Shown here piece by piece: positions 1 through 64,000 of a stretch of 64,000 bases of DNA. The notes beneath the pieces are model-generated. The model made no database searches and was not told the origin of the DNA. It saw nothing but the letters and a program-made list of their open reading frames with translations. Numbering within the stretch: the stretch's first letter is position 1; each line of letters starts with the position of its first letter. Made by a program: the position numbers and the translations under genes. Source of the DNA: CBDBIG01 sp965205845 [NCBI: bacterium] (GTDB taxonomy: Bacteria; SAR324); NCBI GenBank assembly GCA_965205845.1, contig CBDBIG010000004.1, positions 124,001 through 188,000 of the forward strand. The letters run 5' to 3'.

Positions 1-1094
1 ATGTGGTGTTGGCTGGCAGATGCGATGTGTACATCCTCTAAAAAAAGGCCCGTTGCACCCACGGGGGCTACCACCTTGCCTGGTGCTACCATATGTTCGT
101 TAGGTATCGAAAGGCTTCCTCGACCTAAATAATTCGTGTTTCCAGTAGTCGAGCCATTACTCCAGGTTACCATGGTCCCATTTCGCATCAACACCACTCC
201 GCCCGTGATAACACGCGCAGCACCGCGTAGATTGCCCGATGCACCGTCTGCCGCCTCAACAGCCAAGGGTTTCGAGGAGCCAACAACCGTTACCGATTGT
301 CCAGCTGGGGATCCGTTGGTTTGTTCCCTTAATCCATATTCGGTACCAACAGCCATTATCGTTGACCCCCTGATTGTGAGCGTGCTTGGGTCAACGCCAA
401 GACGATAGTCGCTGCTGAAAGAAGGTGGGTTGCTAGCAGAAAGTGGAGGGTTGTTGTCTTTTAGGGATTCAGAGCCAAAAGAGCCCCAGCAAGCCACTTC
501 GCCTTCCTCGCCAAACACGGCACAAAAGGTATCATTCCCCGCTGCAATGGAACTAACCTCATTTAAGAGGGTTCCCCTCCCACCCCCTAGACCCACCACA
601 GACCCAGGAAGGTCTGTGTAATTGTGCAGTTCATAACCACGCCCCAATTCCCAACTTGCCGGGATAACATCCACACGATTGTTATAAGTCCCAATAATTT
701 GTGGTGGGGTTCCGGGCCCTGAGACAAGGGAGATTGTATGGGAAACGCCACCCCAGCATTGCAGCGTGCCACTGGCTAAGCGTGCACAAAGCACGTGCTT
801 TGTTGCTGCCATTTGAACAATGTTTGCTGTATTAAGACCTGTTAGGGGCACGGGTTGTGGGCTGTTGGAGAAATTATCATTGGGAATGCCACCAATCGTG
901 GTAATGTCACGCCCAGCATACCTTCCCCAACAATACAACGGACCCTGGCTGCGTTTCACACAGACGCCGCCATCTTTATGTGCCACCACAGACTCGATGG
1001 ACGTACCTTGACCCGTATCTTGACCCGTATCTTGACCCGGGCCAGAGCAACTGGCGATAAGCAATAAGAGGGTCCATTTGAGTGCAAAACGCAT
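1..1094 (-). CDS. RCC1-repeat lipoprotein (3' end outside window)
   Basis: Reading on the minus strand from an ATG at 1094 gives an open frame of 364 codons without a stop to the window edge. The first residues are a lipoprotein signal (hydrophobic stretch ending LIASC, Cys at about residue 16), followed by a short Gly/Gln/Thr linker made of three 12-bp repeats. The rest carries repeats of the bacterial RCC1 type: LYCWGR, LQCWGG and VACWGS, each preceded by patterns like HVLCA or TFCAV. RCC1-like repeats build beta-propellers, so an outer-membrane-anchored or surface propeller is likely. The ligand is unknown. The function is inferred from repeats only; the family call is fairly secure. Confidence 0.72.
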   Translation of the reverse strand, partial: MRFALKWTLLLLIASCSGPGQDTGQDTGQGTSIESVVAHKDGGVCVKRSQGPLYCWGRYAGRDITTIGGIPNDNFSNSPQPVPLTGLNTANIVQMAATKHVLCARLASGTLQCWGGVSHTISLVSGPGTPPQIIGTYNNRVDVIPASWELGRGYELHNYTDLPGSVVGLGGGRGTLLNEVSSIAAGNDTFCAVFGEEGEVACWGSFGSESLKDNNPPLSASNPPSFSSDYRLGVDPSTLTIRGSTIMAVGTEYGLREQTNGSPAGQSVTVVGSSKPLAVEAADGASGNLRGAARVITGGVVLMRNGTMVTWSNGSTTGNTNYLGRGSLSIPNEHMVAPGKVVAPVGATGLFLEDVHIASASQHH

Positions 1095-1695
1095 AGTACT
1101 TTCAAAAAGCCTTTAATTGTTTATGAAGAAAAATGCACCACTCCATGAGGCACGACACGCCGGCCGATTGTAGCATAAACGTGTTCATATAAAAACCATT
1201 TCATTATTGACGTGGAGGTACTAAGGGGATTATATCAAAAATTTTTTAGCATTTTTATAAAATTCCCGCGGTGTTTACACAGCTGTGCTATAAAACACTG
1301 GAGTTTTCAATTAGGGCATTGTCACAACGTTTACGGTGCGTATCTTCCCAAAGTATTGCCATCCCCATTGTAGCGAGACACCTCGCTTATACGCACGGCC
1401 CCTTTGCCTTGCCCTTGGTGAATGCCTACCCTCAGTTTTGCGAAGCTGCTTTTTTCTTTAAAAATAGTCCTGTGATGTTTTTGTGGTGAGTGACACGCGG
1501 GTGCGTGCGAAAAAAGCCCTTAGCCTTGAGTGAAGACGCCCATGCAAAAACCCGTGCTGCCGCGTTTTGCTGGGGGGCTAGCAGCCCTATAGGGCGCATT
1601 CACAGATCAAATCAGGGGACATCCCTTGTTTTTGATTGACTATAGACCTATGAATTTCCTCTCCAACCAACCTCCAAAAACGAAGGCTGCCGACA
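1095..1695. other. Intergenic region, no gene seen
   Basis: About 600 bases lie between the divergent RCC1-like lipoprotein and galE. The section 1180-1265 is strongly A/T rich and probably holds promoters. Short frames here (such as 1271-1489) have no recognisable protein features and no good ribosome binding site. Confidence 0.5.
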
Positions 1696-2688
1696 ATGCT
1701 TCAAAAAACCGTGTGTGTGCTTGGCGGTGCGGGTTACATTGGTGCCCAGGTGTGTAAGCAGCTTGCTGTGGCAGGTTTTTTGCCCGTTTGCATCGACGAT
1801 CTCTCGGCAGGGCACAAAGATGCCGTGCGTTGGGGACCCTTTGAGCACTGCAATGTGCTTGATACTACCCGCCTGGGCAATGTATTCGCCCGCCACCAAC
1901 CCGAGGCAGTGCTTTGCCTTGCTGCACGCATTGCTGTGCACGAATCGGTGGTAAGTCCCTGGCTGTATTATCAAAACAATGTGGGGGGCATGATGGCTGT
2001 GCTCGAGCAAATGCAAAAGCATCGGGTGTGCCGCATCGTTTTTTCAAGTAGTGCGGCGGTTTACGGAATTCCACAGCAAACGCCCATTCCAGAGGAGCAC
2101 CCCCTCGCCCCAACCAGCCCTTACGGCTATACCAAAATGTGCTGTGAACGCTTGTTGCAAGACTATTCCAAGGCAGGGCAAAGCAAAAATTGGCCCTTGC
2201 AATGGGCGGCGTTGCGCTATTTTAACGCTGCCGGTGCCGATATGGCAGGGGAAATTGGCGAAAGGCACGATCCTGAAACCCATTTGATCCCTCTGGCCAT
2301 CAGGGCTGTGCTCAATCGCAAGGCGATTACGCTTTTTGGGGATGATTACGACACCCCCGACGGGACGGCTGTACGCGACTACGTGCACGTGGAGGACATT
2401 GCCAAAGCTCATGTGTTGGCCTTGCATGCCTTGGAAAAAAAGGCTCCCAGCGGGGCTTATAACCTAGGCAATGCTCGGGGCAGCAGCGTACGCGAGGTGA
2501 TTGATATGGTGACCAAGGTCACCAACATGGCAGCCATTGTCAACGTCGCAGCACGCCGCCCAGGCGACCCTCCCAGCTTGGTGGCCAAAATCACAAGGGC
2601 AGAAAAAATACTGGGTTGGCAGCCACAGCGCTCACAATTGCAAGTGATTGTTGAAGACGCCTTACGCTGGGAGCAGCGCATGCACTAG
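1696..2688 (+). CDS. galE: UDP-glucose 4-epimerase
   Basis: A 330-residue member of the extended short-chain dehydrogenase family that interconverts UDP-glucose and UDP-galactose using bound NAD, feeding cell-surface polysaccharide synthesis. The N-terminus has the Rossmann motif GGAGYIGAQ (residues 8-16). The catalytic Ser and YxxxK are present as SSSAAVYG and SPYGYTK near residues 120-145. The length matches the family. The start follows an A/G-rich stretch (gaaggctgcc). It is convergent with ruvB, whose stop lies 28 bp away. Epimerases of this family also act on other UDP-sugars, so substrate specificity is inferred. Confidence 0.9.
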   Translation: MLQKTVCVLGGAGYIGAQVCKQLAVAGFLPVCIDDLSAGHKDAVRWGPFEHCNVLDTTRLGNVFARHQPEAVLCLAARIAVHESVVSPWLYYQNNVGGMMAVLEQMQKHRVCRIVFSSSAAVYGIPQQTPIPEEHPLAPTSPYGYTKMCCERLLQDYSKAGQSKNWPLQWAALRYFNAAGADMAGEIGERHDPETHLIPLAIRAVLNRKAITLFGDDYDTPDGTAVRDYVHVEDIAKAHVLALHALEKKAPSGAYNLGNARGSSVREVIDMVTKVTNMAAIVNVAARRPGDPPSLVAKITRAEKILGWQPQRSQLQVIVEDALRWEQRMH

Positions 2689-2716
2689 AAAGCCATGCGT
2701 GAAGGCCTTTTGTCAC

Positions 2717-3772
2717 TCACACCAGCTCTAACTGGTCCTCGACCACCATGGGTGCCCCTAAATGGGCGTAGGCTTTGGCAGTGGGCACGCGCCCGCGCGG
2801 GGTTTTTTGGATAAAACCTTCTTTGATCAAAAAGGGTTCGTAGACTTCTTCAATGGCATCCTTGCTCTCAGAAAGTGCTGCTGCCAGCGTGCTAAGCCCC
2901 ACGGGGTTACCGCCAAAAGTATGAATCAGTGCGACCAACATGCTTAAATCAAAAGCATCAAGGCCGTAAGAATCAATGCCCAGCTGTTGCAAACTATAGC
3001 GCACAACCTCTAGCGAAATGGCTTTTTTTTGTTGATGTTGCGCGTAATCTATCACCCGTCGTAACAAGCGGTTTGCCGTTCGCGGTGTTCCCCTTGAATG
3101 CTTTCCCAATTCAAGGGCGGCAGGGCTGTGAATGGGCACGTTCAGTTTTTTGGCAGAGCGCAAAACCACCTCAGCCAACTCTTTTGCTTGGTAGTACTGT
3201 AGGCGAAGGGGAATGCCAAAACGCTCACGCAAAGGGGCCGATAGGAGCCCTGTACGGGTGGTGGCACCCACCAGGGTAAAAGGCAACAAGGGGACGCGCA
3301 CGGTACGCGCCATTGGACCTTGCCCTACAATCACATCCAATTTCCAATCTTCCATGGCAGAATACAGCACTTCTTCCACATTGCGGCTCAGGCGATGGAT
3401 CTCATCGATAAACAGCAATTCACCCGCTTGCAGGTTGGTTAAAATAGCTGCCAAATCCCCCTGGCGTTCTAATACTGGACCTGCTGTAGTGCGTATGGGG
3501 ACGTGCATTTCATGGGCAATGATGTGTGCCAAAGTGGTTTTGCCCAGCCCAGGGGGGCCACTAAGCAGTACGTGATCTAGGCTGGTTTGGCGCTTTTTGG
3601 CGGCTTGAATATAGACGTTTAAATTGGCTACAATTTCCACCTGGCCCACATAACCGCTTAGGGTTTGGGGGCGTAGCAAGGCAGCATGTGTGCTTCCCTC
3701 TGCTGACGTGGTATCTTCGGGGGGTGTGGCGTCTTTTTCTGGCATTGTATCTGCTGCACTGTCCTCCACCAT
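2717..3772 (-). CDS. ruvB: Holliday junction DNA helicase RuvB
   Basis: 351 residues. RuvB is the hexameric AAA+ motor that drives branch migration of Holliday junctions together with RuvA, before RuvC cleavage. Visible motifs are Walker A GPPGLGKTT (about residue 71), Walker B LLFIDEIHRL (about 120), the sensor region GATTRTGLL and a C-terminal winged-helix domain including TPRGRV. About 25 extra N-terminal residues rich in Asp/Glu/Thr precede the conserved core. ruvA and ruvC are not adjacent: the upstream 236 bp hold no gene, so ruvB is transcribed alone here. Family assignment is secure. Confidence 0.95.
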   Translation of the reverse strand: MVEDSAADTMPEKDATPPEDTTSAEGSTHAALLRPQTLSGYVGQVEIVANLNVYIQAAKKRQTSLDHVLLSGPPGLGKTTLAHIIAHEMHVPIRTTAGPVLERQGDLAAILTNLQAGELLFIDEIHRLSRNVEEVLYSAMEDWKLDVIVGQGPMARTVRVPLLPFTLVGATTRTGLLSAPLRERFGIPLRLQYYQAKELAEVVLRSAKKLNVPIHSPAALELGKHSRGTPRTANRLLRRVIDYAQHQQKKAISLEVVRYSLQQLGIDSYGLDAFDLSMLVALIHTFGGNPVGLSTLAAALSESKDAIEEVYEPFLIKEGFIQKTPRGRVPTAKAYAHLGAPMVVEDQLELV

Positions 3773-4008
3773 GGTTGCCCTGAACTACAAAGAGGCTTTT
3801 TGTTTTTGATTGTGGGGCATGAATAGGTTTAAAAAACAGCCCTCTCTGCTTTGAGCATCCTTTTCTCAGGGTTTTGCTTTTTTTTAACCCGTTGCGCTTG
3901 CCCGTTTGCCCACAACCCTGTGCGATCTACTTCGTGCCCACCTACCATTCGTAAGCCTGCAACGTGCCACGCTTAGCCAAGGCTTTTTTTCTAGGCAATT
4001 TCACGGCA

Positions 4009-4362
4009 CTAGCGCACCAAATACTGGCGCCATTTGTTACGAGAAGCCTCAGAGTGCTGGTTAAATTCTTCTACAGCTTCCTGGGTTCTAATTAAGAGCT
4101 GGGTATACTGTTTGCGGTGCTGCAAAATGCGCTCAGCGGCCGCAGAATCGATGGCACCTTGGCGCACCACCCCTTGCTGCCATAAGCGAATGGCTTGTTC
4201 TGAGGAGGCTTGGTTGTGGTCAAATTGCTTCAAATTGCGCTTGTTGTACGCTTGATAAGCACCAAACTCATTCCAAGAGCACCCCAACACCCACAAGGTC
4301 AAACACAGCACCGCCAATATCCGGAGTGCACGGCCCCACCTATCATTCATCGCAATATGCAT
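4009..4362 (-). CDS. Small predicted lipoprotein
   Basis: 117 residues. The N-terminus is a signal peptide with a hydrophobic core ending in the lipobox VLGC (Cys at about residue 28), so the product should be lipid-anchored. The mature part is polar and predicted helical (many Gln, Arg, Glu), with no motif I recognise. ATG codons at 4362 and 4350 could both serve as start. The gene lies alone between ruvB and the tRNA-Pro gene. Function unknown. Confidence 0.6.
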   Translation of the reverse strand: MHIAMNDRWGRALRILAVLCLTLWVLGCSWNEFGAYQAYNKRNLKQFDHNQASSEQAIRLWQQGVVRQGAIDSAAAERILQHRKQYTQLLIRTQEAVEEFNQHSEASRNKWRQYLVR

Positions 4363-4963
4363 GCTTTTTCTGCCTTATTTGAATGAGGCTTTTTACGATT
4401 CTTCACAAATGCAAGATGGCTTTGCACAGTGAATTGAAGCGCACGCCTTGGCATTCCCTCGAGAAAATCATTTTTTGTGAAAACGCCAATCCCCTCACCA
4501 TGAACACACGCAAGACACGTCGACCATCATGCGCGAAACAGCCCTGCTTTTCAAGACAAGGTTCACATGGGGCCGGCCAAGGGTTTCATTTTGCCCACGC
4601 ATGCGGGTTTGCGTATCATGCGGATGGGCTACCCTCCTTGCAATGATAACGGTCAAAACGCGATTTATCTGAAAAATTAAAGAAGGCTCGCCTTTTACCT
4701 CCAATGTGCAAGGGGTTGCTCAATGGGCTTCAAGTGCGTAATAAGGCATATACATCTCTTGCTTGAGCATGGTACGGATTGCACTTGTGCTCTTGATGGG
4801 GGGTCTTCATCACCATGAACCTTTCTTATAAATGGTATTGGTGCGTTGCGCTAACCTTGGCATGATTATCTAAGGTTGTCGGGATTGATGCCAAGTCATG
4901 AAAGATGACGAGCTAAGTGGAGGATTGGGAGGTAACAAAATGGCTTTTTGAGAGGTCATGAGA
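4363..4963. other. Intergenic region, no protein gene seen
   Basis: About 600 bases lie between the small lipoprotein and tRNA-Pro. Short frames in both directions show no protein-like composition. The promoter of the tRNA gene must lie in the last part, but I do not see a clear -35/-10 pair. Confidence 0.4.
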
Positions 4964-5037
4964 CGGGGTGTAGCGCAGTCTGGCAGCGCACCTGCTTTGG
5001 GAGCAGGGGGCCGCAGGTTCGAATCCTGCCACCCCGA
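4964..5037 (+). tRNA. tRNA-Pro (anticodon TGG)
   Basis: A 74-nt cloverleaf can be drawn by hand. The acceptor stem is CGGGGTG/CACCCCG with discriminator A, and the D stem is GCGC/GCGC. The anticodon stem CCTGC/GCAGG encloses the loop TTTGGGA, giving anticodon TGG. The T arm is GCAGG TTCGAAT CCTGC. The 3' CCA is not encoded (ttt follows), so CCA must be added enzymatically. No integrase or duplicated 3' end is visible next to it. Confidence 0.97.
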
Positions 5038-5314
5038 TTTTGGAATTGCCGTGTTAGTTGCCCACCAAACATACCCCTCGCGCATTCTATCATGGGCATG
5101 CAAAGCCTTGTTTGCATGGGCTATCATGCTTTGCAAGGTCGGTCGGGCTAATGAAAAAAGGGGATATCCTTCATAAAGGCCTAAAAAGACGTTTTAAGTC
5201 ACTTGAAGCTTCAAAGTGCCCCCCTTTTGGGTGTGCCAAGCGTGGGTTAATAACTATTAGCGGCGTGTAAGCAAAAATTGTTTTCGAACTTTAACAAAAG
5301 AGACATAAAAACCT

Positions 5315-8077
5315 ATGAGAAATAAAAAAATTACATGGTCTTTGTTTGCCTTTGCCATGGTTGTTTTTTATACCAGCGGAACAGTCATCAATTGGTTGAT
5401 AGATTATTTGTGGTTTGAGACCATTGGGTATACCAGTGTTTTTTTACGTATTTTTAGTGCAAAGCTGCTGATAGGGGTGGCAAGCGGCAGCGTTGCAGCG
5501 TTGTTTTTGTTTGTCAACTTGCTGTTATGCCTGAATCGTTTAGGCCATTTATCGTCCATCATCCCTGCAGATCTGCGCGATACTCCTTTGGTGAGGCTGC
5601 TTGACAAGCGCTTGCTGCGCAAAACCTTGCTGGGCATTAGCGCTTTATTTGGACTGGCTTCGGGGGCTGCCATGGCCTCTTCTTGGCAGGAGATTATGCT
5701 GTACTTTTACAGCGAGCCCTTTGGCTACCAAGATCCCGTTTTTGGCCGCGATGCCAGTTTTTATATTTTCTCTTTGCCGTTTCTCAAAAATCTGCAATCT
5801 TTTGCCTGGTCCATCACGTTTTTCCCAATGCTTATTTGTGGATTAATCTATTTTTTTAAAGCCCAATCTACTTTGCCTTCCAGCAAAGAACCGTTTGGCA
5901 AAGGCAACGGCTCCAACGTACTTATTCGAAGCTTTCCACCCAAAGGTGCCAATCACTTAGGGGGTCTTGGTGTATGCTTGTTGTTGATTATTGCCTTTGG
6001 CTTGCTGTTGAGCCGTTTTGAATTGATGCACGAAAAAGGCGGGCTTTTTACCGGACCAGGGTATGCCGACATTCACGCTACACTGCCGTTTCTCTCGTTA
6101 AAGGCGGCGGTTATGGCCATTGCTGCGGTGCTGCTTACCCTTTGGACCGTGCGTGGTGGACGCGGGTTGTTGTTTGGCATTGGCGGATTGCTCGTTACTG
6201 CCTGGGTTGGAGGGAACATTTATACCAACGTGCTGCAACGCTTTGTTGTTGCCCCTAATGAACTTGAAAAAGAACGTACCTTTTTAGCCCACCATATTGA
6301 GGCAACCAACTATGCTTTTGGCTTAAGCCAAGCGGTCGAGCGCACTTTAGACAAAAAAGAACGCCCGTTGACAGCATTGGATATTGCGCGTAATCGTCCC
6401 ACCATTGACAACATTCGTTTGTGGGATCATGAACCCTTGTTGAGTACGTTTTCCCAAATACAAGAAATTCGTACCTACTATGATTTTGTTTCGGTCGACA
6501 ACGATCGCTACATGATTAACGGTGCCCTGCGCCAGATCATGCTGTCACCACGTGAATTAAACCCGCTGGCCCTGCCCAGCCGTACCTGGGTTAATGAGCG
6601 CCTTACCTTTACCCATGGCTATGGCATTACCAGCGGCCCCGTGAACCAGTTTAACGAACAAGGTTTGCCCAATTTGTACGTGCAAGACCTCCCACCAAAA
6701 TCTTCTGTAGATGCCTTTAAAATTGACCACCCTGAAATTTACTACGGCGAGGTGGCCAGCAATTATGTGTTTGTACGCACGCGCCATGATGAATTTAACT
6801 ACCCCCAAGGGGATGCCAATATCTTTAGCCGTTATGAAGGCAAAGGTGGCGTACCCATTACGGGGTTTTGGCGCAAACTGCTTTTTTCATTGGGATTGCG
6901 CGACCTCAAAATGCTGCTCTCCGACGACTTTACCGAGGAAACGCGGGTCTTGCTGTATCGTAATATTTATCAGCGTATTCAAAAGGTAATGCCGTTTTTT
7001 CGCTATGACCGCGATCCGTACATGGTGGCTGTAAATGGGCGCCTGACATGGATTCAAGATGCCTATACGTTCAGCGATCGTTTTCCCTACGCAGAGCAAT
7101 TGCCAAGCCTGGGTAACTATATGCGAAACCCCATCAAGGTGTTGGTCGATGCTAAAGATGGGAGCATCAAATTTTTCTCTAAAGAAAATGAACCCATTGC
7201 CAAGGCCTATGCAAGGTTATTCCCCGGCGTTATCCGCCCCATTGAGACCATAGATTCCAATATACGTGCCCATTTACGCCATCCCGTCGATTTGTTCTCG
7301 GTACAAACCCAGGTGTATGCCACCTACCACATGCGCGATGTTAACACTTTTTACAATCGCGAAGACGAATGGGCAATTCCTGTGGTGGGACAAAAACGCA
7401 TGGAACCCTATTACACGGTGATGAAACTGCCGGGGGAGAAGAAAGAGGAGTTTATTTTGATGCTGCCCTTCACTCCAAGGCGCAAGGACAATCTGGCCGC
7501 ATGGATGGTGGCACGCAGCGATGGCGATCATTTAGGCAAGTTGGTGCTTTATACCTTCCCCAAGCAAAAGTTGGTGTTTGGTCCCAAACAAATTGTGGCG
7601 CGCATCAATCAGGATTCCGAAGTGTCGCAGCAAATTACCTTGTGGGATCAGAGCGGTTCCAATGTGATTCGTGGGACCTTATTGGTCATCCCCATTGAGG
7701 ATTCACTCCTTTATATTCAGCCCTTGTATCTGCGCGCAGAAGATGGCCGCATCCCCGAACTTAAGCGGGTGATCGTGGGCTATCAAAATGAGATTGCCAT
7801 GGGTCTTGATTTGGATGATGCGTTGAAGCAGATTTTTGGTGGCAGTGACACGTCCAATTTACTCAAAACAGTGGGCACGGAAGGGGCACAAAATTTCCAA
7901 GCGGATTCAACAGGCAGTGCCGCTGCCATAATCAAACAGCGTCAAGAAGTTATTCAGCAAGCACTGCGCCAGCAGCAAGCCATCAATGAGGCAGGACGTC
8001 AAGGCAATTGGGGGAAATTTGGGGAAGCATTAGACAAATTGGGTCAAACCTTAAAACAACTCCAAAATTTACAGTAA
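5315..8077 (+). CDS. UPF0182 family membrane protein
   Basis: 920 residues. The first 300 or so residues hold about seven hydrophobic segments (for example around 8-30, 48-72, 110-130 and 265-305). A large soluble domain follows, probably outside the cytoplasmic membrane, with conserved-looking tracts such as RDPYMVAVNG and YFPFDR-like NYMRNP. The C-terminal 70 residues are Gln/Ala-rich and probably helical. This layout and length fit the UPF0182 (COG1615) family, which has no known biochemical role. The start is supported by an upstream AAAGAGA stretch. It stands alone, with 275 bp upstream and 585 bp downstream free of genes. Confidence 0.85.
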   Translation: MRNKKITWSLFAFAMVVFYTSGTVINWLIDYLWFETIGYTSVFLRIFSAKLLIGVASGSVAALFLFVNLLLCLNRLGHLSSIIPADLRDTPLVRLLDKRLLRKTLLGISALFGLASGAAMASSWQEIMLYFYSEPFGYQDPVFGRDASFYIFSLPFLKNLQSFAWSITFFPMLICGLIYFFKAQSTLPSSKEPFGKGNGSNVLIRSFPPKGANHLGGLGVCLLLIIAFGLLLSRFELMHEKGGLFTGPGYADIHATLPFLSLKAAVMAIAAVLLTLWTVRGGRGLLFGIGGLLVTAWVGGNIYTNVLQRFVVAPNELEKERTFLAHHIEATNYAFGLSQAVERTLDKKERPLTALDIARNRPTIDNIRLWDHEPLLSTFSQIQEIRTYYDFVSVDNDRYMINGALRQIMLSPRELNPLALPSRTWVNERLTFTHGYGITSGPVNQFNEQGLPNLYVQDLPPKSSVDAFKIDHPEIYYGEVASNYVFVRTRHDEFNYPQGDANIFSRYEGKGGVPITGFWRKLLFSLGLRDLKMLLSDDFTEETRVLLYRNIYQRIQKVMPFFRYDRDPYMVAVNGRLTWIQDAYTFSDRFPYAEQLPSLGNYMRNPIKVLVDAKDGSIKFFSKENEPIAKAYARLFPGVIRPIETIDSNIRAHLRHPVDLFSVQTQVYATYHMRDVNTFYNREDEWAIPVVGQKRMEPYYTVMKLPGEKKEEFILMLPFTPRRKDNLAAWMVARSDGDHLGKLVLYTFPKQKLVFGPKQIVARINQDSEVSQQITLWDQSGSNVIRGTLLVIPIEDSLLYIQPLYLRAEDGRIPELKRVIVGYQNEIAMGLDLDDALKQIFGGSDTSNLLKTVGTEGAQNFQADSTGSAAAIIKQRQEVIQQALRQQQAINEAGRQGNWGKFGEALDKLGQTLKQLQNLQ

Positions 8078-8661
8078 CCTCCGGCAGGTTTTGGTGGTAT
8101 CAAAAAATGGGTGCTTAAAGGTATGGGTCATCCCAATCCCGAGCACCTTCGTCCACCGTTATGCCCACCACGCAAAGGCTATCACCTTAGTATCTTCAAG
8201 CTTGTATCGGTGGTGCAATTGGGGTTTTGCGGAGACTCTTTCTTTATTTCTCACTGAAATCCCAATTGTTTGCTAATACATATGCCCGCATCTCTGGAAC
8301 CTCATGCATATGCACAAGAATTCCTATTAAGTACAGGTGTACGCAAAAATCCTTCGTTTTTGGATATGTCCTCCTTTTTTGACCAAGAATGGGCAAGGGT
8401 TTGCGGGTGTTTTGAGGATAGCGCATATTACCCACAAAGACGCCACCCGCCTGCAAAGGCTGTATGGCGATGCTTTTAAAAAAAGAGCATTGGGTTTTTC
8501 GTGCCAATGGTGTTGGCAGGATTTTGCGAGAAAGGGCGCAGTTCAGCAAGATTAAGCTTGTGTAAAAAGCGCGCCACAGCCCTCTTGGTTATGATGCGGG
8601 GGAAAACGGGGACCACCGTTCTCACAGATTGTGCCCCCATTGCTACACAGACAAAAAAACT
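8078..8661. other. Intergenic region, no gene seen
   Basis: About 585 bases between the convergent UPF0182 gene and the TRAP large permease gene. Overlapping short frames on both strands (8244-8549, 8270-8479, 8337-8555) look random, and none has a convincing start. I see no strong terminator hairpin. Confidence 0.4.
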
Positions 8662-10230
8662 TTACCCAAACACCACTTTAGGAAGCCATGTAGCCAACTC
8701 AGGAAATGCCGCCAAAATGGCAAGGGCAATCATTTGAATGGCTACAAATGGGGCCACCCCTTTGTATATATCAGAGGTTTTTACCTCAGGCGGTGCTACC
8801 CCGCGCAGATAAAACAACGCAAAACCGAAAGGTGGGGTTAAAAACGAGGTTTGCAGGTTCATCCCAATCATAATGGCTACCCACACAGGGTTCAAATCGA
8901 GCTTAAACAGCACAGGAGCGACAATCGGGATAACCACAAACATAATCTCTAAAAAATCCAAAAAGAAGCCCAGAAGAAACATAACCAGCATGACCGCGAG
9001 CATAGCTCCAAAGGCACCCCCTGGAATTTGTGAAAGCAGTGCGTGCACATGTTCATCGCCGCCAAGCCCTCGAAATGACAGATTAAACAATTGCGCCCCA
9101 ATTAAAATGACGAATACCATCACCGTAATTTTGGTGGTGGATTGCATAACATCGGTTAATACTCCTGCTTTGTAAACGCGAAGCACACTTGTCAACACCG
9201 CCCACATTACACTCAAACAACTCATGCCAGCCAGTACAATGCCCACCATGCTTTGGGTAGTGATTACATCACGATTAAGGCGTAGGTCAAAGGTAGCAGC
9301 CAAAATTAAAGACACTACCATCGCTATTACCCCCACCAGCAAGGGCAGCTGCTTTTGGGTTAAGCGTTCACCCGCCAGTAATACCGATCCAACGGCCCCG
9401 ACAGCAGCGGCTTCTGTGGGAGTGGCTACCCCCGCCAAAATAGAGCCCAATACCGATATAATAAGACCTACAGGCGGGACGAGTACGCGCAATATCTCTT
9501 TTAGCGGAGGTGGGTCTAATTCCTTAATGGCAGGAGAACTTTCGGGGCGAAAAATAGCCATCCCAATTTGATAAGCAATATACATCAACACCAGCATAAG
9601 TCCAGGTAGCAAAGCACCCACAAACAAATCACCTACCGAAACAGGGTCGGGGGACCAATCGCCCACCGCACGGCGTGCCTCAACATATTCGCTCGAAATT
9701 TGATCGCCCAGAATCACCAAAACGATCGAAGGGGGAATGATTTGTCCAAGGGTTCCTGCAGCTGCAATCGATCCACAAGCAAGCGGTTTAGAATAATTGT
9801 GGCGCAGCATAGTGGGCAAAGAAATAAGCCCCATGGTAACCACCGTAGCGCCTACAATCCCTGTTGAAGCCGCCAACAGCATCCCTACCAAGGTAACCGA
9901 AATGCCCACACCACCGCGCAATTTGCCAAATAAGCGCCCCATGTTTTCAAGCAGCTCACCCGCTACTTGCGATCGCTCAAGCATCACCCCCATAAAAATA
10001 AACAATGGCACCGCAACCAAAACCTCGTTCACTTCATCCATCAAACCAAAAATGCGGCTGTAAAAAGGTTTAATAAAAGACAAATCCCCCGTTGCAAAGA
10101 GGCCTACTTGCAAAATGCTACCTAACAGGGCAAACAAAAGCCCGACACCTGCCAAGGTGAAAGCCACGGGATAACCACGCAGCAAAAGAATAAGTGCTGC
10201 TGCAAACATGAACGCATCAAGATAATACAC
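8662..10230 (-). CDS. dctM: TRAP transporter large permease subunit (DctM type)
   Basis: 522 residues, almost entirely hydrophobic, with 13 or more predicted membrane segments. This is the elevator-type transport subunit of a tripartite ATP-independent periplasmic transporter. Typical signatures are present: MGVMLERS, STGIVGATVVTMG, CGSIAAAGTLGQIIPPSI and the C-terminal half TFLLGFFLDFLE-like FLLGFFLDFLEI with TPPFGFALFY. The length places it with the longer DctM variants (about 520 instead of about 430 residues). Translation probably begins at GTG 10230, just downstream of a tandem repeat array that separates it from dctQ. The substrate is an organic anion or carboxylate by family. Confidence 0.9.
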   Translation of the reverse strand: MYYLDAFMFAAALILLLRGYPVAFTLAGVGLLFALLGSILQVGLFATGDLSFIKPFYSRIFGLMDEVNEVLVAVPLFIFMGVMLERSQVAGELLENMGRLFGKLRGGVGISVTLVGMLLAASTGIVGATVVTMGLISLPTMLRHNYSKPLACGSIAAAGTLGQIIPPSIVLVILGDQISSEYVEARRAVGDWSPDPVSVGDLFVGALLPGLMLVLMYIAYQIGMAIFRPESSPAIKELDPPPLKEILRVLVPPVGLIISVLGSILAGVATPTEAAAVGAVGSVLLAGERLTQKQLPLLVGVIAMVVSLILAATFDLRLNRDVITTQSMVGIVLAGMSCLSVMWAVLTSVLRVYKAGVLTDVMQSTTKITVMVFVILIGAQLFNLSFRGLGGDEHVHALLSQIPGGAFGAMLAVMLVMFLLGFFLDFLEIMFVVIPIVAPVLFKLDLNPVWVAIMIGMNLQTSFLTPPFGFALFYLRGVAPPEVKTSDIYKGVAPFVAIQMIALAILAAFPELATWLPKVVFG

Positions 10231-10250
10231 AATTCACCTAACTTAATTAA

Positions 10251-10508
10251 CGGTAGCCAAAATGCCAACCGCTCGGAAAACCCCAGACGCTCACACAGCC
10301 AGCCCCAGCACCAACGCATCCAGACCAGTTGTGTAACGGTAGCCAAAATGCCAACCGCTCGAAAAACTTCAGACGCTCACACAGCCAGCCCCAGCACCAA
10401 CGCATCCAGACCAGTTGTGTAACGGTAGCCAAAATGCCAACTGCTCGAAAAACTTCAGACGCTCACACAGCCAGCCCCAGCACCAACGCATCCAGACCAG
10501 TTGTGTAA
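10251..10508. repeat. Tandem array, 3 x 86 bp, between dctQ and dctM
   Basis: Three head-to-tail copies begin with CGGTAGCC at 10251, 10337 and 10423, and a fourth partial start (CGG) lies at 10509. Copies 2 and 3 differ by a single base. Copy 1 differs by a few bases around position 15-25 of the unit. 86 is not a multiple of three and the unit has no long shared open frame, so it is not a protein repeat. It lies 20 bp upstream of the dctM start and could affect coupling of dctQ and dctM expression. Confidence 0.97.
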
Positions 10509-10573
10509 CGGGGGTAAAAGCGTTTTGTCTTTAAGGTTGTCTCCGGCTCCGGCCGCGCTATAACCACCAAGGG

Positions 10574-11125
10574 CTAACTGCTGTCGTCTGTGACATAAGG
10601 GTCAAAAACCTCGATGCCTTTTAAACGCAGCCAAGACTTTATGGCCGTGGAAACCCCCTGCAAACCCAACAGGAGCGCAAACAACAATACCGAACTTTTT
10701 AAAAGATATTTTACGGGAATCCCCGAGGTTTCCGTAGAGCCTTCAAGGTTTCGCCAAGAGAGTTCGACGTTGGGCCAAGCAGACCACCAAATGATGCCGC
10801 AAACAGGAAGTAAAAACAGCAACGACCCCCATAAATTAATCAAATTCTTGTAGTGTTGGGAGGCACTGCGGTAAAAAATATCGACACGTACATGCTCATT
10901 ATACAGCAAGGTATATCCCCCGCCGAGCATAATCAGAAAACCGTGCATGTACACAATCGATTCTTGCATAAACAAGCTGCCGATCGAAAAAACATAGCGT
11001 TGAACCACCACCACGAATTGCACCAGTAACATGCCTAATGCAAGCCAGGCAACGGCACTGCCTATTTTATGGTTGCATCGATCTAATATTTGATGAAGGC
11101 GTGTTAAAATTTGTATCCCAAACAC
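10574..11125 (-). CDS. dctQ: TRAP transporter small permease subunit (DctQ type)
   Basis: 183 residues with four hydrophobic segments (around 20-45, 60-82, 100-125 and 145-165), as expected for the DctQ subunit that packs against DctM in the inner membrane. The motif GGGYTLLYNEHVRVDIFY matches the conserved DctQ region GxxxxxxxHVRVD. It lies between dctP upstream and dctM downstream on the same strand, in the usual P-Q-M order. The gap to dctM (343 bp) is unusually long and is filled with the 86-bp repeats. Confidence 0.88.
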   Translation of the reverse strand: MFGIQILTRLHQILDRCNHKIGSAVAWLALGMLLVQFVVVVQRYVFSIGSLFMQESIVYMHGFLIMLGGGYTLLYNEHVRVDIFYRSASQHYKNLINLWGSLLFLLPVCGIIWWSAWPNVELSWRNLEGSTETSGIPVKYLLKSSVLLFALLLGLQGVSTAIKSWLRLKGIEVFDPYVTDDSS

Positions 11126-11245
11126 GGCTCAGCCTCCATCGTTCCAAGATTTTTTAATATTCCCCCCTCACAGACCAACGGAGAAGGGAATGCTCTTTTT
11201 TCGAGATGCACTACGCAACTCAGAAAAGCGTCTCTTTCTTTGCCC

Positions 11246-11279
11246 AACGCGGTGTTAAAAACAAACTTAGCACCGCGTT
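11246..11279 (-). promoter_or_regulatory. Stem-loop between dctP and dctQ
   Basis: A 9-bp inverted repeat, AACGCGGTG and CACCGCGTT, flanks a 16-nt loop in the 176-bp gap after the dctP stop. No long T-run follows on the minus strand. In many binding-protein operons such a hairpin protects the mRNA of the binding-protein gene and lowers read-through to the permease genes. That role is inferred here. Confidence 0.45.
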
Positions 11280-11301
11280 TCAAAAGCACACATGCAAAGC
11301 G

Positions 11302-12414
11302 TTAAAACACGGCTTTTTCACGGGCTTCCATGTAGGTTAAGTCAGAGAGTTTAGACCAACCTGCCACGTCCTTACGAAATTTGAAGTAGCTTTCATAAAT
11401 CTTTTTGCCCAAGGCATCATCACCAGCAACATCAGCCACCACTTCTTCAGAAATTTTGGCAATTTGATTCCAAACCTCATCGGGGAAACGATGTAACTCA
11501 ACGCCATCTTCAGCGATCAGCTTCTTGAGCGCAGCACCATTTCGGGCATTGTACTCTGCAGCCATAAAGTCATTTTCCGCAGCACAAGCCGTCTCAATAA
11601 TGGCCTGGAAGTCCTTGCCTAAGCTTTCCCACCATTTTTTGTTCATCCCTACACCCAAGCCGGCACCTGGCTCATGAAACCCAGGGTACATGTAGTTTTT
11701 GAGGATTTTTTGGAATCCAAAAGCGGCATCATTGTAAGGGCCCACCCACTCGGTAGCATCAATGGTCCCCGACTGCAAAGCGGGGAAAATTTCACCCCCG
11801 GGCAATGCCACAGCAGAAGCACCCAACTTACGTAAAACCTCACCCCCTAAACCTGGCATACGCATTTTCAGGCCTTTCATGTCATCAAGCGAGGTGATGG
11901 GCTTGCGGAACCAGCCACCCATTTGCACTCCTGTATTGCCCGCCAAAAAACTTTTTACACCAAAGTTAGCGGCCAACTCATCCCACAACTCTTGGCCACC
12001 GCCAAAGTGAACCCACGCCTGTAATTCTTGCGCAGTAAAACCCAAAGGCACAGCGGTAAAAAAGTTAAAACCCTTGTGCTTACCCTGCCAGTAGTACTCC
12101 GCACCATGGTACATTTGGGCAGAACCAGAGGCTACAGCATCAAAGCTCTCAAAAGCGGGGACCAACTCGCCTGCAGCATACAATTTTATCTCAAGACCCC
12201 CTTGAGACATGGTACTGATGCGGTCTGCAATACGTTGTGCACCTGTGCCCAATCCCGGGAAGTTTTTGGGCCAGGTTGTAACCATTTTAACCACTTGCTT
12301 GCCCTTGGCAACCGCAGGGGCGTCGCTCTCTTTTTTAGTGCAAGAGGCCACCACGGCAGCACCTGCCGCAGCACTCGCCACCAGCGCACCCTTAATAAAA
12401 TTACGTCGCTTCAT
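11302..12414 (-). CDS. dctP: TRAP transporter substrate-binding protein (DctP type)
   Basis: 370 residues. The N-terminus carries a twin-arginine signal (KRRNFIKGA) followed by a hydrophobic Ala-rich stretch and VASC, so the protein may be exported folded and possibly lipid-anchored at Cys25. The mature sequence is typical of the TAT-exported 2-oxo acid/carboxylate-binding TRAP family: TTWPKNFPGLGTGAQ, WYHG-like MYHGAEYYWQGKHKG, and GTIDATEWVGPYND, where the Arg/Glu/Trp ligand region lies. I chose the ATG at 12414, not 12426, because GGAG sits 6 nt before it. It is the first gene of a dctPQM operon. Confidence 0.92.
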   Translation of the reverse strand: MKRRNFIKGALVASAAAGAAVVASCTKKESDAPAVAKGKQVVKMVTTWPKNFPGLGTGAQRIADRISTMSQGGLEIKLYAAGELVPAFESFDAVASGSAQMYHGAEYYWQGKHKGFNFFTAVPLGFTAQELQAWVHFGGGQELWDELAANFGVKSFLAGNTGVQMGGWFRKPITSLDDMKGLKMRMPGLGGEVLRKLGASAVALPGGEIFPALQSGTIDATEWVGPYNDAAFGFQKILKNYMYPGFHEPGAGLGVGMNKKWWESLGKDFQAIIETACAAENDFMAAEYNARNGAALKKLIAEDGVELHRFPDEVWNQIAKISEEVVADVAGDDALGKKIYESYFKFRKDVAGWSKLSDLTYMEAREKAVF

Positions 12415-13585
12415 ACATCGCTCCAATGTTTAAATGTCGGTTCATTTCGGTTTAAAGCATTACGTTGGATTTTGGTGTATTAAAAATACGCCTCAATCGA
12501 ATTAAAGCCTTCACATCATATGCTGTTGTGAACAATCAGACGTTCTATGTCAAGCAAATATATTAGCAAACTGCGTACGAGTGTCGATACGGTCACTTTA
12601 TGCCTGCTTTTAACTTCCATTTGCTTGCTGCGTTGTTTGTGTTAACTGCACGGCTGGCTAAGGCTAAGCGTTCAATTTGGTCAAAACCTCCTGCGGATAG
12701 GATTTTGGGTGCCGCCATCTGGCTGCGAGTGTACACTGCCACTGGCAGCACCAACGCGCCGCGTTCTTGGCAATGCCGCACCAAGGGGGATCAAGCCCTC
12801 GGGCAACGATAAACACCGCGCTAGCCTCCATAGCCTCATTCACCTGCGCGGCCCGCCGTAAGCACTGTGCCCGCACCCAGCCAAGATATCGGGACAGTCC
12901 CTTGCGGGCAATCGCATCAAGGGCTTTGCGGGGGTATGAAGGGTATCTCTCGCTACAGGCTGAGTTGACCGCTGCGCAAAGCATGGGCAAGGGGCAGTTC
13001 CTTAGGGCTGCATCCTCAATTTGCACCACAGGTCACGCCAAAAGACGCTATTTTGCACATCGTAACCCTTGCATGGATTGGCTCTCAAAAAAATACAAAA
13101 ACTGCGCAGCAGCATTGCAACATGTGAGTGCAAGATTTGCTTTTGGCGTGCAATAGGCACCTTCATAGAGGGGACTCTTTTGCTGTTGGTATCACGCATG
13201 ACACATCATTTTTTGCAAAATCGGGTCGAAATTGCGCAAAAAACCTAAAAAGGCTTAAAATTCAGTCGATCACGGCTGCTTCTACGTACAATCGTGCGCT
13301 ATGAAGCATGCATGAAAAAACCTCTGCAGCTACCTTGTGGCTTCATCTCGCGTGGTAGTAGGGGTGTAAATTTGTTTCGAGTAAGTCCCATTATGGGTCC
13401 TGTGCCAGCAAATGGCCTAACACGGAGCGTGATAAAAAAACGGGTACTATAAAGAGGGATGGTATGTAAGGCTATATTTGCTATAACCTATAGATATGTT
13501 GGTCGGTTTATACACTAACGGGTGTGTGCATGCCGATGGGGTGGGTTTTTGAAGCGGTCTATTTTTAAAATAGAAAGAGATTGCC
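12415..13585. other. Long intergenic region, no supported gene
   Basis: About 1.17 kb lie between divergent dctP and mnmG. Competing frames on both strands (12664-13029 minus, 12767-13156 plus) have odd composition (many Cys, Trp, Arg) and no family features. A minus-strand stretch near 12640-12790 faintly resembles the second half of uroporphyrinogen-III synthase, but it contains stops. It could be an old pseudogene. The last 150 bp before mnmG are A/T rich and probably hold its promoter. Confidence 0.4.
13558..13574. promoter_or_regulatory. 17-bp palindrome just before mnmG
   Basis: TCTATTTT-T-AAAATAGA is a perfect inverted repeat around one central base. It ends immediately before the ribosome-binding AAAGAGA and 12 nt before the mnmG ATG. 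It could be an operator or simply an A/T-rich leader. No second copy was noticed in the window. Confidence 0.3.
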
Positions 13586-15511
13586 ATGCATAGTAGGGCG
13601 TACGACGTTATTGTGGTGGGCGCAGGACATGCGGGTTGTGAAGCTGCTTTGGCCTCTGCACGCATGGGCTGCGAGACTTTAATCATTACAATGACCCGTG
13701 CGACCATTGCGCACATGCCGTGTAACCCTGCCATTGGTGGCGTGGCCAAAGGGGCGTTGGTCAAAGAAATTGATGCGTTGGGTGGTGAGATGGGTTTTGC
13801 TGCGGATGAAACGGGGATTCACTTTCGCACATTAAACCGTTCAAAAGGCCCTGCGGTGTGGGGTACACGCTGCCAATCCGATATGTTGCGTTACCGCCAA
13901 CGCATGCAACAAGCCCTGAACAACCAACCACGCTTAAGCATTGTGGAAGCGGAAGTACAAGGTTTATTGATATGCAAGCCCAAAGCTTTGCACGCAGGCT
14001 TAAAGGCAACAGCGGGGCGCATTGAAATCGAGGGCGTCTTGGCAGGTGGGCGGGCTTACCACAGCAAAACGGTGGTGATTACCACAGGAACCTTTTTAAA
14101 TGGTAGAATTCACATTGGTAAACGTAGCCAAGCGGCAGGGCGTGCAAATGAGGCCCCTGCCAATTACTTGGGGGGTGCGCTCGCGCAGTTAGGTTTGGAG
14201 GTTGGGCGCCTCAAAACAGGCACGGTGCCACGCCTTAATACCCACAGTATTGCTTGGCATAAGTTAGAAGAACAATGGGGTGATGAACCCATTCCCAAAT
14301 TTAGTTTTTGGGATTCGACCATACCATTAGCCCAAACTTGCTGCCACATTACCCACACCAACCCCAATACGCACCGCGTTATTCAAAAAAATCTCCAGCA
14401 TTCTGCCCTTTACGGCGGAGCCATTCAGGGAGTGGGGCCACGCTATTGTCCTTCCATCGAAGACAAAGTGGTCAAGTTTCCAGATAGGCAACGCCACCAG
14501 GTGTTTTTAGAACCTACCACCCTCGAAGGTGACGAAACTTACCCCAATGGTCTTTCCACCAGTTTGCCTCAAGAGATTCAACTGGCTTACCTCCAAACCA
14601 TTGTGGGCTTGGAAGAAGTGGAGATTTTAAAGGCCGGCTATGCGGTCGAGTATACCTTTGTGCAACCCATTCAATTGAGCTCCAGTTTGGCAGTAAAAAC
14701 CTGCCCGCAGTTGTTTTTGGGAGGACAAATTAACGGCACCACGGGTTATGAAGAAGCCGCTGCTCAAGGCCTGATGGCGGGCATTAACGCGGCCTTGTGG
14801 GTACAAAAAGCCAAGCCTTTTGTGTTGCATCGGCATGAGGCAATGATAGGCGTAATGATTGACGACCTGATTACCAAAGGGGTGGATGAACCCTACCGCA
14901 TGTTTACCTCAAGGGCTGAGCTACGCTTGCACCTACGTGAGGATAACGCCGACCGCCGCTTAAGTGAGTGCAGTTTTGCCTTAGGCCTTCTGCCTAAAGA
15001 ACGCATTTTGCAGCTGCGCCAAAAGCAACGGCGCATTCATGCCCTTAGCAGTGCCCTTGGCCAAGTTAAAGTTACCCCTACCCTTGCCATGAACCAAGGG
15101 CTAAGGGGCATGGGGCAAGCAGTGCTTAAAACCGCCGCCCAGGCTAGCGACCTATTGTGTAGGCCTGGCATCACCCTCACAGATCTCCGCTTTATACCCA
15201 AGGTAAAAGCACTCATCACCCAACAAAACCCGCCCCAAAATGTGAGTGCTCAGGTGGAAACCGACTTTAAATATTTGGGGTACCTTGAGCGGCAACGCAA
15301 CCAAGTGGCCTCGTTTAAGCATTTAGAAACGCGATCCATCCCTTTAAACCCACCCTATGCGATGATTGCAGGGCTTTCTAACGAGGTGGTCCAAAAACTC
15401 GTGCGTCATCAGCCCTGTACCCTTGGACAAGCCACGCGCATTAGCGGCATCACACCTGCAGCCATTATGGTGCTCGATGCATGGCTCAAATCCCGGCAAG
15501 CCTCCACCTAA
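13586..15511 (+). CDS. mnmG: tRNA uridine-5-carboxymethylaminomethyl modification enzyme MnmG (GidA)
   Basis: 641 residues. With MnmE it installs the cmnm5 group on U34 of several tRNAs, using FAD and methylene-tetrahydrofolate. The FAD-binding motif GAGHAGCEAA is at residues 12-21. The family signatures CNPAIGGVAKGALVKE and GPRYCPSIEDK follow, then the C-terminal MnmE-binding region with YLGYLERQ and IPGLSNEVVQKL-like AGLSNEVVQKL. The start is supported by AAAGAGA upstream. In many proteobacteria mnmG is followed by rsmG-parA-parB; here selD follows after 89 bp. Family assignment is certain. Confidence 0.96.
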   Translation: MHSRAYDVIVVGAGHAGCEAALASARMGCETLIITMTRATIAHMPCNPAIGGVAKGALVKEIDALGGEMGFAADETGIHFRTLNRSKGPAVWGTRCQSDMLRYRQRMQQALNNQPRLSIVEAEVQGLLICKPKALHAGLKATAGRIEIEGVLAGGRAYHSKTVVITTGTFLNGRIHIGKRSQAAGRANEAPANYLGGALAQLGLEVGRLKTGTVPRLNTHSIAWHKLEEQWGDEPIPKFSFWDSTIPLAQTCCHITHTNPNTHRVIQKNLQHSALYGGAIQGVGPRYCPSIEDKVVKFPDRQRHQVFLEPTTLEGDETYPNGLSTSLPQEIQLAYLQTIVGLEEVEILKAGYAVEYTFVQPIQLSSSLAVKTCPQLFLGGQINGTTGYEEAAAQGLMAGINAALWVQKAKPFVLHRHEAMIGVMIDDLITKGVDEPYRMFTSRAELRLHLREDNADRRLSECSFALGLLPKERILQLRQKQRRIHALSSALGQVKVTPTLAMNQGLRGMGQAVLKTAAQASDLLCRPGITLTDLRFIPKVKALITQQNPPQNVSAQVETDFKYLGYLERQRNQVASFKHLETRSIPLNPPYAMIAGLSNEVVQKLVRHQPCTLGQATRISGITPAAIMVLDAWLKSRQAST

Positions 15512-15600
15512 AAAAGGGAAGCTGCGCTTCATCATACCCAGCGCAAATGGCATTGCTAATCCCTAAGCACATTGTTTTACCACTCACTTACCCGAATAAA

Positions 15601-16653
15601 ATGCTTTGGTTTAAAAAGAAAACCCTGACAGGGCTGGCAAAGACGTGTGGGTGAGCAGCGAAGTTAAGCCCGGTCGGGCTTGAAAACGTGCTAAGCAATT
15701 TGCCACACAGTAACAAAAAAGAGATCCTGGTAGATATGCATACCAGCGATGATGCGGGGGTATACCAGTTAAACCCTGAGAGTGCCTTGGTGCATACGGT
15801 CGATTTTATCACCCCGCCTGTAGATGACCCTTATACCTTTGGTGCGGTCGCCGCCACCAATGCCCTTAACGATATATATGCCATGGGCGGCAAGCCTTTA
15901 ACAGCACTTAATTTGGTGGGTTTTCCCTCTAAAATGCTGCCTTTAAGCACGTTGGAAGGCATTTTAAAGGGCGCTGCAGATAAAGTGCTTGAAGCGGGGG
16001 CAGTGGTTGTTGGCGGCCATTCAACCGAAGATGAAGAGCCGAAATTTGGCCTCTCTGTTACGGGTTTGGTGCATCCAAACCGCATTTGGCGAAACTCCAC
16101 CGCCCAGGTAGGCGATTCCCTTATTTTAACAAAGCCAATCGGTAGTGGAGTGTTATTTAATGCCAATCGCAAGGGCTTGGTTTCAAGGCAAGCGATGGCG
16201 GAATGCATGGAGGTTATTACCATCTTAAACAAAGGGGCTGCAGAGGCTTTAAGCACTTTTGAAATACACGCTTGCACGGATATTACGGGTTTTGGCTTGG
16301 CTGGCCATGGTTACGAAATGGCCAAAGGGGCAGGGGTGGAAATGCACTTTAACTTGCAAGCCATTCCCCTGCTCAACGAAGCCCTTGCCATGTATGCCCG
16401 CGGGATTACCACGGGGGTAAACCACGCCAACCGCGCACTATGTCAACATGCTGTGTGTTTTGCTGCACGCACCCCCGCACCCTTGCAAGAAATAACCTTC
16501 GATCCACAAACCGCAGGGGGCTTGCTTTTTGCCTTACCCCAAGCCCAGGCTAAGTCCGCACTGCACGCTTTGCATCAAGCCGGTTTGCCCCATGCATGCG
16601 CTATTGGAGTGGTCGAAAAAACCTATGAGCAAGGATCGCTGTTATTCGCCTAG
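15601..16653 (+). CDS. selD: Selenide, water dikinase (selenophosphate synthetase), itself a selenoprotein
   Basis: SelD makes selenophosphate from selenide and ATP for selenocysteine and 2-selenouridine synthesis. Reading from ATG 15601, the frame runs LTGLAKTCG, then TGA (15652-15654), then AAKLSPVGLENVL and on without another stop to 16651-16653. The family motif here is C-G-(C/U)-A-A-K, where the third residue is the catalytic Cys/Sec (Cys17 in E. coli), so the UGA is read as selenocysteine 18. Downstream motifs are TSDDAGVY, DFITPPVDDP and GGHSTEDEEPKFG, all typical. Ordinary gene callers would start after the UGA (GTG 15688) and lose the active site. An alternative in-frame ATG is at 15547. 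About 350 residues, normal for SelD. Confidence 0.9.
15652..15696 (+). promoter_or_regulatory. SECIS-like hairpin for UGA recoding in selD
   Basis: Directly after the UGA lies a hairpin with stem AAGCCC (15666-15671), loop GGTC (15672-15675) and GGGCTT (15676-15681). The GGUC loop matches the apical loop of the E. coli fdhF SECIS, which is bound by SelB. The distance from UGA to the loop (about 20 nt) is also within one base of fdhF. Two unpaired T residues precede the stem where a bulged U is expected. The outer stem is less clear. Confidence 0.75.
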
Positions 16654-16756
16654 GCAAGGCACGCATTTTTTGACCACACGTTACGTCATCGCCAAGGATA
16701 CTCTAAGTTCTCACTTCCCCGGCAAAGCCCCCTAACCAGAGAGGGTTTTTGGTGTT

Positions 16757-16785
16757 CTCATGCACCACTTTTCGTGGTGCATGAG
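16757..16785. terminator. Hairpin between convergent selD and lon
   Basis: CTCATGCACCAC, loop TTTTC, GTGGTGCATGAG: a perfect 12-bp stem with a 5-nt loop, 104 bp after the selD stop and 23 bp before the lon stop. There is no long T-run on either side. Its placement between convergent genes suggests a bidirectional terminator or mRNA 3'-end stabiliser. Confidence 0.6.
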
Positions 16786-16807
16786 CCTTCTTTGGCTGAG
16801 TGCACTT

Positions 16808-19264
16808 CTAAGTGTACACAGAGGGCGTGGATGGGATATCCGCTGGGGGCGGTTGAATAATTTCGGACCCACCCTCAGAACGCTTGCCCTCCACACCACG
16901 GATATCTTTAGGCTCTGGGGGATCAGAAACGGGGGTTGGCGCGGTTTCAAGTGCATACTTTAAGTACTCTGAAACGTGCTTTAGCATGTGAATTTTGAGC
17001 CCTGAGGTGATCTCTTTTGGAATTTCCACAATGTCTTTTTCGTTTTCAAAAGGCACCAACACCTCCAAAGCCCCGCCACGCTTAGCAGCAAGCAGTTTTT
17101 CTTTTAACCCGCCTATTTTTAGCACGTTGCCACGCAAGGTAACCTCACCGGTCATGGCCACACGTTTGCGGACCGCAATGCCTGAAAAGGCACTCGCAAT
17201 CGCCGTCACCAGGGTAACCCCCGCCGAAGGACCATCCTTAGGCACTGCCCCCTCGGGAAAGTGAATGTGTGCATCAAGCTGTCTAAACGCTTTCGAGTAT
17301 ATCCCCAACTCGTTGGCATGCGAGCGCACATAACTCAAAGCCGCCTGCACAGACTCCTTCATCACATCACCCAAACGCCCCGTAACTTGGAGGCGGCCAT
17401 TACCGCGCATCAAACTCACCTCGCTAAACAGCAAGTCGCCTCCAACAGCAGTCCAAGCCATGCCTGTAGCTACACCCACCTCATTTTTACCCACAATGCG
17501 TTCGTGGCGATACCTGGGTGGGCCCAGCATTTTTTGCAGTTGGGGCTTGGTAACGGTGACCTTTTTGAGGTTCGGATTTCTTACCAAGCGTGTTGCAATT
17601 TTTCGCATGACTTTGCCAATTTCGCGCTCCAAACTACGCACCCCAGCTTCACGGGTATAACGTTCAATAATTTGGACAATGGCCGATTTTTTTAGGTCAA
17701 CCTGTTGCACAGTCAGTCCGTTCTCTTTGACCTGTTTCAAGAGCAAGTGCTGAGTCGCAATATGCTGCTTTTCCTGCTCAGTATAACCCGCGAGGGTAAT
17801 TATTTCCATGCGATCGCGCAAGGCATCAGGAATACCAAAGGAATCGTTGGCTGTGCAAAAAAACAACACATCAGAGAGGTCATACTCCACCTCAAGGTAG
17901 TGGTCCATGAACGCATGATTTTGCTCTATGTCAAGCACTTCTAACAAGGCTGCAGCGGGGTCACCCATTACACCATGGGTCATTTTGTCGACTTCATCCA
18001 ACAAAAGCAGCGGGTTATTGCTTTTAGCTTTGCGTAACGATTGTAAAATTTTGCCTGACAGCGCACCTATATAGGTACGCCTGTGGCCACGAATTTCAGA
18101 TTCATCGCGCACACCACCCAGACTCATGCGCACAAATTTACGCCCCAAAGCTTTTGCCACCGAATTGGCCAAGGATGTTTTGCCAACGCCAGGGGGTCCT
18201 ACCAAGCACACAATTGGGCCACTCAATTTGCCCACTTTCTTGGTCACCGCCAAGTACTCAACAATACGCTCCTTCACCTTATCAAGGCCATAGTGGTCTT
18301 GTTCTAAGATGTCTTCTGCTTGGTTTAGGTCAAAGGTGTCTTTGGTTTTTTGTCCCCAAGGCATCCCCAGTAAGACGTCCAAATAATTTCTCACCACGTT
18401 TGCTTCAGCAGACATGGAGGACATCATTTTCAGTTTTTTAATCTCTTTTTTCGCAGCGACTTTCGCTTCTTTACTTAAAGGCAGCTCTTTAATCTTCTTT
18501 TCGTATTCCTCTTGCTCTTGCTTGCCGTCTTCGCTCGCACCCAGTTCCTTTTGAATGGCTTTGATTTGCTCATTCAAATAGTACTCCTTTTGAGTGCGTC
18601 CAATTTGTCCTTGTACACGCTCTTTGAGCTTTTTCTCCAATTTTTTAATTTCCGCTTCCTCAAGCATGCGCTCAAGCACCTTTTCCAACCGCAGTTTGGG
18701 GCTGAAAATTTCCATCAATTCTTGCTTTTTTTGCAAAGAGAGGTTGAGCAACGGCGCAATGCGATCGGCAATGCCATCGGGCTGATCAGAATCCAAAGAG
18801 AGTTGTTCCGTACTTTCCGCGTTGCGCTTAATGTCGCGCAAATACACTTCAAGCTCTTCAAGGGTTGTTTTGGCGAGCGCACGCAACTCCGGCCCTGATT
18901 CTTTGATCTCTACAATGGGTTCTACCACGGCCTCATAAGCACCGTCTTCCATTCTGGATTCCAGCAATTTCCCGCGGGTTTTGGCTTCAAACAATGCTTT
19001 AACGGTGCCGTTTGGGAGGCGCATAATTTGCAGCACCACACCAATCGAGCCAATTTTGTACAGGTCTTCGGCGGCGGGTTTTTCAACCATGGGGTCTTTT
19101 TGCGCAGTAACAAACACCGTCCGATCGCCACTTAAAGCGGCATCAAGGGCCTCCATCGATTGGGCACGACCAATAAAAAACGGCGTTGTTGTTTGTGGAA
19201 ACACAACAATATCGCGCATGGGCAACAAGGGCAGGGTTTTTGACAGGGTTTTTGACGCCGTCAT
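16808..19264 (-). CDS. lon: ATP-dependent protease La (Lon)
   Basis: 818 residues. Lon is the cytoplasmic AAA+ serine protease for misfolded and regulatory proteins. Order of parts: the LON substrate-binding domain ([13 protein letters not shown] at the N-terminus), the AAA+ module with Walker [10 protein letters not shown] and Walker [11 protein letters not shown], then the protease domain with the Ser-Lys dyad in PKDGPSAGV and [17 protein letters not shown]. The N-terminus contains a 12-bp duplication (SKTLSKTL). The C-terminus has an unusual Pro/Ser-rich tail of about 40 residues. AGGAG precedes the ATG. The gene stands alone between a terminator hairpin and a 640-bp spacer. Confidence 0.97.
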
Positions 19265-19909
19265 GGAGTCTCCTTCTTCATCAATGCAATTGGTAAGGTA
19301 AACAATTTTTTGATAAAAACAACGTTTACAATCGTTGTCCTACTTTTAGATGGGGTCAAGTTTCCTTGCCGTCAATGGCAAACCTGTTAAAATGTGGGTT
19401 TATACTGGCTATAAATATCATTGCTCATCATGGTACCAATACCGTTATTTTAAAATGAAATGAAATGGTAGTCAAAAATGGCGAAAAAATCTTTTATTAA
19501 GTAGACAAAGCGAAATCCCTTTTCGTGCAAGGGGCCTTGCTGTTAAAAAACGCAAAAAGACTGCGTAATCATTCAAAGAGGCCGCCATCTGTTAGCGTGC
19601 AAGATCATAGCCACCTCGTGGACAGCCCCTCTCGACGGTGCCCTTAATTACAATGGACCATCAACTCCATTAGCAATTTGAGGCACGTCGTACGTACAAG
19701 TATAAACCTCGTTTGCAAGACCTGTCAAAAACCAATGCCGTTATTTTAAGAAAATCAAAATAAACCCTTCGCTGGGCTGCCTTTTATACCCTAATGTCAA
19801 CTTCCAAAATGGTATGAATGGAGCATACCACTATTAAGAGCAACGTAGAGTTACGGCATGCACTGTTTTACCATTTTGAGATACACTAATAAGGCTTTAC
19901 TTGTTTATC
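19265..19909. other. Intergenic region, no gene seen
   Basis: About 645 bases between divergent lon and the LolC/E-like gene. A short frame starting ATGGCGAAAAAATC near 19478 stops after eight codons. No known RNA family is recognisable by eye. It presumably contains the promoters of both flanking genes. Confidence 0.4.
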
Positions 19910-21226
19910 ATGCGATTAGATTTGGCATTGGCATGGCGTTTTAATGTGCGCAACAAGCAAGAACGATCCCTTTCTTTTTTGGCGGGCTTAACGGTGTTTA
20001 GCTGCGCTTTGGGGGTGGCTTGCTTGATTATAACCTTGGCACTTATAAGTGGCTATGAGCGCAGTTTGTTGCGGGTAATGTCCAGAGCGTTGCCCCACCT
20101 TAGCGTGCAAAGCAACACGCCAGCCCTTCCCAAGCCAAGCACCATTCGTCAGATATTAGCCAAGCGGGTTGCCATTGACGATGTCGGCACTTATGCCAGT
20201 GGCAGGGTGTTGGTAAAAGCTGCCCACGCTTCTAAGGGACAAATTCGCATTGTATCGCTGCAAGGGGTACGTTTAAATGCCAACGGCGCACAAAAAGAGG
20301 CGGTGCGCTTGGCAGAATTGGTGTACGTGAATTCAGGGCAAACACTCCCAACCCAACGCCGGCAGCGGGCGTTGCAAACCGTTGCCAAGCTGCGCCGCAA
20401 AAGCACCTTGGCATCACCCACCGAGCCCATTTTAATCAGCCGCCGTTTGGGGCGTTTGTTGGGCGTAAAACTGGGCGAGCATCTCCAAGCTTTTCGCGCA
20501 CCCGATACCAAAGAAGGTTTTCGCCTGCTCCCATTAAGCCGTTCTTTACAAGTGGTGGGCTGGTTTGAAACGGGAATTCCTTCTTTTGATGAGCTGATCG
20601 CCATCACCGATATCAACGCGCTTACCAAAATATTTACCCACCAACCCATAACACTTAGTTTGGGGGTTTGGCTTCAAAAACCGCTTGAGGCCAGTGTGGC
20701 TTCCGATCATCTGCGCCAAGGGTTACACCAAAAAAACCTCCCTTTTTCGATAGGCAGTTGGTTGGCAGGTAACCAACGCTTGTTTACCGTGTTGGCGTTT
20801 CAAAAAAGTTTGCTGTGGGTGGTGTTGTTACTCATTGTAAGTTTGGCTTTTTTTGGAACCAGCGCAACCCTTTTTGTGCTGGCGCAAAATAAGCAGCACG
20901 ATCTCGCGATTTTACGTGCCATGGGGCTTCCCAAACGCATGCTACAACGGGTTGTGTTTTGGCAAGGCATGGTGCTTGGGGGTATAGGAATTGTGCTGGG
21001 TATTGGGTTGGGTTGCTTGGGGGCGGGATTATTGGCTTATTTTTCGGATGCGTGGATTCCTTACGGCATCTATCCAGGGGCAAGCGGCGCACCCGTTTGG
21101 CTTGATGCCAAGGAGGTTTTGGGCGTACTCCTCGCCTCGCTGCTAATTTGCATGTTTGCAGCACGCCCTGTGGCCAAACGCATCGCAGCCCAGGCACCCG
21201 TGGAGGCGTTGCGTGAGCAGCGTTAG
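19910..21226 (+). CDS. LolC/LolE-like lipoprotein-releasing ABC permease (FtsX family)
   Basis: About 438 residues. The N-terminal cytoplasmic helix and first membrane segment (RNKQERSLSFLAGLTVF then GVACLIITLALISGYE) match the LolC/LolE start. A large periplasmic domain follows (about residues 55-275), then three membrane segments including the FtsX-type region LAILRAMGLPKRMLQRVV. The tail is VEALREQR. In the Lol system such permeases extract lipoproteins from the inner membrane together with the ATPase LolD. No lolD lies next to it in this window, so it may be elsewhere or the permease may work in another MacB-like complex. ATG 19910 is preferred to TTG 19901. Confidence 0.8.
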   Translation: MRLDLALAWRFNVRNKQERSLSFLAGLTVFSCALGVACLIITLALISGYERSLLRVMSRALPHLSVQSNTPALPKPSTIRQILAKRVAIDDVGTYASGRVLVKAAHASKGQIRIVSLQGVRLNANGAQKEAVRLAELVYVNSGQTLPTQRRQRALQTVAKLRRKSTLASPTEPILISRRLGRLLGVKLGEHLQAFRAPDTKEGFRLLPLSRSLQVVGWFETGIPSFDELIAITDINALTKIFTHQPITLSLGVWLQKPLEASVASDHLRQGLHQKNLPFSIGSWLAGNQRLFTVLAFQKSLLWVVLLLIVSLAFFGTSATLFVLAQNKQHDLAILRAMGLPKRMLQRVVFWQGMVLGGIGIVLGIGLGCLGAGLLAYFSDAWIPYGIYPGASGAPVWLDAKEVLGVLLASLLICMFAARPVAKRIAAQAPVEALREQR

Positions 21227-21307
21227 GTGCTTTGCGCAACAAACCATAATGCCGTGGATTGACATCAATATGCGCTGGTTGTCATCCTCGTTGGCCAGGC
21301 AGCACCC

Positions 21308-21905
21308 CTCGCATCCACCCCCCAAGGTGAGGAGTTACTAGATTTTTTAAGCATCGGTCACAAACCCTGCAAAGGCAGGGCGTACGCACTGAATGTATTG
21401 ATACAGCACGCCGCGCGCATACCTTGTATGCAGGCTGACCCCACGCTTGCTTGAATGCTCCGCATCCACCCCCCAAGGTGAGGAGTTACTGGATTTTTTA
21501 AGCATCGGTCACAAACCCTGCAAAGGCAGGGCGTACGCACTGAATGTATTGATACAGCACGCCGCGCGCATACCTTGTATGCAGGCTGACCCCACGCTTG
21601 CTTGAATGCTCCGCATCCACCCCCCAAGGTGAGGAGTTACTGGATTTTTTAAGCATCGGTCACAAACCCTGCAAAGGCAGGGCGTACGCACTGAATGTAT
21701 TGATACAGCACGCCGCGCGCATACCTTGTATGCAGGCTGACCCCACGCTTGCTTGAATGCTCCGCATCCACCCCCCAAGGTGAGGAGTTACTGGATTTTT
21801 TAAGCATCGGTCACACAACCCTCGGAGGCAGGGCGTACGCACCGAATGTATTTATACAGCACGCCGCGCGTTACCTTGTATGCAGGCTGAACCCACGCTT
21901 GCTTA
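21308..21905. repeat. Tandem array, 4 x 151 bp, last copy is the ilvD 3' end
   Basis: The phrase CCCCAAGGTGAGGAGTTACT recurs at 21320, 21471, 21622 and 21773, exactly 151 bp apart. The first three copies are nearly identical. The fourth is the true 3' end of ilvD (about 105 coding bases plus spacer) and differs from the others by roughly a dozen bases. The extra copies fill the gap between the convergent LolC/E-like gene and ilvD. 151 is not a multiple of three, so the copies cannot extend a protein. Confidence 0.97.
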
Positions 21906-23524
21906 CGCGCTGCCAGTACTTCCTCGCTCAAATCGACACCAAGCGTATTGTTGGCAGCATCAATGGTGACCATATCGCCATTTTGCAACAGACCAATGGG
22001 TCCGCCTTCCTGGGCTTCTGGGGTAATGTGTCCTACCAAAAATCCGTGGGAACCGCCTGAAAAACGCCCATCGGTAATGAGGGCAACACTGTCGCCCAAA
22101 CCCGCTCCCATAATGGCCGATGATGGGGTCAACATTTCAGGCATGCCAGGACCACCTTTTGGGCCTTCGTAGCGAATGACCACCACTTCACCTTTGCTTA
22201 TTTCTCCCTCCTCCAAGGCACGCAGCATCGCCTCCTCGCCTTCAAACACGTTGGCAGGGCCGCAAAAACGTTCCCCTTCTTTGCCCGTAATTTTAGCAAC
22301 TGCGCCCTCGGGTGCCAAATTGCCATATAACACCTGCAGATGACCGTTTGGTTTAAGGGGTTTTTCCCAGGGAAAAATAACCTTTTGCCCCTCGCTTAAA
22401 TCAGGAACCTCTGCCAGGTTTTCAGCCAAACTTTTGCCCGTAACGGTCAGGCAATCCCCCGTGAGGGCTTCTTGCTTAAGCAGCATTTTCATGACTCCAG
22501 GGCCACCACCCACCGCGTGTAGGTCGCTCATTACATACTGCCCACTGGGTTTTAAATCGGCCAAGTAAGGCACACGGTCGCTTACCTTTTGAAAATCTTG
22601 CAAGCTCAGCGCAATCCCCACCGAATGCGCCATGGCAATCAGGTGCAAAACCGCGTTGGTTGAGCCCCCCAAGGCCATCACCACCACCATGGCGTTCTCA
22701 AAGGCAGCACGGGTCATAATATCGCGGGGTTTGATGTCTTTTTCGAGCAAGTGGCGGACCGCCTTGACTGCACGGCGGCATTCGGCACGTTTTTGCGGGT
22801 CTTCCGCAGGAGTCGAAGAAGAATAGGGCAAGGACATGCCCAACGCCTCAATGGCGGTCGACATGGTGTTGGCTGTGTACATGCCACCGCAACCCCCAGG
22901 CCCCGGAATACTATGCCGAATGACCTCTTGGCGTTCTTCTTCGCTCATTTTCCCCGCCAAAAACGCGCCATACGCTTGAAAAGCCGACACAATATCCAAT
23001 TTAGAAAACCGCTTGGTGGCACCCGGGCGAATGCTGCCACCATACACCATCAAGCCAGGACGATTGAGCCTCCCCATGGCCATCACCACCCCAGGCATGT
23101 TTTTATCGCAACCAGGGAGCGTAATCACCCCATCATACCACTGGGCCGCCACCACGGTTTCAATCGAGTCCGCAATTAAATCGCGTGATTGCAGTGAATA
23201 ACTCATCCCACGCGTCCCCATCGAAATGCCATCGCTCACCCCAACCGTATTAAAGCGCAAACCCACCAAGCCCTCTGCGGCCATGGCCTGCTTGACCTCT
23301 GCTGCCAAGTCATTCAGGTGCATATTGCATGGGTTGCCTTCCCACCACACGCTGGCGATACCCACCTGAGGTTTTTCAAGGTCGGCTTCATTCAAACCTG
23401 TGGCAAAAAGTTGGGCTTGAGAAGCACCTTGTGATTTGGGTTGGGTGATGGTGCGCGAATAACGATTAAGCATATACATAAACAAATCATAGCCTTGTCT
23501 ACACTCAAGGCTACGAGGATTCAA
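21800..23524 (-). CDS. ilvD: Dihydroxy-acid dehydratase
   Basis: Up to 574 residues. It catalyses the fourth step of valine, leucine and isoleucine synthesis, dehydrating 2,3-dihydroxy acids with an Fe-S cluster. Cluster ligands are visible in [16 protein letters not shown] and [14 protein letters not shown]. The C-terminal half carries [12 protein letters not shown] and [10 protein letters not shown]. Family members of this type are usually about 560 residues, so translation may begin at the ATG 23479 ([11 protein letters not shown]) rather than 23524. The 3' end is the source of the 151-bp array downstream. No other branched-chain gene is adjacent. Confidence 0.94.
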
Positions 23525-23752
23525 TCCAAAAAAAGGGTTTTTAAGTCAGGGTTTCCGTATGAAACATCGACCGCACATACGGTGCATCATGCACCGCAGG
23601 TATCTTAAAAATAATTCACACTGGGTCCTAGTTATCGCACCATTCTTATGGCAAAATCAATGCGTAACGAAGGAGCCGCGTTCTAAAAACGCCCCTTCCC
23701 ATGGCTGGCAGAAAAAAACCTTTATTAGCAGGGCTAAGCACCTCAAGTTCGA

Positions 23753-24379
23753 ATGAATCGCATCACCCAAGAAGCACAAGCCTCCCAAAAATGGAATTCC
23801 CATTGGCAAACAAAGGCGCAACAACCAAGCTCTGCCCTTGAAATACCCGCTATACCCGCGTTTGTGCCCACCATTTTGCCATTGCTTTCCCCCCTTTTAA
23901 AACCCTTTACCCAACACGCTATCATGCTTGACGCCGCCTGTGGTTTGGGTAGAGGCTTGCATGCGTTTGGTGGATTTTGCCAGCAGGCCTATGCCGTTGA
24001 TGCCTCCCCTTGGAGTATTGCCTTGGCCAAGCAATTGTGGCACGCACCTAGCGCCCCACACCGCCACCTAAAAATTCACTGGCTGGTGTCTGACCTAGTG
24101 CAAGCACCACTACCTCAGCGTGGGTTTGAGATGATATGTAGCTTTGGATATACCGATCACGCTTTTTTTCCTATCCTAAAAACCTTACTCAAATGCGGTG
24201 GTCTCTGGGTGCATCAAGGATTTTCTACAAGGCAAAGGGAGCATAAAGCATCCCTGCCTGTTGCATGGTGTTGCGACGAGCAGCAACTGTTAAGCACATT
24301 TTTAAATTGGCAGATTATTTACTGCGAAGAAAGCCCTAGAGCACCGTTTTTATTGCGTGCTGCCCTACAAAAGGTTTAG
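23753..24379 (+). CDS. SAM-dependent methyltransferase, class I
   Basis: 208 residues with a Rossmann methyltransferase fold: motif I is LDAACGLGRGLHAF (about residues 60-73), the acidic residue of motif II is in YAVDASPWSI, and a later strand is FEMICSFGYTDH. It resembles small stand-alone methyltransferases related to tellurite resistance TehB/UbiG, with no decisive substrate signature. It precedes the ABC exporter by about 190 bp on the same strand, so the two may be co-transcribed. Function beyond methyl transfer is not assignable. Confidence 0.75.
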   Translation: MNRITQEAQASQKWNSHWQTKAQQPSSALEIPAIPAFVPTILPLLSPLLKPFTQHAIMLDAACGLGRGLHAFGGFCQQAYAVDASPWSIALAKQLWHAPSAPHRHLKIHWLVSDLVQAPLPQRGFEMICSFGYTDHAFFPILKTLLKCGGLWVHQGFSTRQREHKASLPVAWCCDEQQLLSTFLNWQIIYCEESPRAPFLLRAALQKV

Positions 24380-24567
24380 AAAAGTGCCCCTTGCTGTGAT
24401 GCCTTGCACCATTGCAATAACGGGGAACCCACTCACCGCCCTTTTCCATTGTTGGGCCATACATTGTCGAGCCATGCATGGTATCGATTGACCTGCCATA
24501 TGCGCGGCGTACTTTCACAAATTCCCTGCACTTCTTAACACCCACATGCATTTCCCCTGACCCTAAC

Positions 24568-26403
24568 ATGTCGTTACTCAAAAAAGATTTAAACATCCTC
24601 AAACAGTTGATTGAAAAAGGATTTGGGTTTGCCTTTGTATGGATTTGCGGTGGCTGGGTGTTGTTGAACACACTCGAACTGGTCGCCTTGACCTTGATTG
24701 GACCTATTTTTGCCATTGCCAACGACATCCAATCCCCATGGTTGGAAAAAGTGAAGCATTTCCTAGACCTTTACCTTGGCTTACAGGGCAAGGTGGCATT
24801 ACTCACGCTTTTTATCCTGCTTCTTAGCGGGGTGTACATTGGCAAAAACGTACTCATCATGGGTTTTCGTGTACTGGAGTTCAATTTTTTGGCCAAATGG
24901 CGCCATGCGCTCTGTGTTAAACTGATGCAAGCCTACCTAAGTGCGCCCTATCATGTGTCTCAAATGCAAACTAATCCCAGAGATTTTATTCCTGTGATGA
25001 TAATGCACTCGCAAAACACCGTTTTACATTATGCGCACCAATTCCTTTTGTTATTTGCCAACCTCAGTGCGTTGTTGGTGTTGGTCAGCTTTTTGGTGGT
25101 GCGCAATCCATGGTTGATGCTTTTTTTACTCGCTGAGTTTACCGTGCTGTTTGTCGTGCAAAGCCGCTTGATGCATTGGGCAACCCAGCGTACCTCAAGT
25201 AAACTTCCCGTGATTGACACCAACCTATTACGCGTTATTCAGCTGTGTACCCAGGGTTACCGCGAAACGCGCATCGCGCAAAAAGAGACGGCTTTTGTCG
25301 ACAAGTATGCCCATTGGAGCCTCAAGGATAATCAAGTGCAAAAGTGGGTTTCCCTATTCACACAGATCCCCGCCAATATTACCGAAATATTGTTGATAAC
25401 CTTGGTACTCTCTGCGTTTGGTTTCTTGGTACTCACAGCAAACTCTTTTAACGAAGCCATGGTTGAGATCAGCATTATTGCGGTATTGGGGTTTCGCTTT
25501 TTGCCCTTTTTAAACCGCGCGCTCTCTGCCATCACCACGATTCACACCTTTCGCGCCCAAGCACAATCATTTTTAGACTACGGCAAACGCCTACAATGGC
25601 GTGAAAGCAATTATGCCCAATTGCTAATGCAAGATCATGCCTCTCACAAGCCGCTCCCCTTTCGGCATTCGATCCGCCTTCAAAATGCCTCCTTCTCCTA
25701 TCCAAACAGCCCAGAATTCGCGCTGCGCAACATTGATTTAAGCATTCACAAAGGGGAATTTATCGGGATTACAGGCACCTCGGGTGCTGGCAAGTCGACC
25801 ATGTTTCATATTTTAATGGGCTTTTTGGTGCCCCAAACTGGCACATTGAGCATTGATCAGCAAAAAATCCATGCCGGAAATTTACGCAGTTGGCAGCGAC
25901 TGTTAGGTTATGTCAGCCAAGAGGTGTTTTTGCTGGATACCAACTTGCGCGAAAACATCGCCTATGGAGAAGAGGCAGAAAATATTGATGATGCGCGCGT
26001 TTGGGAGGTGTTGCGTATGACCGAACTGGAAGGTTTGATGGCGCAGATGCCCCAAGGGATTCAGACCCACATGACAGATATTCAGCGCCAACTTTCTGGT
26101 GGGCAACGCCAACGGCTTAGTTTTTGCCGCGCTTTGTACCATCAGCCCCAGATATTGTTGTTAGACGAAGCCACCTCGGCTTTAGACTCAGCAACAGAAC
26201 ACCATATTACGCAAACCCTCCATCGGCTACGCCAACAAGGTCTTACCCTCATTTCGATTGCGCACCGCCTGTCAACGCTTAAACACTGCAATCGGATTGT
26301 ATACATGGAAAATAGCCAAATCGCAGCCATTGGTAATTTTCAAACCCTCTTGGAAACCAATGCGCAGTTTGCCCGCTTGGTCACACTTTCGACACCCGCT
26401 TAA
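24568..26403 (+). CDS. ABC exporter, fused membrane and ATPase domains
   Basis: 611 residues from the ATG at 24568 (MSLLKKDLN). An upstream in-frame ATG at 24478 would add 30 unlikely residues. Six membrane segments lie within about residues 20-330. The nucleotide-binding domain is C-terminal, with Walker A GTSGAGKST, Q-loop YVSQEVFLLD, signature LSGGQRQR, Walker B ILLLDEATSALD and the switch His in SIAHRLS. This is a half-transporter of the MsbA/PglK type that would work as a homodimer in the inner membrane, exporting a lipid, lipid-linked sugar or peptide. The substrate is unknown. Confidence 0.88.
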   Translation: MSLLKKDLNILKQLIEKGFGFAFVWICGGWVLLNTLELVALTLIGPIFAIANDIQSPWLEKVKHFLDLYLGLQGKVALLTLFILLLSGVYIGKNVLIMGFRVLEFNFLAKWRHALCVKLMQAYLSAPYHVSQMQTNPRDFIPVMIMHSQNTVLHYAHQFLLLFANLSALLVLVSFLVVRNPWLMLFLLAEFTVLFVVQSRLMHWATQRTSSKLPVIDTNLLRVIQLCTQGYRETRIAQKETAFVDKYAHWSLKDNQVQKWVSLFTQIPANITEILLITLVLSAFGFLVLTANSFNEAMVEISIIAVLGFRFLPFLNRALSAITTIHTFRAQAQSFLDYGKRLQWRESNYAQLLMQDHASHKPLPFRHSIRLQNASFSYPNSPEFALRNIDLSIHKGEFIGITGTSGAGKSTMFHILMGFLVPQTGTLSIDQQKIHAGNLRSWQRLLGYVSQEVFLLDTNLRENIAYGEEAENIDDARVWEVLRMTELEGLMAQMPQGIQTHMTDIQRQLSGGQRQRLSFCRALYHQPQILLLDEATSALDSATEHHITQTLHRLRQQGLTLISIAHRLSTLKHCNRIVYMENSQIAAIGNFQTLLETNAQFARLVTLSTPA

Positions 26404-26444
26404 ATGCTTTTGCCTGCAGGAGTTTACAGCGTATCGTTGGGTTT

Positions 26445-27725
26445 TTAACGTGCCATACACGCTGTTAACAAGGCTTTCACCACCCGTTGACGCACCCTTG
26501 TAGGTTGGTTTAGCATCAATACAAAACTTCTGGGTTTGCCGCGATAGGGGGATAGAAAGCCTGCCAGGGATTGCACCCCCCCCAGGGTGCCCGTTTTGGC
26601 GCGTATTTGATGCTTTTGACTGCCTGCGAGCGCCAATAGATTACGCCATGGATAAAATGCATCGACAATCCGAAGCATACTGCGCAAATGAATGCGATTT
26701 TTGCGAGAGAGCCCCGACCCTTCAACCAGAGCATAGTGCTTGGGGTTTAAGCCTAGTGCTTGCAGGTGCTTTTGGAGTACCTGCACCCCTTGAGAAAAGG
26801 ATGGCCTTGCTTGAACTGGGTGCCCGGAGGCATTTTTTGGCACTTGGTTCAGGGCCAAAGCCCAAATCAGTTGGTTAGCAATCACGTTATTCGAGTATTC
26901 AAGCATCGCTTGGACGGCATTTTGCAGTGTATGCGGTGACACATACACCCAATCGGGTGCCCGATGCGGAGAGGGTGTGCGCCGCCACACGATGTTTTTG
27001 GGACTAAACTGCGCCCCTGCATCTCGCATAAAATGCCATGCCAATTCGGCAGAATAACGCAGGCTGTGGTCGCCTTTGGCCGTGATGTTAATGCGCACTT
27101 TTCCAGTCCGTTGGTTTTTGCCCAACTCGACGGCCAAGGGGACGAGCGGCGTTTGGGATTCAGCAGAGCGCAGGAGACCACCTTGGGTTGTTTCTAAATA
27201 CAAGGTGTTGTAATTGCTGGCCAAGGCACCTAGGGCTGCATCATAAGGGTTTAATGAGCGTCCTTTGCCATCGATTTGGGTTTTGGGAAATACAAAATCA
27301 TCCAAGGCAAGCCCTTTAAAAACCTCGCGAAAAAAACCTTGCCTTGCCAGCTGTGCTGCCATGTCGAACCACACCTCAGAGACGAGCATTGGGTCTCCCC
27401 ACCCCTTAAGGTGCAACCAGCCTTTTTCCGCATGCACCCAAGTTTGAAAGCGGTGCTCAGGACCTAAAATACTAAGGGCTGCATGGGCGGTGGCTATTTT
27501 AAGAATCGAGGCAGGAATATAGTGCGCTTCTCCAGACACAAACACCGGTTTCCCATTGTGGGCAATGGCTAAGCCACCATGGGTAACATGACGTTTTAGC
27601 ACCCGTTTTAAGGGGGGTAAATGGCAACCCCCAGGGCTATTGCCAGGGTTGCTCGCAAAACCAAGGGGGGGCAATGCGAAGATCCACAAACCACAGGCGA
27701 GTATTTGTATTATTTTTGGCAACAT
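26445..27725 (-). CDS. dacB: D-alanyl-D-alanine carboxypeptidase/endopeptidase, PBP4 type
   Basis: 426 residues from ATG 27725. This start gives a clean signal peptide (MLPKIIQILACGLWIF to LGFAS) and removes an artificial overlap with mutM. The three penicillin-binding motifs are in order: SxxK in PASILKIAT, SxN in YSNNVIANQ and KTG in RAKTGTLGG. PBP4 enzymes trim and cleave peptidoglycan cross-links in the periplasm. The usual large insertion between SxxK and SxN is present. It lies 128 bp downstream of mutM on the same strand and is convergent with the ABC exporter. Confidence 0.92.
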   Translation of the reverse strand: MLPKIIQILACGLWIFALPPLGFASNPGNSPGGCHLPPLKRVLKRHVTHGGLAIAHNGKPVFVSGEAHYIPASILKIATAHAALSILGPEHRFQTWVHAEKGWLHLKGWGDPMLVSEVWFDMAAQLARQGFFREVFKGLALDDFVFPKTQIDGKGRSLNPYDAALGALASNYNTLYLETTQGGLLRSAESQTPLVPLAVELGKNQRTGKVRINITAKGDHSLRYSAELAWHFMRDAGAQFSPKNIVWRRTPSPHRAPDWVYVSPHTLQNAVQAMLEYSNNVIANQLIWALALNQVPKNASGHPVQARPSFSQGVQVLQKHLQALGLNPKHYALVEGSGLSRKNRIHLRSMLRIVDAFYPWRNLLALAGSQKHQIRAKTGTLGGVQSLAGFLSPYRGKPRSFVLMLNQPTRVRQRVVKALLTACMAR

Positions 27726-27853
27726 AAGGCGGCGAGACCCAAAGTGAAGCTTTAGGTGGATTGGGCAATGGGTGAGGTTTTTGGGTGAAATCCCGGATTT
27801 CTGTGAAAAATTCTCATGGCGTAAACGGGTTTTTTGCTCGTTCAAGCATCTTT

Positions 27854-28747
27854 TTATAAAAAGGCAGCGTCGAACCGTTGCGCTTGGCAGCGGGGGCAGT
27901 AAAATGTAGCGCGCTGGCGTTGCATTTGGCGCAAAATGGGCATACCACACACGCCGCAAGGTTTATTTGCATGACCATACACGCGTAAAAATGCTTGAAA
28001 CTCCCCCGTTTTTTCATCGACGCGTCTAAAGTCAGAAATGGTCGTGCCATTTTTTTGAATCGCAGCTTGCAAAATGGCTTGTATGGCAGCGTGCAACCGC
28101 TTGGTTTGGTTTGGATTCACCTTGCAAGCGGGTAGCCAAGGGTTAATTTGGGCCCTAAAGAGCACTTCAGCCACGTAAATATTGCCTAAACCCACCACAT
28201 AAGACTGATTGAGCAACCATACTTTAATGGGCATTTGGCTGCTTTGCAACGCTTTGAAGAGCCATGCAGCGGTGAATTGTGGGGACAACGGTTCAATGCC
28301 CAGCTTTGTCAATGGGGCAAAATGTTTCAAGGCATCCACCCAGTGGACCCCACCAAAACGGCGCATATCTTGAAAAATTAACCTGCTTCCACCCACCAAA
28401 TCAAACCATATGCGGTCGTGGGAATGAGGTGATTGCGTCTTGCAGTCAAGGTTTTCGAGCAGCACAAATTTTCCCGTCATGCGTAAATGGGCCACCAGCC
28501 AAGTTGTAGGGCGCAAGCAGAACACAATCCATTTTCCACGCCGATAAACCTTTTCAAAGCGCAGCCCTTGTAACGCATTTTTGGGTGTGGTTTTTTCCAA
28601 AATTGTGTGCGTGTTGCTGGAGGTAGATCCAGGTAAAATGCGCTTAAACGCATTTTGACTCAAAACGTGCGTACGTTGAATGCTTTGTCCTACAAGGCTT
28701 TTTTGCAACGCACAAGCAACGGTTTCCACTTCGGGCAGTTCGGGCAT
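27854..28747 (-). CDS. mutM: Formamidopyrimidine-DNA glycosylase
   Basis: 297 residues. It excises 8-oxoguanine and formamidopyrimidines from DNA and nicks the strand. I chose ATG 28747 because the mature protein must start with the catalytic Pro: MPELPEVETVA. Glu3 is the general acid. The helix-two-turn-helix loop has GLGNIYVAEVLF, and the C-terminal zinc finger has CGVCGMP and CPRCQ. A stretch of about 20 residues near residue 30-45 makes it longer than the usual 270 residues. Its upstream region holds the 83-bp tandem array. Confidence 0.95.
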   Translation of the reverse strand: MPELPEVETVACALQKSLVGQSIQRTHVLSQNAFKRILPGSTSSNTHTILEKTTPKNALQGLRFEKVYRRGKWIVFCLRPTTWLVAHLRMTGKFVLLENLDCKTQSPHSHDRIWFDLVGGSRLIFQDMRRFGGVHWVDALKHFAPLTKLGIEPLSPQFTAAWLFKALQSSQMPIKVWLLNQSYVVGLGNIYVAEVLFRAQINPWLPACKVNPNQTKRLHAAIQAILQAAIQKNGTTISDFRRVDEKTGEFQAFLRVYGHANKPCGVCGMPILRQMQRQRATFYCPRCQAQRFDAAFL

Positions 28748-28840
28748 GGGGAAAATCAATCGTGGGCTTTAGTAGGGCTGTGGATGAGTGTGCCATGTTA
28801 AGCAAACACCCTGCATGCAAACATCCTTGGGACTGCACCA

Positions 28841-29089
28841 CCCAAAGGGCATTTTTTGGTTTCCGCTCCGCATGGACTTATGGCAAGCCATCGCACAGTT
28901 TGGGTTAGGAATTACGCAAGCCACCCAAAGGGCATTTTTTGGTTTCCGCTCCGCATGGACTTATGGCAAGCCATCGCACAGTTTGGGTTAGGAATTACGC
29001 AAGCCACCCAAAGGGCATTTTTTGGTTTCCGCTCCGCATGGACTTATGGCAAGCCATCGCACAGTTTGGGTTAGGAATTACGCAGCCAC
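28841..29089. repeat. Tandem array, 3 x 83 bp, upstream of mutM
   Basis: CCCAAAGGGCATTTTTTGG recurs at 28841, 28924 and 29007, spacing exactly 83 bp, with essentially identical copies. The end of the unit (TTAGGAATTACGCA) is the reverse complement of the last codons and stop of the small membrane protein gene that ends at 29071. The array therefore copies a gene 3' end plus spacer. It occupies almost the whole gap between that gene and mutM. Confidence 0.97.
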
Positions 29090-29382
29090 GCACGTACCAC
29101 TTGGGCGGTTTGCTCACGGGATAACTCGCCGAGCTCCTTGAGCCGCTTTTCGCGCTGTTGACGCCGCCACTGCGCCACTTTCGCGAAGGCGTCGGGCTCA
29201 CTGGGAATTTCCAATTCATCCATGTTCCATAAGCGGGGATGGGCAACCCTGTTTTTGGAGAAAACGGCAGGAGGAGGCATCTTGAGTTTGCGAATGAGCG
29301 TGGGGATCACGCACAAAGCTACGGCCAGTACAGCCATGAACGCAAACACAAGGCGCAGCCACAATATCACCGATACATCCAT
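29071..29382 (-). CDS. Small single-pass membrane protein with FliF-tail-like C-terminus
   Basis: About 103 residues if it starts at ATG 29382 (MDVSVILW); ATG 29418 is an alternative. One strong membrane segment lies at about residues 6-28. A Pro-rich linker follows, then a charged helical tail that ends QTAQVVRAWLRNS. That ending resembles the FliG-binding C-terminus of the flagellar MS-ring protein FliF (pattern xxVAxVxRxWL). No other flagellar gene is in the window. The gene lies just downstream of an acyl-CoA synthetase gene on the same strand. Function unknown. Confidence 0.5.
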   Translation of the reverse strand: MDVSVILWLRLVFAFMAVLAVALCVIPTLIRKLKMPPPAVFSKNRVAHPRLWNMDELEIPSEPDAFAKVAQWRRQQREKRLKELGELSREQTAQVVRAWLRNS

Positions 29383-29606
29383 CAATTTTCTACGCGAGAC
29401 ACCGCCGAGGTTTGTCATTACAGTGCAATGGAAATGCAGGGGCAGGGGAAGCGAAAAAACACCCATGCAAGCAACCCCCAGTCCGCGAAGGCTGCGTTGC
29501 GCAACCCAGTTTTTAAAGATTTTTTGCCCGACCGCCAGCGGCACCCGCAGGCAATTGGCAGGCATTTTGGGTGAATAAGCTTTGTTGTGAAAAGGGAGCA
29601 CGGAGC

Positions 29607-31232
29607 CTAACCTGCAATGCGTTTTTTGCTCCCTTTCCACATTTCCTCACGCAAGAGATACTTTTGTACCTTGCCCGTTGAGGTGCGGGGCAGTTCGCGA
29701 AAAAATACCGCCTTAGGTGCTTTAAAATGGGCTAATTTCTTGCGGCAAAAAGCAATAACGCCCTCTTGTGTAAGGTCAACCCCCGCCTTTGGAGTAACAA
29801 AGGCCACGGGGACCTCGCCCCATTTTTCATCGGGTTTTGAAACCACGGCAACATCCGCCACCCCTTCGTGCCCATACAACGCATTCTCCACCTCAATGGT
29901 TGAGATATTTTCCCCACCACTAATAATAATATCTTTGGAACGATCACGCAATTCGACGTACCCATCAAGGTGTACCACCCCTAGATCTCCACTATGAAAC
30001 CAGCCATTACGCAACGCTTTGGCAGTGGCTTCGGGGTTGTTTAAGTATTCTTTCATCACGATATTGCCACGCATACACACCTCACCCAAAGTCTCACCAT
30101 CTGCTGGCACAGGCTGATCGTTTTTATCCAGTACTGCCAAACCTTCTGCCAAGGTCGCGGTTACGCCTTGGCGCGCCATTTTATGTGAAAGGTCTTTTCC
30201 GCTGAGTTGCTTCCACTTTGGTTGGACCTCACAAATGGTAACGGGCCCATAAGTTTCCGTTAAGCCGTACACATGGAGCACGTCCACATTCAAAGCCAAC
30301 ATCGCCTCAATAATGCTCGGCGAGGGTGGGGCTGCTGCAGTGGCCACCCTCACGCCATGCTCGAAGCGTTTTATTCCCAGGGCCACAGCACCATCTGCCA
30401 CCATGCGCAACACAACCGGCGCACCGCAAAAATGGCTAACAGTTTGGCTTTGAATGGTTTGAACCACGCTTTTCTCATTGACTGCGCGGACACACACATG
30501 TCGCGCCCCCACAGCATTGACCCCCCACACATAGCACCATCCATTGCAATGAAACATGGGCAAGGTCCACAGATAAACACTTTCGTGATTCATTTGCATT
30601 TGCATTACCGAGCAGACCGCGTTCATGTAAGCACTGCGATGGGTGTACACCACCCCCTTAGGGCGCCCCGTGGTGCCACTGGTATAGTTGACCGAAATGG
30701 GGGCATTTTCATCCTCCGGTAACCAACCCGAATCCTTTGGCGAAGCCTCTGCCAAAAAGCTTTCATAATCGATGGCACCAAGCGGCACCCACGCCACCCG
30801 ACCTTGTACGGGGGGAATCACGATAAAGCATTCGACGGTTTCGAGCGTCTCTTCCTCCAAAATGCGCTTGACCACGGGCAGGTATTCGTGATCTATCAGC
30901 AAGGCGCGAGACTGGCTATGGTTTAGAATATAGGCAACTTCTCTGGCACTTAAACGGTAATTAATTGCAACCAACATGCCCTGGGTTAGAGGCACCCCAT
31001 TAACCGCTTCGAGGTGCTCTGGGGTATTGGGTGCTAAAATGGCTACCTTATCTTGCGGCTTTAAGGCGAGTTTCGCCTGCAATCCATTGGCCAAGCGGCA
31101 CGTACGCTCATACATTTGGGCGTAGGTAAAATTGCGCCCTTCTTGGTCGCTAACAGCAATTTTTTCGCCAAAAACATACGCACTGCGCCGCATAAATGAC
31201 AAAGGGCTAAGAGGGGTGTAATTTGCTTGCAT
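29607..31232 (-). CDS. AMP-forming acyl-CoA synthetase
   Basis: 541 residues of the ANL superfamily. It activates a carboxylic acid to an acyl-adenylate and then to acyl-CoA. Motifs: P-loop YTSGTTGRPKGVVYTH (about residue 195), VYGLTETYGP (about 345), the hinge region WFHSGDLGVVHLDGYVELRDRSKDIIISGGENIS, split here into GWFHSGDLG and DRSKDIIISGG, and the catalytic Lys near TSTGKVQKY. It most resembles medium/long-chain or unusual acid ligases of the FadD/AlkK type. The acyl-CoA dehydrogenase at 35326 could act on its product, but the genes are not in one operon. Confidence 0.9.
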   Translation of the reverse strand: MQANYTPLSPLSFMRRSAYVFGEKIAVSDQEGRNFTYAQMYERTCRLANGLQAKLALKPQDKVAILAPNTPEHLEAVNGVPLTQGMLVAINYRLSAREVAYILNHSQSRALLIDHEYLPVVKRILEEETLETVECFIVIPPVQGRVAWVPLGAIDYESFLAEASPKDSGWLPEDENAPISVNYTSGTTGRPKGVVYTHRSAYMNAVCSVMQMQMNHESVYLWTLPMFHCNGWCYVWGVNAVGARHVCVRAVNEKSVVQTIQSQTVSHFCGAPVVLRMVADGAVALGIKRFEHGVRVATAAAPPSPSIIEAMLALNVDVLHVYGLTETYGPVTICEVQPKWKQLSGKDLSHKMARQGVTATLAEGLAVLDKNDQPVPADGETLGEVCMRGNIVMKEYLNNPEATAKALRNGWFHSGDLGVVHLDGYVELRDRSKDIIISGGENISTIEVENALYGHEGVADVAVVSKPDEKWGEVPVAFVTPKAGVDLTQEGVIAFCRKKLAHFKAPKAVFFRELPRTSTGKVQKYLLREEMWKGSKKRIAG

Positions 31233-31519
31233 AACGACAATACGCTTTAATCAGCTGTTGTTTATAATGTGGGCTTATTGCAAATAATTTATGCTAAAAC
31301 ATGCCCTCACTGTTTAACCCTTTTTTACCCCAAAAGGCAATGCCTAAAAGACAGGTTTTGCGAGTAGACGATTGCTTGGCATGAATTTCGTGCTCGCTTA
31401 TCCACACCAATTCGTGCGTTTCGACCCTTAGCCCCCCTTAGTCTACTTGTGAATTGCCATGTTCAAGTGGCTTTTAGGCCATGACACTCTAAGGATATCC
31501 CCCCTTTTGCCTTGTAATT

Positions 31520-32557
31520 ATGCCACATATGCCTGCATCCAAAAACACCCCTTTGAAAACCCAGCAACCCGAGAAAATGCTGGATAAACCCAAGGCGTAT
31601 AGCTGGTTTCCAGGGCATATGCGCAAAGCACAGCGCCGCATTCAAGCGGTGGTAAAACAAGCCGATGTGTTTATTGAAATACGCGATGCACGCCTCCCGG
31701 GGATCTCAGCAAACCCTTGGGTTGACGAGCAAGCAAAGCGCTGCATGCATGTGATCATCATGAACAAAGCGCAACTAGCCCACAAAGGGTGCTCTCAAGC
31801 ATGGCATAAGCACTTGGCTGCCAAGGGCAGTGAGACATTATGGCTCAATATCATGAATAGCCAAGACATCGCCCAAATTGAAAATTTGCTACGTAAAATT
31901 TTGGCAACGCGGCGCAATGCCCTCATGGCACGAGGCTTAAACCCCCCTTCCCAGCGCTTAATTATTGGGGGTGCGCCTAATGTAGGCAAGTCCACCCTCA
32001 TCAATCGTTTATTGGGCAGCAAGCGTCAGGCTGTCTCCCCTGTGCCTGGGGTAACGCAAAATGCCACGTGGGTGGCTTGGCGCAAAGCATTTTTGCTCAT
32101 GGATACCCCGGGGATCATGTTACCTCGCATTGATAAAACCCTCGATGCGCTCCTTTTAAGTTGGATTGGCTCGCTACCCGATCGCTTAATTGGAGCGGTG
32201 CGGTTGGCAGAAAGTTTGCTAGACCATTTACGCACCACCATCAATCCTGACCCGTTACCGCCAAACAAGGCACAAAGCCACCCTTCGAGGACCCAGCCCC
32301 CTTGGTTCGACCCCACCCCAAAAACCCATGGATCACAGGCCCCCAACCCTGCCATGCACATTGCCCAACATTACGGTTGCGTGACACCTAAAATGGGTTG
32401 GCAGAGCGGGGCGCATATTCTGCGTACCATTTGCCAAAAGCGTGGTCTGCTGCAACAAGGGGGCAAGGCCAATTTGCACGTGGGGGCCTCCCATTTGCTA
32501 CACGATTTTCGCAAAGGGGTATTGGGTCGGATTACCTTGCAAGTCCCGCCACAATGA
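31520..32557 (+). CDS. Circularly permuted ribosome-assembly GTPase, RbgA/YlqF (MTG1) family
   Basis: 345 residues. These GTPases help late assembly of the large ribosomal subunit. The motif order is permuted as in the family: G4-like MNKAQL first (about residue 78), then G1 GAPNVGKSTL (about 155), and G3 DTPGI (about 195). WFPGHM near residue 30 and RDARLPG are family signatures. The Asp of the guanine-recognition motif NKxD is replaced by Gln. A Pro/His-rich insertion sits at about residues 250-285 before the C-terminal helices. ATG 31520 or 31529 could be the start. No strong ribosome binding site is seen. Confidence 0.85.
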   Translation: MPHMPASKNTPLKTQQPEKMLDKPKAYSWFPGHMRKAQRRIQAVVKQADVFIEIRDARLPGISANPWVDEQAKRCMHVIIMNKAQLAHKGCSQAWHKHLAAKGSETLWLNIMNSQDIAQIENLLRKILATRRNALMARGLNPPSQRLIIGGAPNVGKSTLINRLLGSKRQAVSPVPGVTQNATWVAWRKAFLLMDTPGIMLPRIDKTLDALLLSWIGSLPDRLIGAVRLAESLLDHLRTTINPDPLPPNKAQSHPSRTQPPWFDPTPKTHGSQAPNPAMHIAQHYGCVTPKMGWQSGAHILRTICQKRGLLQQGGKANLHVGASHLLHDFRKGVLGRITLQVPPQ

Positions 32558-33100
32558 CCCCCATTGCCCTAACCTTTAGGCACCAACCATGTCGTGCAAC
32601 ACAGCCCCGTGCTTCTTAACACGCGTGAAGAGATCCCCATGCATTCTAGACCAAACTTTGTTGGCGATGGCTGTGCATCTTTAGCACCCGCGTGGGGGTT
32701 ATATCTGCTTAAAAAAACGCATCGCAGGTTGTTTTGCCTATGCCGCATACTGTAAGATGAGGGCTGTGTTTTTAGTGCAGGAGGGTTGTTAGCGGGCTTG
32801 TTGGGCGAATTTATTCGAAACCTTCATATTTACCAAAGGATGCGTAGCGACCGTTGCAGCCATCGGTTTGCAAGAAAGTCCACACGCTTACATTCGCCAT
32901 GGGCAAAAGTACTGGCAGTATGCGGGACAGGCAAAAAAATATGGATAGTGTAATGTTTGCGCATTGGGTGTTATATTTAGTCATAAAGATACTTATTAAA
33001 GCATCAAAAGTGTCTGGCCGTACAACTACTGGCTACCCTCGTCTTTGTTAAGGCATCGACTGACCCAGATTGATCACCCGCAAACGGATATTCTTCTACC
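32558..33100. other. Intergenic region, no gene seen
   Basis: About 540 bases between the RbgA-like gene and the HD-GYP gene, both on the plus strand. The section after 32930 is A/T rich and may contain the HD-GYP promoter. No protein or RNA family is recognised. Confidence 0.4.
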
Positions 33101-35188
33101 ATGCTCGCAAGCACCACCGCCATACCAGCCAGCCAGACCGATAGCGATAGTATTGTGTGGCTGCCTGGTAAAGTGACCGTCTGCCTGCCTGAGGCTTTGT
33201 ACCACCAGCAGCAGTTATTCGACTGCTTGTGCACATTCAGTGGTATTCATATCCTCCTCTACAAAAGTTTCACCAAAACCTACTGGAAAAACCTGCAAAA
33301 AGGGCGCTCGATTGTGTTGGTGCCTTTTGAGGACTTTAGAAAAGTAAAAGATGTGTTTGCTACCCCAAAGGGTTTGAAGGTTGGGGATCGTGCACAGCCT
33401 GGTGAGGTTACCCAAAGCCGTTTGTTGTTGTTGATGCAAGAAAAAGATCTGCAAAATGCACCCTTGCTGCCCAATGTCGATGTCCTCTCCCACCAGCCAT
33501 CTCCACAGATGTTGCGCTACAAAATTTCCAAAGCATTGCAAGATTTAGAACGTGATATTGAGGTGATGAGCCTTGTTTCACAAGTAGAAAGCGAGCAAAG
33601 CAGCGTGAACGTGTTGAACGAGGTTGGGATTGCCCTTTCGACCACCAAGGAAATTAACACACTGTTAGAATTGATTTTGGTGAAATGTCGCCAGATTACC
33701 TGTGCAGACGCGGGCACTTTGTATTTGGTAGAAGAAACATCCAATGTTCCAGTGCGGTCTAATGATTATTTCTCCAATAAAAAAATGCGCTTTCAAGTCG
33801 CTCAAAATTTCTCGCGCGACATCCCTTTTCAATCCTTTCTGATCGACATCAAAAAAACCTCTATCTATGGTTATGTGGCCATTACCCAAAAGCCACTAAA
33901 CCTTGACAATGTGTACGAGATGCCCAAAGACAGCCCTGTTTCGTGGGGTGGTAAAGATTTTGATCGATCCATAGACTACCACACCTCCTCGATTCTCACG
34001 GTTCCTATGGTGAACTGGCAGGGGCAAACCATTGGGGTGATTCAGCTCATTAACCGCAAAAAATCCGCCAAGACCAAACTCAAAACCAAGGACTCTTTTG
34101 CTAAGCATGTCAGGCCCTTTTCAGCGGTGGATGTTCAAATGGCGGTCTCGATTGCATCCCAAGCCTCGATTGCCCTGCAAAATACCCACTTGGTTGAAGC
34201 GATCCGCACCTTGTTTGAGGGGTTTATCGATGCCAGCGTCAAGGCGATTGAATCTCGCGACCCAACCACCTCGGGCCATTCACAACGTGTGGCCAACCTT
34301 ACCGTGCGTTTGGCCGAACGCGTTGATGCCACCTCTGCCAAGCCTTATGCAAAACTAAAATTTAGCACCGAAGAATTAAACGAGATTCGTTACGCTTCCT
34401 TGCTGCACGATTTTGGCAAAATTGGGGTACGCGAGCATGTTTTGATAAAAGCGAAAAAACTTTACCCCAACGAGATAGAACGCTTGAAAGATCGTGTTAA
34501 ACTGATGCGTACCAGCACCGCATTGCACTACACCAAAGAGCGCGCTCTTTGGTTGGAAAAATATGTCAAAAATCCTTGTGAGGAAAACCCCACGGCCATT
34601 TTAAAAGCCCAAGAGCAAAAAATGCAAAAGGCCTTGGCACAATACGATGAGATGCTGGCCTTTATTTTGAAATGCAACGAGCCCACGATACTCCAACAAG
34701 GTGGCTTTGAACGCCTGCAAGATCTTGCCAAAATCAGCGCATATACTGAGCAAAATGAAACCATTCATCTCTTAGAAAACCCTGAAATTGTGGCACTTTC
34801 TGTTCCAAAGGGCTCATTGACCGTCGAGGAGCGCAAAGAGATTGAATCCCACGTAAGCCACACCTACCGCTTTTTAAGCAAAATTCCTTGGACAACAAAT
34901 TTACACCGCGTACCCGATATTGCCCACGCCCACCACGAAAAACTCAATGGCTGCGGATACCCCCTTGGCCTGACCGCAAAGGAAATTCCCGTTGAGTCAA
35001 AAATGATGACCATTGCCGACATTTACGATGCCTTAACCGCACTCGACAGGCCTTACAAAAAAGCCTTGCCACCCGAACGTGCCTTAAATATTTTGGTGGA
35101 AGAAGCGAACGCAGCGCATGTTGATAAAGATTTGCTTGACGTGTTTATCGTTGGAAAAGTCTATGAATATGCCAATCAAAATGTTTAA
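33101..35188 (+). CDS. GAF and HD-GYP domain protein, probable cyclic-di-GMP phosphodiesterase
   Basis: 695 residues. The first 150 residues are of unknown type. A GAF sensor domain spans about 170-365 (NEVGIALSTTKEINTLLELIL to SIASQASIALQN). The HD-GYP domain begins at about 385 with SRDPTTSGHSQRVANLT. Metal ligands HD are in YASLLHDFGKIGV (about 428). The second part, HHEKLNGCGYP, comes only at about 610, followed by ADIYDALTALDRPYKKALP. HD-GYP enzymes hydrolyse cyclic-di-GMP, lowering biofilm-type signalling. An insertion of roughly 120 charged residues between HD and GYP is unusual. The GAF domain suggests control by a small ligand. Confidence 0.85.
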   Translation: MLASTTAIPASQTDSDSIVWLPGKVTVCLPEALYHQQQLFDCLCTFSGIHILLYKSFTKTYWKNLQKGRSIVLVPFEDFRKVKDVFATPKGLKVGDRAQPGEVTQSRLLLLMQEKDLQNAPLLPNVDVLSHQPSPQMLRYKISKALQDLERDIEVMSLVSQVESEQSSVNVLNEVGIALSTTKEINTLLELILVKCRQITCADAGTLYLVEETSNVPVRSNDYFSNKKMRFQVAQNFSRDIPFQSFLIDIKKTSIYGYVAITQKPLNLDNVYEMPKDSPVSWGGKDFDRSIDYHTSSILTVPMVNWQGQTIGVIQLINRKKSAKTKLKTKDSFAKHVRPFSAVDVQMAVSIASQASIALQNTHLVEAIRTLFEGFIDASVKAIESRDPTTSGHSQRVANLTVRLAERVDATSAKPYAKLKFSTEELNEIRYASLLHDFGKIGVREHVLIKAKKLYPNEIERLKDRVKLMRTSTALHYTKERALWLEKYVKNPCEENPTAILKAQEQKMQKALAQYDEMLAFILKCNEPTILQQGGFERLQDLAKISAYTEQNETIHLLENPEIVALSVPKGSLTVEERKEIESHVSHTYRFLSKIPWTTNLHRVPDIAHAHHEKLNGCGYPLGLTAKEIPVESKMMTIADIYDALTALDRPYKKALPPERALNILVEEANAAHVDKDLLDVFIVGKVYEYANQNV

Positions 35189-35325
35189 ATCACACATCCC
35201 TCCCCTATGCGTTAGGCAACTCCCATCCATTGCGACGGGTGCTTTATGGATGTAACCCGTGATATGGTTCGCTTCGGGTGGTTCATTTCTTATTGTAAAA
35301 CCTTCTTTGCTATCGCGATGGCTTT

Positions 35326-36453
35326 ATGAATTTCTCACTTTCTGAAGAACAAGAATTATTGCAACAAATGGCGCGTGAATTTGTGATGCGTGAATCCTCT
35401 ATGCAACGCATCCGCAGACTTCGCCAAGATGACCTTGGTTTTTCGCGCGAGGTGTGGCAGAAAATGGCCGATCTGGGCTGGCAGAGCATCTTGCTCCCAG
35501 AGGCCTTGGGTGGCCAAAATATGGGGATGGTTGAGCTGGCGGTGGTATTGGAAGAAATAGGTCGTGGCCTGCTTCCAGAGCCACTTATCTCGAGCGTGCT
35601 CCTGGGTGGTGGTGCCCTTTTAGAGGCAGGTGATGCGGCACAGAAAAAAGCATGGCTCGAACCCATGGCTTTGGGGCAGAAATTTCTCACTTTGGCCTAT
35701 GTGGAAGCCCAGAGCCGTTACGATATTTTTGATATCGCCGTCACGGCGACTCCTAGGGGTAATGACTGGGTTTTAAGTGGTGATAAGGTGTTTGTAGCAG
35801 ACGCTGCTTCAGCGGACGCCATGGTGGTGAGTGCGCGCATTGAGGGAGCACGGCGCGGGCGAGAAGGGTTGGGTTTGTTTGTGGTGGAAACCAAAAGCAA
35901 TGGGATAGAAATCATGGACCAACCCTGCATGGATAACCGCAAACGCTCGACCGTGCGCTTTAAGGCGGCAGATGCCCAACAATTAAAAAGCAGCACCCCT
36001 GCAGATGAAGTGCTAGAGCGTACCATTGATAAAGCCACGGTGGGGCTGTGTGCCGAGATGCTAGGGGTGATGCTGCAAGCGTTTGAAACAACCCTAGACT
36101 ATATGAAGACGCGCAAGCAGTTTGGTCAACCCATTGGTGCTTTTCAGGCGTTAAAGCACCGTAAAGCCGATGAATATGTGCAAATTGAACTCTCTCGCTC
36201 AGCCGTGTACTACGCCGCTATGGCGCTTGATGAAAATATGGAAGACATGCAAACAGCGGTTTCCACCGCAAAATCGCGCTGTAATGAGGCAATACACCTT
36301 GTTGCCAATGAGGCTCTTCAAATGCATGGTGGCATTGGCATGACCGACGAGCATGATATAGGCTTGTATTTTAAACGCGGACGGGTGGCAGAAGCGACCT
36401 TAGGAGACATCACCTTTCATCAAGATCGCTATGCTAGGTTAAAAGAGTATTGA
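35326..36453 (+). CDS. Acyl-CoA dehydrogenase
   Basis: 375 residues of the FAD-dependent acyl-CoA dehydrogenase family, introducing a trans-2 double bond into an acyl-CoA. The order is an N-terminal helical domain, a beta domain with FLTLAYVEAQSRYD and WVLSGDKVFV, and C-terminal helices with TRKQFGQPIGAFQALKHR and the FAD-contacting MHGGIGMTDEHDIGLYFKR. It is most like the small-subunit type of pimeloyl-CoA dehydrogenase. The catalytic Glu cannot be placed with confidence by eye. Its last 170 bases are copied three further times downstream, through the junction with the next gene. Confidence 0.9.
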   Translation: MNFSLSEEQELLQQMAREFVMRESSMQRIRRLRQDDLGFSREVWQKMADLGWQSILLPEALGGQNMGMVELAVVLEEIGRGLLPEPLISSVLLGGGALLEAGDAAQKKAWLEPMALGQKFLTLAYVEAQSRYDIFDIAVTATPRGNDWVLSGDKVFVADAASADAMVVSARIEGARRGREGLGLFVVETKSNGIEIMDQPCMDNRKRSTVRFKAADAQQLKSSTPADEVLERTIDKATVGLCAEMLGVMLQAFETTLDYMKTRKQFGQPIGAFQALKHRKADEYVQIELSRSAVYYAAMALDENMEDMQTAVSTAKSRCNEAIHLVANEALQMHGGIGMTDEHDIGLYFKRGRVAEATLGDITFHQDRYARLKEY

Positions 36454-37175
36454 TCTGCCCCCTTATCCATTATTATCCCTACCTTCAATGAGGCCGACAG
36501 CATGGTAATGAGGCGATACACCTCGTTGCCAATGAGGCTCTTCAAATGCATGGTGGCATTGGCATGACCGACGAGCATGATATAGGCTTGTATTTTAAAC
36601 GCGGACGGGTGGCAGAAGCGACCTTAGGAGACATCACTTTTCATCAAGATCGCTATGCTAGGTTAAAAGAGTATTGATCTGCCCCCTTATCCATTATTAT
36701 CCCTACCTTCAATGAGGCCGACAGCATGGTAATGAGGCGATACACCTCGTTGCCAATGAGGCTCTTCAAATGCATGGTGGCATTGGCATGATCGACGAGC
36801 ATGATATAGGCTTGTATTTTAAACGCGGACGGGTGGCAGAAGCGACCTATAGGAGCCATCACCTTTCATCAAGATCGCTATGCTAGGTTAAAAGAGTATT
36901 GATCTGCCCCCTTATCCATTATTATCCCTACCTTCAATGAGGCCGACAGCATGGTAATGAGGCGATACACCTCGTTGCCAATGAGGCTCTTCAAATGCAT
37001 GGTGGCATTGGCATGATCGACGAGCATGATATAGGCTTGTATTTTAAACGCGGACGGGTGGCAAAAGCGACCTATAGGAGCCATCACCTTTCATCAAGAT
37101 CGCTATGCTAGGTTAAAAGAGTATTGATCGCCCCCTTTCCATTATTATCCCTACCTTCAATGAGGCCGACAGCAT
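36283..37175. repeat. Tandem array, 4 x ~225 bp, across the acyl-CoA dehydrogenase/glycosyltransferase junction
   Basis: AATGAGGC(A/G)ATACACCT recurs at 36283, 36507, 36731 and 36956 (spacing 224, 224, 225). The unit holds the last 170 bases of the acyl-CoA dehydrogenase including its stop, plus the first 50-55 bases of the glycosyltransferase region (a stretch encoding IIIPTFNEADS). The first copy is the real gene end, and the last runs into the real glycosyltransferase. Copies 3 and 4 share changes (TATAGGAGCC, ATGATCGAC) absent from copies 1 and 2, so the array grew stepwise. Confidence 0.97.
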
Positions 37176-37809
37176 TGAGGGGGCGCTGATGCGCTTAAAG
37201 GTGCAGGTGCCCCAAGCACAACTGCTGGTGGTAGATGGGGAATCGACCGACAAAACCCCTTTACTGGCAGCCTTGCATGCAAAGGTAATTCGTAGCCCTA
37301 AGGGACGCGCCCAGCAACTCAACACAGGTGCTAGAAACTCCCGCACAAAGTGGATCTTGTTTTTGCATGCCGATACCCGTTTGCCCAAGCATTTTGAACG
37401 CGCATTCCAAGAGGCTGAAGCACAACACGCGCAAGCTGGTGCATTTCAACTCTCCATACGAGGCAAGCATCCCTTGCTCCCTCTTTTGGCGCTTGGAGCC
37501 AATTTACGCAGCCGTTGGCAAGGTATTGCCCTCGGGGATCAGGCCTGTTTTATTCGGCGTGATATCTTTTTAGCCTTGGGTGGGTTTCCCTCGCTACCCA
37601 TTATGGAGGACTACGCTTTTGCCCTGCATTTAAAGGCGCAAAAAATACCATGGCTGTTGGTAAAGCAGAAGGTCTGCACCTCAGGACGCCGCTGGGATAC
37701 AAATGGGTTTTGGCACACTTGGTGGTTGTTTCGGCGTTTTTACCACCGCTTTCACCATGATCCACACTTTTTGCTGAGCAAACCGGCCCATTATCAAGAC
37801 CTACGTTAG
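37123..37809 (+). CDS. Glycosyltransferase, TIGR04283 (arsenosugar-type) family, start unclear
   Basis: A GT-A fold family 2 glycosyltransferase of about 225 residues. Motifs: SIIIPTFNEADSI at the N-terminus, LLVVDGESTDKT, GRAQQLNTGA, LFLHADTRLP (the metal-binding region), LGDQACFIRR, GGFPSLPIMEDY and CTSGRRW. This series is typical of the TIGR04283 family, named for arsenosugar biosynthesis. The first ATG (37189) would cut off the first nucleotide-binding strand. The frame is open upstream to 37117 with no ATG/GTG/TTG, so an ATT (37123) start is possible or the start was lost when the 225-bp array formed. It ends in the 88-bp array, and the TIGR04282-type gene follows. Confidence 0.75.
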   Translation: MDRPLSIIIPTFNEADSIEGALMRLKVQVPQAQLLVVDGESTDKTPLLAALHAKVIRSPKGRAQQLNTGARNSRTKWILFLHADTRLPKHFERAFQEAEAQHAQAGAFQLSIRGKHPLLPLLALGANLRSRWQGIALGDQACFIRRDIFLALGGFPSLPIMEDYAFALHLKAQKIPWLLVKQKVCTSGRRWDTNGFWHTWWLFRRFYHRFHHDPHFLLSKPAHYQDLR

Positions 37810-38069
37810 GCAAACGAGCACCGGTGCAGCCACCACTCACAGGCGTCTTGGCACAGGGTGCCTCTCTTTTTACCCGTTGCGAGTACCGCCTTGTTAGGCA
37901 AACGAGCACTGGTGCAGCCACCACTCACAAGCGTTTTGGCACAGGGTGCCTCTCTTTTTACCCGTTGCGAGTACCGCCTTGTTAGGCAAACGAGCACTGG
38001 TGCAGCCACCACTCACAGGCGTTTTGGCACAGGGTGCCTCTCTTTTTACCCGTTGCGAGTACCGCCTTG
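37806..38069. repeat. Tandem array, 3 x 88 bp, between the two glycosyltransferase genes
   Basis: TTAGGCAAACGAGCAC recurs at 37806, 37894 and 37982, exactly 88 bp apart, with one to three base differences per copy. The first copy overlaps the stop codon of the upstream glycosyltransferase. The last runs to just before the start of the next gene (38088). A fourth, partial start was not found. Confidence 0.97.
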
Positions 38070-38087
38070 GCACATACACTTCACCTA

Positions 38088-38786
38088 ATGCTGTTTAGCC
38101 GCGCACCCATTCCCGGTAGTACCAAGACACGCCTTATTCCTACAGTGGGTTCTCGACAGGCCTGTGCGCTTCATGTGGCGTGTTTACAAGACATTTTGGA
38201 AGCAGCCCACCACTGGCACCAACAGGCCAGCGCGCAACGCCAGATTCACCTGTTCATTACCCCCGCGAACACCTCTCGCGCATTTGCAACCCAAGGTATT
38301 GCCTTTCCCACTTGGCTAAAGGTACACAACCAAGCGTCCATCGACAATCTAGGCATACGTATGGAAAAAGCCATCGCAAGTGTACAAAAAAACAAGCCAC
38401 AAGCCAACCTGTGTATTTTATGTGGTGTTGACCTTCCATTGCTGCACGCAGGTTGCTGGCAAATGGCCGAGGCAGCTCTGCAGAAAACCGATGTGGTGTT
38501 TGGCCCTACACCCGATGGAGGCTATTATTTGGTGGGCATGCGCGTGGCCCCTACAGGCGTGTTTAACCTACCCCGCTGGGGGCAAGGTTCGGTGCTAAAA
38601 CAATCGATGGTGGCTGCAAAAAGGCGAGGGTTTTTGGTGGAATGCATTGATTCGCTTCCTGATGTGGATGAGGAAAAAGACTTGATCAGCGTTTTACAAC
38701 ACCCCCTTGCGCAAACCTTTGCAATGCGCAACAGCGTTCGCTATGTTAGGATGCTATCTATGCAAAGATCGCCACCGCACCCGTAA
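38088..38786 (+). CDS. Nucleotidyltransferase-like glycosyltransferase, TIGR04282 (DUF2064) family
   Basis: 232 residues from ATG 38088; a longer in-frame start at 38034 lies inside the 88-bp repeat and is less likely. The N-terminus MLFSRAPIPGSTKTRL is the hallmark of the TIGR04282/DUF2064 family. CGVDLPLLHAG and GPTPDGGYYLVGMR follow, as in CofC-like nucleotidyltransferase folds. Family members are often paired with TIGR04283 glycosyltransferases in proposed arsenosugar or related pathways, which is the arrangement seen here. No ArsM or ArsS-type gene is in the window, so the pathway is not shown. About 18 bp separate it from the repeat array. Confidence 0.85.
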   Translation: MLFSRAPIPGSTKTRLIPTVGSRQACALHVACLQDILEAAHHWHQQASAQRQIHLFITPANTSRAFATQGIAFPTWLKVHNQASIDNLGIRMEKAIASVQKNKPQANLCILCGVDLPLLHAGCWQMAEAALQKTDVVFGPTPDGGYYLVGMRVAPTGVFNLPRWGQGSVLKQSMVAAKRRGFLVECIDSLPDVDEEKDLISVLQHPLAQTFAMRNSVRYVRMLSMQRSPPHP

Positions 38787-38965
38787 ACAAAGTCCTTAAG
38801 GGTGGCTACATTCTCATTGACGGCTGCTGGGGGGAAATGCTCCATGCGCCTTTATGGTCAGGCATCCATTGAATTAGGCGGGTTTTGCTTAACAGGCAAA
38901 TCTGCTACAAAAAAAATCATCGCCTACAATTTTCTTGGCTGCCATCAAGCCACCCGTTGTGGCCC

Positions 38966-40985
38966 TTACGCCCAAGCAATTGAACAAAGCGGGGTTAGAC
39001 TTGTTTTAAAAGCGTGTACAGCAAAACCCGATGCTAGCAGATGACGCGCATCATACAAAACTGGCGAGGCCGCTTTCAATTCACGTGGGGAAACCGTACA
39101 GGTCTCCCCATCGTTCGGAGCAAAAGAAGAGGGTACGGATTTTCTTAAAAGACAATTTTCCCACAAAACAGGCTTGTAGACCGCCTCTTTGAGGTGCTCG
39201 TGGTATTTCAATGCTGCAGCCTTGCTTGGTGCGACGAGCTGCGCCTTAAATCCCGTTTTTTGCCAGTTAGCACGGTAGTGTTCACTGATATCAAAAGCAC
39301 GCATATAAATAGCTTGATCTGCCTTATCCAGCACCTTGGCACGCGCATATTTTTTCTTTAAATCAGCCTGTTGTTCTCTGGTCAAATCCGTAGTGTAGCG
39401 CTTAAACCAGCGATCAATTGCTAATTGGTTTTGTTCCATTTCAACATGCCGCCCCTCGTAACGCAGTGGCAAGACAGCCTCATCTTGCTACAGCCTGTTT
39501 AATGGCGTAATGCGGCGCAATCAACCCCCCAAATTTGGAGAAGTTATTTTTCTCTTTTTTCATGAGCGGCGTTCCACTAAACCCCAGATAGCAAGAGTTG
39601 GGAAGCATTTGGCGCATTCTGGCCGCCAGCGAACCAAAGCTTGTCCGGTGGCTTTCATCAACCAGCACAAAGATGTTCGATGAGTGATCGACAAACTTTT
39701 CCGAGGCCCAGCCTTTATCAAATTTGTGGATCAGCGTTGTGATGATGCCCGCCTCATTTTTTAGATGCTTTACAAGATTGCGGCCCGATGTGGCTCGCTT
39801 TTTTAAGAGGCCACATGCCGCAAGGGTATTGCCCAGCTGTTTATCAAGGTCATCACGGTCCGTAACAAGGATGATGCGTGGATTGATGATTTCTGTATCC
39901 AGTGCCAGCGCACGCATCAACATGACCATAATCAATGATTTGCCCGATCCTTGAGTGTGCCAAATCATCCCACCGGTTCTGTTGCCGGCGGTGTTACGCT
40001 ACTTGACCCGCGACATGGCCCCACGCACAACAAAAAATTGCTGGTAGCGGGCAATTTTCTTGGTGTGCCCATCAAACAGCGTAAAGCGGTATGTCAGATC
40101 CAGCAAGCGTTCCGGTCGGCAAAGGCTAAAAAGTGCCCTGTCCTGCGCTGTAACCGTGCCCTTGCCCTTGCTTTCAAGAGCAGCGAAGTGTTCGCGAGCC
40201 GGGGAAAATTTGCCGGGAAACAACGCGTCCTTTTGATCTTGACTCAGGGTTGTGTTTACCAGTGAGGCTATTTCGTCTTCTTTGTCTTCATGCTCTTTCC
40301 AACCCCCCCCCCCCCCCCCCCCAGAATTTTGCTTGCGTGCCCGTTGTTGCATATTGGGCTGCGTTTTTATTCACGGCCATCACCAGCTGAACGTAGGCGA
40401 ACAGCTTGGGGATATACGCTTTACCCTGATTGCGGATATTCTGGGATACGGTTTGTTGAATGTCGACCTTGGGTGATTTGCATTCAATCACCGCCAAGGG
40501 GATGCCATTAACGAACAAAACGATATCCGGGGGACCGCGATTCCAACCGAATGGGAGCGTTCAACAGCATACTCCGACACAACATGAAACACGTTGTTCT
40601 TCGGGTTTTTCCAGTCAATGTAGTTGAGGTTAAAGCTCTTGGAGTTCCCTTCAACGGTTTGTTGCAAGGACGTGCCCAGCGTGATGAGGTCGTAAATCGC
40701 CTCATTGGTTTTTTGGAGGCCATCATGCCCCACATTCTTTAGCTTTTGAATCGCTTCTTGAATGTTGGTTTTAGAAAAGGAATGCACCTTGCCCTTGTAG
40801 TGAACGCGGTTCAGTATTGAGAGCTGCGTGCACAAAATATCCTCCAGCAACACACTGTTGGTTTTGGTGCCGCGCATGGCACGGGCTGTTTGGGGCGAAA
40901 GATATTTATAGCCAAGGGCAATTAGCGCTTGAAACGCTGGAATTTGCGACAAAAAATATGCTTCGTTCAATCGGAATCCATGCAT
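38966..40985 (-). pseudogene. hsdR: Type I restriction enzyme R subunit, broken
   Basis: Fragments on the minus strand read in order as an HsdR: the N-terminus from ATG 40985 (preceded by AAGGAG), then LFVNGIPLAVIECKSP (nuclease motif), TQAKFW, WHTQGSGKS (helicase motif I), LVDESHR (motif II), YLGFSGTPL and RYEGRHVEMEQNQ. The frame is lost at about 40550, at the poly-C tract 40303-40322 and at about 39478 (one extra A). A TAG interrupts it at 39999-40001. The C-terminal third is missing. Intact HsdR is about 1000 residues and cuts DNA with HsdM/HsdS. This copy cannot be functional as written. Only the end of hsdS precedes it. Confidence 0.9.
40303..40322. repeat. Poly-C tract of 20 bases inside hsdR
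   Basis: Twenty consecutive C (poly-G on the hsdR coding strand) lie between the codons for TQAKFW and WKEHEDKED. With 20 bases the two halves are out of frame; 19 or 22 would join them. Tracts of this length are prone to slipped-strand changes and are the classical form of phase-variable switches. Confidence 0.95.
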
Positions 40986-40997
40986 GATGCGATCTCC

Positions 40998-41066
40998 TTA
41001 CTTTTTTATACGCCATTCACCCGAGAGCAGCTTTTGCATCAGGCCGCGCTTTTGCGTGCGGTGTAG
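40998..41066 (-). pseudogene. hsdS: Last 22 codons of a type I specificity subunit
   Basis: Immediately upstream of hsdR, the minus strand reads LHRTQKRGLMQKLLSGEWRIKK and a TAA stop. This is the typical C-terminal end of HsdS (RGLMQKLLTGxWRV). The rest of hsdS, with its DNA-recognition domains, is absent: unrelated sequence follows. The remnant shows that the original order was hsdS-hsdR with 12 bp between. Confidence 0.75.
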
Positions 41067-41180
41067 CGGGACACTTGCTTTTACACTGGTCATTCTGGGG
41101 TATCTTTATTTCGGCATGTTTTTTGCGTAAGGGTTTAACTGAGGTTAGTGCTTCAAAGTATCCGCAATTTACCTCCTTTT

Positions 41181-41835
41181 CTATGCCACTTTTAGAGTTT
41201 GCATGGCTACAGACGGTAGATTTGTGTATAGCAATTCGCTTACCTGTTTTTCCCGACACCAGCATGCAAGCCCAAGGTATAATGGGTTGGCATGGTGTCG
41301 CAGTCCATATTTTTAAACCACCCGCGCATTTTGGGTGTATCATTGATGCTCAGTAGAAACTTGCCTTGCCCTTTAACCGTTGCGAGACTTTCAAAGTCTC
41401 GCTCAACAAAAAACCTTGCCATCGTCGCTTTTCGTGCCCGTGGTAGGGTGGGTCAAGGTAGAAGGGGGTGTTTTTTGCATCGTAGCGGTTGAGCACGTCT
41501 TGGCCAAGGTTTGCACTCAAAATGCACCCTTTTTAAGGGCCGCGTGGGCTTGTTTAAGGCTTTTTTAAGGGTTGTAGGTTGATTGTTGGCTGTTTTTTTG
41601 AAGTAGCCAAACGCCTTAGCCAAACTGCCAAAAGACATTTTATGGAGGCAATAAAAGCGCTGGGCACGCTGGATGTCGGTCAAAGTTTGGGGGTCTTGTT
41701 TTTGGAGGTTTTCAAATACCTCGCGTGTGTAGACCCCCCACTCCAAGCCCTGCAAAAATTCCTCCTTGTGGTGCTGAAGCACGCGAAACAGGTTCACCAA
41801 TTCGCCGTCGATACCCCCAAAGTGTTTAAACTGGG
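41181..41835 (-). pseudogene. D12-class adenine-specific DNA methylase, decayed
   Basis: Pieces in three frames form the C-terminal two thirds of a Dam/D12 methylase: DGELVNLFRVLQHHKEEFL, LTDIQRAQRFYCLHKMSFG, LNRYDAKNTPFYLDPPYHG (catalytic DPPY), GKFLLSINDTPKM and QVSELLYTN before a TAG at 41181. Frames change near 41515, near 41425 and near 41250. The N-terminal SAM-binding FxGG-K region is missing: the gene is cut at about 41835, where the MuA remnant begins. Methylases of this class are frequent in Mu-like and other phages. Confidence 0.8.
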
Positions 41836-41837
41836 CA

Positions 41838-42263
41838 TTAGCCCGCCTCCGCTTGGCGTTGTTTTTCCATTTGTTGAAAGGTTTTGTCGAGGCCTTGTTG
41901 GAAGTGCGCCCTTTGTGCGTCACTTATTTTTTCTTCTGGTGGGTTTTCTTGCTGGTGTTGTTTAAGCTGCTGCTTAAACAAGCCTTGAATAACCTTGGTT
42001 TGGGGTGTTTCTTTTGGAAGGTCGCCTTGGGGCAAACCCGCTGCCAGTTCTTGAGCACTTAAAGTGCGTGCGCTTTCAAGGGCTTTTTTGTGGTCTTTCA
42101 TGTAGCTTCGTTTGGCTTTGGCAAGTCGCCTTGCAGCCTCGGCATTGAGAAAGCCATCTTCCCCGACACAGGGGGCATCACAAATAAAACGCCCGTCGGG
42201 GGTTTCCACATGGACGCCATCGCGCGGGGCCTCGCCACAACAGCAAGGCGAGGCTTGCGCCAA
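41838..42263 (-). pseudogene. C-terminal fragment of a second MuA-like transposase
   Basis: The minus-strand frame reads PRDGVHVETPDGRFICDAPCVG and then Ala/Lys-rich helices. It aligns residue by residue with the C-terminus of the MuA gene at 45678-46237 on the plus strand (PRDGVHVETPGGHPLCHAPCVG). The two differ at about half of positions, so this is a remnant of another Mu-like element in opposite orientation, not a recent copy. The catalytic domain is absent. Confidence 0.8.
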
Positions 42264-42300
42264 CCAACGCCCATAAAAACGCTTGCCTTAGCGCAGGCAG

Positions 42301-42801
42301 CTAAGCCATCATCTGCGCCGCCTTTGCAGCAAGCGCAAGGCTTTGCTGGCAGTGAGGGGCTTTTCTCTTAGCAACAAGCGTTCCCTGCTTCTGCTTTGCC
42401 ATCCACGCCGCAGCATCTTGGCCGCCTGCACACACATCAGCCACATACTCCCCCCGTTCGCGGTTAAAGCCCAGCAAAAACACCCGTTTGCCATCCACAA
42501 AACGGCGCAGCACATCCCTCGCTCGGCGCGCTTCAGCCAGCGTTTGCCCGCGCAAGGCAGGGGTTTTCAAGCCCCTCACCTGCACGCGCACCCTATCGCC
42601 CAGGGCTACAGGAATATCAGGCAGGTTAAACGTGCATGTGTTGCCATCGTAGCAAGTGATATAGCGCGCCTCAAAAACCCTCAGCCTCGCTTCTTTTTGC
42701 ATCAGCCAAACACCAGCATAGGCCAGCGTAAAAGCACACAACCCCAGTAAAAACAACATCAACCGCACAACACACCTCCTCAAAAAATGGATAAACTCCA
42801 T
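42301..42801 (-). CDS. Thermonuclease (SNase)-like membrane-anchored protein
   Basis: 166 residues. An N-terminal membrane segment (about 10-32) precedes an SNase-like domain: CYDGNTCTFNLPD, DRVRVQVRGLKTPALRG, AEARRARDVLRRFVDG and NRERGEYVADVCAGGQD. In staphylococcal nuclease the catalytic residues are Arg35, Glu43 and Arg87. Here the DTPE segment reads KTPA, so the Glu is missing and the protein may not cleave. It lies beside the repressor gene on the same strand, and the three GTAAAAACC repeats sit in its promoter region, suggesting control by the prophage repressor. Confidence 0.65.
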   Translation of the reverse strand: MEFIHFLRRCVVRLMLFLLGLCAFTLAYAGVWLMQKEARLRVFEARYITCYDGNTCTFNLPDIPVALGDRVRVQVRGLKTPALRGQTLAEARRARDVLRRFVDGKRVFLLGFNRERGEYVADVCAGGQDAAAWMAKQKQGTLVAKRKAPHCQQSLALAAKAAQMMA

Positions 42802-42828
42802 TTTCCTAGGTGCCCGTGCAGTGCTTTT

Positions 42829-42865
42829 GTAAAAACCGTGTAAAAACCATGTAAAAACCGTTTAC
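42829..42865. promoter_or_regulatory. Direct repeats GTAAAAACC x3, 11-bp period
   Basis: GTAAAAACC occurs at 42829, 42840 and 42851, one helical turn apart, followed by CGTTTAC. They lie between the repressor stop and the start of the SNase-like gene. The same GTAAAA/TTTTAC elements recur at 43811-43854 upstream of the repressor. They could be repressor operators or MuA end-binding sites near the prophage left end. Confidence 0.55.
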
Positions 42866-43695
42866 AAAGTGCGGCGATGCACATAAATCACAGGCGCAAT
42901 CTGCTGAACAAACTCTAGGTTTGTCTTTAGCAGGTAGCTGGCACGCCGCCCTTTTTTGTCAGGGTCGTGCCATTTTTTTAACACCAGCCACTCCTCCCCC
43001 CTTTCTTTTTCAGCAAGAGAAACCACCAACCCAATGCTTGCCCTATCCTCATGGCCTAGCACATACACCGCGTCTCCGGGCACAGCCGCAGAGCGGGGGC
43101 TACAATAGCAGGTAAAACCAGGCTTAATGCCCTCGTAAAACATGCTCTCCCCAACGGCAACAACGGCAAAATCACTCTCAGGCTGCATGCCTGGGGGGCA
43201 CTCCGCCCTAAATGTTAAAGGCTGCTTTTGCAGCCAGCCCTCCACCCCGCACTCAGCCAAGCCTACCACAGGCAGGGTTTCACTTTGCACCCCGCCCCTG
43301 CTCTCCAGCTCTTTTATACGGTGTTTGTATTGCTCTGCTAACTCGCCGAGAGCGTTGATGGTAAACGCCGCACCAGCATCCATCGGCGGCGATGTTAAGC
43401 GGCCTCGCTTGCCCCCTTGTGGCTCCGTGCTATGGCCTAAGAACCCCCCACCCGCGGCCTGCGCGACTTGCCCCTCACCTGGGCGCACCTCTCCTTCGCC
43501 AAAAGCTAGCCAGTTAGACGAAAATCCCGTTTTTAAACAAATTTCATGGATTTTTTCTAAAGAAGGCCGACCTTTGCCCTGCGCCCAGCTTCCTACCGTA
43601 GAAGCTTTTGCGCCTAAAATTCGCGCTAGAGTACCCTGTCCATTCACAGCAATTATCACTGATTTCAAACGGTCAGCAAAGTTTAAAGTTTTCAC
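42862..43695 (-). CDS. Prophage repressor, HTH plus S24 peptidase domain
   Basis: 277 residues. An N-terminal helix-turn-helix (ARILGAKASTVGSWAQGKGRPS, shortened here to LGAKASTVGSWAQG) is followed by a linker and a C-terminal LexA/S24-type domain with AVGESMFYEGIKPG (catalytic Ser) and the strand GDAVYVLGHE. Such repressors keep a Mu-like or lambda-like prophage silent and can self-cleave after DNA damage. It is divergent from ner across a 180-bp control region, the expected early switch arrangement of Mu-like phages. The frame is intact, unlike most later genes. Confidence 0.88.
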   Translation of the reverse strand: MKTLNFADRLKSVIIAVNGQGTLARILGAKASTVGSWAQGKGRPSLEKIHEICLKTGFSSNWLAFGEGEVRPGEGQVAQAAGGGFLGHSTEPQGGKRGRLTSPPMDAGAAFTINALGELAEQYKHRIKELESRGGVQSETLPVVGLAECGVEGWLQKQPLTFRAECPPGMQPESDFAVVAVGESMFYEGIKPGFTCYCSPRSAAVPGDAVYVLGHEDRASIGLVVSLAEKERGEEWLVLKKWHDPDKKGRRASYLLKTNLEFVQQIAPVIYVHRRTL

Positions 43696-43810
43696 GATGA
43701 ACTTTCAACTAAACTTTTAACGGCTAAAATTCCATAAGCCTTTGTTTATACTGATTTTCCACGCAGAAACGAAAAATTCAACATTAAAAGAATAAATTAC
43801 TTTCAATAAT

Positions 43811-43854
43811 GTAAAAATCGTTTTACTGTGTTTTTACAACAAAGCACATTTTAC
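43811..43854. promoter_or_regulatory. Operator-like repeats in the repressor/ner control region
   Basis: GTAAAA (43811-43816) faces TTTTAC elements at 43821-43826, 43832-43837 and 43849-43854, spaced about one turn apart, just before the ner start at 43876. They match the GTAAAAACC repeats on the other side of the repressor gene. Binding by the repressor and by Ner is inferred from position. Confidence 0.55.
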
Positions 43855-43875
43855 AAACCATAACAAAAAAACCAC

Positions 43876-44142
43876 ATGAACACATCGCTAGAAAAAGGCT
43901 GGCACTGGGAAGATATTAAGGCGCAGCTGCGCAAGGGAGGGGACACGCTCACAAGTCTTAGTCTTGAGCATGGCTTTCAAAGCCCTTGCGCGCTAGCGAA
44001 TGTCAAAAATACCCGCTGGCCATTAGCGGAGAAAATAATAGCAGACCGCATCAAGAGGCACCCGATGGAGATATGGCCAAGCCGCTATAAAACAGACGGC
44101 TCACCCGTTGGCACAGGCATCCGCCGCAGGAGGGTTGCATGA
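43876..44142 (+). CDS. ner: Ner-like transcriptional regulator
   Basis: 88 residues. The pattern GWHWEDIKAQLRKGGDTLTSLSLEHG, then NVKNTRWPLAEKIIADRI and HPMEIWPSRY, is typical of Mu Ner (SfsB/Nlp family), a small HTH protein that turns down early transcription. It is the first gene of the rightward early operon and overlaps the following transposase by four bases (ATGA). It appears intact. Confidence 0.9.
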   Translation: MNTSLEKGWHWEDIKAQLRKGGDTLTSLSLEHGFQSPCALANVKNTRWPLAEKIIADRIKRHPMEIWPSRYKTDGSPVGTGIRRRRVA

Positions 44143-46237
44143 AAAATTGGTGGTCTGCTGAAGAACTGGCAAAAATGTCAGTTTTTGGAGGTGCGCGCGC
44201 AATCCAGATAAGAGCGCAAAAAGAAAAATGGGATGTGCGCAGCCGTGGCGTGCGAGGGCGTGGCGGTGGCAAAGAATACCACTACTCCTCCCTGCCTGAA
44301 AGGGCACAAGTAGCGCTGGCGCTGCACTGGTATAGAACGGAGACAGAGGCGGGGCGGGAAGCCCTACGAAAAGCCAAGGAAGGCGACCCTCTCTCTGCCC
44401 AGCGCTGGGAAGCCTACAGCCGCCTGCCAAACAGCCAAAAACCGAGGCTGAGCGCCGCATGACATTGCTGATGGCGCTTTTAGAGTTAGAAAGAAGAAGA
44501 GGCTACAGCCGCAACAAGGCGATTGCCGCCTTGCAGGCGCAAGGGGAAGAGGCAGACCGCACAACTTTTTTCAGGTGGCTAAAACTGGTTCGCGGGCACA
44601 ACCGCCACGACTGGCTAGCGCTGCTTGCCCCTCAGCACGGCGGCGGCAAGCAAAAAGCGCGTATTCCTGATGAGGCGTGGAGCCTGGTTAAGGCAGACTA
44701 CCTGCGCATGGAGCACCCCTCGTTTAACGCCTGCCATCGCTGCTTGCAGCAAGTGGCCGCGCAAAAAGACTGGGTGCTGCCCAGCGTTGACACCCTCAGG
44801 CGCCGCCTGCAAGCCGAGGTGTCCGTGCCCGTTCGGCTGCTTGCCCGCCGTGGTGAGCAGGCCTTGGCAGCAACCTACCCCGCACAAGAGCGCAGCGTGG
44901 AAGACCTGCACGCCTTAGCACTGGTGTGTGCCGATGGCCACCGGTTTGATGTGTTTTGCGATTGGCCTGGGGAGCCCAAGCCCGTGCGCCCCGTGCTGCT
45001 GGCCTTGCAAGATGTTTACAGCCGCAAAATCCTTACCTGGCGCATGGATACGACCGAGAACGCTGAAGTGGTGCGCCTTGCGTTTGTTGACCTGCTGCGT
45101 AATCACGGCGTGCCGCAAGCGGTGCTGCTAGACAACGGCCGCGCCTTTGCCAGCAAAAAGATAACCGGGGGCAGCACAAAACGCTTTCGCTTTAAGGTTA
45201 AACCCGAGGAGCCCGCAGGGGTGCTTACCGCCGTTGGCTGTGAAATCCACTGGGCAATGACCTACCACGGCCAAGCCAAGCCGATTGAACGCGCTTTTAG
45301 AGACCTTTGCGATGCGATTGCCAAGCACCCGCTTTGCGCGGGGGCTTACACGGGCAACAGCCCTAGCAACAAGCCGGCAAACCACGGCAGCCGCGCCGTG
45401 CCGCTTGCGGAGTTTAAGGTGCTGGTGGCGCAGCAGATCACCTTGCACAATGCCCAGCAGGGGCGCACAGGGGGTGTTTGTGCGGGGTGCTCTTTTGATG
45501 AGGTGTATGCCGAGAGTTATGCGGCCGCCCCCATCACCAAGGCCACCAAGGCGCAACTGCGCAGGTTTTTGCTGGCCGCCGAGCAAGTGCAAGCAAGGCC
45601 GCCCGATGCCAGCGTGCACATCCTTGGCAACCGTTTTTGGCATGAAAAACTAGCCCCCTACATGGGCACGCCTAACGGTGCTCTTTGACCCAGACCACCC
45701 GAGAGACGGGGTGCATGTGGAAACCCCAGGCGGGCACCCACTCTGCCATGCCCCTTGCGTTGGTGCCGTGGGCTTTATAAATCAGCAGTCTGCCAAAGAA
45801 CACGCCCGCGCCAAAAGAAACTACATGCAGGCTAACAAAAAATCGCTGGCAGCCCAATGCACCCTCACCGATGCAGAGGTGGCAGCAGGGCTAAGCCTCG
45901 GTGAGCAGCCCGCCGAAAACACGCCCGAGGCCAAGGTGTGATACGGGGGGTTTTCCAGCAGCACCAGCCCACCCCTGAAGAGCAGGCAGCCGAGGCGGCT
46001 GACCAGGAGAAGTTTGACAGGGGGGTAAGCAATAGTTTTGCGGCGATTAAAAAAACAAAAAGAAGCGGAGGGGTTTTGAAAACCGCCCGCCACAAAAACA
46101 AAACCCCGCTCAGCGCTGTATGCCGAAGCGGGGTTCAACCAGAGGCCTTAACAAAAAAAAATGCCTCTTTACCATCTAAACAGGAGTTTCACAGATGGAA
46201 CCAGCAAAAGCAACCCCCCCCCTTTGCAAGTAATTAA
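44139..46237 (+). pseudogene. MuA-like DDE transposase split by frameshifts
   Basis: Three or four frames in order make up MuA: the N-terminal DNA-binding domain (MKNWWSAEELAKM, 44139-44462), the core with DDE residues (VCADGHRFDVF, LLDNGRAFASK, KPIERAFRDLCD; 44459-45688), the C-terminal domain (VLFDPDHPRDGVHVETPGG; 45678-45941) and the basic tail (45938-46237). Breaks: a -1 shift at the AAAAA near 44443, a lost base or two near 45672 and a duplicated TG near 45935. Intact MuA (about 660 residues) cuts and joins phage ends. This copy is inactive unless frameshifting rescues it. Confidence 0.9.
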
Positions 46238-46324
46238 TGGCAGTGGCGGGGGTGATGACACACCGCCCTTGCTGCCAACGGCTAGCACTGAGGCGGATAA
46301 ACTCAGGGAAAGCGTAAAAAAGGA

Positions 46325-47272
46325 GTGCAAACCCGCGGCTTATCGCAAGCGGCTGTTTCTGGGCAGATAGGAGTATCTAAAACAGCACTGAACCGCTGGC
46401 TGGGGGGCAAGTATGAGGGCAACAACGCTGAGATAGAAAAAGCACTTGAGCAGTGGCTGGAAAACAACGCCCAGCAAACGGCTTTTTTGCCCACTGTGGG
46501 CACAGAGTTTGTGCTCACCACCACCGCCGAGGAGATTATTGCGGTGCTGGAATACACTCACCTGGTGGGCGATATGGCAGTGGCGTATGGCGTCCCAGGC
46601 ATGGGCAAAACTGTCACCGCCGACTACTACGCAGCCCAATACCCTAACTGCTGGGTGGCGCAGATGGCACCCGCTTTTAGCACGGCAACCTCCTGCCTTA
46701 AAGCGCTCATGTCTCGGTTAATGCCGCATGAGTGCGCGGAGGGGCGCGGCACCGATGCGGTGCTTGGCATGCTTTGCCAGCACCTCAAGGGCACAAACGG
46801 CCTGCTGATAATAGATGAGGCGCAACACCTTAGCCTGCCCGCCTTAGAAAACCTGCGCTACCTGCACGATGCTGCAGGCGTGGGTTTGGTGCTCATGGGC
46901 AATCCCACGGTGTATGCCCGCCTTACAGGGCGGTGCTCGGCTGAGTTTGCCCAGCTGTTTAGCCGCATTGGCCGCCGCTGCAAACTGGGCAAAGCCCTGC
47001 ACGCCGATACAGACGCCATCGCAAAAGCATGGGGCGTAAACGACCAAGCCGCCCTCAAGTTTTTGCGCAGCATTGGTGATGGCCACGGCACTTTGCGCGA
47101 GGTGTGCAAAAATCTGCGCTTGGCGGGCATGGCTGCCAGTGGCGAGGGCGAAGCGCTTGGCCTAAAGCACCTCAAAGCCGCCCACAGCGAGCGGGGAGGT
47201 GCTGCACGAGCAAGGAAAAAATGGTTGGCTTTGCGGTGCACCTGCCCGCAGGCGTGCCCGAACTGCTTGTGA
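46325..47272 (+). CDS. MuB-like AAA+ target-DNA activator (N-terminus shifted)
   Basis: 315 residues from GTG 46325. An N-terminal helix-turn-helix (LSQAAVSGQIGVSKTALNRWL) precedes an ATPase domain with Walker A GVPGMGKT and Walker B LLIIDEAQHL. MuB binds target DNA and stimulates MuA. The likely true N-terminus (ADKLRESVKKE) lies just upstream in another frame, separated by a shift in an A6 run near 46317, so the gene is probably damaged. The GTG abuts the AAAGGAG, which is too close for normal initiation. Confidence 0.85.
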   Translation: MQTRGLSQAAVSGQIGVSKTALNRWLGGKYEGNNAEIEKALEQWLENNAQQTAFLPTVGTEFVLTTTAEEIIAVLEYTHLVGDMAVAYGVPGMGKTVTADYYAAQYPNCWVAQMAPAFSTATSCLKALMSRLMPHECAEGRGTDAVLGMLCQHLKGTNGLLIIDEAQHLSLPALENLRYLHDAAGVGLVLMGNPTVYARLTGRCSAEFAQLFSRIGRRCKLGKALHADTDAIAKAWGVNDQAALKFLRSIGDGHGTLREVCKNLRLAGMAASGEGEALGLKHLKAAHSERGGAARARKKWLALRCTCPQACPNCL

Positions 47273-47511
47273 AGATGGCCGTGCCCGAAAAGGCCAACCC
47301 CAGCGCCCCCCCACAGCCTTTTACGCCTTGCCCGCAAGCCATAAGGCATGCCTTAGAAATCGGGCTGATTGTGCCCGTTCAAAGAAAAGATGGCAGGCAA
47401 GTGCTTTGCGTCAGCCTGACTGGCGAATGGCTAGCCTCGCAACTGCCGCGCAACCGCGCAACAGGCAAGCCCGATGTGGCCATCATGGCTGCCCCCCCAG
47501 CCGCCAACTAA
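47221..47511 (+). CDS. Hypothetical prophage early protein
   Basis: About 96 residues from ATG 47221 (MVGFAVHLPAGVPELL), with AAGGA seven bases upstream. It overlaps the end of the MuB gene by about 50 bp. There is no recognised domain. A basic segment (VQRKDGRQVLCVSLTGEW) and a Pro/Ala-rich end are visible. It sits in the early operon between MuB and other small genes. Confidence 0.5.
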   Translation: MVGFAVHLPAGVPELLVKMAVPEKANPSAPPQPFTPCPQAIRHALEIGLIVPVQRKDGRQVLCVSLTGEWLASQLPRNRATGKPDVAIMAAPPAAN

Positions 47512-47524
47512 AAGGAGAAACGCA

Positions 47525-47719
47525 GTGCAAGACAAACTGAACCCCTGGGTGCTGGGCGCTAGCGCAGACGGCGCACGGTTATTGCGCAACACGACGCGCC
47601 TCAAGCACTGGCTGAGCAATCTGCGGTTTTTGCGCAGGGGCAACAGAAACCCTAAAAGGGGCGGGCTTAGCAGCAACCGCCCACGCACAGGGCAAAAAGC
47701 CCACTGGAGGCTGTTATGA
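47525..47719 (+). CDS. Hypothetical small basic prophage protein
   Basis: 64 residues from GTG 47525, preceded by AAAGGAG at a good distance. Very basic (many Arg and Lys in the second half). It overlaps the next gene by four bases, which suggests translational coupling. No family recognised. Confidence 0.45.
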   Translation: MQDKLNPWVLGASADGARLLRNTTRLKHWLSNLRFLRRGNRNPKRGGLSSNRPRTGQKAHWRLL

Positions 47720-48123
47720 AAGCCCCCCGCATCTATGTTGCCGCCCGCTGGGTGGATGGCGCACAGGCAGTGAAGGTAGCGCGGCAACTCGCCTGGGCAG
47801 GTGCCCATTACACCAGCACATGGCTGGAGGCATGGTGTGAAGAAGAGCCGCCGCTTGAAAAAGGCCATGAGCGCATCATCGCCCACACCGACCTCGGGCA
47901 GATAAGGGAATCAAACGCCATGCTGCTGCTGGTGCACACGGGCAAAGTGCCAGAGCGCGGCGGGCGGCTGGTGGAACTGGGCACTGCGCTGGCAGCGGAG
48001 ATACCTGTGTTTGTGCTGGGCGCTGAAGGGTGTCCTAACATTTTTCACAGCCTGTGCGCGCCCGTGGGCAGTGTGGGCGAGGCGCTAAGCAAACTCAAAA
48101 AGCAATCCAGCCCTAAGGAGTAG
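47716..48123 (+). CDS. Nucleoside 2-deoxyribosyltransferase-like protein
   Basis: 135 residues. The fold is suggested by IYVAARWVDGAQAVKVARQL at the N-terminus (the same spacing as YxAS...A..L), TSTWLE, AHTDLGQIRESNAMLLLV and GGRLVELGTALAAEIPVFV. Proteins of this superfamily, common in phages, bind or transfer deoxyribose groups or nucleotides. The exact substrate is unknown. The gene is intact and overlaps both neighbours slightly. Confidence 0.7.
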   Translation: MKAPRIYVAARWVDGAQAVKVARQLAWAGAHYTSTWLEAWCEEEPPLEKGHERIIAHTDLGQIRESNAMLLLVHTGKVPERGGRLVELGTALAAEIPVFVLGAEGCPNIFHSLCAPVGSVGEALSKLKKQSSPKE

Positions 48124-48125
48124 TG

Positions 48126-48488
48126 ATGAGTGGAGACGCAACAGAAGAAACGGCCTTAGAAAGGCACGCCCTGCAGTGGCTAAAGCAAAAGCACATAGGC
48201 AATGCCAATGGCATCAATGGCAAGCGTTTGGCTGAGCGGCTGGAGTGCACGCCCCGCCAGGAGCGCACAGCCATCAGTGCCTTGCGTGAGAGAGGCCAGC
48301 CCATCTGCGGGCGGCCTGAGACGGGCTATTTTTGGCCTGCCAACAAGGAAGAACTGAACAGCACCCTAGCATTTTTGACAAGCCGCGCCATGCATACCCT
48401 CACCGTAAAAACGCGGATGCAGGCAGGCTATGAGCACTGGGCGAGCACCCCCCAAGCACAATTACTTTCAAGAGAGCAAACAGCATGA
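48126..48488 (+). CDS. Prophage winged-helix-like protein
   Basis: About 120 residues from ATG 48126, with AAGGAG upstream. The N-terminal part (NGINGKRLAERLECTPRQER, then RERGQPICGRPETGYFWP) looks like a winged helix of the type found in phage regulatory proteins, in which a final GYF(W/Y) strand is typical. It lies directly before gam, overlapping by four bases. The role is unknown. Confidence 0.55.
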   Translation: MSGDATEETALERHALQWLKQKHIGNANGINGKRLAERLECTPRQERTAISALRERGQPICGRPETGYFWPANKEELNSTLAFLTSRAMHTLTVKTRMQAGYEHWASTPQAQLLSREQTA

Positions 48489-49020
48489 CACGGATAGCAA
48501 GAGCATCTTTTGCCACCCCCCACAACCGAGAAGACCTTGACGCATGGATAGGCGAGGCAGGCGAGTGCCAGCGCGAGATAGCGCTAGCAGAACTGGCGTG
48601 CAAAGAAACCATTGCCAAGGTTAAGCAGAATGCAGCCGCGGCCATCGCTCCACACCAAGAGCGGCTAAACGGGCTGGTGCAGGGCATCACGGCTTACGCC
48701 CAAGCCAACCGCCTAGACCTCTGCAATGATGGCGGCAAAACCCTGATGCTGTTCAATGGGCACTTACATGGCGCCACCGCCCGCCCTCGGTGCATGTGAG
48801 CAGCGCCGCTAAGGCGCTGGCAAGCATCAAAGCGCAGGGGCTGGAAAAGCAGTTTATCCGCACCACAGAAGCGTTAAACAAAGACGCCCTGCTAGAAAAC
48901 CCCACCGATGCCCAAAATGTGGAAGGGATAAGCATAGGCAGCGCTGGCGAGGTGTTTGCCATCAAGCCCTACGCAGATGCAAAGGGCATGCACAAAGAAA
49001 TTGTGCAGGAGGTGAAGTAG
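48485..49020 (+). pseudogene. gam: Mu Gam-like host-nuclease inhibitor, frameshifted
   Basis: The first frame (48485-48799) gives the coiled-coil part (EIALAELACKETIAKVKQNA). The second (ending 49020) gives RPPSVHVSSAAKALASIKAQGLEKQFIR and EGISIGSAGEVFAIKP, the conserved C-terminus. The expected joint TWRHRPPSV shows that one or two bases were lost or gained near 48765. Gam binds DNA ends and protects them from exonucleases in Mu. As written it would be truncated. Confidence 0.82.
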
Positions 49021-49200
49021 TGAATACGCAGATAGCAGGCATGCTGTTTTATGCTGCCTGCGCCCATGCAGCCATATTTTTTAGCGGGCAGACATGGGCT
49101 TGCTGGAGTTTGAGCCTTTTATAGGCTATCTGGTTTGTTTTTGGGCGGGCGGTGGGCTCTGCCGTGCGTGGGGAAACGGGTATTTAAAGCAAAGAAAATA
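49020..49200 (+). pseudogene. Small membrane protein, probably frameshifted
   Basis: From GTG 49020 the frame reads MNTQIAGMLFYAACAHAAIFF and soon stops. A second frame continues with FEPFIGYLVCFWAGGGLCRAWG to a stop at 49200. Together they look like one small protein of about 60 residues with two hydrophobic stretches. Weak case. Confidence 0.3.
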
Positions 49201-49213
49201 AGGAGAGCAGAAG

Positions 49214-49381
49214 ATGCCTGAGCGAATTAAACGGGAGCGCATCAAAGGCTATCGCATCCCGCCAAACACCGTTTGCGTGAGCATAGGCGGCGCTGGCGAG
49301 GTGTTTGCCATCAAGCCCTTCACGGGCGAAAGCGGCGAGGATAAAGAGATTTTGCAGGAGGTGAGCAATGGAAGTGCTTAA
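49214..49381 (+). CDS. Small mosaic protein with a Gam-like tail
   Basis: 55 residues from ATG 49214, with AGGAG 9 bases upstream. The start MPERIKRERIKGYRIPPNTV resembles the N-terminus of small phage proteins of the DUF4326 kind. The second half (SIGGAGEVFAIKPF, DKEILQEVS) repeats the end of the gam product (SIGSAGEVFAIKPY, HKEIVQEVK). It seems to be a fusion made by local duplication. Confidence 0.5.
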   Translation: MPERIKRERIKGYRIPPNTVCVSIGGAGEVFAIKPFTGESGEDKEILQEVSNGSA

Positions 49382-49511
49382 AATACTGGCTTTGTCAATG
49401 ATCTGCGGTGCTGGGCTTCTCTACGGGGCATACGCAGCGCAAGCCACTATATGGCTGTTCACAAAGGTTGTGGAACTGATTATCGCGCGTTTTTTGGGGC
49501 GGGTAAAATGA
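49368..49511 (+). CDS. Small single-pass membrane protein
   Basis: 47 residues from ATG 49368 (MEVLKILALSMICGAGLLYG), with GGAGGTGAGC before it. One hydrophobic segment, a short amphipathic end and a basic tail. It overlaps the next gene by four bases (ATGA). Function unknown. Confidence 0.45.
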   Translation: MEVLKILALSMICGAGLLYGAYAAQATIWLFTKVVELIIARFLGRVK

Positions 49512-50001
49512 GCACGCAAGCACCAAAAGGGCAAGGCGAAGGCTACCAAGTGTGGCGCAAGCGCAAGTATGCAGCCCTGCATGCCATCGCAGCCAAAATG
49601 GGCTGGAGTGATGCCGACTACCGCGAGTGGCTCTGCAAAGCAACTGGGGCGTGAACAGCGCAACAAAACTCAGCAAAAAAGCGCTGATAGAGGCGCAGGA
49701 ACTGCTTAACAAAAATCGCCCCCTGCACATGAACAGCACCCTGCGCAGCCGCGGCGACCACTGGCTAGGGAAAGATGCCCCAGGCCGCCCTGACATGACG
49801 GGCGGAGGGGGGCAGCAACTGGGCAAAATACAAGCCTTGCTCGGCGAGTTAGGCGTGGGCTGGGCATACGGGCTGGCTATTCTTAAGCGGCAAGCCAAGG
49901 TGGAGCGCTGGGAATGGGCGCAAAGCGACCACCTGCAGGCGGTGATTGTAGCGCTAAACCATTACAAAGGCGAAAGCCCACGGCCGAGGAGGGTAAAATA
50001 A
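49508..50001 (+). pseudogene. GemA/Mu gp16-like protein, frameshifted
   Basis: The first frame (49508-49654) gives KRKYAALHAIAAKMGWSDADYREWLCKATG, written here in two parts: YAALHAIAAKMGWSD and ADYREWLCKATG. The second (to 50001) gives VNSATKLSKKALIEAQELL and LAILKRQAKVERWEWAQSD. This is the GemA (DUF1018) family encoded before mor in Mu-like phages. An extra base near 49651 separates the halves. Confidence 0.82.
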
Positions 50002-50004
50002 GCC

Positions 50005-50112
50005 ATGAGCCAGCAAAAAACAGTTAACCCTCAGCCTCAAAGGGGCTTGGCGGGGCAAAACCCAAGGGTCTACATAAACCGCTTCATGCAACACCCAGTC
50101 AAGAGCGCTTGA
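50005..50112 (+). CDS. Possible 35-residue prophage protein
   Basis: A short frame (MSQQKTVNPQPQRGLAG) directly after gemA with a weak GAGGAGGG upstream. Polar and basic, no family. It may not be a gene. Confidence 0.2.
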   Translation: MSQQKTVNPQPQRGLAGQNPRVYINRFMQHPVKSA

Positions 50113-50185
50113 GGATAAGGCAAGGGCTTTTTCTGTAGCTGCGCCCCGGCGCTAGGTCAAAGTCAACAAGCGCCTTTAGCAAGGT

Positions 50186-50452
50186 TTAGCCCTGCCATGC
50201 CTTATGGTAAGCAGCAAACAGCAGCAACCTTCTATATGGCGCATCTGCGCGCAAAGAGGCGCGCTTACGCAAAGCGGCAGGGGTTGCTTGCAAAATTTTT
50301 TGTATCTCTGCGCTTTGTTCACTGCAAAAAGCATAAAAGCCTGCAAGGCCTTGTGTTTCGCATTCGCGCCGCAATAGCGCAATTTCCTCTTCTTCTAGCA
50401 AGTCGTAAATCTCTGCATAAGATGCATAGGCTGTGGCTGCATAATTCTCCAT
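50186..50452 (-). CDS. Hypothetical minus-strand prophage gene
   Basis: 88 residues from ATG 50452 (MENYAATAYASYAEIYDLL), preceded by a strong GGAGG. It is acidic in the first half and basic in the second (helical), and ends FAAYHKAWQG. It runs against the surrounding rightward operon, between gemA and the mor-like gene, as independently transcribed cargo genes often do. No family recognised. Confidence 0.5.
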   Translation of the reverse strand: MENYAATAYASYAEIYDLLEEEEIALLRRECETQGLAGFYAFCSEQSAEIQKILQATPAALRKRASLRADAPYRRLLLFAAYHKAWQG

Positions 50453-50625
50453 ACAAACCTCCACATAAAAACATAAAACGCCAAAGCCGCCGCCAAGCGA
50501 AGCAAAGCGTGGGGGAACCTTACAGCACCTAGCACACCTCAAAAATCAGGCCCTGGTCGCGCGCATGTATCACTCACCACCGCCCGCGAAATGAAGCGCG
50601 GCCAGCTTATCAAAAGGCGCACACC

Positions 50626-51110
50626 ATGCAAAGAGAAAGCAGCCCTAATCAGCAGTTGCGCCTGTGCGGCATTCCCCCCGCATGCCCTGCGCCAAGGCCA
50701 AAGCCTTTGTGCGAAGTGCCTCCGCAGGAAAAGTGGCTGGGGCTCGTTCAAACGGTTTTGGCACGCCTGCAAAAGGGCGACCTCGCCCACTATGCCTTTT
50801 TGGGCGCCATCGCCAAGCACTGCGGGCTGGGCAGCGCACTGCTGTTTTGCGCGCAGCACAGTGGAAAGAAGATGACCCCGCAAAGTGCTTTGCGCAAGTT
50901 GCCCTTAGCAGATGCAAAAAAATGGAGCCCATCTGCAATGCCTGGAATGCCGAGATGGTTCATGTGCCGTGCCTTGAAGAGGCGCTGCTGCTGCCGCGCG
51001 ACCGCACTATCTGCGAGAAACGGGCAAACGGAGCCAAGGTAAAAACCCTTAGCGCACGCTGGGGGCTTAAGTGCCGCCGCATTTACGAAATAATAGGGCA
51101 AACGCCATGA
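50626..51110 (+). pseudogene. Mor-like middle/late transcription regulator, frameshifted
   Basis: The C-terminal part, RDRTICEKRANGAKVKTLSARWGLKCRRIYEII (seen in two pieces: RDRTICEKRANG and LSARWGLKCRRIYEII), matches the HTH end of the Mor/C family. A plausible N-terminal helix region (QEKWLGLVQTVLARLQKGD) lies in another frame upstream, with the switch near 50920. Mor activates the middle promoter in Mu. Position after gemA supports the call. Confidence 0.6.
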
Positions 51111-52207
51111 AAACACCGGCAAACTCCCTTTGCGCTGCCGTGCTTTTGGCGGCGGGCATCTTGTTGCTGCAAGCGCATGCGCTGCCCTTTTGGCAGGGCT
51201 TAAGCGGCGCGGTGCTGGGGGCGCTGTGGTCGCTCACGCTGGAGGCCGCCGCCCTGTGGCTGCTCTTTCAGCGCGGGCTCGGCATGCGCCTTGCGGGGCT
51301 GTTGGCAGCGCTGGCCATTTTGGCTGCTCCCTTTTGGCAGGCAGGCGCCCCTGTGTTTAAGCAGGTGCGCCATGCCCAGGCAACAAGCGCCCAGATGCAC
51401 TTGCACAAACAGGCGCTTGCTAGTGCGCGTGCTGATAAAAAGAACTACCAAAGCATAGCGGGCTCGCGCCTTGGCTGGCACGGCAAAATCACCACCGCAA
51501 AAGCCAGGGAGGCAACGGCGCAAAAAGCCCTTGCAGCCCTGCGCCAGCAAGGTGTGCCCAGCCCCTGGGCGGCGGCCGCACCGCTGTTGCTGCTGGTGGC
51601 AAGCCTGCTGTTTTTTCAAGCCGTCAATCTGCTGGCCGTGGAGGTGTTGCGAAGGGCGCACCAAGGTGCTGCCAACACTGCCAACACGCCAAAAATGGCA
51701 CGCCAACAAACCTTGCCAACGCCTGCCAACAGCGCCGCCAACCCTGCCAACGCACCTACCCAAAGCACCCCACAAACCCGCATAAACAAAGGATTGACAC
51801 ATGCCAATGGCATTGCCAATCCTGCCAATCCTCTGCCAACAGCAGCAGAGCCTCTGCCAACGCCCGGCCCACGCTTTGCCATGCGCCAGATTTTAGGCTG
51901 GCTAGAAGGCGAGGCAAAAAAACACGGTAGCGCCAAGGCCTTTTGCCTAGCGCACAGGCTGGATACAGCCGAGGTATCGCGCTTCGTCACCGAAGCCAGG
52001 GGCAAGCAACCTCAGCGCGCAAGGCAGCGCAACGCATCCGCCAAAAACTGGCGGCACTATACCAACAAGCCCAGGCTGCGGGGCAAAGCGAGGGCGCTGA
52101 TGCTCACCTCAAAGGCAGCGCAACGCATCCGCCAAAAACTGGCGGCACTATACCAACAAGCCCAGGCTGCGGGGCAAAGCGAGGGCGCTGATGCTCACCT
52201 CAATTGA
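51107..52207 (+). CDS. Prophage membrane protein with C-terminal helical region
   Basis: About 366 residues from ATG 51107 (MKTPANSLCAAVLL). Hydrophobic segments lie near residues 7-25, 30-55, 58-78 and about 160-185. A long Asn/Ala/Pro/Thr-rich linker (repeating PANxANP) follows, then a charged domain (MRQILGWLEGEAKKHGSAKAF) that could bind nucleic acid. The last 60 residues are affected by a 91-bp tandem duplication that makes one copy read out of its native frame. It overlaps the methylase that follows. Function unknown. Confidence 0.55.
   Translation: MKTPANSLCAAVLLAAGILLLQAHALPFWQGLSGAVLGALWSLTLEAAALWLLFQRGLGMRLAGLLAALAILAAPFWQAGAPVFKQVRHAQATSAQMHLHKQALASARADKKNYQSIAGSRLGWHGKITTAKAREATAQKALAALRQQGVPSPWAAAAPLLLLVASLLFFQAVNLLAVEVLRRAHQGAANTANTPKMARQQTLPTPANSAANPANAPTQSTPQTRINKGLTHANGIANPANPLPTAAEPLPTPGPRFAMRQILGWLEGEAKKHGSAKAFCLAHRLDTAEVSRFVTEARGKQPQRARQRNASAKNWRHYTNKPRLRGKARALMLTSKAAQRIRQKLAALYQQAQAAGQSEGADAHLN
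52023..52204. repeat. Tandem duplication, 2 x 91 bp, before the Dcm-like gene
   Basis: GGCAGCGCAACGCATCCGCC begins at 52023 and 52114. The copies are essentially identical. The unit contains the end of the membrane protein gene and the start codon of the cytosine methylase (ATGCTCACCTCA), so a second, unused ATG copy is present at about 52100. 91 is not a multiple of three. Confidence 0.95.
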
Positions 52208-52612
52208 CCTGTTTGCTGGCATTGGCGGCATCGCCTTAGGGCTTGCGCCCTGGGCAAAGCCTGTTGCCTATGTGGAAAAAGACCCCTTTTGCTGTGCTGT
52301 TTTGAAAAGGAATATGAAGCGTGAGCGATTACCAACAGCCTCCATCTTTGCAGATGTGCGCACCTTCAACGCAGCCGCTTTTAGGGGAAAAGCAGACCTT
52401 GTCACCGCAGGCTTTCCCTGCCAAGACATCAGCCGCGTTGGCACTGGCGCAGGCTTGGCTGGAGAGCGAAGCCGGCTGGTATGGCAGGTGCTTAGCGTTG
52501 CAAAGGAGAGCGGATGCGCAGCTGTGTTTTTGGAAAATGTCTCCGCCATCACCCTGCCAGGGCTTGGCGGTGCAGCAATCGTCAACGCCCTTGCCCGCAT
52601 GGGGATGCGCCG
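52191..52612 (+). pseudogene. C5-cytosine DNA methyltransferase, N-terminal part only
   Basis: MLTSIDLFAGIGGIALGL (motif I), VTAGFPCQDIS (motif IV with the catalytic Cys) and FLENVSAI (motif VI) show the first 140 residues of a Dcm-type enzyme. After ALARMGMRRRGG the same open frame continues into terminase sequence. The target-recognition domain and motifs VIII-X are lost, so the methylase cannot work. The break is a deletion joint near 52605-52615. Confidence 0.85.
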
Positions 52613-53661
52613 CCGCGGCGGCAAACTGGTGGTAGATGAGTTTGCCCACCACGCCCAGGGAGACGAGCTATGGCGCGCCGCCCAGGCGGTAGCCACATGG
52701 GGGCATAGCATACGGGTGCTTTCCACCCACAACGGCAAGGGCTGCCGCTTTTACAGCAATGGTGGAAGACGCTAGGCAGGGCAAGGGAGACTGGAGCCTG
52801 CACACCACGCCGCTGCAAAAAGCGGTGGATGAGGGACTGGCTGATAAAATAGCAGGGCGCACTCTTAATGAGCAGGAGCGCGCTGCTTTTATCGCTGAAT
52901 GCCGAGTGCAGGCGGGCGATGAGGAAATCTACCAGCAAGAGTATGCCTGCCAGCCGATAGACGAGGCCACCGCTTGGCTAGCATGGGCACTTATCACGCA
53001 AGCCGAGCGCGAAGAGGCGGGCAAGCCCGAGGGCTACGGGGGCGGGGTATGCTATGCGGGTATGGACATCGGCCTCCGCCGCGACTTTACCGTGATCTGG
53101 GTGTGTGAAAAAATGGGCGATGTGCTGTGGACGCGCGAGGTGATTGAAATGCGCCGCCGCCCCTTTGCAGAGCAACCGGATGCGTTGGTGGGGGTGTTTG
53201 AGCGCTACAAGGTGAGCCGCGCCTGCCTTGACCAAACAGGCATGGGCGAGGGGCTGGTAGAGCAAGCGCAAAACACCCTCGGGCAGCATCGGATGGAAGG
53301 AGTGTTTACATCCCACAGCAAGCAGGAGATGGCTGTTGCAGGCAAGCAGGCCTTTCAAGATGGCCTTGTGCGCCTGCCTATCAGCCGTGTAATCCGTGAC
53401 GCCCACCACGCCGTGCGCCTTGCCACCACCAGCGCAGGCAACCCGCGCTTTGATGTGGCGCGCTCAGCGCACATTGGCAATGCCGACCACTTTTGGGCGC
53501 ATATGCTGGCCATTCATGCGGCCAGTGAGGGCGAGGCGCGCTATGAATACCACAGGGTATCGCCCCGCGGGCAAGATAGATGGGGGCAATGGGACGATGA
53601 TGTGGCTGGGCGTGAGGTGCGCGTGGCTGCTGGCTTTGGCCTTGGCAAGGGGGTGTGGTGA
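52613..53661 (+). pseudogene. Mu-like terminase large subunit (gp28), C-terminal two thirds
   Basis: KLVVDEFAHHAQGDELWRA (Walker B region) and HSIRVLSTHNGKG lie in the frame fused to the methylase. After an extra A near 52758 the sequence continues as MVEDARQGKGDWSLHTTPL, YQQEYACQP, MDIGLRRDFTVIW (nuclease motif) and HAVRLATTSAGNPRFD. The ATPase Walker A half is deleted. A terminase packages DNA into heads; this one is non-functional. Confidence 0.87.
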
Positions 53662-55218
53662 TGGCATTGCTAGATGCATATGGCAACCCTGTGGACATGG
53701 GCGTGTTGCGCGGGGAGGTGGCGGCGCCGAGCGGTGCGGTGGGTGTGCGCCGCCCGTGGACGGAAAGTGTGGCATCAGGCCTTACGCCTGCACGGCTGAA
53801 CACTATTTTAAAGCAGGCTAATGAGGGAGACCAAGACGACTACCTCACATTGGCTGAGGAGATGGAAGAGCGCGAGGCGCATTACCGCAGCGTGCTGCAA
53901 ACCCGCAAACTGGCCGTGAGCGGGATAGAGCCTCAGGTAAAGGCGACAGGCGATGATGCAACCGCCAGCAAGCACGCTGAGGCTGTGCAAGCGCTGGTGC
54001 AAGCCCCGCCTTTCGCGCAGTATGCTTTGACCTGCTAGACGCCATCGGCAAGGGCTACTCGGTGGCAGAGATAAACTGGCAAGTGCAAGGAGCGCGCTGG
54101 CAGCCCGCCTACGCCTGGCGCGACCCGCGCTGGTTTTGCTGGGATAGGGAAACCCTAAGCACGCTGCACTTGCGCGACCTGCAAGAGACAAACGGCATGC
54201 CTGTGCCCGCGTTTAAATTTATCACACACACACACCGCACCTTAAAACAGGCCTGCCCGTGCGCGGCGGGCTGGCTCGGGTGGCTGCGTGGTCTTATCTC
54301 TTTAAGGCCTATGCGCTAAAAGACTGGGTGGTGTTTTTAGAGGTGTTTGGCATGCCGCTGCGCATCGGGCACTATGGGCAGGGGGCAACAGAAAAAGACA
54401 TCGCTACCCTGCGCAAGGCTGTCATCAACCTAGGCAGCGATGCCGCCGCAGTGCTGCACAAGAGCATGGAGATTGAGTTTCAAGCCGCCGTGCAGGGCAG
54501 GGGCGGCGAAAGCCTATTCCTTGCGGCTGCAGAGTTTTGGGATAAGCAAACCAGCAAGGCGGTGCTAGGGCAAACCGCTAGCACCGAGGGCACCCCGGGC
54601 AAACTGGGCAATGAGCAAGCCCAGATGGATGTGCGCGAGGATTTACTGCGTGCCGATGCAAAGGCGCTTGCTGCCACGCTAAACCGCGACCTGGTGCGCC
54701 CTTTTATAGACCTCAACTTTGGCCAGCAACCCGAGGAATGCTACCCGCTCATCCAACTATCCCTGCCAGAGCCAGACAACACAGCGATGATGGTGGATGC
54801 CGTTGCCCGCCTTGTGCCGCTCGGGCTGCAGGTAGACCAGCGCACGCTACGCGAGATGCTGGGCTTTCCTGAGCCAAGTGCCGATGCCCACATGCAGGGG
54901 CAACCGCTTGCGCCTGCGCAAAAAGCAGAGAACAGTGCCCATGCGATGAGCGAAATGCTGCTATCTTTAGCCAATGCCGCCCCCCAGCAAGCCAAAGACA
55001 GCCCAGACGCACTTGCCGAGGAAGCGACCGCCGACTGGCAGCCCTTGCTAGAGCCAGTGCTCGCCCCCGTCATGCAGGCAGTGCAAGCGGCAAAAAACCC
55101 CGCCGACCTAGAGAGGTTGCTGGCAGAAGCCCTGCCAGATAGCGATACTGCGCCGCTGGCCAAAGCCATCGCTACTGCCACCTTTAAAGCCCGCGGAGCA
55201 GGCGATGGGGAGGGCTAA
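53661..55218 (+). pseudogene. Mu gp29-like portal protein (DUF935), frameshifted
   Basis: Three frames in order: MALLDAYGNPVDMGVLRGEVA with TPARLNTILKQA, then LLDAIGKGYSVAEINWQ and KFITHTHRT, then GGLARVAAWSYLFKAYALKDW and a long C-terminal half with an intact frame to 55218. Shifts are near 54025 (one base) and near 54245 (two extra T). The portal is the DNA entry ring of the head. It overlaps the terminase stop and the following gpF-like gene. Confidence 0.87.
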
Positions 55219-56041
55219 CTATGGCCAAACCGAAGCAAGGCTTTTAGTTTACACCCGCGCCGCCTACGCCGCGGGGCAATGGGAAAGAATAGAGCGCAAC
55301 CAAGCCACCCACCCTTACCTGCGCTACGAACTCGGCTCTAGCAAAGAGCACCGCCTGCAGCATGCGCGCTGGAGCGGGCTTATTTTGCCCGCCGATGATG
55401 GCTGGTGGAATGCCCACATGCCGCCCAACGGCTGGGGCTGCAAGTGCCGTGTGCGTGCGCTTAGCAAAGCCGAGGCAGGGCGCCTGGGCGGGGCAAGCAA
55501 GCCGCCGCCTGCCAAAACCCGCCCTTGGCTTAACAAGCGCACAGGGCAGACAAGCCAAGTGCCTGTTGGCATTGACCCAGGCTGGGATACCAACCCGGGC
55601 AAGGTGCGCTCGCGCATGCCAGGAGGGCTTTTTGCCGAGCGGCTAAAAGCCGCCACGGAGCGCGAAGCGCACGCCAGCCTCACCGCTTTTTTGCCCGCCC
55701 TGCTGCCCTCATGGCTGGAAAAACCCGCAGGCTGGCTACCCGTGCTGCGCCTGCCCGAGGCAGCAGCCAAGGCCATCGGTGCAAAGCGCAAGGTGGCCAT
55801 GCTCAGCGCAGAAACGGCGCAAAAAAACCTTAAGCGCCACCCCGACATCAAGGCGCAAGACTACGCCCTGCTGCCTGAGATAGGCACCAAGCCATCCTTA
55901 ATCGTGCGCCGCAAGGGCGACCAGCAGAACACGGTAATCATCATCAAAAAAGGAAAAGCGCTTTACCATGCCGTGCTTAAAGCAGCCAAAACAGGGGGCG
56001 GGGAAACCTTTTTTGCTTACCTTCCATCGCACCACCCCTAA
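55205..56041 (+). CDS. Mu gpF-like head morphogenesis protein, N-terminally truncated
   Basis: 278 residues. YTRAAYAAGQWERIERNQATHPYLRYELGSS (two parts: AAYAAGQWERIE, HPYLRYELGS), then HARWSGLILPADDGWWNAHMPPNGWGCKC (seen as SGLILPADDGWW and PPNGWGCKCRV) is the conserved minor head/SPP1 gp7-like region. The usual 80-100 N-terminal residues are missing: the reading starts with ATG 55205 inside the portal end. The C-terminal half is of the barnase-like toxin-fold type often fused to gpF, but I would not insist on that. Confidence 0.72.
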   Translation: MGRANYGQTEARLLVYTRAAYAAGQWERIERNQATHPYLRYELGSSKEHRLQHARWSGLILPADDGWWNAHMPPNGWGCKCRVRALSKAEAGRLGGASKPPPAKTRPWLNKRTGQTSQVPVGIDPGWDTNPGKVRSRMPGGLFAERLKAATEREAHASLTAFLPALLPSWLEKPAGWLPVLRLPEAAAKAIGAKRKVAMLSAETAQKNLKRHPDIKAQDYALLPEIGTKPSLIVRRKGDQQNTVIIIKKGKALYHAVLKAAKTGGGETFFAYLPSHHP

Positions 56042-56290
56042 GAAGGTGAGGGTGCTGGTGAAAAATGGGAAGGTGCTGCAAGGGGAATGGAAGGAGTAAA
56101 CGCACGGCGGGAAGAGAAGGAGCCCCGCATAGCTCTCTTTTGGCTATCTGTCCCCTTTTGCATGCGCTTAGTTTTATTAAGCCATAGCAGGGGCTGAGTT
56201 GGCAAGGGGAGAGCATGCATACATAAAGATGGCGCATTTTTTGCCTTTCTGTGGTGAATGCTGCAAAAACCCTATCATGGAGAGTGCCCC

Positions 56291-57940
56291 ATGCCTTCCA
56301 TCCGCGAGTTGCACTATGGTGACAACCTAGAGGTGCTGCGCGAACGCGTGGCGGATGAGAGTGTGGATTTAATCTACCTTGACCCGCCGTTTAACTCTAA
56401 GCGTAATTACAACCTGCTGTTCACCGATGAAGGAGGCTCGCCTGCTGCAGCGCAAGCCTTGGCTTTTGAAGACCATTGGCAGTGGGATGGCAAGGCAGCC
56501 TTAGAGTTTAAGCAGGCGCTGGATGTTAACAACCTCATCTTGTGCAATCTGCTGGAGGGGCTAAAAGCCTTTTTGGGGGGAACAGGCATGCTGGCCTTAC
56601 CTCCCTTGCCCTGCGCTTGTGCGAGATGCACCGCGTGCTTAAGCCCGCGGGCTGCTTGTATCTGCACTGCGACCCCACCGCCAGCCATTATTTAAAACTG
56701 GTGCTAGATGCGGTGTTTGGTCATGTGGGGTTTCGCAATGAGATTAGCTGGAAGCGCACATCCGCCCACAGCGATGGGCGGCAAGGGCGCAAAAACTATG
56801 GCGCTATCCGCGATGTGCTTTTGTTTTACACCAAAAGCACCACCTACACATGGAACGCACAGTATACGCCGTATGACCAAGGCTACCTAGACAAGATGTA
56901 TCGGCATATAGAACCCAATACGCAGCGCCGGTATCGTCTGGATAACCTCACAGGGCCCGGCGGTGCAGACAAAGGCAACCCTGTGTATGCGTTTATGGGG
57001 GGTAACCCGTGCATGGCACTATTCACACGAGAACATGAAACGCCTACACGCACAAGGGCGCATTGTGCAAAGCAGCCCTGGGGCTGTGCCTGCCTACAAG
57101 CGCTACCTAGACGAGATTCCAGGGGTGCCCTTGCAAAATACCTGGGATGACATCTCCCCTGCCAGCAAAAATGAGCGCATGGGCTACCCCACCCAAAAGC
57201 CGCTGGCTTTGCTGGAGCGCATCATTAAAGCCAGCAGCAACCCTGGCGATGTGGTGCTTGACCCTTACTGCGGCTGCGGCACAGCGGTGGATGCCGCTGA
57301 AAGCACCAACCGCCAGTGGATAGGGATTGACATCACCCACCTGGCCATCAATGTGATTGAAAAACGCCTGTGGCTCCGCCACCCGCAGATGATTGCCTCG
57401 CAGATAAATCTTAAAGGCAAAGCCCTGGTGCGCATTTATGGCAGGCCTAAAGACGCTGCCTCTGCTAAGCGCTTAGCAAAAGAAGACCCGCACGGCTTTG
57501 AGCAGTGGGTGTGTGGGCGCCTGGGCGTTTCACAATACACCCCTGCCAGCAAAGACGGCGGCATGGATGGCATCATCCGCTTTCCTGCGGGGCACAAGGG
57601 CACGCAAAAAGCCTTGGTGGAGGTGAAAGGCGGCAAAAATGTAGGGGTGAACTCTGTGCGCGCCTTGAAAGGGGTGGTGGAAAAGGAGCGGGCAGCAATC
57701 GGCTTGCTCGTATGCCTAAGCGCCCCTAGCAACGCGATGCGTGCAAAAACCGCCCATGCAGGCGTGTTTGCCCTGCCTGATGGCACAAGCGCGCCTAAGA
57801 TACAGGTGTTTTCCCTAGAAGAGTGGGCAACAGGCAAAAACCAGCCCCGCATTCCTAACCATCAGTTGGCTTTGCCCTTTGAGGCAGCCACGCCCGCCCC
57901 GCAAAAACAATCCTCCTCTCAACTGCCCTTGCTGCCTTAA
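56291..57940 (+). pseudogene. Beta-class DNA methyltransferase fused to Mrr-like nuclease domain, frameshifted
   Basis: From ATG 56291: HYGDNLEVLRERVADESVDLIYLDPPFNSKRNY gives catalytic motif DPPF first. RVLKPAGCLYLHCDPTASHY and KNYGAIRDVLLFYTK follow, then MGYPTQKPLALLERII and DPYCGCGTAVDAA (SAM motif) last, the beta-class order. The C-terminal 170 residues contain GGMDGIIRFPAGHKG and ALVEVKGGKNVG, a D...ExK signature of Mrr-type endonucleases. Shifts are at about 56600 and in a G6 run near 57002. Methylase plus nuclease in one chain suggests a compact restriction-modification or self-protection gene. Confidence 0.82.
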
Positions 57941-58279
57941 ACGGCCTTTTAAGCCCTTTTCCCTCCCCACCCCTTACCTACTTCCCTACAAAAATTTTCT
58001 GCAACGAAAAGCAACGCCGTTAAACGGTTTTGCAACGGGGTTTTTTTACAGTGCAAGCGCGCCACGCTAAAATGCGCTGTGCTGGCTTGCAAAATATCCA
58101 AGCACTTTGGCTTAAACCTTTCCCATAGCGCACGCGCACGCACCAAAGCGCGCTTTGCTGCCCTGCAAAATACCCTCGTCAGCCTCTGCCAATGAGCAGA
58201 GGCTGCTACACAAAAACACGAAAACAGGCGTGCGCTAACGCAACCTTTTTTGTGTTTTTTTCTGCCCCATCATAGGGGC
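57941..58279. other. Intergenic region with one hairpin
   Basis: About 340 bases between the methylase-nuclease gene and the protease gene, poor in open frames. It includes runs of T and the perfect hairpin at 58180-58205. A late promoter may lie here, but none is obvious. Confidence 0.5.
58180..58205. terminator. Perfect hairpin before the protease gene
   Basis: CAGCCTCTGC, loop CAATGA, GCAGAGGCTG: a 10-bp perfect stem with a 6-nt loop. There is no immediate T-run on the plus strand. It probably ends transcripts of the upstream genes or stabilises an mRNA 3' end. Confidence 0.45.
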
Positions 58280-59336
58280 ATGAAAACACCAACCACCAAA
58301 AAAGCCGAGATGCCTGCCCTGTGCATGGCACTGGATGATGTCCTTGACGCCGTGAAAGAAGGTGATGTGCCCGAGTGGATACCGCTTTTGCCCAAAGGAG
58401 ACACCATCAAAGGGCGCTCGGGGCAAACATGGGCACTGAAAAACCCCGAAAAGGTTATCCGCGCCAGTTTTAGCAACCTGCCCAAAATCCCCTTGGATTG
58501 GAACCACCAGACCCAGTTGCGCTTCGCGGAGCGGAACGAGGCTGCCGCGGCGGGGTGGATTGTGAAGATGGAAGTGCGCGATGGCGGCATCTGGGGCAGG
58601 GTGGAGTGGACAGTCGGTGGGGCATTTAGCGTGGAGAGTAAGCAATATCGCTATATTAGCCCCGTGTTTTTGCACTACGCGGCAGGCGAGCGCGAGATAG
58701 TGCGTATCACCTCAGCCGCACTTACCAACAACCCCGAACTCAAAATGAAAGCACTCAACACCGCAGCCACAGGAGGCAGCATGAAAGACAAGACACAACA
58801 ACCTGCAGCGGCTAGCGCCAGCCAAGATGCGCCAGCGCAGCCCCCTGCTGATACAAAAACAAACCCCGAGCCCGATGCACAGCAGCAAAAAGCAGCAACC
58901 AAGGCAGCCGCCTCTGCTGCTGAGCCGCAAGCGGGCGGGGCAACTGCTGGGCCCAGCATAGAGCAGTTAAAAGCCAAGTGCGCAGCGCTCTAGACCAGCA
59001 GGTGGAGGCTATGCAGCAAGCCCAGCACACAGAGCAAGTCAATGCGGCTGATAGCCCAGGCGCTGGAGACAAAGAAAATCACCCCGGCTAGCGCAGACTA
59101 CCACCGCGCTTGCTGCAGCACGGCCGAGGGGCTAAAGGCCTTTACGGCGTATTGCAGCGCCGCCCCCACCCTGCTGGCAGACAACATGGTGGCCGCAGGC
59201 GCCCCAGGCGAAGGCGCGCAGGGCGCAAGCAGGCATTACCGCCAGCCAAAATACCATGTGCAGCGCTTTGGGGATTGACCCCGAGAAGTTTGCCGCCAGC
59301 AAAAAAGACCTTCAAAAGCGAGGAGTGAAAGTATGA
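58280..59336 (+). pseudogene. Mu gpI-like prohead protease/scaffold, frameshifted
   Basis: From ATG 58280: PEWIPLLPKGDTIKGRSGQTW, IPLDWNHQTQLRF, AAAAGWIVKMEVRDGGIWGRVEWT and YRYISPVFLHY are the conserved protease part. A scaffold-like Ala/Gln/Pro linker follows. The C-terminal pieces AQALETKKITPASADYHRA and LGIDPEKFAASKKDLQKRG lie in other frames, with breaks near 58990, 59040 and 59250. In Mu the protease matures the head and its C-terminal part is the scaffold. The final TGA overlaps the next ATG. Confidence 0.85.
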
Positions 59337-59557
59337 CAGCCTTATCAGCAGACAGGAAAACCCCACAGCGTGATGGAGTGGACAGCGTCCACCCCCTGGC
59401 GGCCAGCACCACCATTTATGCGGGCAGCATGGTCGCCCTGGATGCTAGCGGCGACGCCAAGCCTGCCACCAAGGCGGCAGACACTGTCATCATTGTGGAC
59501 TTAAGCGCATTAACCGCTTGGCAAAAGCCGACATGCGCAATCTGCTGGGTGCGGTAG
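59333..59557 (+). pseudogene. Mu gp33-like protein, truncated by deletion
   Basis: MTALSADRKTPQRDGVDSVH and IYAGSMVALDASGDAKPA match the start of the small Mu gp33-type head gene. After about residue 55 the frame runs into sequence belonging to the gpG gene in another frame. In Mu-like phages the major head protein (gpT) and gp35-36 lie between these genes; they are missing here. Confidence 0.65.
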
Positions 59558-59910
59558 GGGCAGAACTGGAGAGCCAAACCCGCAGGCGCATTGCAGAAGA
59601 AAAAGAAAGCCCTGAAGGCAAGCCGTGGGCAGCATGGAGCGAGGGATATGCCCGCACACGCCACTCAGGCCACGGCCTGCTGGTAGGGGAAGGGGCGCTG
59701 CTGGATAGCATTGCCTACGCCGTGTCCAGCGATGGCTCTGTGGTGGTGGGCAGCAACCTGGTGTATGCCGCTATCCACCAGTTTGGCGGCGCAGAGGCGG
59801 GCAAGCCAGGCTTACCACCAGCACGCCCTTATCTGGGCTTAAGCGCAGAAAACACAAGGGATGTTGAGGGGGTGATAGAAGGTTTTTTTGAAGAGGTGCT
59901 GCATGGCTGA
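59518..59910 (+). CDS. Mu gpG-like virion morphogenesis (tail completion) protein, 5' end altered
   Basis: About 130 residues. LLGAVGAELESQTRRRIAEEK, SPEGKPWAAWSEGYARTRH, GHGLLVGEGALLDSIAYAV, YAAIHQFGGAEAG and PARPYLGLSAEN are the typical gpG pattern. The normal ATG region is replaced by the deletion joint with the gp33-like gene; TTG 59518 is the only likely start. It overlaps the gp37-like gene. Confidence 0.75.
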   Translation: MAKADMRNLLGAVGAELESQTRRRIAEEKESPEGKPWAAWSEGYARTRHSGHGLLVGEGALLDSIAYAVSSDGSVVVGSNLVYAAIHQFGGAEAGKPGLPPARPYLGLSAENTRDVEGVIEGFFEEVLHG

Positions 59911-60456
59911 AGAAACAGCAGCGCCAGGCTTGCACGGGTTATTAACAGCCACGGTAGCTGCGCTGAAAACAGGCTTGCACGGGCTAAAAGGCGGGGTAGA
60001 AACCCACGGGGGCGTTTTACCGCTGAGAGCCTAAGCCGCTATGCCGCGCATACGCCAGCCGTGCGCGTAGCCGTGCTAGGGGTGGAGCGCAGCGAGTGCA
60101 CCAACTTTGGCAAAGTGTGGCTTTATCCCCGCCTTGGCGCCTTTGTGCTGGCCTCAGGGCAACAGCGGGCAAGCCAAGCGCTGGAAATCAGCACCGCTCT
60201 CTCCGTGCTGGTGGCAGGTAATTAATGGGGGCTTGGCTGGGTGCATCTGCCAGAGGAGGTGCGCTGCGATAACCTTTACGATGCCAAAACGGATAAAACA
60301 GGGGTGGCCATCTGGGCAACCACTTGGCGCCAGCGCATAGAGATAGAGCCCCAGCAAGCCTTAGACACCTTTGCCACCCTTAGCACCAACTGGGGCAATG
60401 GCACAACCGATGATATAGCCACAGAGGAGGCACGGCATGGAACAGATATGGGTTAA
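59903..60456 (+). pseudogene. Mu gp37-like tail protein (DUF1834), broken
   Basis: From ATG 59903 the first frame ends after 43 residues. The next frame continues AESLSRYAAHTPAVRVAVLG, LYPRLGAFVLASGQQRA, then an in-frame TAA after VLVAGN (about 60223), then WVHLPEEVRCDNLYDAKTDK and GVAIWATTWRQRIEIEP. So there is one frameshift near 60027 and one nonsense codon. The order before gp38 and sheath agrees with Mu. Confidence 0.78.
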
Positions 60457-61400
60457 GCCCGCTGAGGGGCTTAAGGTTTACAACATCCAAACCAATCAAG
60501 ACCACTGCCACGAAGGCGAGTGGGTGGCAAGCACACCTTATATCCGGCGGCGCATTGCCACAGGTGAACTGGTAGCGTTTAATCACATCCCCGTGGGGCT
60601 GCAGGTGCCGGCGGGGCAGTATGTGGAGTTTGACAGCAGCCAAGCGGGCGCCAGCACGCAAGGCCGCCGCCTGCTGGTGATTGGCCAAGTGGCCGCAGAA
60701 GGGGAGGCCGCTGCAGGCGAGGTGATGCGCGTTGACAGCACCGAGGCCGTGGCAGGCTTGTTTGGGGCAGGCAGCCAAGTGGGCGCAATGGCGCGCGCTG
60801 CCAAGGCTGCACACCCCACGGGCGAGGTATGGGCGCTGCCTTTGGCAGATGCCACAGGGGCAGCCAAAGCCACGGCTACTATCACGGTGAGCGCAGACAA
60901 CGCCAAGGCAGGCACCATTGCTCTTTATGTTGCTGGGCAGCGTGTGGCGGTGGGGGTGGCTGAAGGCGCCGATGCCAGTGCGATTGCCGCGGCCGTTAAA
61001 ACCGCTTGCGATAACGCCGCCCCTGCCTTGCCTGTGGTGGCGGAGTGCCGTTGCTGGCGTAGCCACCCTCACGGCGCACTGGGGCGGCACCACAGGCAAC
61101 AGCATTGACCTGCAGCACAGTTATCACACAGGCGAGCGGCTGCCTGAGGGCGTCTCCCTTGCTCTAACGGCCTTCACAGGCGGGGCAGCCGACCCTGATA
61201 TAAGCGCTGCGCTCACCGCCTTAGGCGATGCGCACTACCACACGCTTAGCATGCCCTACACAGATGGCGCTGCTGTGCGGACGCTGGCGCTAGGCTCTGC
61301 AGAAAGAGGCGCAACCGCCACCAGAGCGCTTATCTCAAGGCTTACCTCACATGAAAATGTGAGAAAACTAGACGCCCTAGAAGCGCATGGCGTGAGCGCC
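60437..61400 (+). pseudogene. gp38-tail sheath (gpL) fusion, truncated
   Basis: The first 47 residues (MEQIWVKPAEGLKVYN, TPYIRRRIATGELV) are gp38/DUF2635. Without a stop the frame continues AFNHIPVGLQVPAGQYVEFDSS, RLLVIGQVAAEGEA, LFGAGSQVGAMARA and EVWALPLADATG, the start of the tail sheath protein. A shift near 61050 leads to VATLTAHWGGTTGNSID and LPEGVSLALTAFTGG, DAHYHTLSMPYTD. The sheath C-terminal half is deleted. AGGAGG precedes the ATG. Confidence 0.82.
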
Positions 61401-61401
61401 A

Positions 61402-61962
61402 CAGGGCGAGAACGGCCGCCTGCGCGGCGTGATTGACATTATGGCAGACATCGCCACCCTTACCAAAGGCGAGCGCGGCAAAAGCGTGGCCGTTGCAGAA
61501 GTGCTGGGCATCGGGGAAACCGAACTGCCCCTGTTTTTGAGCATGCTCTCAAAAGAAGGGCTGGCAAAAGCGCGCACACTCTCTAATGTAAAATACGACC
61601 TCAACGCCCTCAAAAGCCAAGCCGAGCCCCTAAAGGCCACAGGCAAGGCCGCTATCAATAGGCAGCAAGCAAAACTGCAGGAAGGGGCTAGTGAGATGTT
61701 TAATACCTTTACCAACGGGGTTAGGGCGTTAAATGAGTTTAGGCAAAACGCCCAAAAGAAAAAAGCAGAGGAGAAAAGTGTTATCGGCAGGCTCAACAGC
61801 GGCGATGTAAGCGCTATTCCAGAGGCAGAGGGCTTGCAAAAGGAAGGGCGGGGAGGTGATGCGCTCAACAATGCTTTGCTGCGGCTTCAACTGCAGCAAA
61901 AAGCAGCGCAACCGCCCCCGCAAGGCAGCCTTGGGGGCGGGCGGGCGGCCTTCTCCCCGTAA
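61402..61962 (+). pseudogene. C-terminal end of tail tape measure protein
   Basis: The frame reads GENGRLRGVIDIMADIATLT, KGERGKSVAVAEVLGIGETE and then Lys/Ala/Gln-rich helices to a TAA at 61960. This is the end of a Mu-like tape measure protein; the long coiled-coil part is missing because a deletion joins it to the sheath. The tail tube and chaperone genes expected between them are absent. Confidence 0.7.
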
Positions 61963-62071
61963 CGGTGAACTTAAGCGCGGGCTCGGTGAGAGCCCTTACA
62001 CAGGCAGTGCGCAAAGGCATGAAGCAGGAAACCCCCTTTTTACACAACACAGGAGACATTACAAAACTGGT

Positions 62072-62399
62072 ATGAAAAACACCTTTGTTTTACTGATATT
62101 CCTCATGCTGGCAGGGCTTTGCCAGCCAGCCCACGCCCACACTCCAACCAAGGTGCAGTGTGCTCAAATGTGGAAATCTTTTGAATTCGTAAAAAAGGAT
62201 TTGAGTGAGATTGCGAATGTGTTGCGTGCGGCAGCCAGAAACGCAAAGGAAGAGGGGGGGGATAGCATCTCAAATCACCCTGAATGAGGCAGCGAGGTTA
62301 GATAGCGACTATAAGGAGATGATTAAAACACTCATCATTGCCCTTGGCATTGCCCCAGACACCCCGATTTTTAAGGGAACAAGTGAGGGGAAACCTTAG
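62072..62399 (+). pseudogene. Small exported protein, frameshifted at a G8 run
   Basis: MKNTFVLLIFLMLAGLCQPAHA is a clear signal peptide (22 residues). HTPTKVQCAQMWKSFEFV follows. The first frame stops at 62287. After the run of eight G at 62254-62261 a second frame gives IASQITLNEAARLDSDYKEM to a TAG at 62397-62399. The joined product is about 108 residues. An exported protein inside a tail gene cluster is probably a cargo (moron) gene. Function unknown. Confidence 0.55.
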
Positions 62400-62440
62400 G
62401 CCCACAGGCCATGAGCACCCGGAGAAAGCCTGGGGCAAAA

Positions 62441-62584
62441 ATGGCTTTGAGCGTTATTCAAGGCATACTGGCAAACCCAGGCGGGCTTACCCGATGGGAT
62501 ATCATCAGCCCAACCGAGGCTATTTCCCCAGAAAAAGGGGTGCTTCCCGTGCTTGGCAATGTTGCGTTTGGAGCAGGAGACTAA
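62441..62584 (+). pseudogene. Possible C-terminal remnant of baseplate protein gp47
   Basis: A 47-residue frame (MALSVIQGILANPGGLTRWD, PTEAISPEKGVLPVLGNVAF) ends 4 bp before the gp48-like ATG. In Mu-like phages the gene before gp48 is the baseplate J protein gp47, and the PxxGxLPxLGxVxF ending is compatible with it. The similarity is weak. Confidence 0.35.
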
Positions 62585-62588
62585 GGCG

Positions 62589-63009
62589 ATGCCAAGTCAA
62601 GCGCAACACACAAAAGCGATGCAGCCAACTCCTGCCCCCAGGCAAGGCTTGGCCAAGGGGGGCGGATGCCGTCCTTACGGGCGTGCTCAGAGCATGGGCG
62701 GGCGAATGGGCAAGGGTTGATGCACGTGTCGCCCAATGCTTGGCAGAGGCCTTGCCCAGCTATGCGGACGAATTGTTAGCCGAGTGGGAAGGGGTGCTGG
62801 GCTTGGAAACCAGCACTGCCAGCGTGCCCTTACGCCAAGCAAGGCTCGTTCAGCGACTGAGCAAAGGGCGCGCCTTGAATGATGAGAGTTTGGGTGCCCT
62901 AGCAAACTCCTTAGGCTGGCGTTTGACCTTTGCCTATTTTACCCCCTTAAAGGCTGCACACGGCACGTATAGGGGCAAGGCTTCACAGCCCAAACTGGGC
63001 GCATGTTAA
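62589..63009 (+). pseudogene. Mu gp48-like tail protein (DUF2313/YmfQ), frameshifted
   Basis: From ATG 62589 the first frame gives MPSQAQHTKAMQ. Then another frame gives LLPPGKAWPRGADAVLTGVL, ALPSYADELLAEWEGVLGLE and RQARLVQRLSKGRALNDESL, the core of the YmfQ/gp48 family involved in tail baseplate assembly. The shift is near 62625. The end runs into unrelated sequence. Confidence 0.75.
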
Positions 63010-63148
63010 GAAAATTACCTGCACCCAAGATACCCCTTTGAGCAGTCGATGAAAGCACCTTGCGCAGCAGCCTTAGGGCTTACCAACAAGCCCACAGCGT
63101 GTAGCTTATCGCAATTAAACAGGCTTAAAAAAGGAGCATCAAAAAACC

Positions 63149-63509
63149 ATGAGCGAAACCACCACACCCACCACCTGGGCAGAGCGCATTCCCCCTTTTG
63201 ATGAGGGCAACCCGATTGCGGGCAGATTGCCTACCCTGTTCACCGCCGATGGGCAAAATCTATGGCGTGCCTTGGTAATGGGTTTGGCACAGCAAACAGG
63301 TTTGCCAGCCAACGCGACCCACGCGCAAATCACCGCAGCGATGATGGCGCGCGTTGCCCTCACCGGGGAAATCCAAAACCTTTGCGGGGGCCAGTGCTCC
63401 CGGGGGCTGGTTGCTATGCAACGGCGCACGGGTTAGCAGCGTCACCTACGCGGGGTTGTTGGAGGTGCTTGGGCAGCGATACGCGCCCATTGAGGAAAAC
63501 AGCAGATGA
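63149..63509 (+). pseudogene. Hypothetical prophage protein, probably frameshifted
   Basis: From ATG 63149 (MSETTTPTTWAERIPPFDEG), with AAGGAG upstream, the frame runs 80-95 residues. A second frame (NGARVSSVTYAGLLEVLGQR) leads to a TGA at 63507-63509 that overlaps the next gene by ATGA. The two probably formed one protein of about 115 residues. No family recognised. Confidence 0.45.
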
Positions 63510-63967
63510 CCTAGAAAGCCCGCCTGCGCCCCGCCTCTTATGGTGGTGCGCCTTTTTTTGTGGAAGAGCACACTGCCGAAGGTGGGCGTAACACCGATGT
63601 TGAGGTGAGCCCGTTGGCAGCAGCATTGGGGTTGGCCAAAGACCTAGGCCCGATGCGTGAGGTGTATCATGTGGTGGCGATTGTGTTGGGGCAAAACTAC
63701 GATGAAGCACGCGATGCACTGTTGTTGCAACTGCGAGCTGGTGGGGCAGATGCACTCATTCACCCCCATTTGGGAGAGATGCAAGCACAGGTAGAAGCAT
63801 GGGTGTTAGAAGAAAGCAGCGAAGAAGGTGGGCTTGCTCGCTTTGAGATAACCTTTGTGGAAGCAGGCGAAGATGCCCCCTTAGAGATAGACAGCCAAGC
63901 AGGTCTAGCCCTCGCTCAAGCAGCAGCCAATCAAGCAGCCAAGGCGGGTTTTTTGGCCAAAGCCTAA
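63506..63967 (+). pseudogene. DNA circularisation protein N-terminal domain (Mu gpN-like), early stop
   Basis: From ATG 63506 the codons are Met-Thr-TAG-Lys-Ala-Arg, then LRPASYGGAPFFVEEHTAEGG, KDLGPMREVYHVVAIVLGQNY and RAGGADALIHPHLGEMQAQVE, typical of the DNA_circ_N family (Mu gpN, a tail/baseplate component). Relatives start M(S/T)W(R/K)..LRPAS, so TGG-to-TAG at codon 3 is likely. An internal GTG (63560) could give a shortened product. It ends in an Ala-rich stretch; the usual C-terminal part is missing. Confidence 0.72.
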
Positions 63968-64000
63968 GGGTTTGCTGGCGGGTTGGCAGCAGGGGCAACG

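What the first reader, a model, noticed from the sequence alone, without database searches (positions are those of the whole stretch)
10251..52204. Six tandem repeat arrays, each placed on a gene junction
Arrays with units of 86, 151, 83, ~225, 88 and 91 bp (2-4 copies) occur at 10251, 21308, 28841, 36283, 37806 and 52023. All span or abut a gene end, most include the last codons of one gene plus spacer, and none is a protein repeat. Unit sequences are unrelated to each other, so this is not one mobile repeat but a process that repeatedly duplicates junctions, in host and prophage alike. I know of no named system producing this. Selection for keeping gene bodies intact would filter arrays to junctions, but the frequency (about one per 10 kb) and copy number near three are striking.
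Basis: partly seen in the sequence, partly recalled or inferred. Interest (0 to 1): 0.85.

Follow-up and report, generated by a model that had tools for sequence, protein, structure and literature searches.

The report
Dense minisatellites at bacterial gene junctions
A stretch of chromosome from an unnamed SAR324-like bacterium carries six short tandem duplications at gene boundaries, an ordinary kind of bacterial minisatellite, but packed more densely than in the bacterial genomes sampled for comparison.

Summary
No unit is a multiple of three. Four units contain a stop codon, one covers an ORF's ATG and ends just before another's stop, one lies wholly in a spacer.

They are minisatellite/VNTR-type arrays. 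A tandem duplication across a gene boundary can leave both neighbours whole, one using the first copy, the other the last. Relatives' IlvD C-terminus fits only the last copy of array 2, and copy 3 of array 4 is a hybrid of the end types, as exchange or slippage between copies produces. Junction placement is best read as a selection filter; it is non-random (product 9e-4, five host arrays).

The density is unusual: 6 in 64 kb against 3 in 1.05 Mb of chromosome-scale controls, about 33-fold; about 10-fold at looser criteria. About 3.94 Mb of other, mostly draft loci gave none, but drafts probably collapse arrays. No whole genome was held, so cause and genome-wide extent are untested. Abundant intergenic tandem repeats are reported for freshwater Planctomycetota (PMC9426551).

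The parts
10248..10511 (.). Array 1: 86-bp unit x3.1 in the spacer between dctQ (10574-11125 -) and dctM (8662-10230 -) of a TRAP transporter operon; the right edge repeats TAACGG (6-bp breakpoint homology)
   Evidence: TRF; Pfam/NCBIfam; breakpoints and gaps; 4 variable sites
21310..21904 (.). Array 2: 151-bp unit x3.9; the last copy (21763-21904) is the 3' end of ilvD (-); copies 1-3 are nearly identical to each other, differ from copy 4 at 11 sites and carry 8 extra nt (filler) at the joint
   Evidence: TRF; window IlvD against relatives' C-termini; copy table
28838..29089 (.). Array 3: 83-bp unit x3.0 between fpg/mutM (27854-28759 -) and a small unnamed gene ending at 29071 (-); the unit holds that gene's last codons and stop
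   Evidence: TRF; Fpg NCBIfam TIGR00577; no family for the small ORF
36281..37175 (.). Array 4: 224/225-bp unit x4; the unit is the last ~57 codons of an acyl-CoA dehydrogenase plus ~50 bp of the 5' part of a TIGR04283 glycosyltransferase. Copy 1 completes the dehydrogenase; copy 4 is joined in open frame to the glycosyltransferase body (open from 37117, but no ATG/GTG/TTG before 37189); copy 3 is a hybrid
   Evidence: TRF; ORFs; three-frame translation; copy table; NCBIfam
37805..38069 (.). Array 5: 88-bp unit x3.0, from the stop codon of the glycosyltransferase (37809) to about the start of the DUF2064 gene (TTG 38067, inferred; the first common start in frame is GTG 38034, inside copy 3); the unit includes a terminator-like stem
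   Evidence: TRF; ORFs; GT-DUF2064 order in four relatives; terminator scan (count at chance level)
52021..52203 (.). Array 6: 91-bp unit x2.0 inside the broken Mu-like prophage, covering the ATG (52191) of a short C5-cytosine methyltransferase ORF and ending just before the stop codon of ORF 51071-52207
   Evidence: TRF; Pfam; PHROGs

Best explanation
These are minisatellite (VNTR-type) arrays in a SAR324-like bacterium. Step 1 (inferred): a replication or repair error with little or no homology at the breakpoints (exact: 6 bp in array 1, 1 bp in arrays 3, 5 and 6, or 4 bp in array 3 if a gap is allowed; arrays 2 and 4 show one chance-level base plus 8 and 1 extra nt) makes a tandem duplication of about 80-220 bp. 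Step 2 (follows from the layout): duplications wholly inside a gene break it and are lost, while those crossing a gene edge or lying in a spacer can leave both genes whole, the upstream one using the first copy and the downstream one the last. Step 3 (pattern shown in arrays 2 and 4, process inferred): copies drift apart, and further copies are added later by exchange or slippage between copies. Why birth or retention is so high here is not known.
For: Six arrays with 97-100% matches, no unit divisible by three. Array 2: seven relatives end IlvD in ASEGCVTDE (six) or ASEGCVTDG (one); window IlvD, using copy 4, ends [11 protein letters not shown], copies 1-3 would give RPAFAGFVTDA. Array 4: copies 1-2 carry the intact dehydrogenase end, copies 3-4 a frameshifted one; copy 3 joins copy 4's variants on the dehydrogenase side (columns 64, 121, 128) to the variants of copies 1-2 on the glycosyltransferase side (columns 177-186). 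Placement product 9.0e-4. Density 6 in 64 kb vs 3 in 1.05 Mb of chromosome-scale controls; Poisson P 4.4e-8, binomial P 2.6e-6. GT-DUF2064 order is kept in four relatives with no non-3n array there (drafts). In E. [quoted passage not shown]
Against: The glycosyltransferase after array 4 has no ATG/GTG/TTG in frame before 37189, which lies past its conserved N-terminal stretch: either a rarer start is used or the array did harm this gene. Few decayed tandem duplications are found: an 85-nt, 82% pair 349 nt apart in the prophage and two short 24-27 nt pairs; a steady process should leave more old ones unless loss is fast. Four of six units fall at 83-91 bp, not predicted by random breakpoints. 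Among gene-safe placements, covering a stop is over-represented (4 of 5, P 0.023). The window was picked because it looked odd, so density P-values are overstated, and at looser criteria the contrast falls to about 10-fold. Related genomes are mostly drafts, so absence of arrays there is weak evidence.
Confidence: 0.74

Rival explanations
1. A dedicated activity in this lineage, such as paired nicks or a nuclease or replication-restart defect, makes duplications of a preferred size near 85-90 bp, so the arrays reflect a specific mutator rather than ordinary slippage. (Compatible with the same selection filter.)
For: Density about 33-fold (strict criteria) or 10-fold (looser) above chromosome-scale controls; units 83, 86, 88 and 91 bp cluster; 8 extra nt and low homology at most breakpoints; arrays in both host genes and prophage.
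Against: Ku, needed for classical bacterial end joining, is absent in 52 of 52 SAR324 genomes. RecJ and MutS pass the cut-off in 8 of 8 near relatives; RecA in 6 of 8, with none in G009 and a weak match in G010, both multi-contig assemblies. No shared breakpoint motif seen by eye. The window's own repair genes are untested.
Confidence: 0.2
2. The arrays are kept because copy number tunes expression of the neighbouring genes, as regulatory VNTRs.
For: In M. tuberculosis, VNTR length in the rnc-fpg spacer correlates modestly with fpg1 expression (PMC2734929, passages); array 3 here also lies in the spacer upstream of fpg; array 5 repeats a terminator-like stem.
Against: Promoter- and terminator-like sites are at shuffle level in 21200-38100 (14 vs 18.8 and 25 vs 23.8; arrays 1 and 6 not in that scan); no unusual folding (z -1.11 to 0.79 for six stretches); array 2 sits between convergent gene ends; array 6 is in a broken prophage.
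Confidence: 0.1
3. Assembly or amplification artefact.
For: No reads or whole genome available; array 6 copies are identical and array 3 copies differ only at the right edge.
Against: Copies of arrays 1, 2, 4 and 5 carry distinct substitutions or indels, in array 2 matching which copy is used by the gene. Draft assembly is expected to collapse arrays rather than create them; mostly draft loci gave 0 in 3.94 Mb and chromosome-scale controls 3 in 1.05 Mb.
Confidence: 0.05
4. A family of mobile interspersed repeats (REP/BIME- or MIRU-like).
For: The three control arrays look like such palindromic repeats (recognised from memory).
Against: Units are unrelated to each other, and those of arrays 2 and 4 consist of local gene ends.
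Confidence: 0.02

Closest known systems
Bacterial minisatellites / VNTR loci (M. tuberculosis ETR-F/VNTR3239 at rnc-fpg; Y. pestis VNTRs)
   Same: Tandem units in spacers or over start/stop codons, different units at different loci (PMC2734929, PMC3689786; passages seen)
   Different: Y. pestis VNTR units are 1-60 bp, 84.1% of them 7-21 bp; here 83-224 bp at about one per 10 kb; variation between strains not shown here
Intergenic tandem repeats of freshwater Planctomycetota
   [quoted passage not shown] slippage named as a cause (PMC9426551, passages)
   Different: Different phylum; no unit-level analysis in the passages seen; here most units also contain gene ends
MIRU of mycobacteria
   Same: 40-100 bp repeats at 41 places in H37Rv (as cited in PMC2734929)
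   Different: MIRU units form one related family (recalled); the units here are unrelated to each other
E. coli REP/BIME arrays
   Same: A 98-bp x2.9 array in the fre-fadA spacer meets the same criteria
   Different: Made of dispersed palindromic repeats (recognised from memory); the units here are local sequence

Membership tests
Minisatellite / VNTR | Head-to-tail copies of a unit of tens of bp or more, high identity | tested here: met
   TRF, six arrays, 97-100% matches
Minisatellite / VNTR | Copy number varies between strains or cells | not testable with these tools
   No second genome of the species, no reads; nearest relatives 64% (full-length MnmG) to 75% (IlvD) identical
Minisatellite / VNTR | Outside genes or at their edges unless the unit is a multiple of three | tested here: met
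   No unit divisible by three; five host arrays in spacers or over gene edges; array 6 lies in an open prophage ORF and covers the next ORF's start
MIRU / REP-type interspersed repeat | Related units at several genomic places | tested here: not met
   No match between arrays in the 64-kb window; the rest of the genome is not held
Protein-coding tandem repeats | Unit a multiple of three within an open frame | tested here: not met
   Unit lengths mod 3 = 2,1,2,2,1,1
Ku-dependent end-joining product | Ku present in the lineage | tested here: inconclusive
   PF02735 in 0 of 52 SAR324 genomes; among 14 control genomes it rang in B. subtilis. The window's own genome could not be searched

The most novel reading that the evidence does not exclude
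This lineage has a specific mutational activity that makes tandem duplications with a preferred unit near 83-91 bp all over the genome, seen only at gene junctions because selection removes the rest: a natural mutator whose arrays record junction-safe duplications at 10-30 times the usual density.
Probability: 0.18. Interest if true: 0.65.

Novelty: new member of a known kind. Interest (0 to 1): 0.38.

Why it matters
If the density holds genome-wide, the lineage would be a good natural system for asking how tandem duplications arise with little homology, how fast they turn over, and how strongly selection confines them to gene edges. It also suggests that draft metagenome assemblies under-report such arrays: 0 in about 3.94 Mb of mostly draft loci versus 3 in 1.05 Mb of chromosome-scale sequence by the same criteria.

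Tried and rejected
Whole-genome test: not possible; no genome is held for the window, so genome-wide TRF, repair-gene losses and strain variation could not be checked.

Ku end joining: Ku absent in 52 of 52 SAR324 genomes. Group-wide loss of RecJ or MutS: both over the cut-off in 8 of 8 near relatives; RecA in 6 of 8, none found in G009 and only a weak match in G010.

Hairpin-driven slippage: DNA folding of six stretches (one copy each of arrays 1, 2, 3, 5 and 6 and the last 125 bp of array 4's first copy) gave z-scores from -1.11 to 0.79. RNA families: only a tRNA-Pro in the window. Promoter/terminator scan of 21200-38100: at chance level.

Relatives of array 6: the junction 28-mer is absent from the viral contigs; the array-6 ORF has no match in the phage records at E <= 0.01 and none at E <= 0.001 in the loci then held. 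The glycosyltransferase query found no confirmed relative in viral contigs.

The first density comparison (0 non-3n arrays in about 3.6 Mb) was judged misleading because most of those loci look like draft assemblies by their titles. Chromosome-scale controls (counted) gave 3 in 1.05 Mb, about 33-fold below the window. At period >= 30, matches >= 80%, score >= 100, the 650 kb of controls then held gave 6 and the window 6, about 10-fold. The 3.94 Mb includes overlapping stretches (L165 and L210 report what appears to be the same short array).

Rows left out: IlvD hit L303 (stops at residue 530) and the L305-L307 relatives were not read for the C-terminus. Two ORFs of 100 aa or more (8244-8549 and 12767-13156) were left out of the gene table; including them would lower the chance values a little.

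Paper searches with no use made of them: (2 papers; 4; 8; none), listings only; passages of PMC4060949 treat tandem units up to 11 bp only. Searches supplied the papers cited; their other entries were seen as listings only.

Full report
OBSERVATION. The units are unrelated to each other: self-BLAST of the window at E 0.01 shows matches within arrays, one inverted and one direct pair in the prophage, and none between arrays. No unit length is divisible by three (chance 0.088). Three short arrays (11-12 bp units) also occur, at 1002, 19232 and 42828.

WHOSE DNA. No whole genome is held for the window. The best relatives of the acyl-CoA dehydrogenase are two SAR324-cluster metagenome genomes (60-61% identity). 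Lon is 71% identical to one of them, full-length MnmG 64% to the best of 52 genomes of that phylum and IlvD 75%. The window is taken as SAR324-like; no tree was built. Bases about 39,000-64,000 hold a Mu-like prophage (MuA, MuB, portal, Mu-like prophage I protein, tail sheath) with several genes in pieces.

GENES AT THE ARRAYS. Array 1 lies wholly in the dctQ-dctM spacer of a TRAP operon, 17 bp from the dctM start and 62 bp from the dctQ stop. Array 2 covers the 3' end of ilvD. Array 3 covers the last codons of a small unnamed gene and lies 78 bp or more upstream of fpg/mutM. Array 4 joins the last ~57 codons of an acyl-CoA dehydrogenase to the 5' part of a TIGR04283 glycosyltransferase. Array 5 runs from that glycosyltransferase's stop codon to about the start of the DUF2064 gene; TTG 38067 is inferred from relatives, while the first common start in frame is GTG 38034. 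Array 6 is in the prophage: it lies inside ORF 51071-52207, covers the ATG of a C5-methyltransferase ORF and ends just before the first ORF's stop codon. Four of six units contain a stop codon.

WHAT THE COPIES SHOW. Seven relatives' IlvD proteins end in ASEGCVTDE (six) or ASEGCVTDG (one); a more distant eighth ends in ASLGAVTDL. The window's IlvD, which uses copy 4 of array 2, ends in [11 protein letters not shown]; copies 1-3 would give RPAFAGFVTDA. Copies 1-3 differ from each other at one site and from copy 4 at 11 sites (10 substitutions and a 1-nt gap) plus 8 extra nt at the joint. In array 4, copies 1 and 2 encode the intact dehydrogenase end and copies 3 and 4 a frameshifted one. On the dehydrogenase side (columns 64, 121, 128) copies 1-2 differ from copies 3-4; on the glycosyltransferase side (columns 177-186) copies 1-3 differ from copy 4. 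Copy 3 therefore combines copy 4's left part with the right part of copies 1-2, as expected if exchange or slippage between two diverged end copies made it. The hybrid is shown; the exchange is inferred. A point against the simple picture: copy 4 is joined in open frame to the glycosyltransferase body (from 37117), but that frame has no ATG, GTG or TTG before 37189, past the conserved N-terminal stretch, so either a rarer start codon is used or this gene has been harmed.

BREAKPOINTS. Exact homology at the original breakpoints is 6 bp (array 1) and 1 bp (arrays 3, 5 and 6); array 3 has 4 bp (CCAC) if one gap is allowed. Arrays 2 and 4 show a single matching base on the other side, with 8 and 1 extra nt at the joint respectively. 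This does not look like exchange between long pre-existing repeats. Ku is absent from 52 of 52 SAR324 genomes, so Ku end joining is unlikely in the group. Template switching or microhomology-assisted misalignment at a fork is the best guess. For E. [quoted passage not shown]

PLACEMENT. In the host part (single-copy length 35,451 bp, coding fraction 0.83), a random segment of the unit lengths avoids lying wholly in one gene with probability 0.22-0.31; the product for five arrays is 9.0e-4. The gene table was partly set by hand and leaves out two mechanical ORFs of 100 aa or more, so this is approximate. Given a safe placement, covering a stop codon in 4 of 5 has P 0.023, a weak extra bias. In print, Y. 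pestis VNTRs are 54.5% intergenic, 27.3% inside ORFs with units divisible by three, and 16 of 88 over start or stop codons (PMC3689786, passages). Selection against broken genes explains this kind of pattern without a junction-seeking process.

DENSITY. With period >= 60, matches >= 90% and score >= 200, non-3n arrays number 6 in 64 kb of the window. The same criteria give 3 in 1.05 Mb of chromosome-scale controls: E. coli K-12 1 in 250 kb, G053 0 in 300 kb, G054 0 in 100 kb, G055 1 in 100 kb, G056 1 in 300 kb. These three look like palindromic REP-type repeats (recognised from memory); two lie in spacers and one (L321) overlaps the ends of two mechanical ORFs. At looser criteria (period >= 30, matches >= 80%, score >= 100) the 650 kb of controls then held gave 6, so the contrast is about 10-fold rather than 33-fold. 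A further 3.94 Mb (SAR324 1.69 Mb, other GTDB loci 1.26 Mb, IMG/VR 0.99 Mb, with some overlap) gave none at the strict criteria and 6 (1, 5 and 0 for GTDB, SAR324 and IMG/VR) at the looser ones; these are mostly drafts by their titles, which probably collapse long arrays. SAR324 genome G006 with contigs of 646 and 982 kb gave 0 in 400 kb. Poisson P is 4.4e-8 and binomial P 2.6e-6 at the strict criteria. Both ignore that the window was chosen for its arrays and that genomes differ in repeat content. Long-read work on lake bacteria reports that Planctomycetota have many structural variants, their noncoding deletions often at intergenic tandem repeats (PMC9426551, passages), so repeat-rich lineages are known.

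AGAINST THIS READING. Few decayed close repeats are present, so arrays must be lost or renewed quickly, or the burst is recent. Four units at 83-91 bp form a cluster that random breakpoints do not predict; with six arrays this cannot be settled. RecJ and MutS are present in 8 of 8 near relatives and RecA over the cut-off in 6 of 8, which gives no clear hint of a group-wide mutator; the window's own genome is untested. The glycosyltransferase after array 4 may not be whole.

VERDICT. Real, non-random in placement and unusually dense, but of a known kind: minisatellite/VNTR arrays filtered to gene edges. The open question is the rate, which needs the complete genome and long reads.

Noticed in passing
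window 39000-64000: Mu-like prophage with MuA (44459), MuB (46325), portal, Mu-like prophage I protein and tail sheath genes, several in pieces; HsdR-like fragments at 39480-39968 and 40488-40985 beside it.
   Followed up: partly
window 42828-42861: An 11-bp unit x3.1 array ends next to a CI-like repressor ORF (42862-43695), in the spacer, so a short array also falls at a junction.
   Followed up: no
window 19232-19256: A 12-bp in-frame duplication lies in the first codons of lon.
   Followed up: no
window 48931-49364: An 85-nt direct repeat, 82% identical, 349 nt apart inside the prophage; the longest decayed close repeat found.
   Followed up: no
window 37117-37189: The glycosyltransferase frame after array 4 has no ATG/GTG/TTG before 37189, past its conserved N-terminal stretch.
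   Followed up: partly
window 28838-29089: An array lies in the spacer upstream of fpg/mutM, as VNTR3239 does in M. tuberculosis (PMC2734929); probably coincidence.
   Followed up: partly
L321:18386-18744, L323:16611-16877, L332:27320-27609: The three control arrays look like REP-type palindromic repeats; two lie in spacers, L321 overlaps two mechanical ORF ends.
   Followed up: partly
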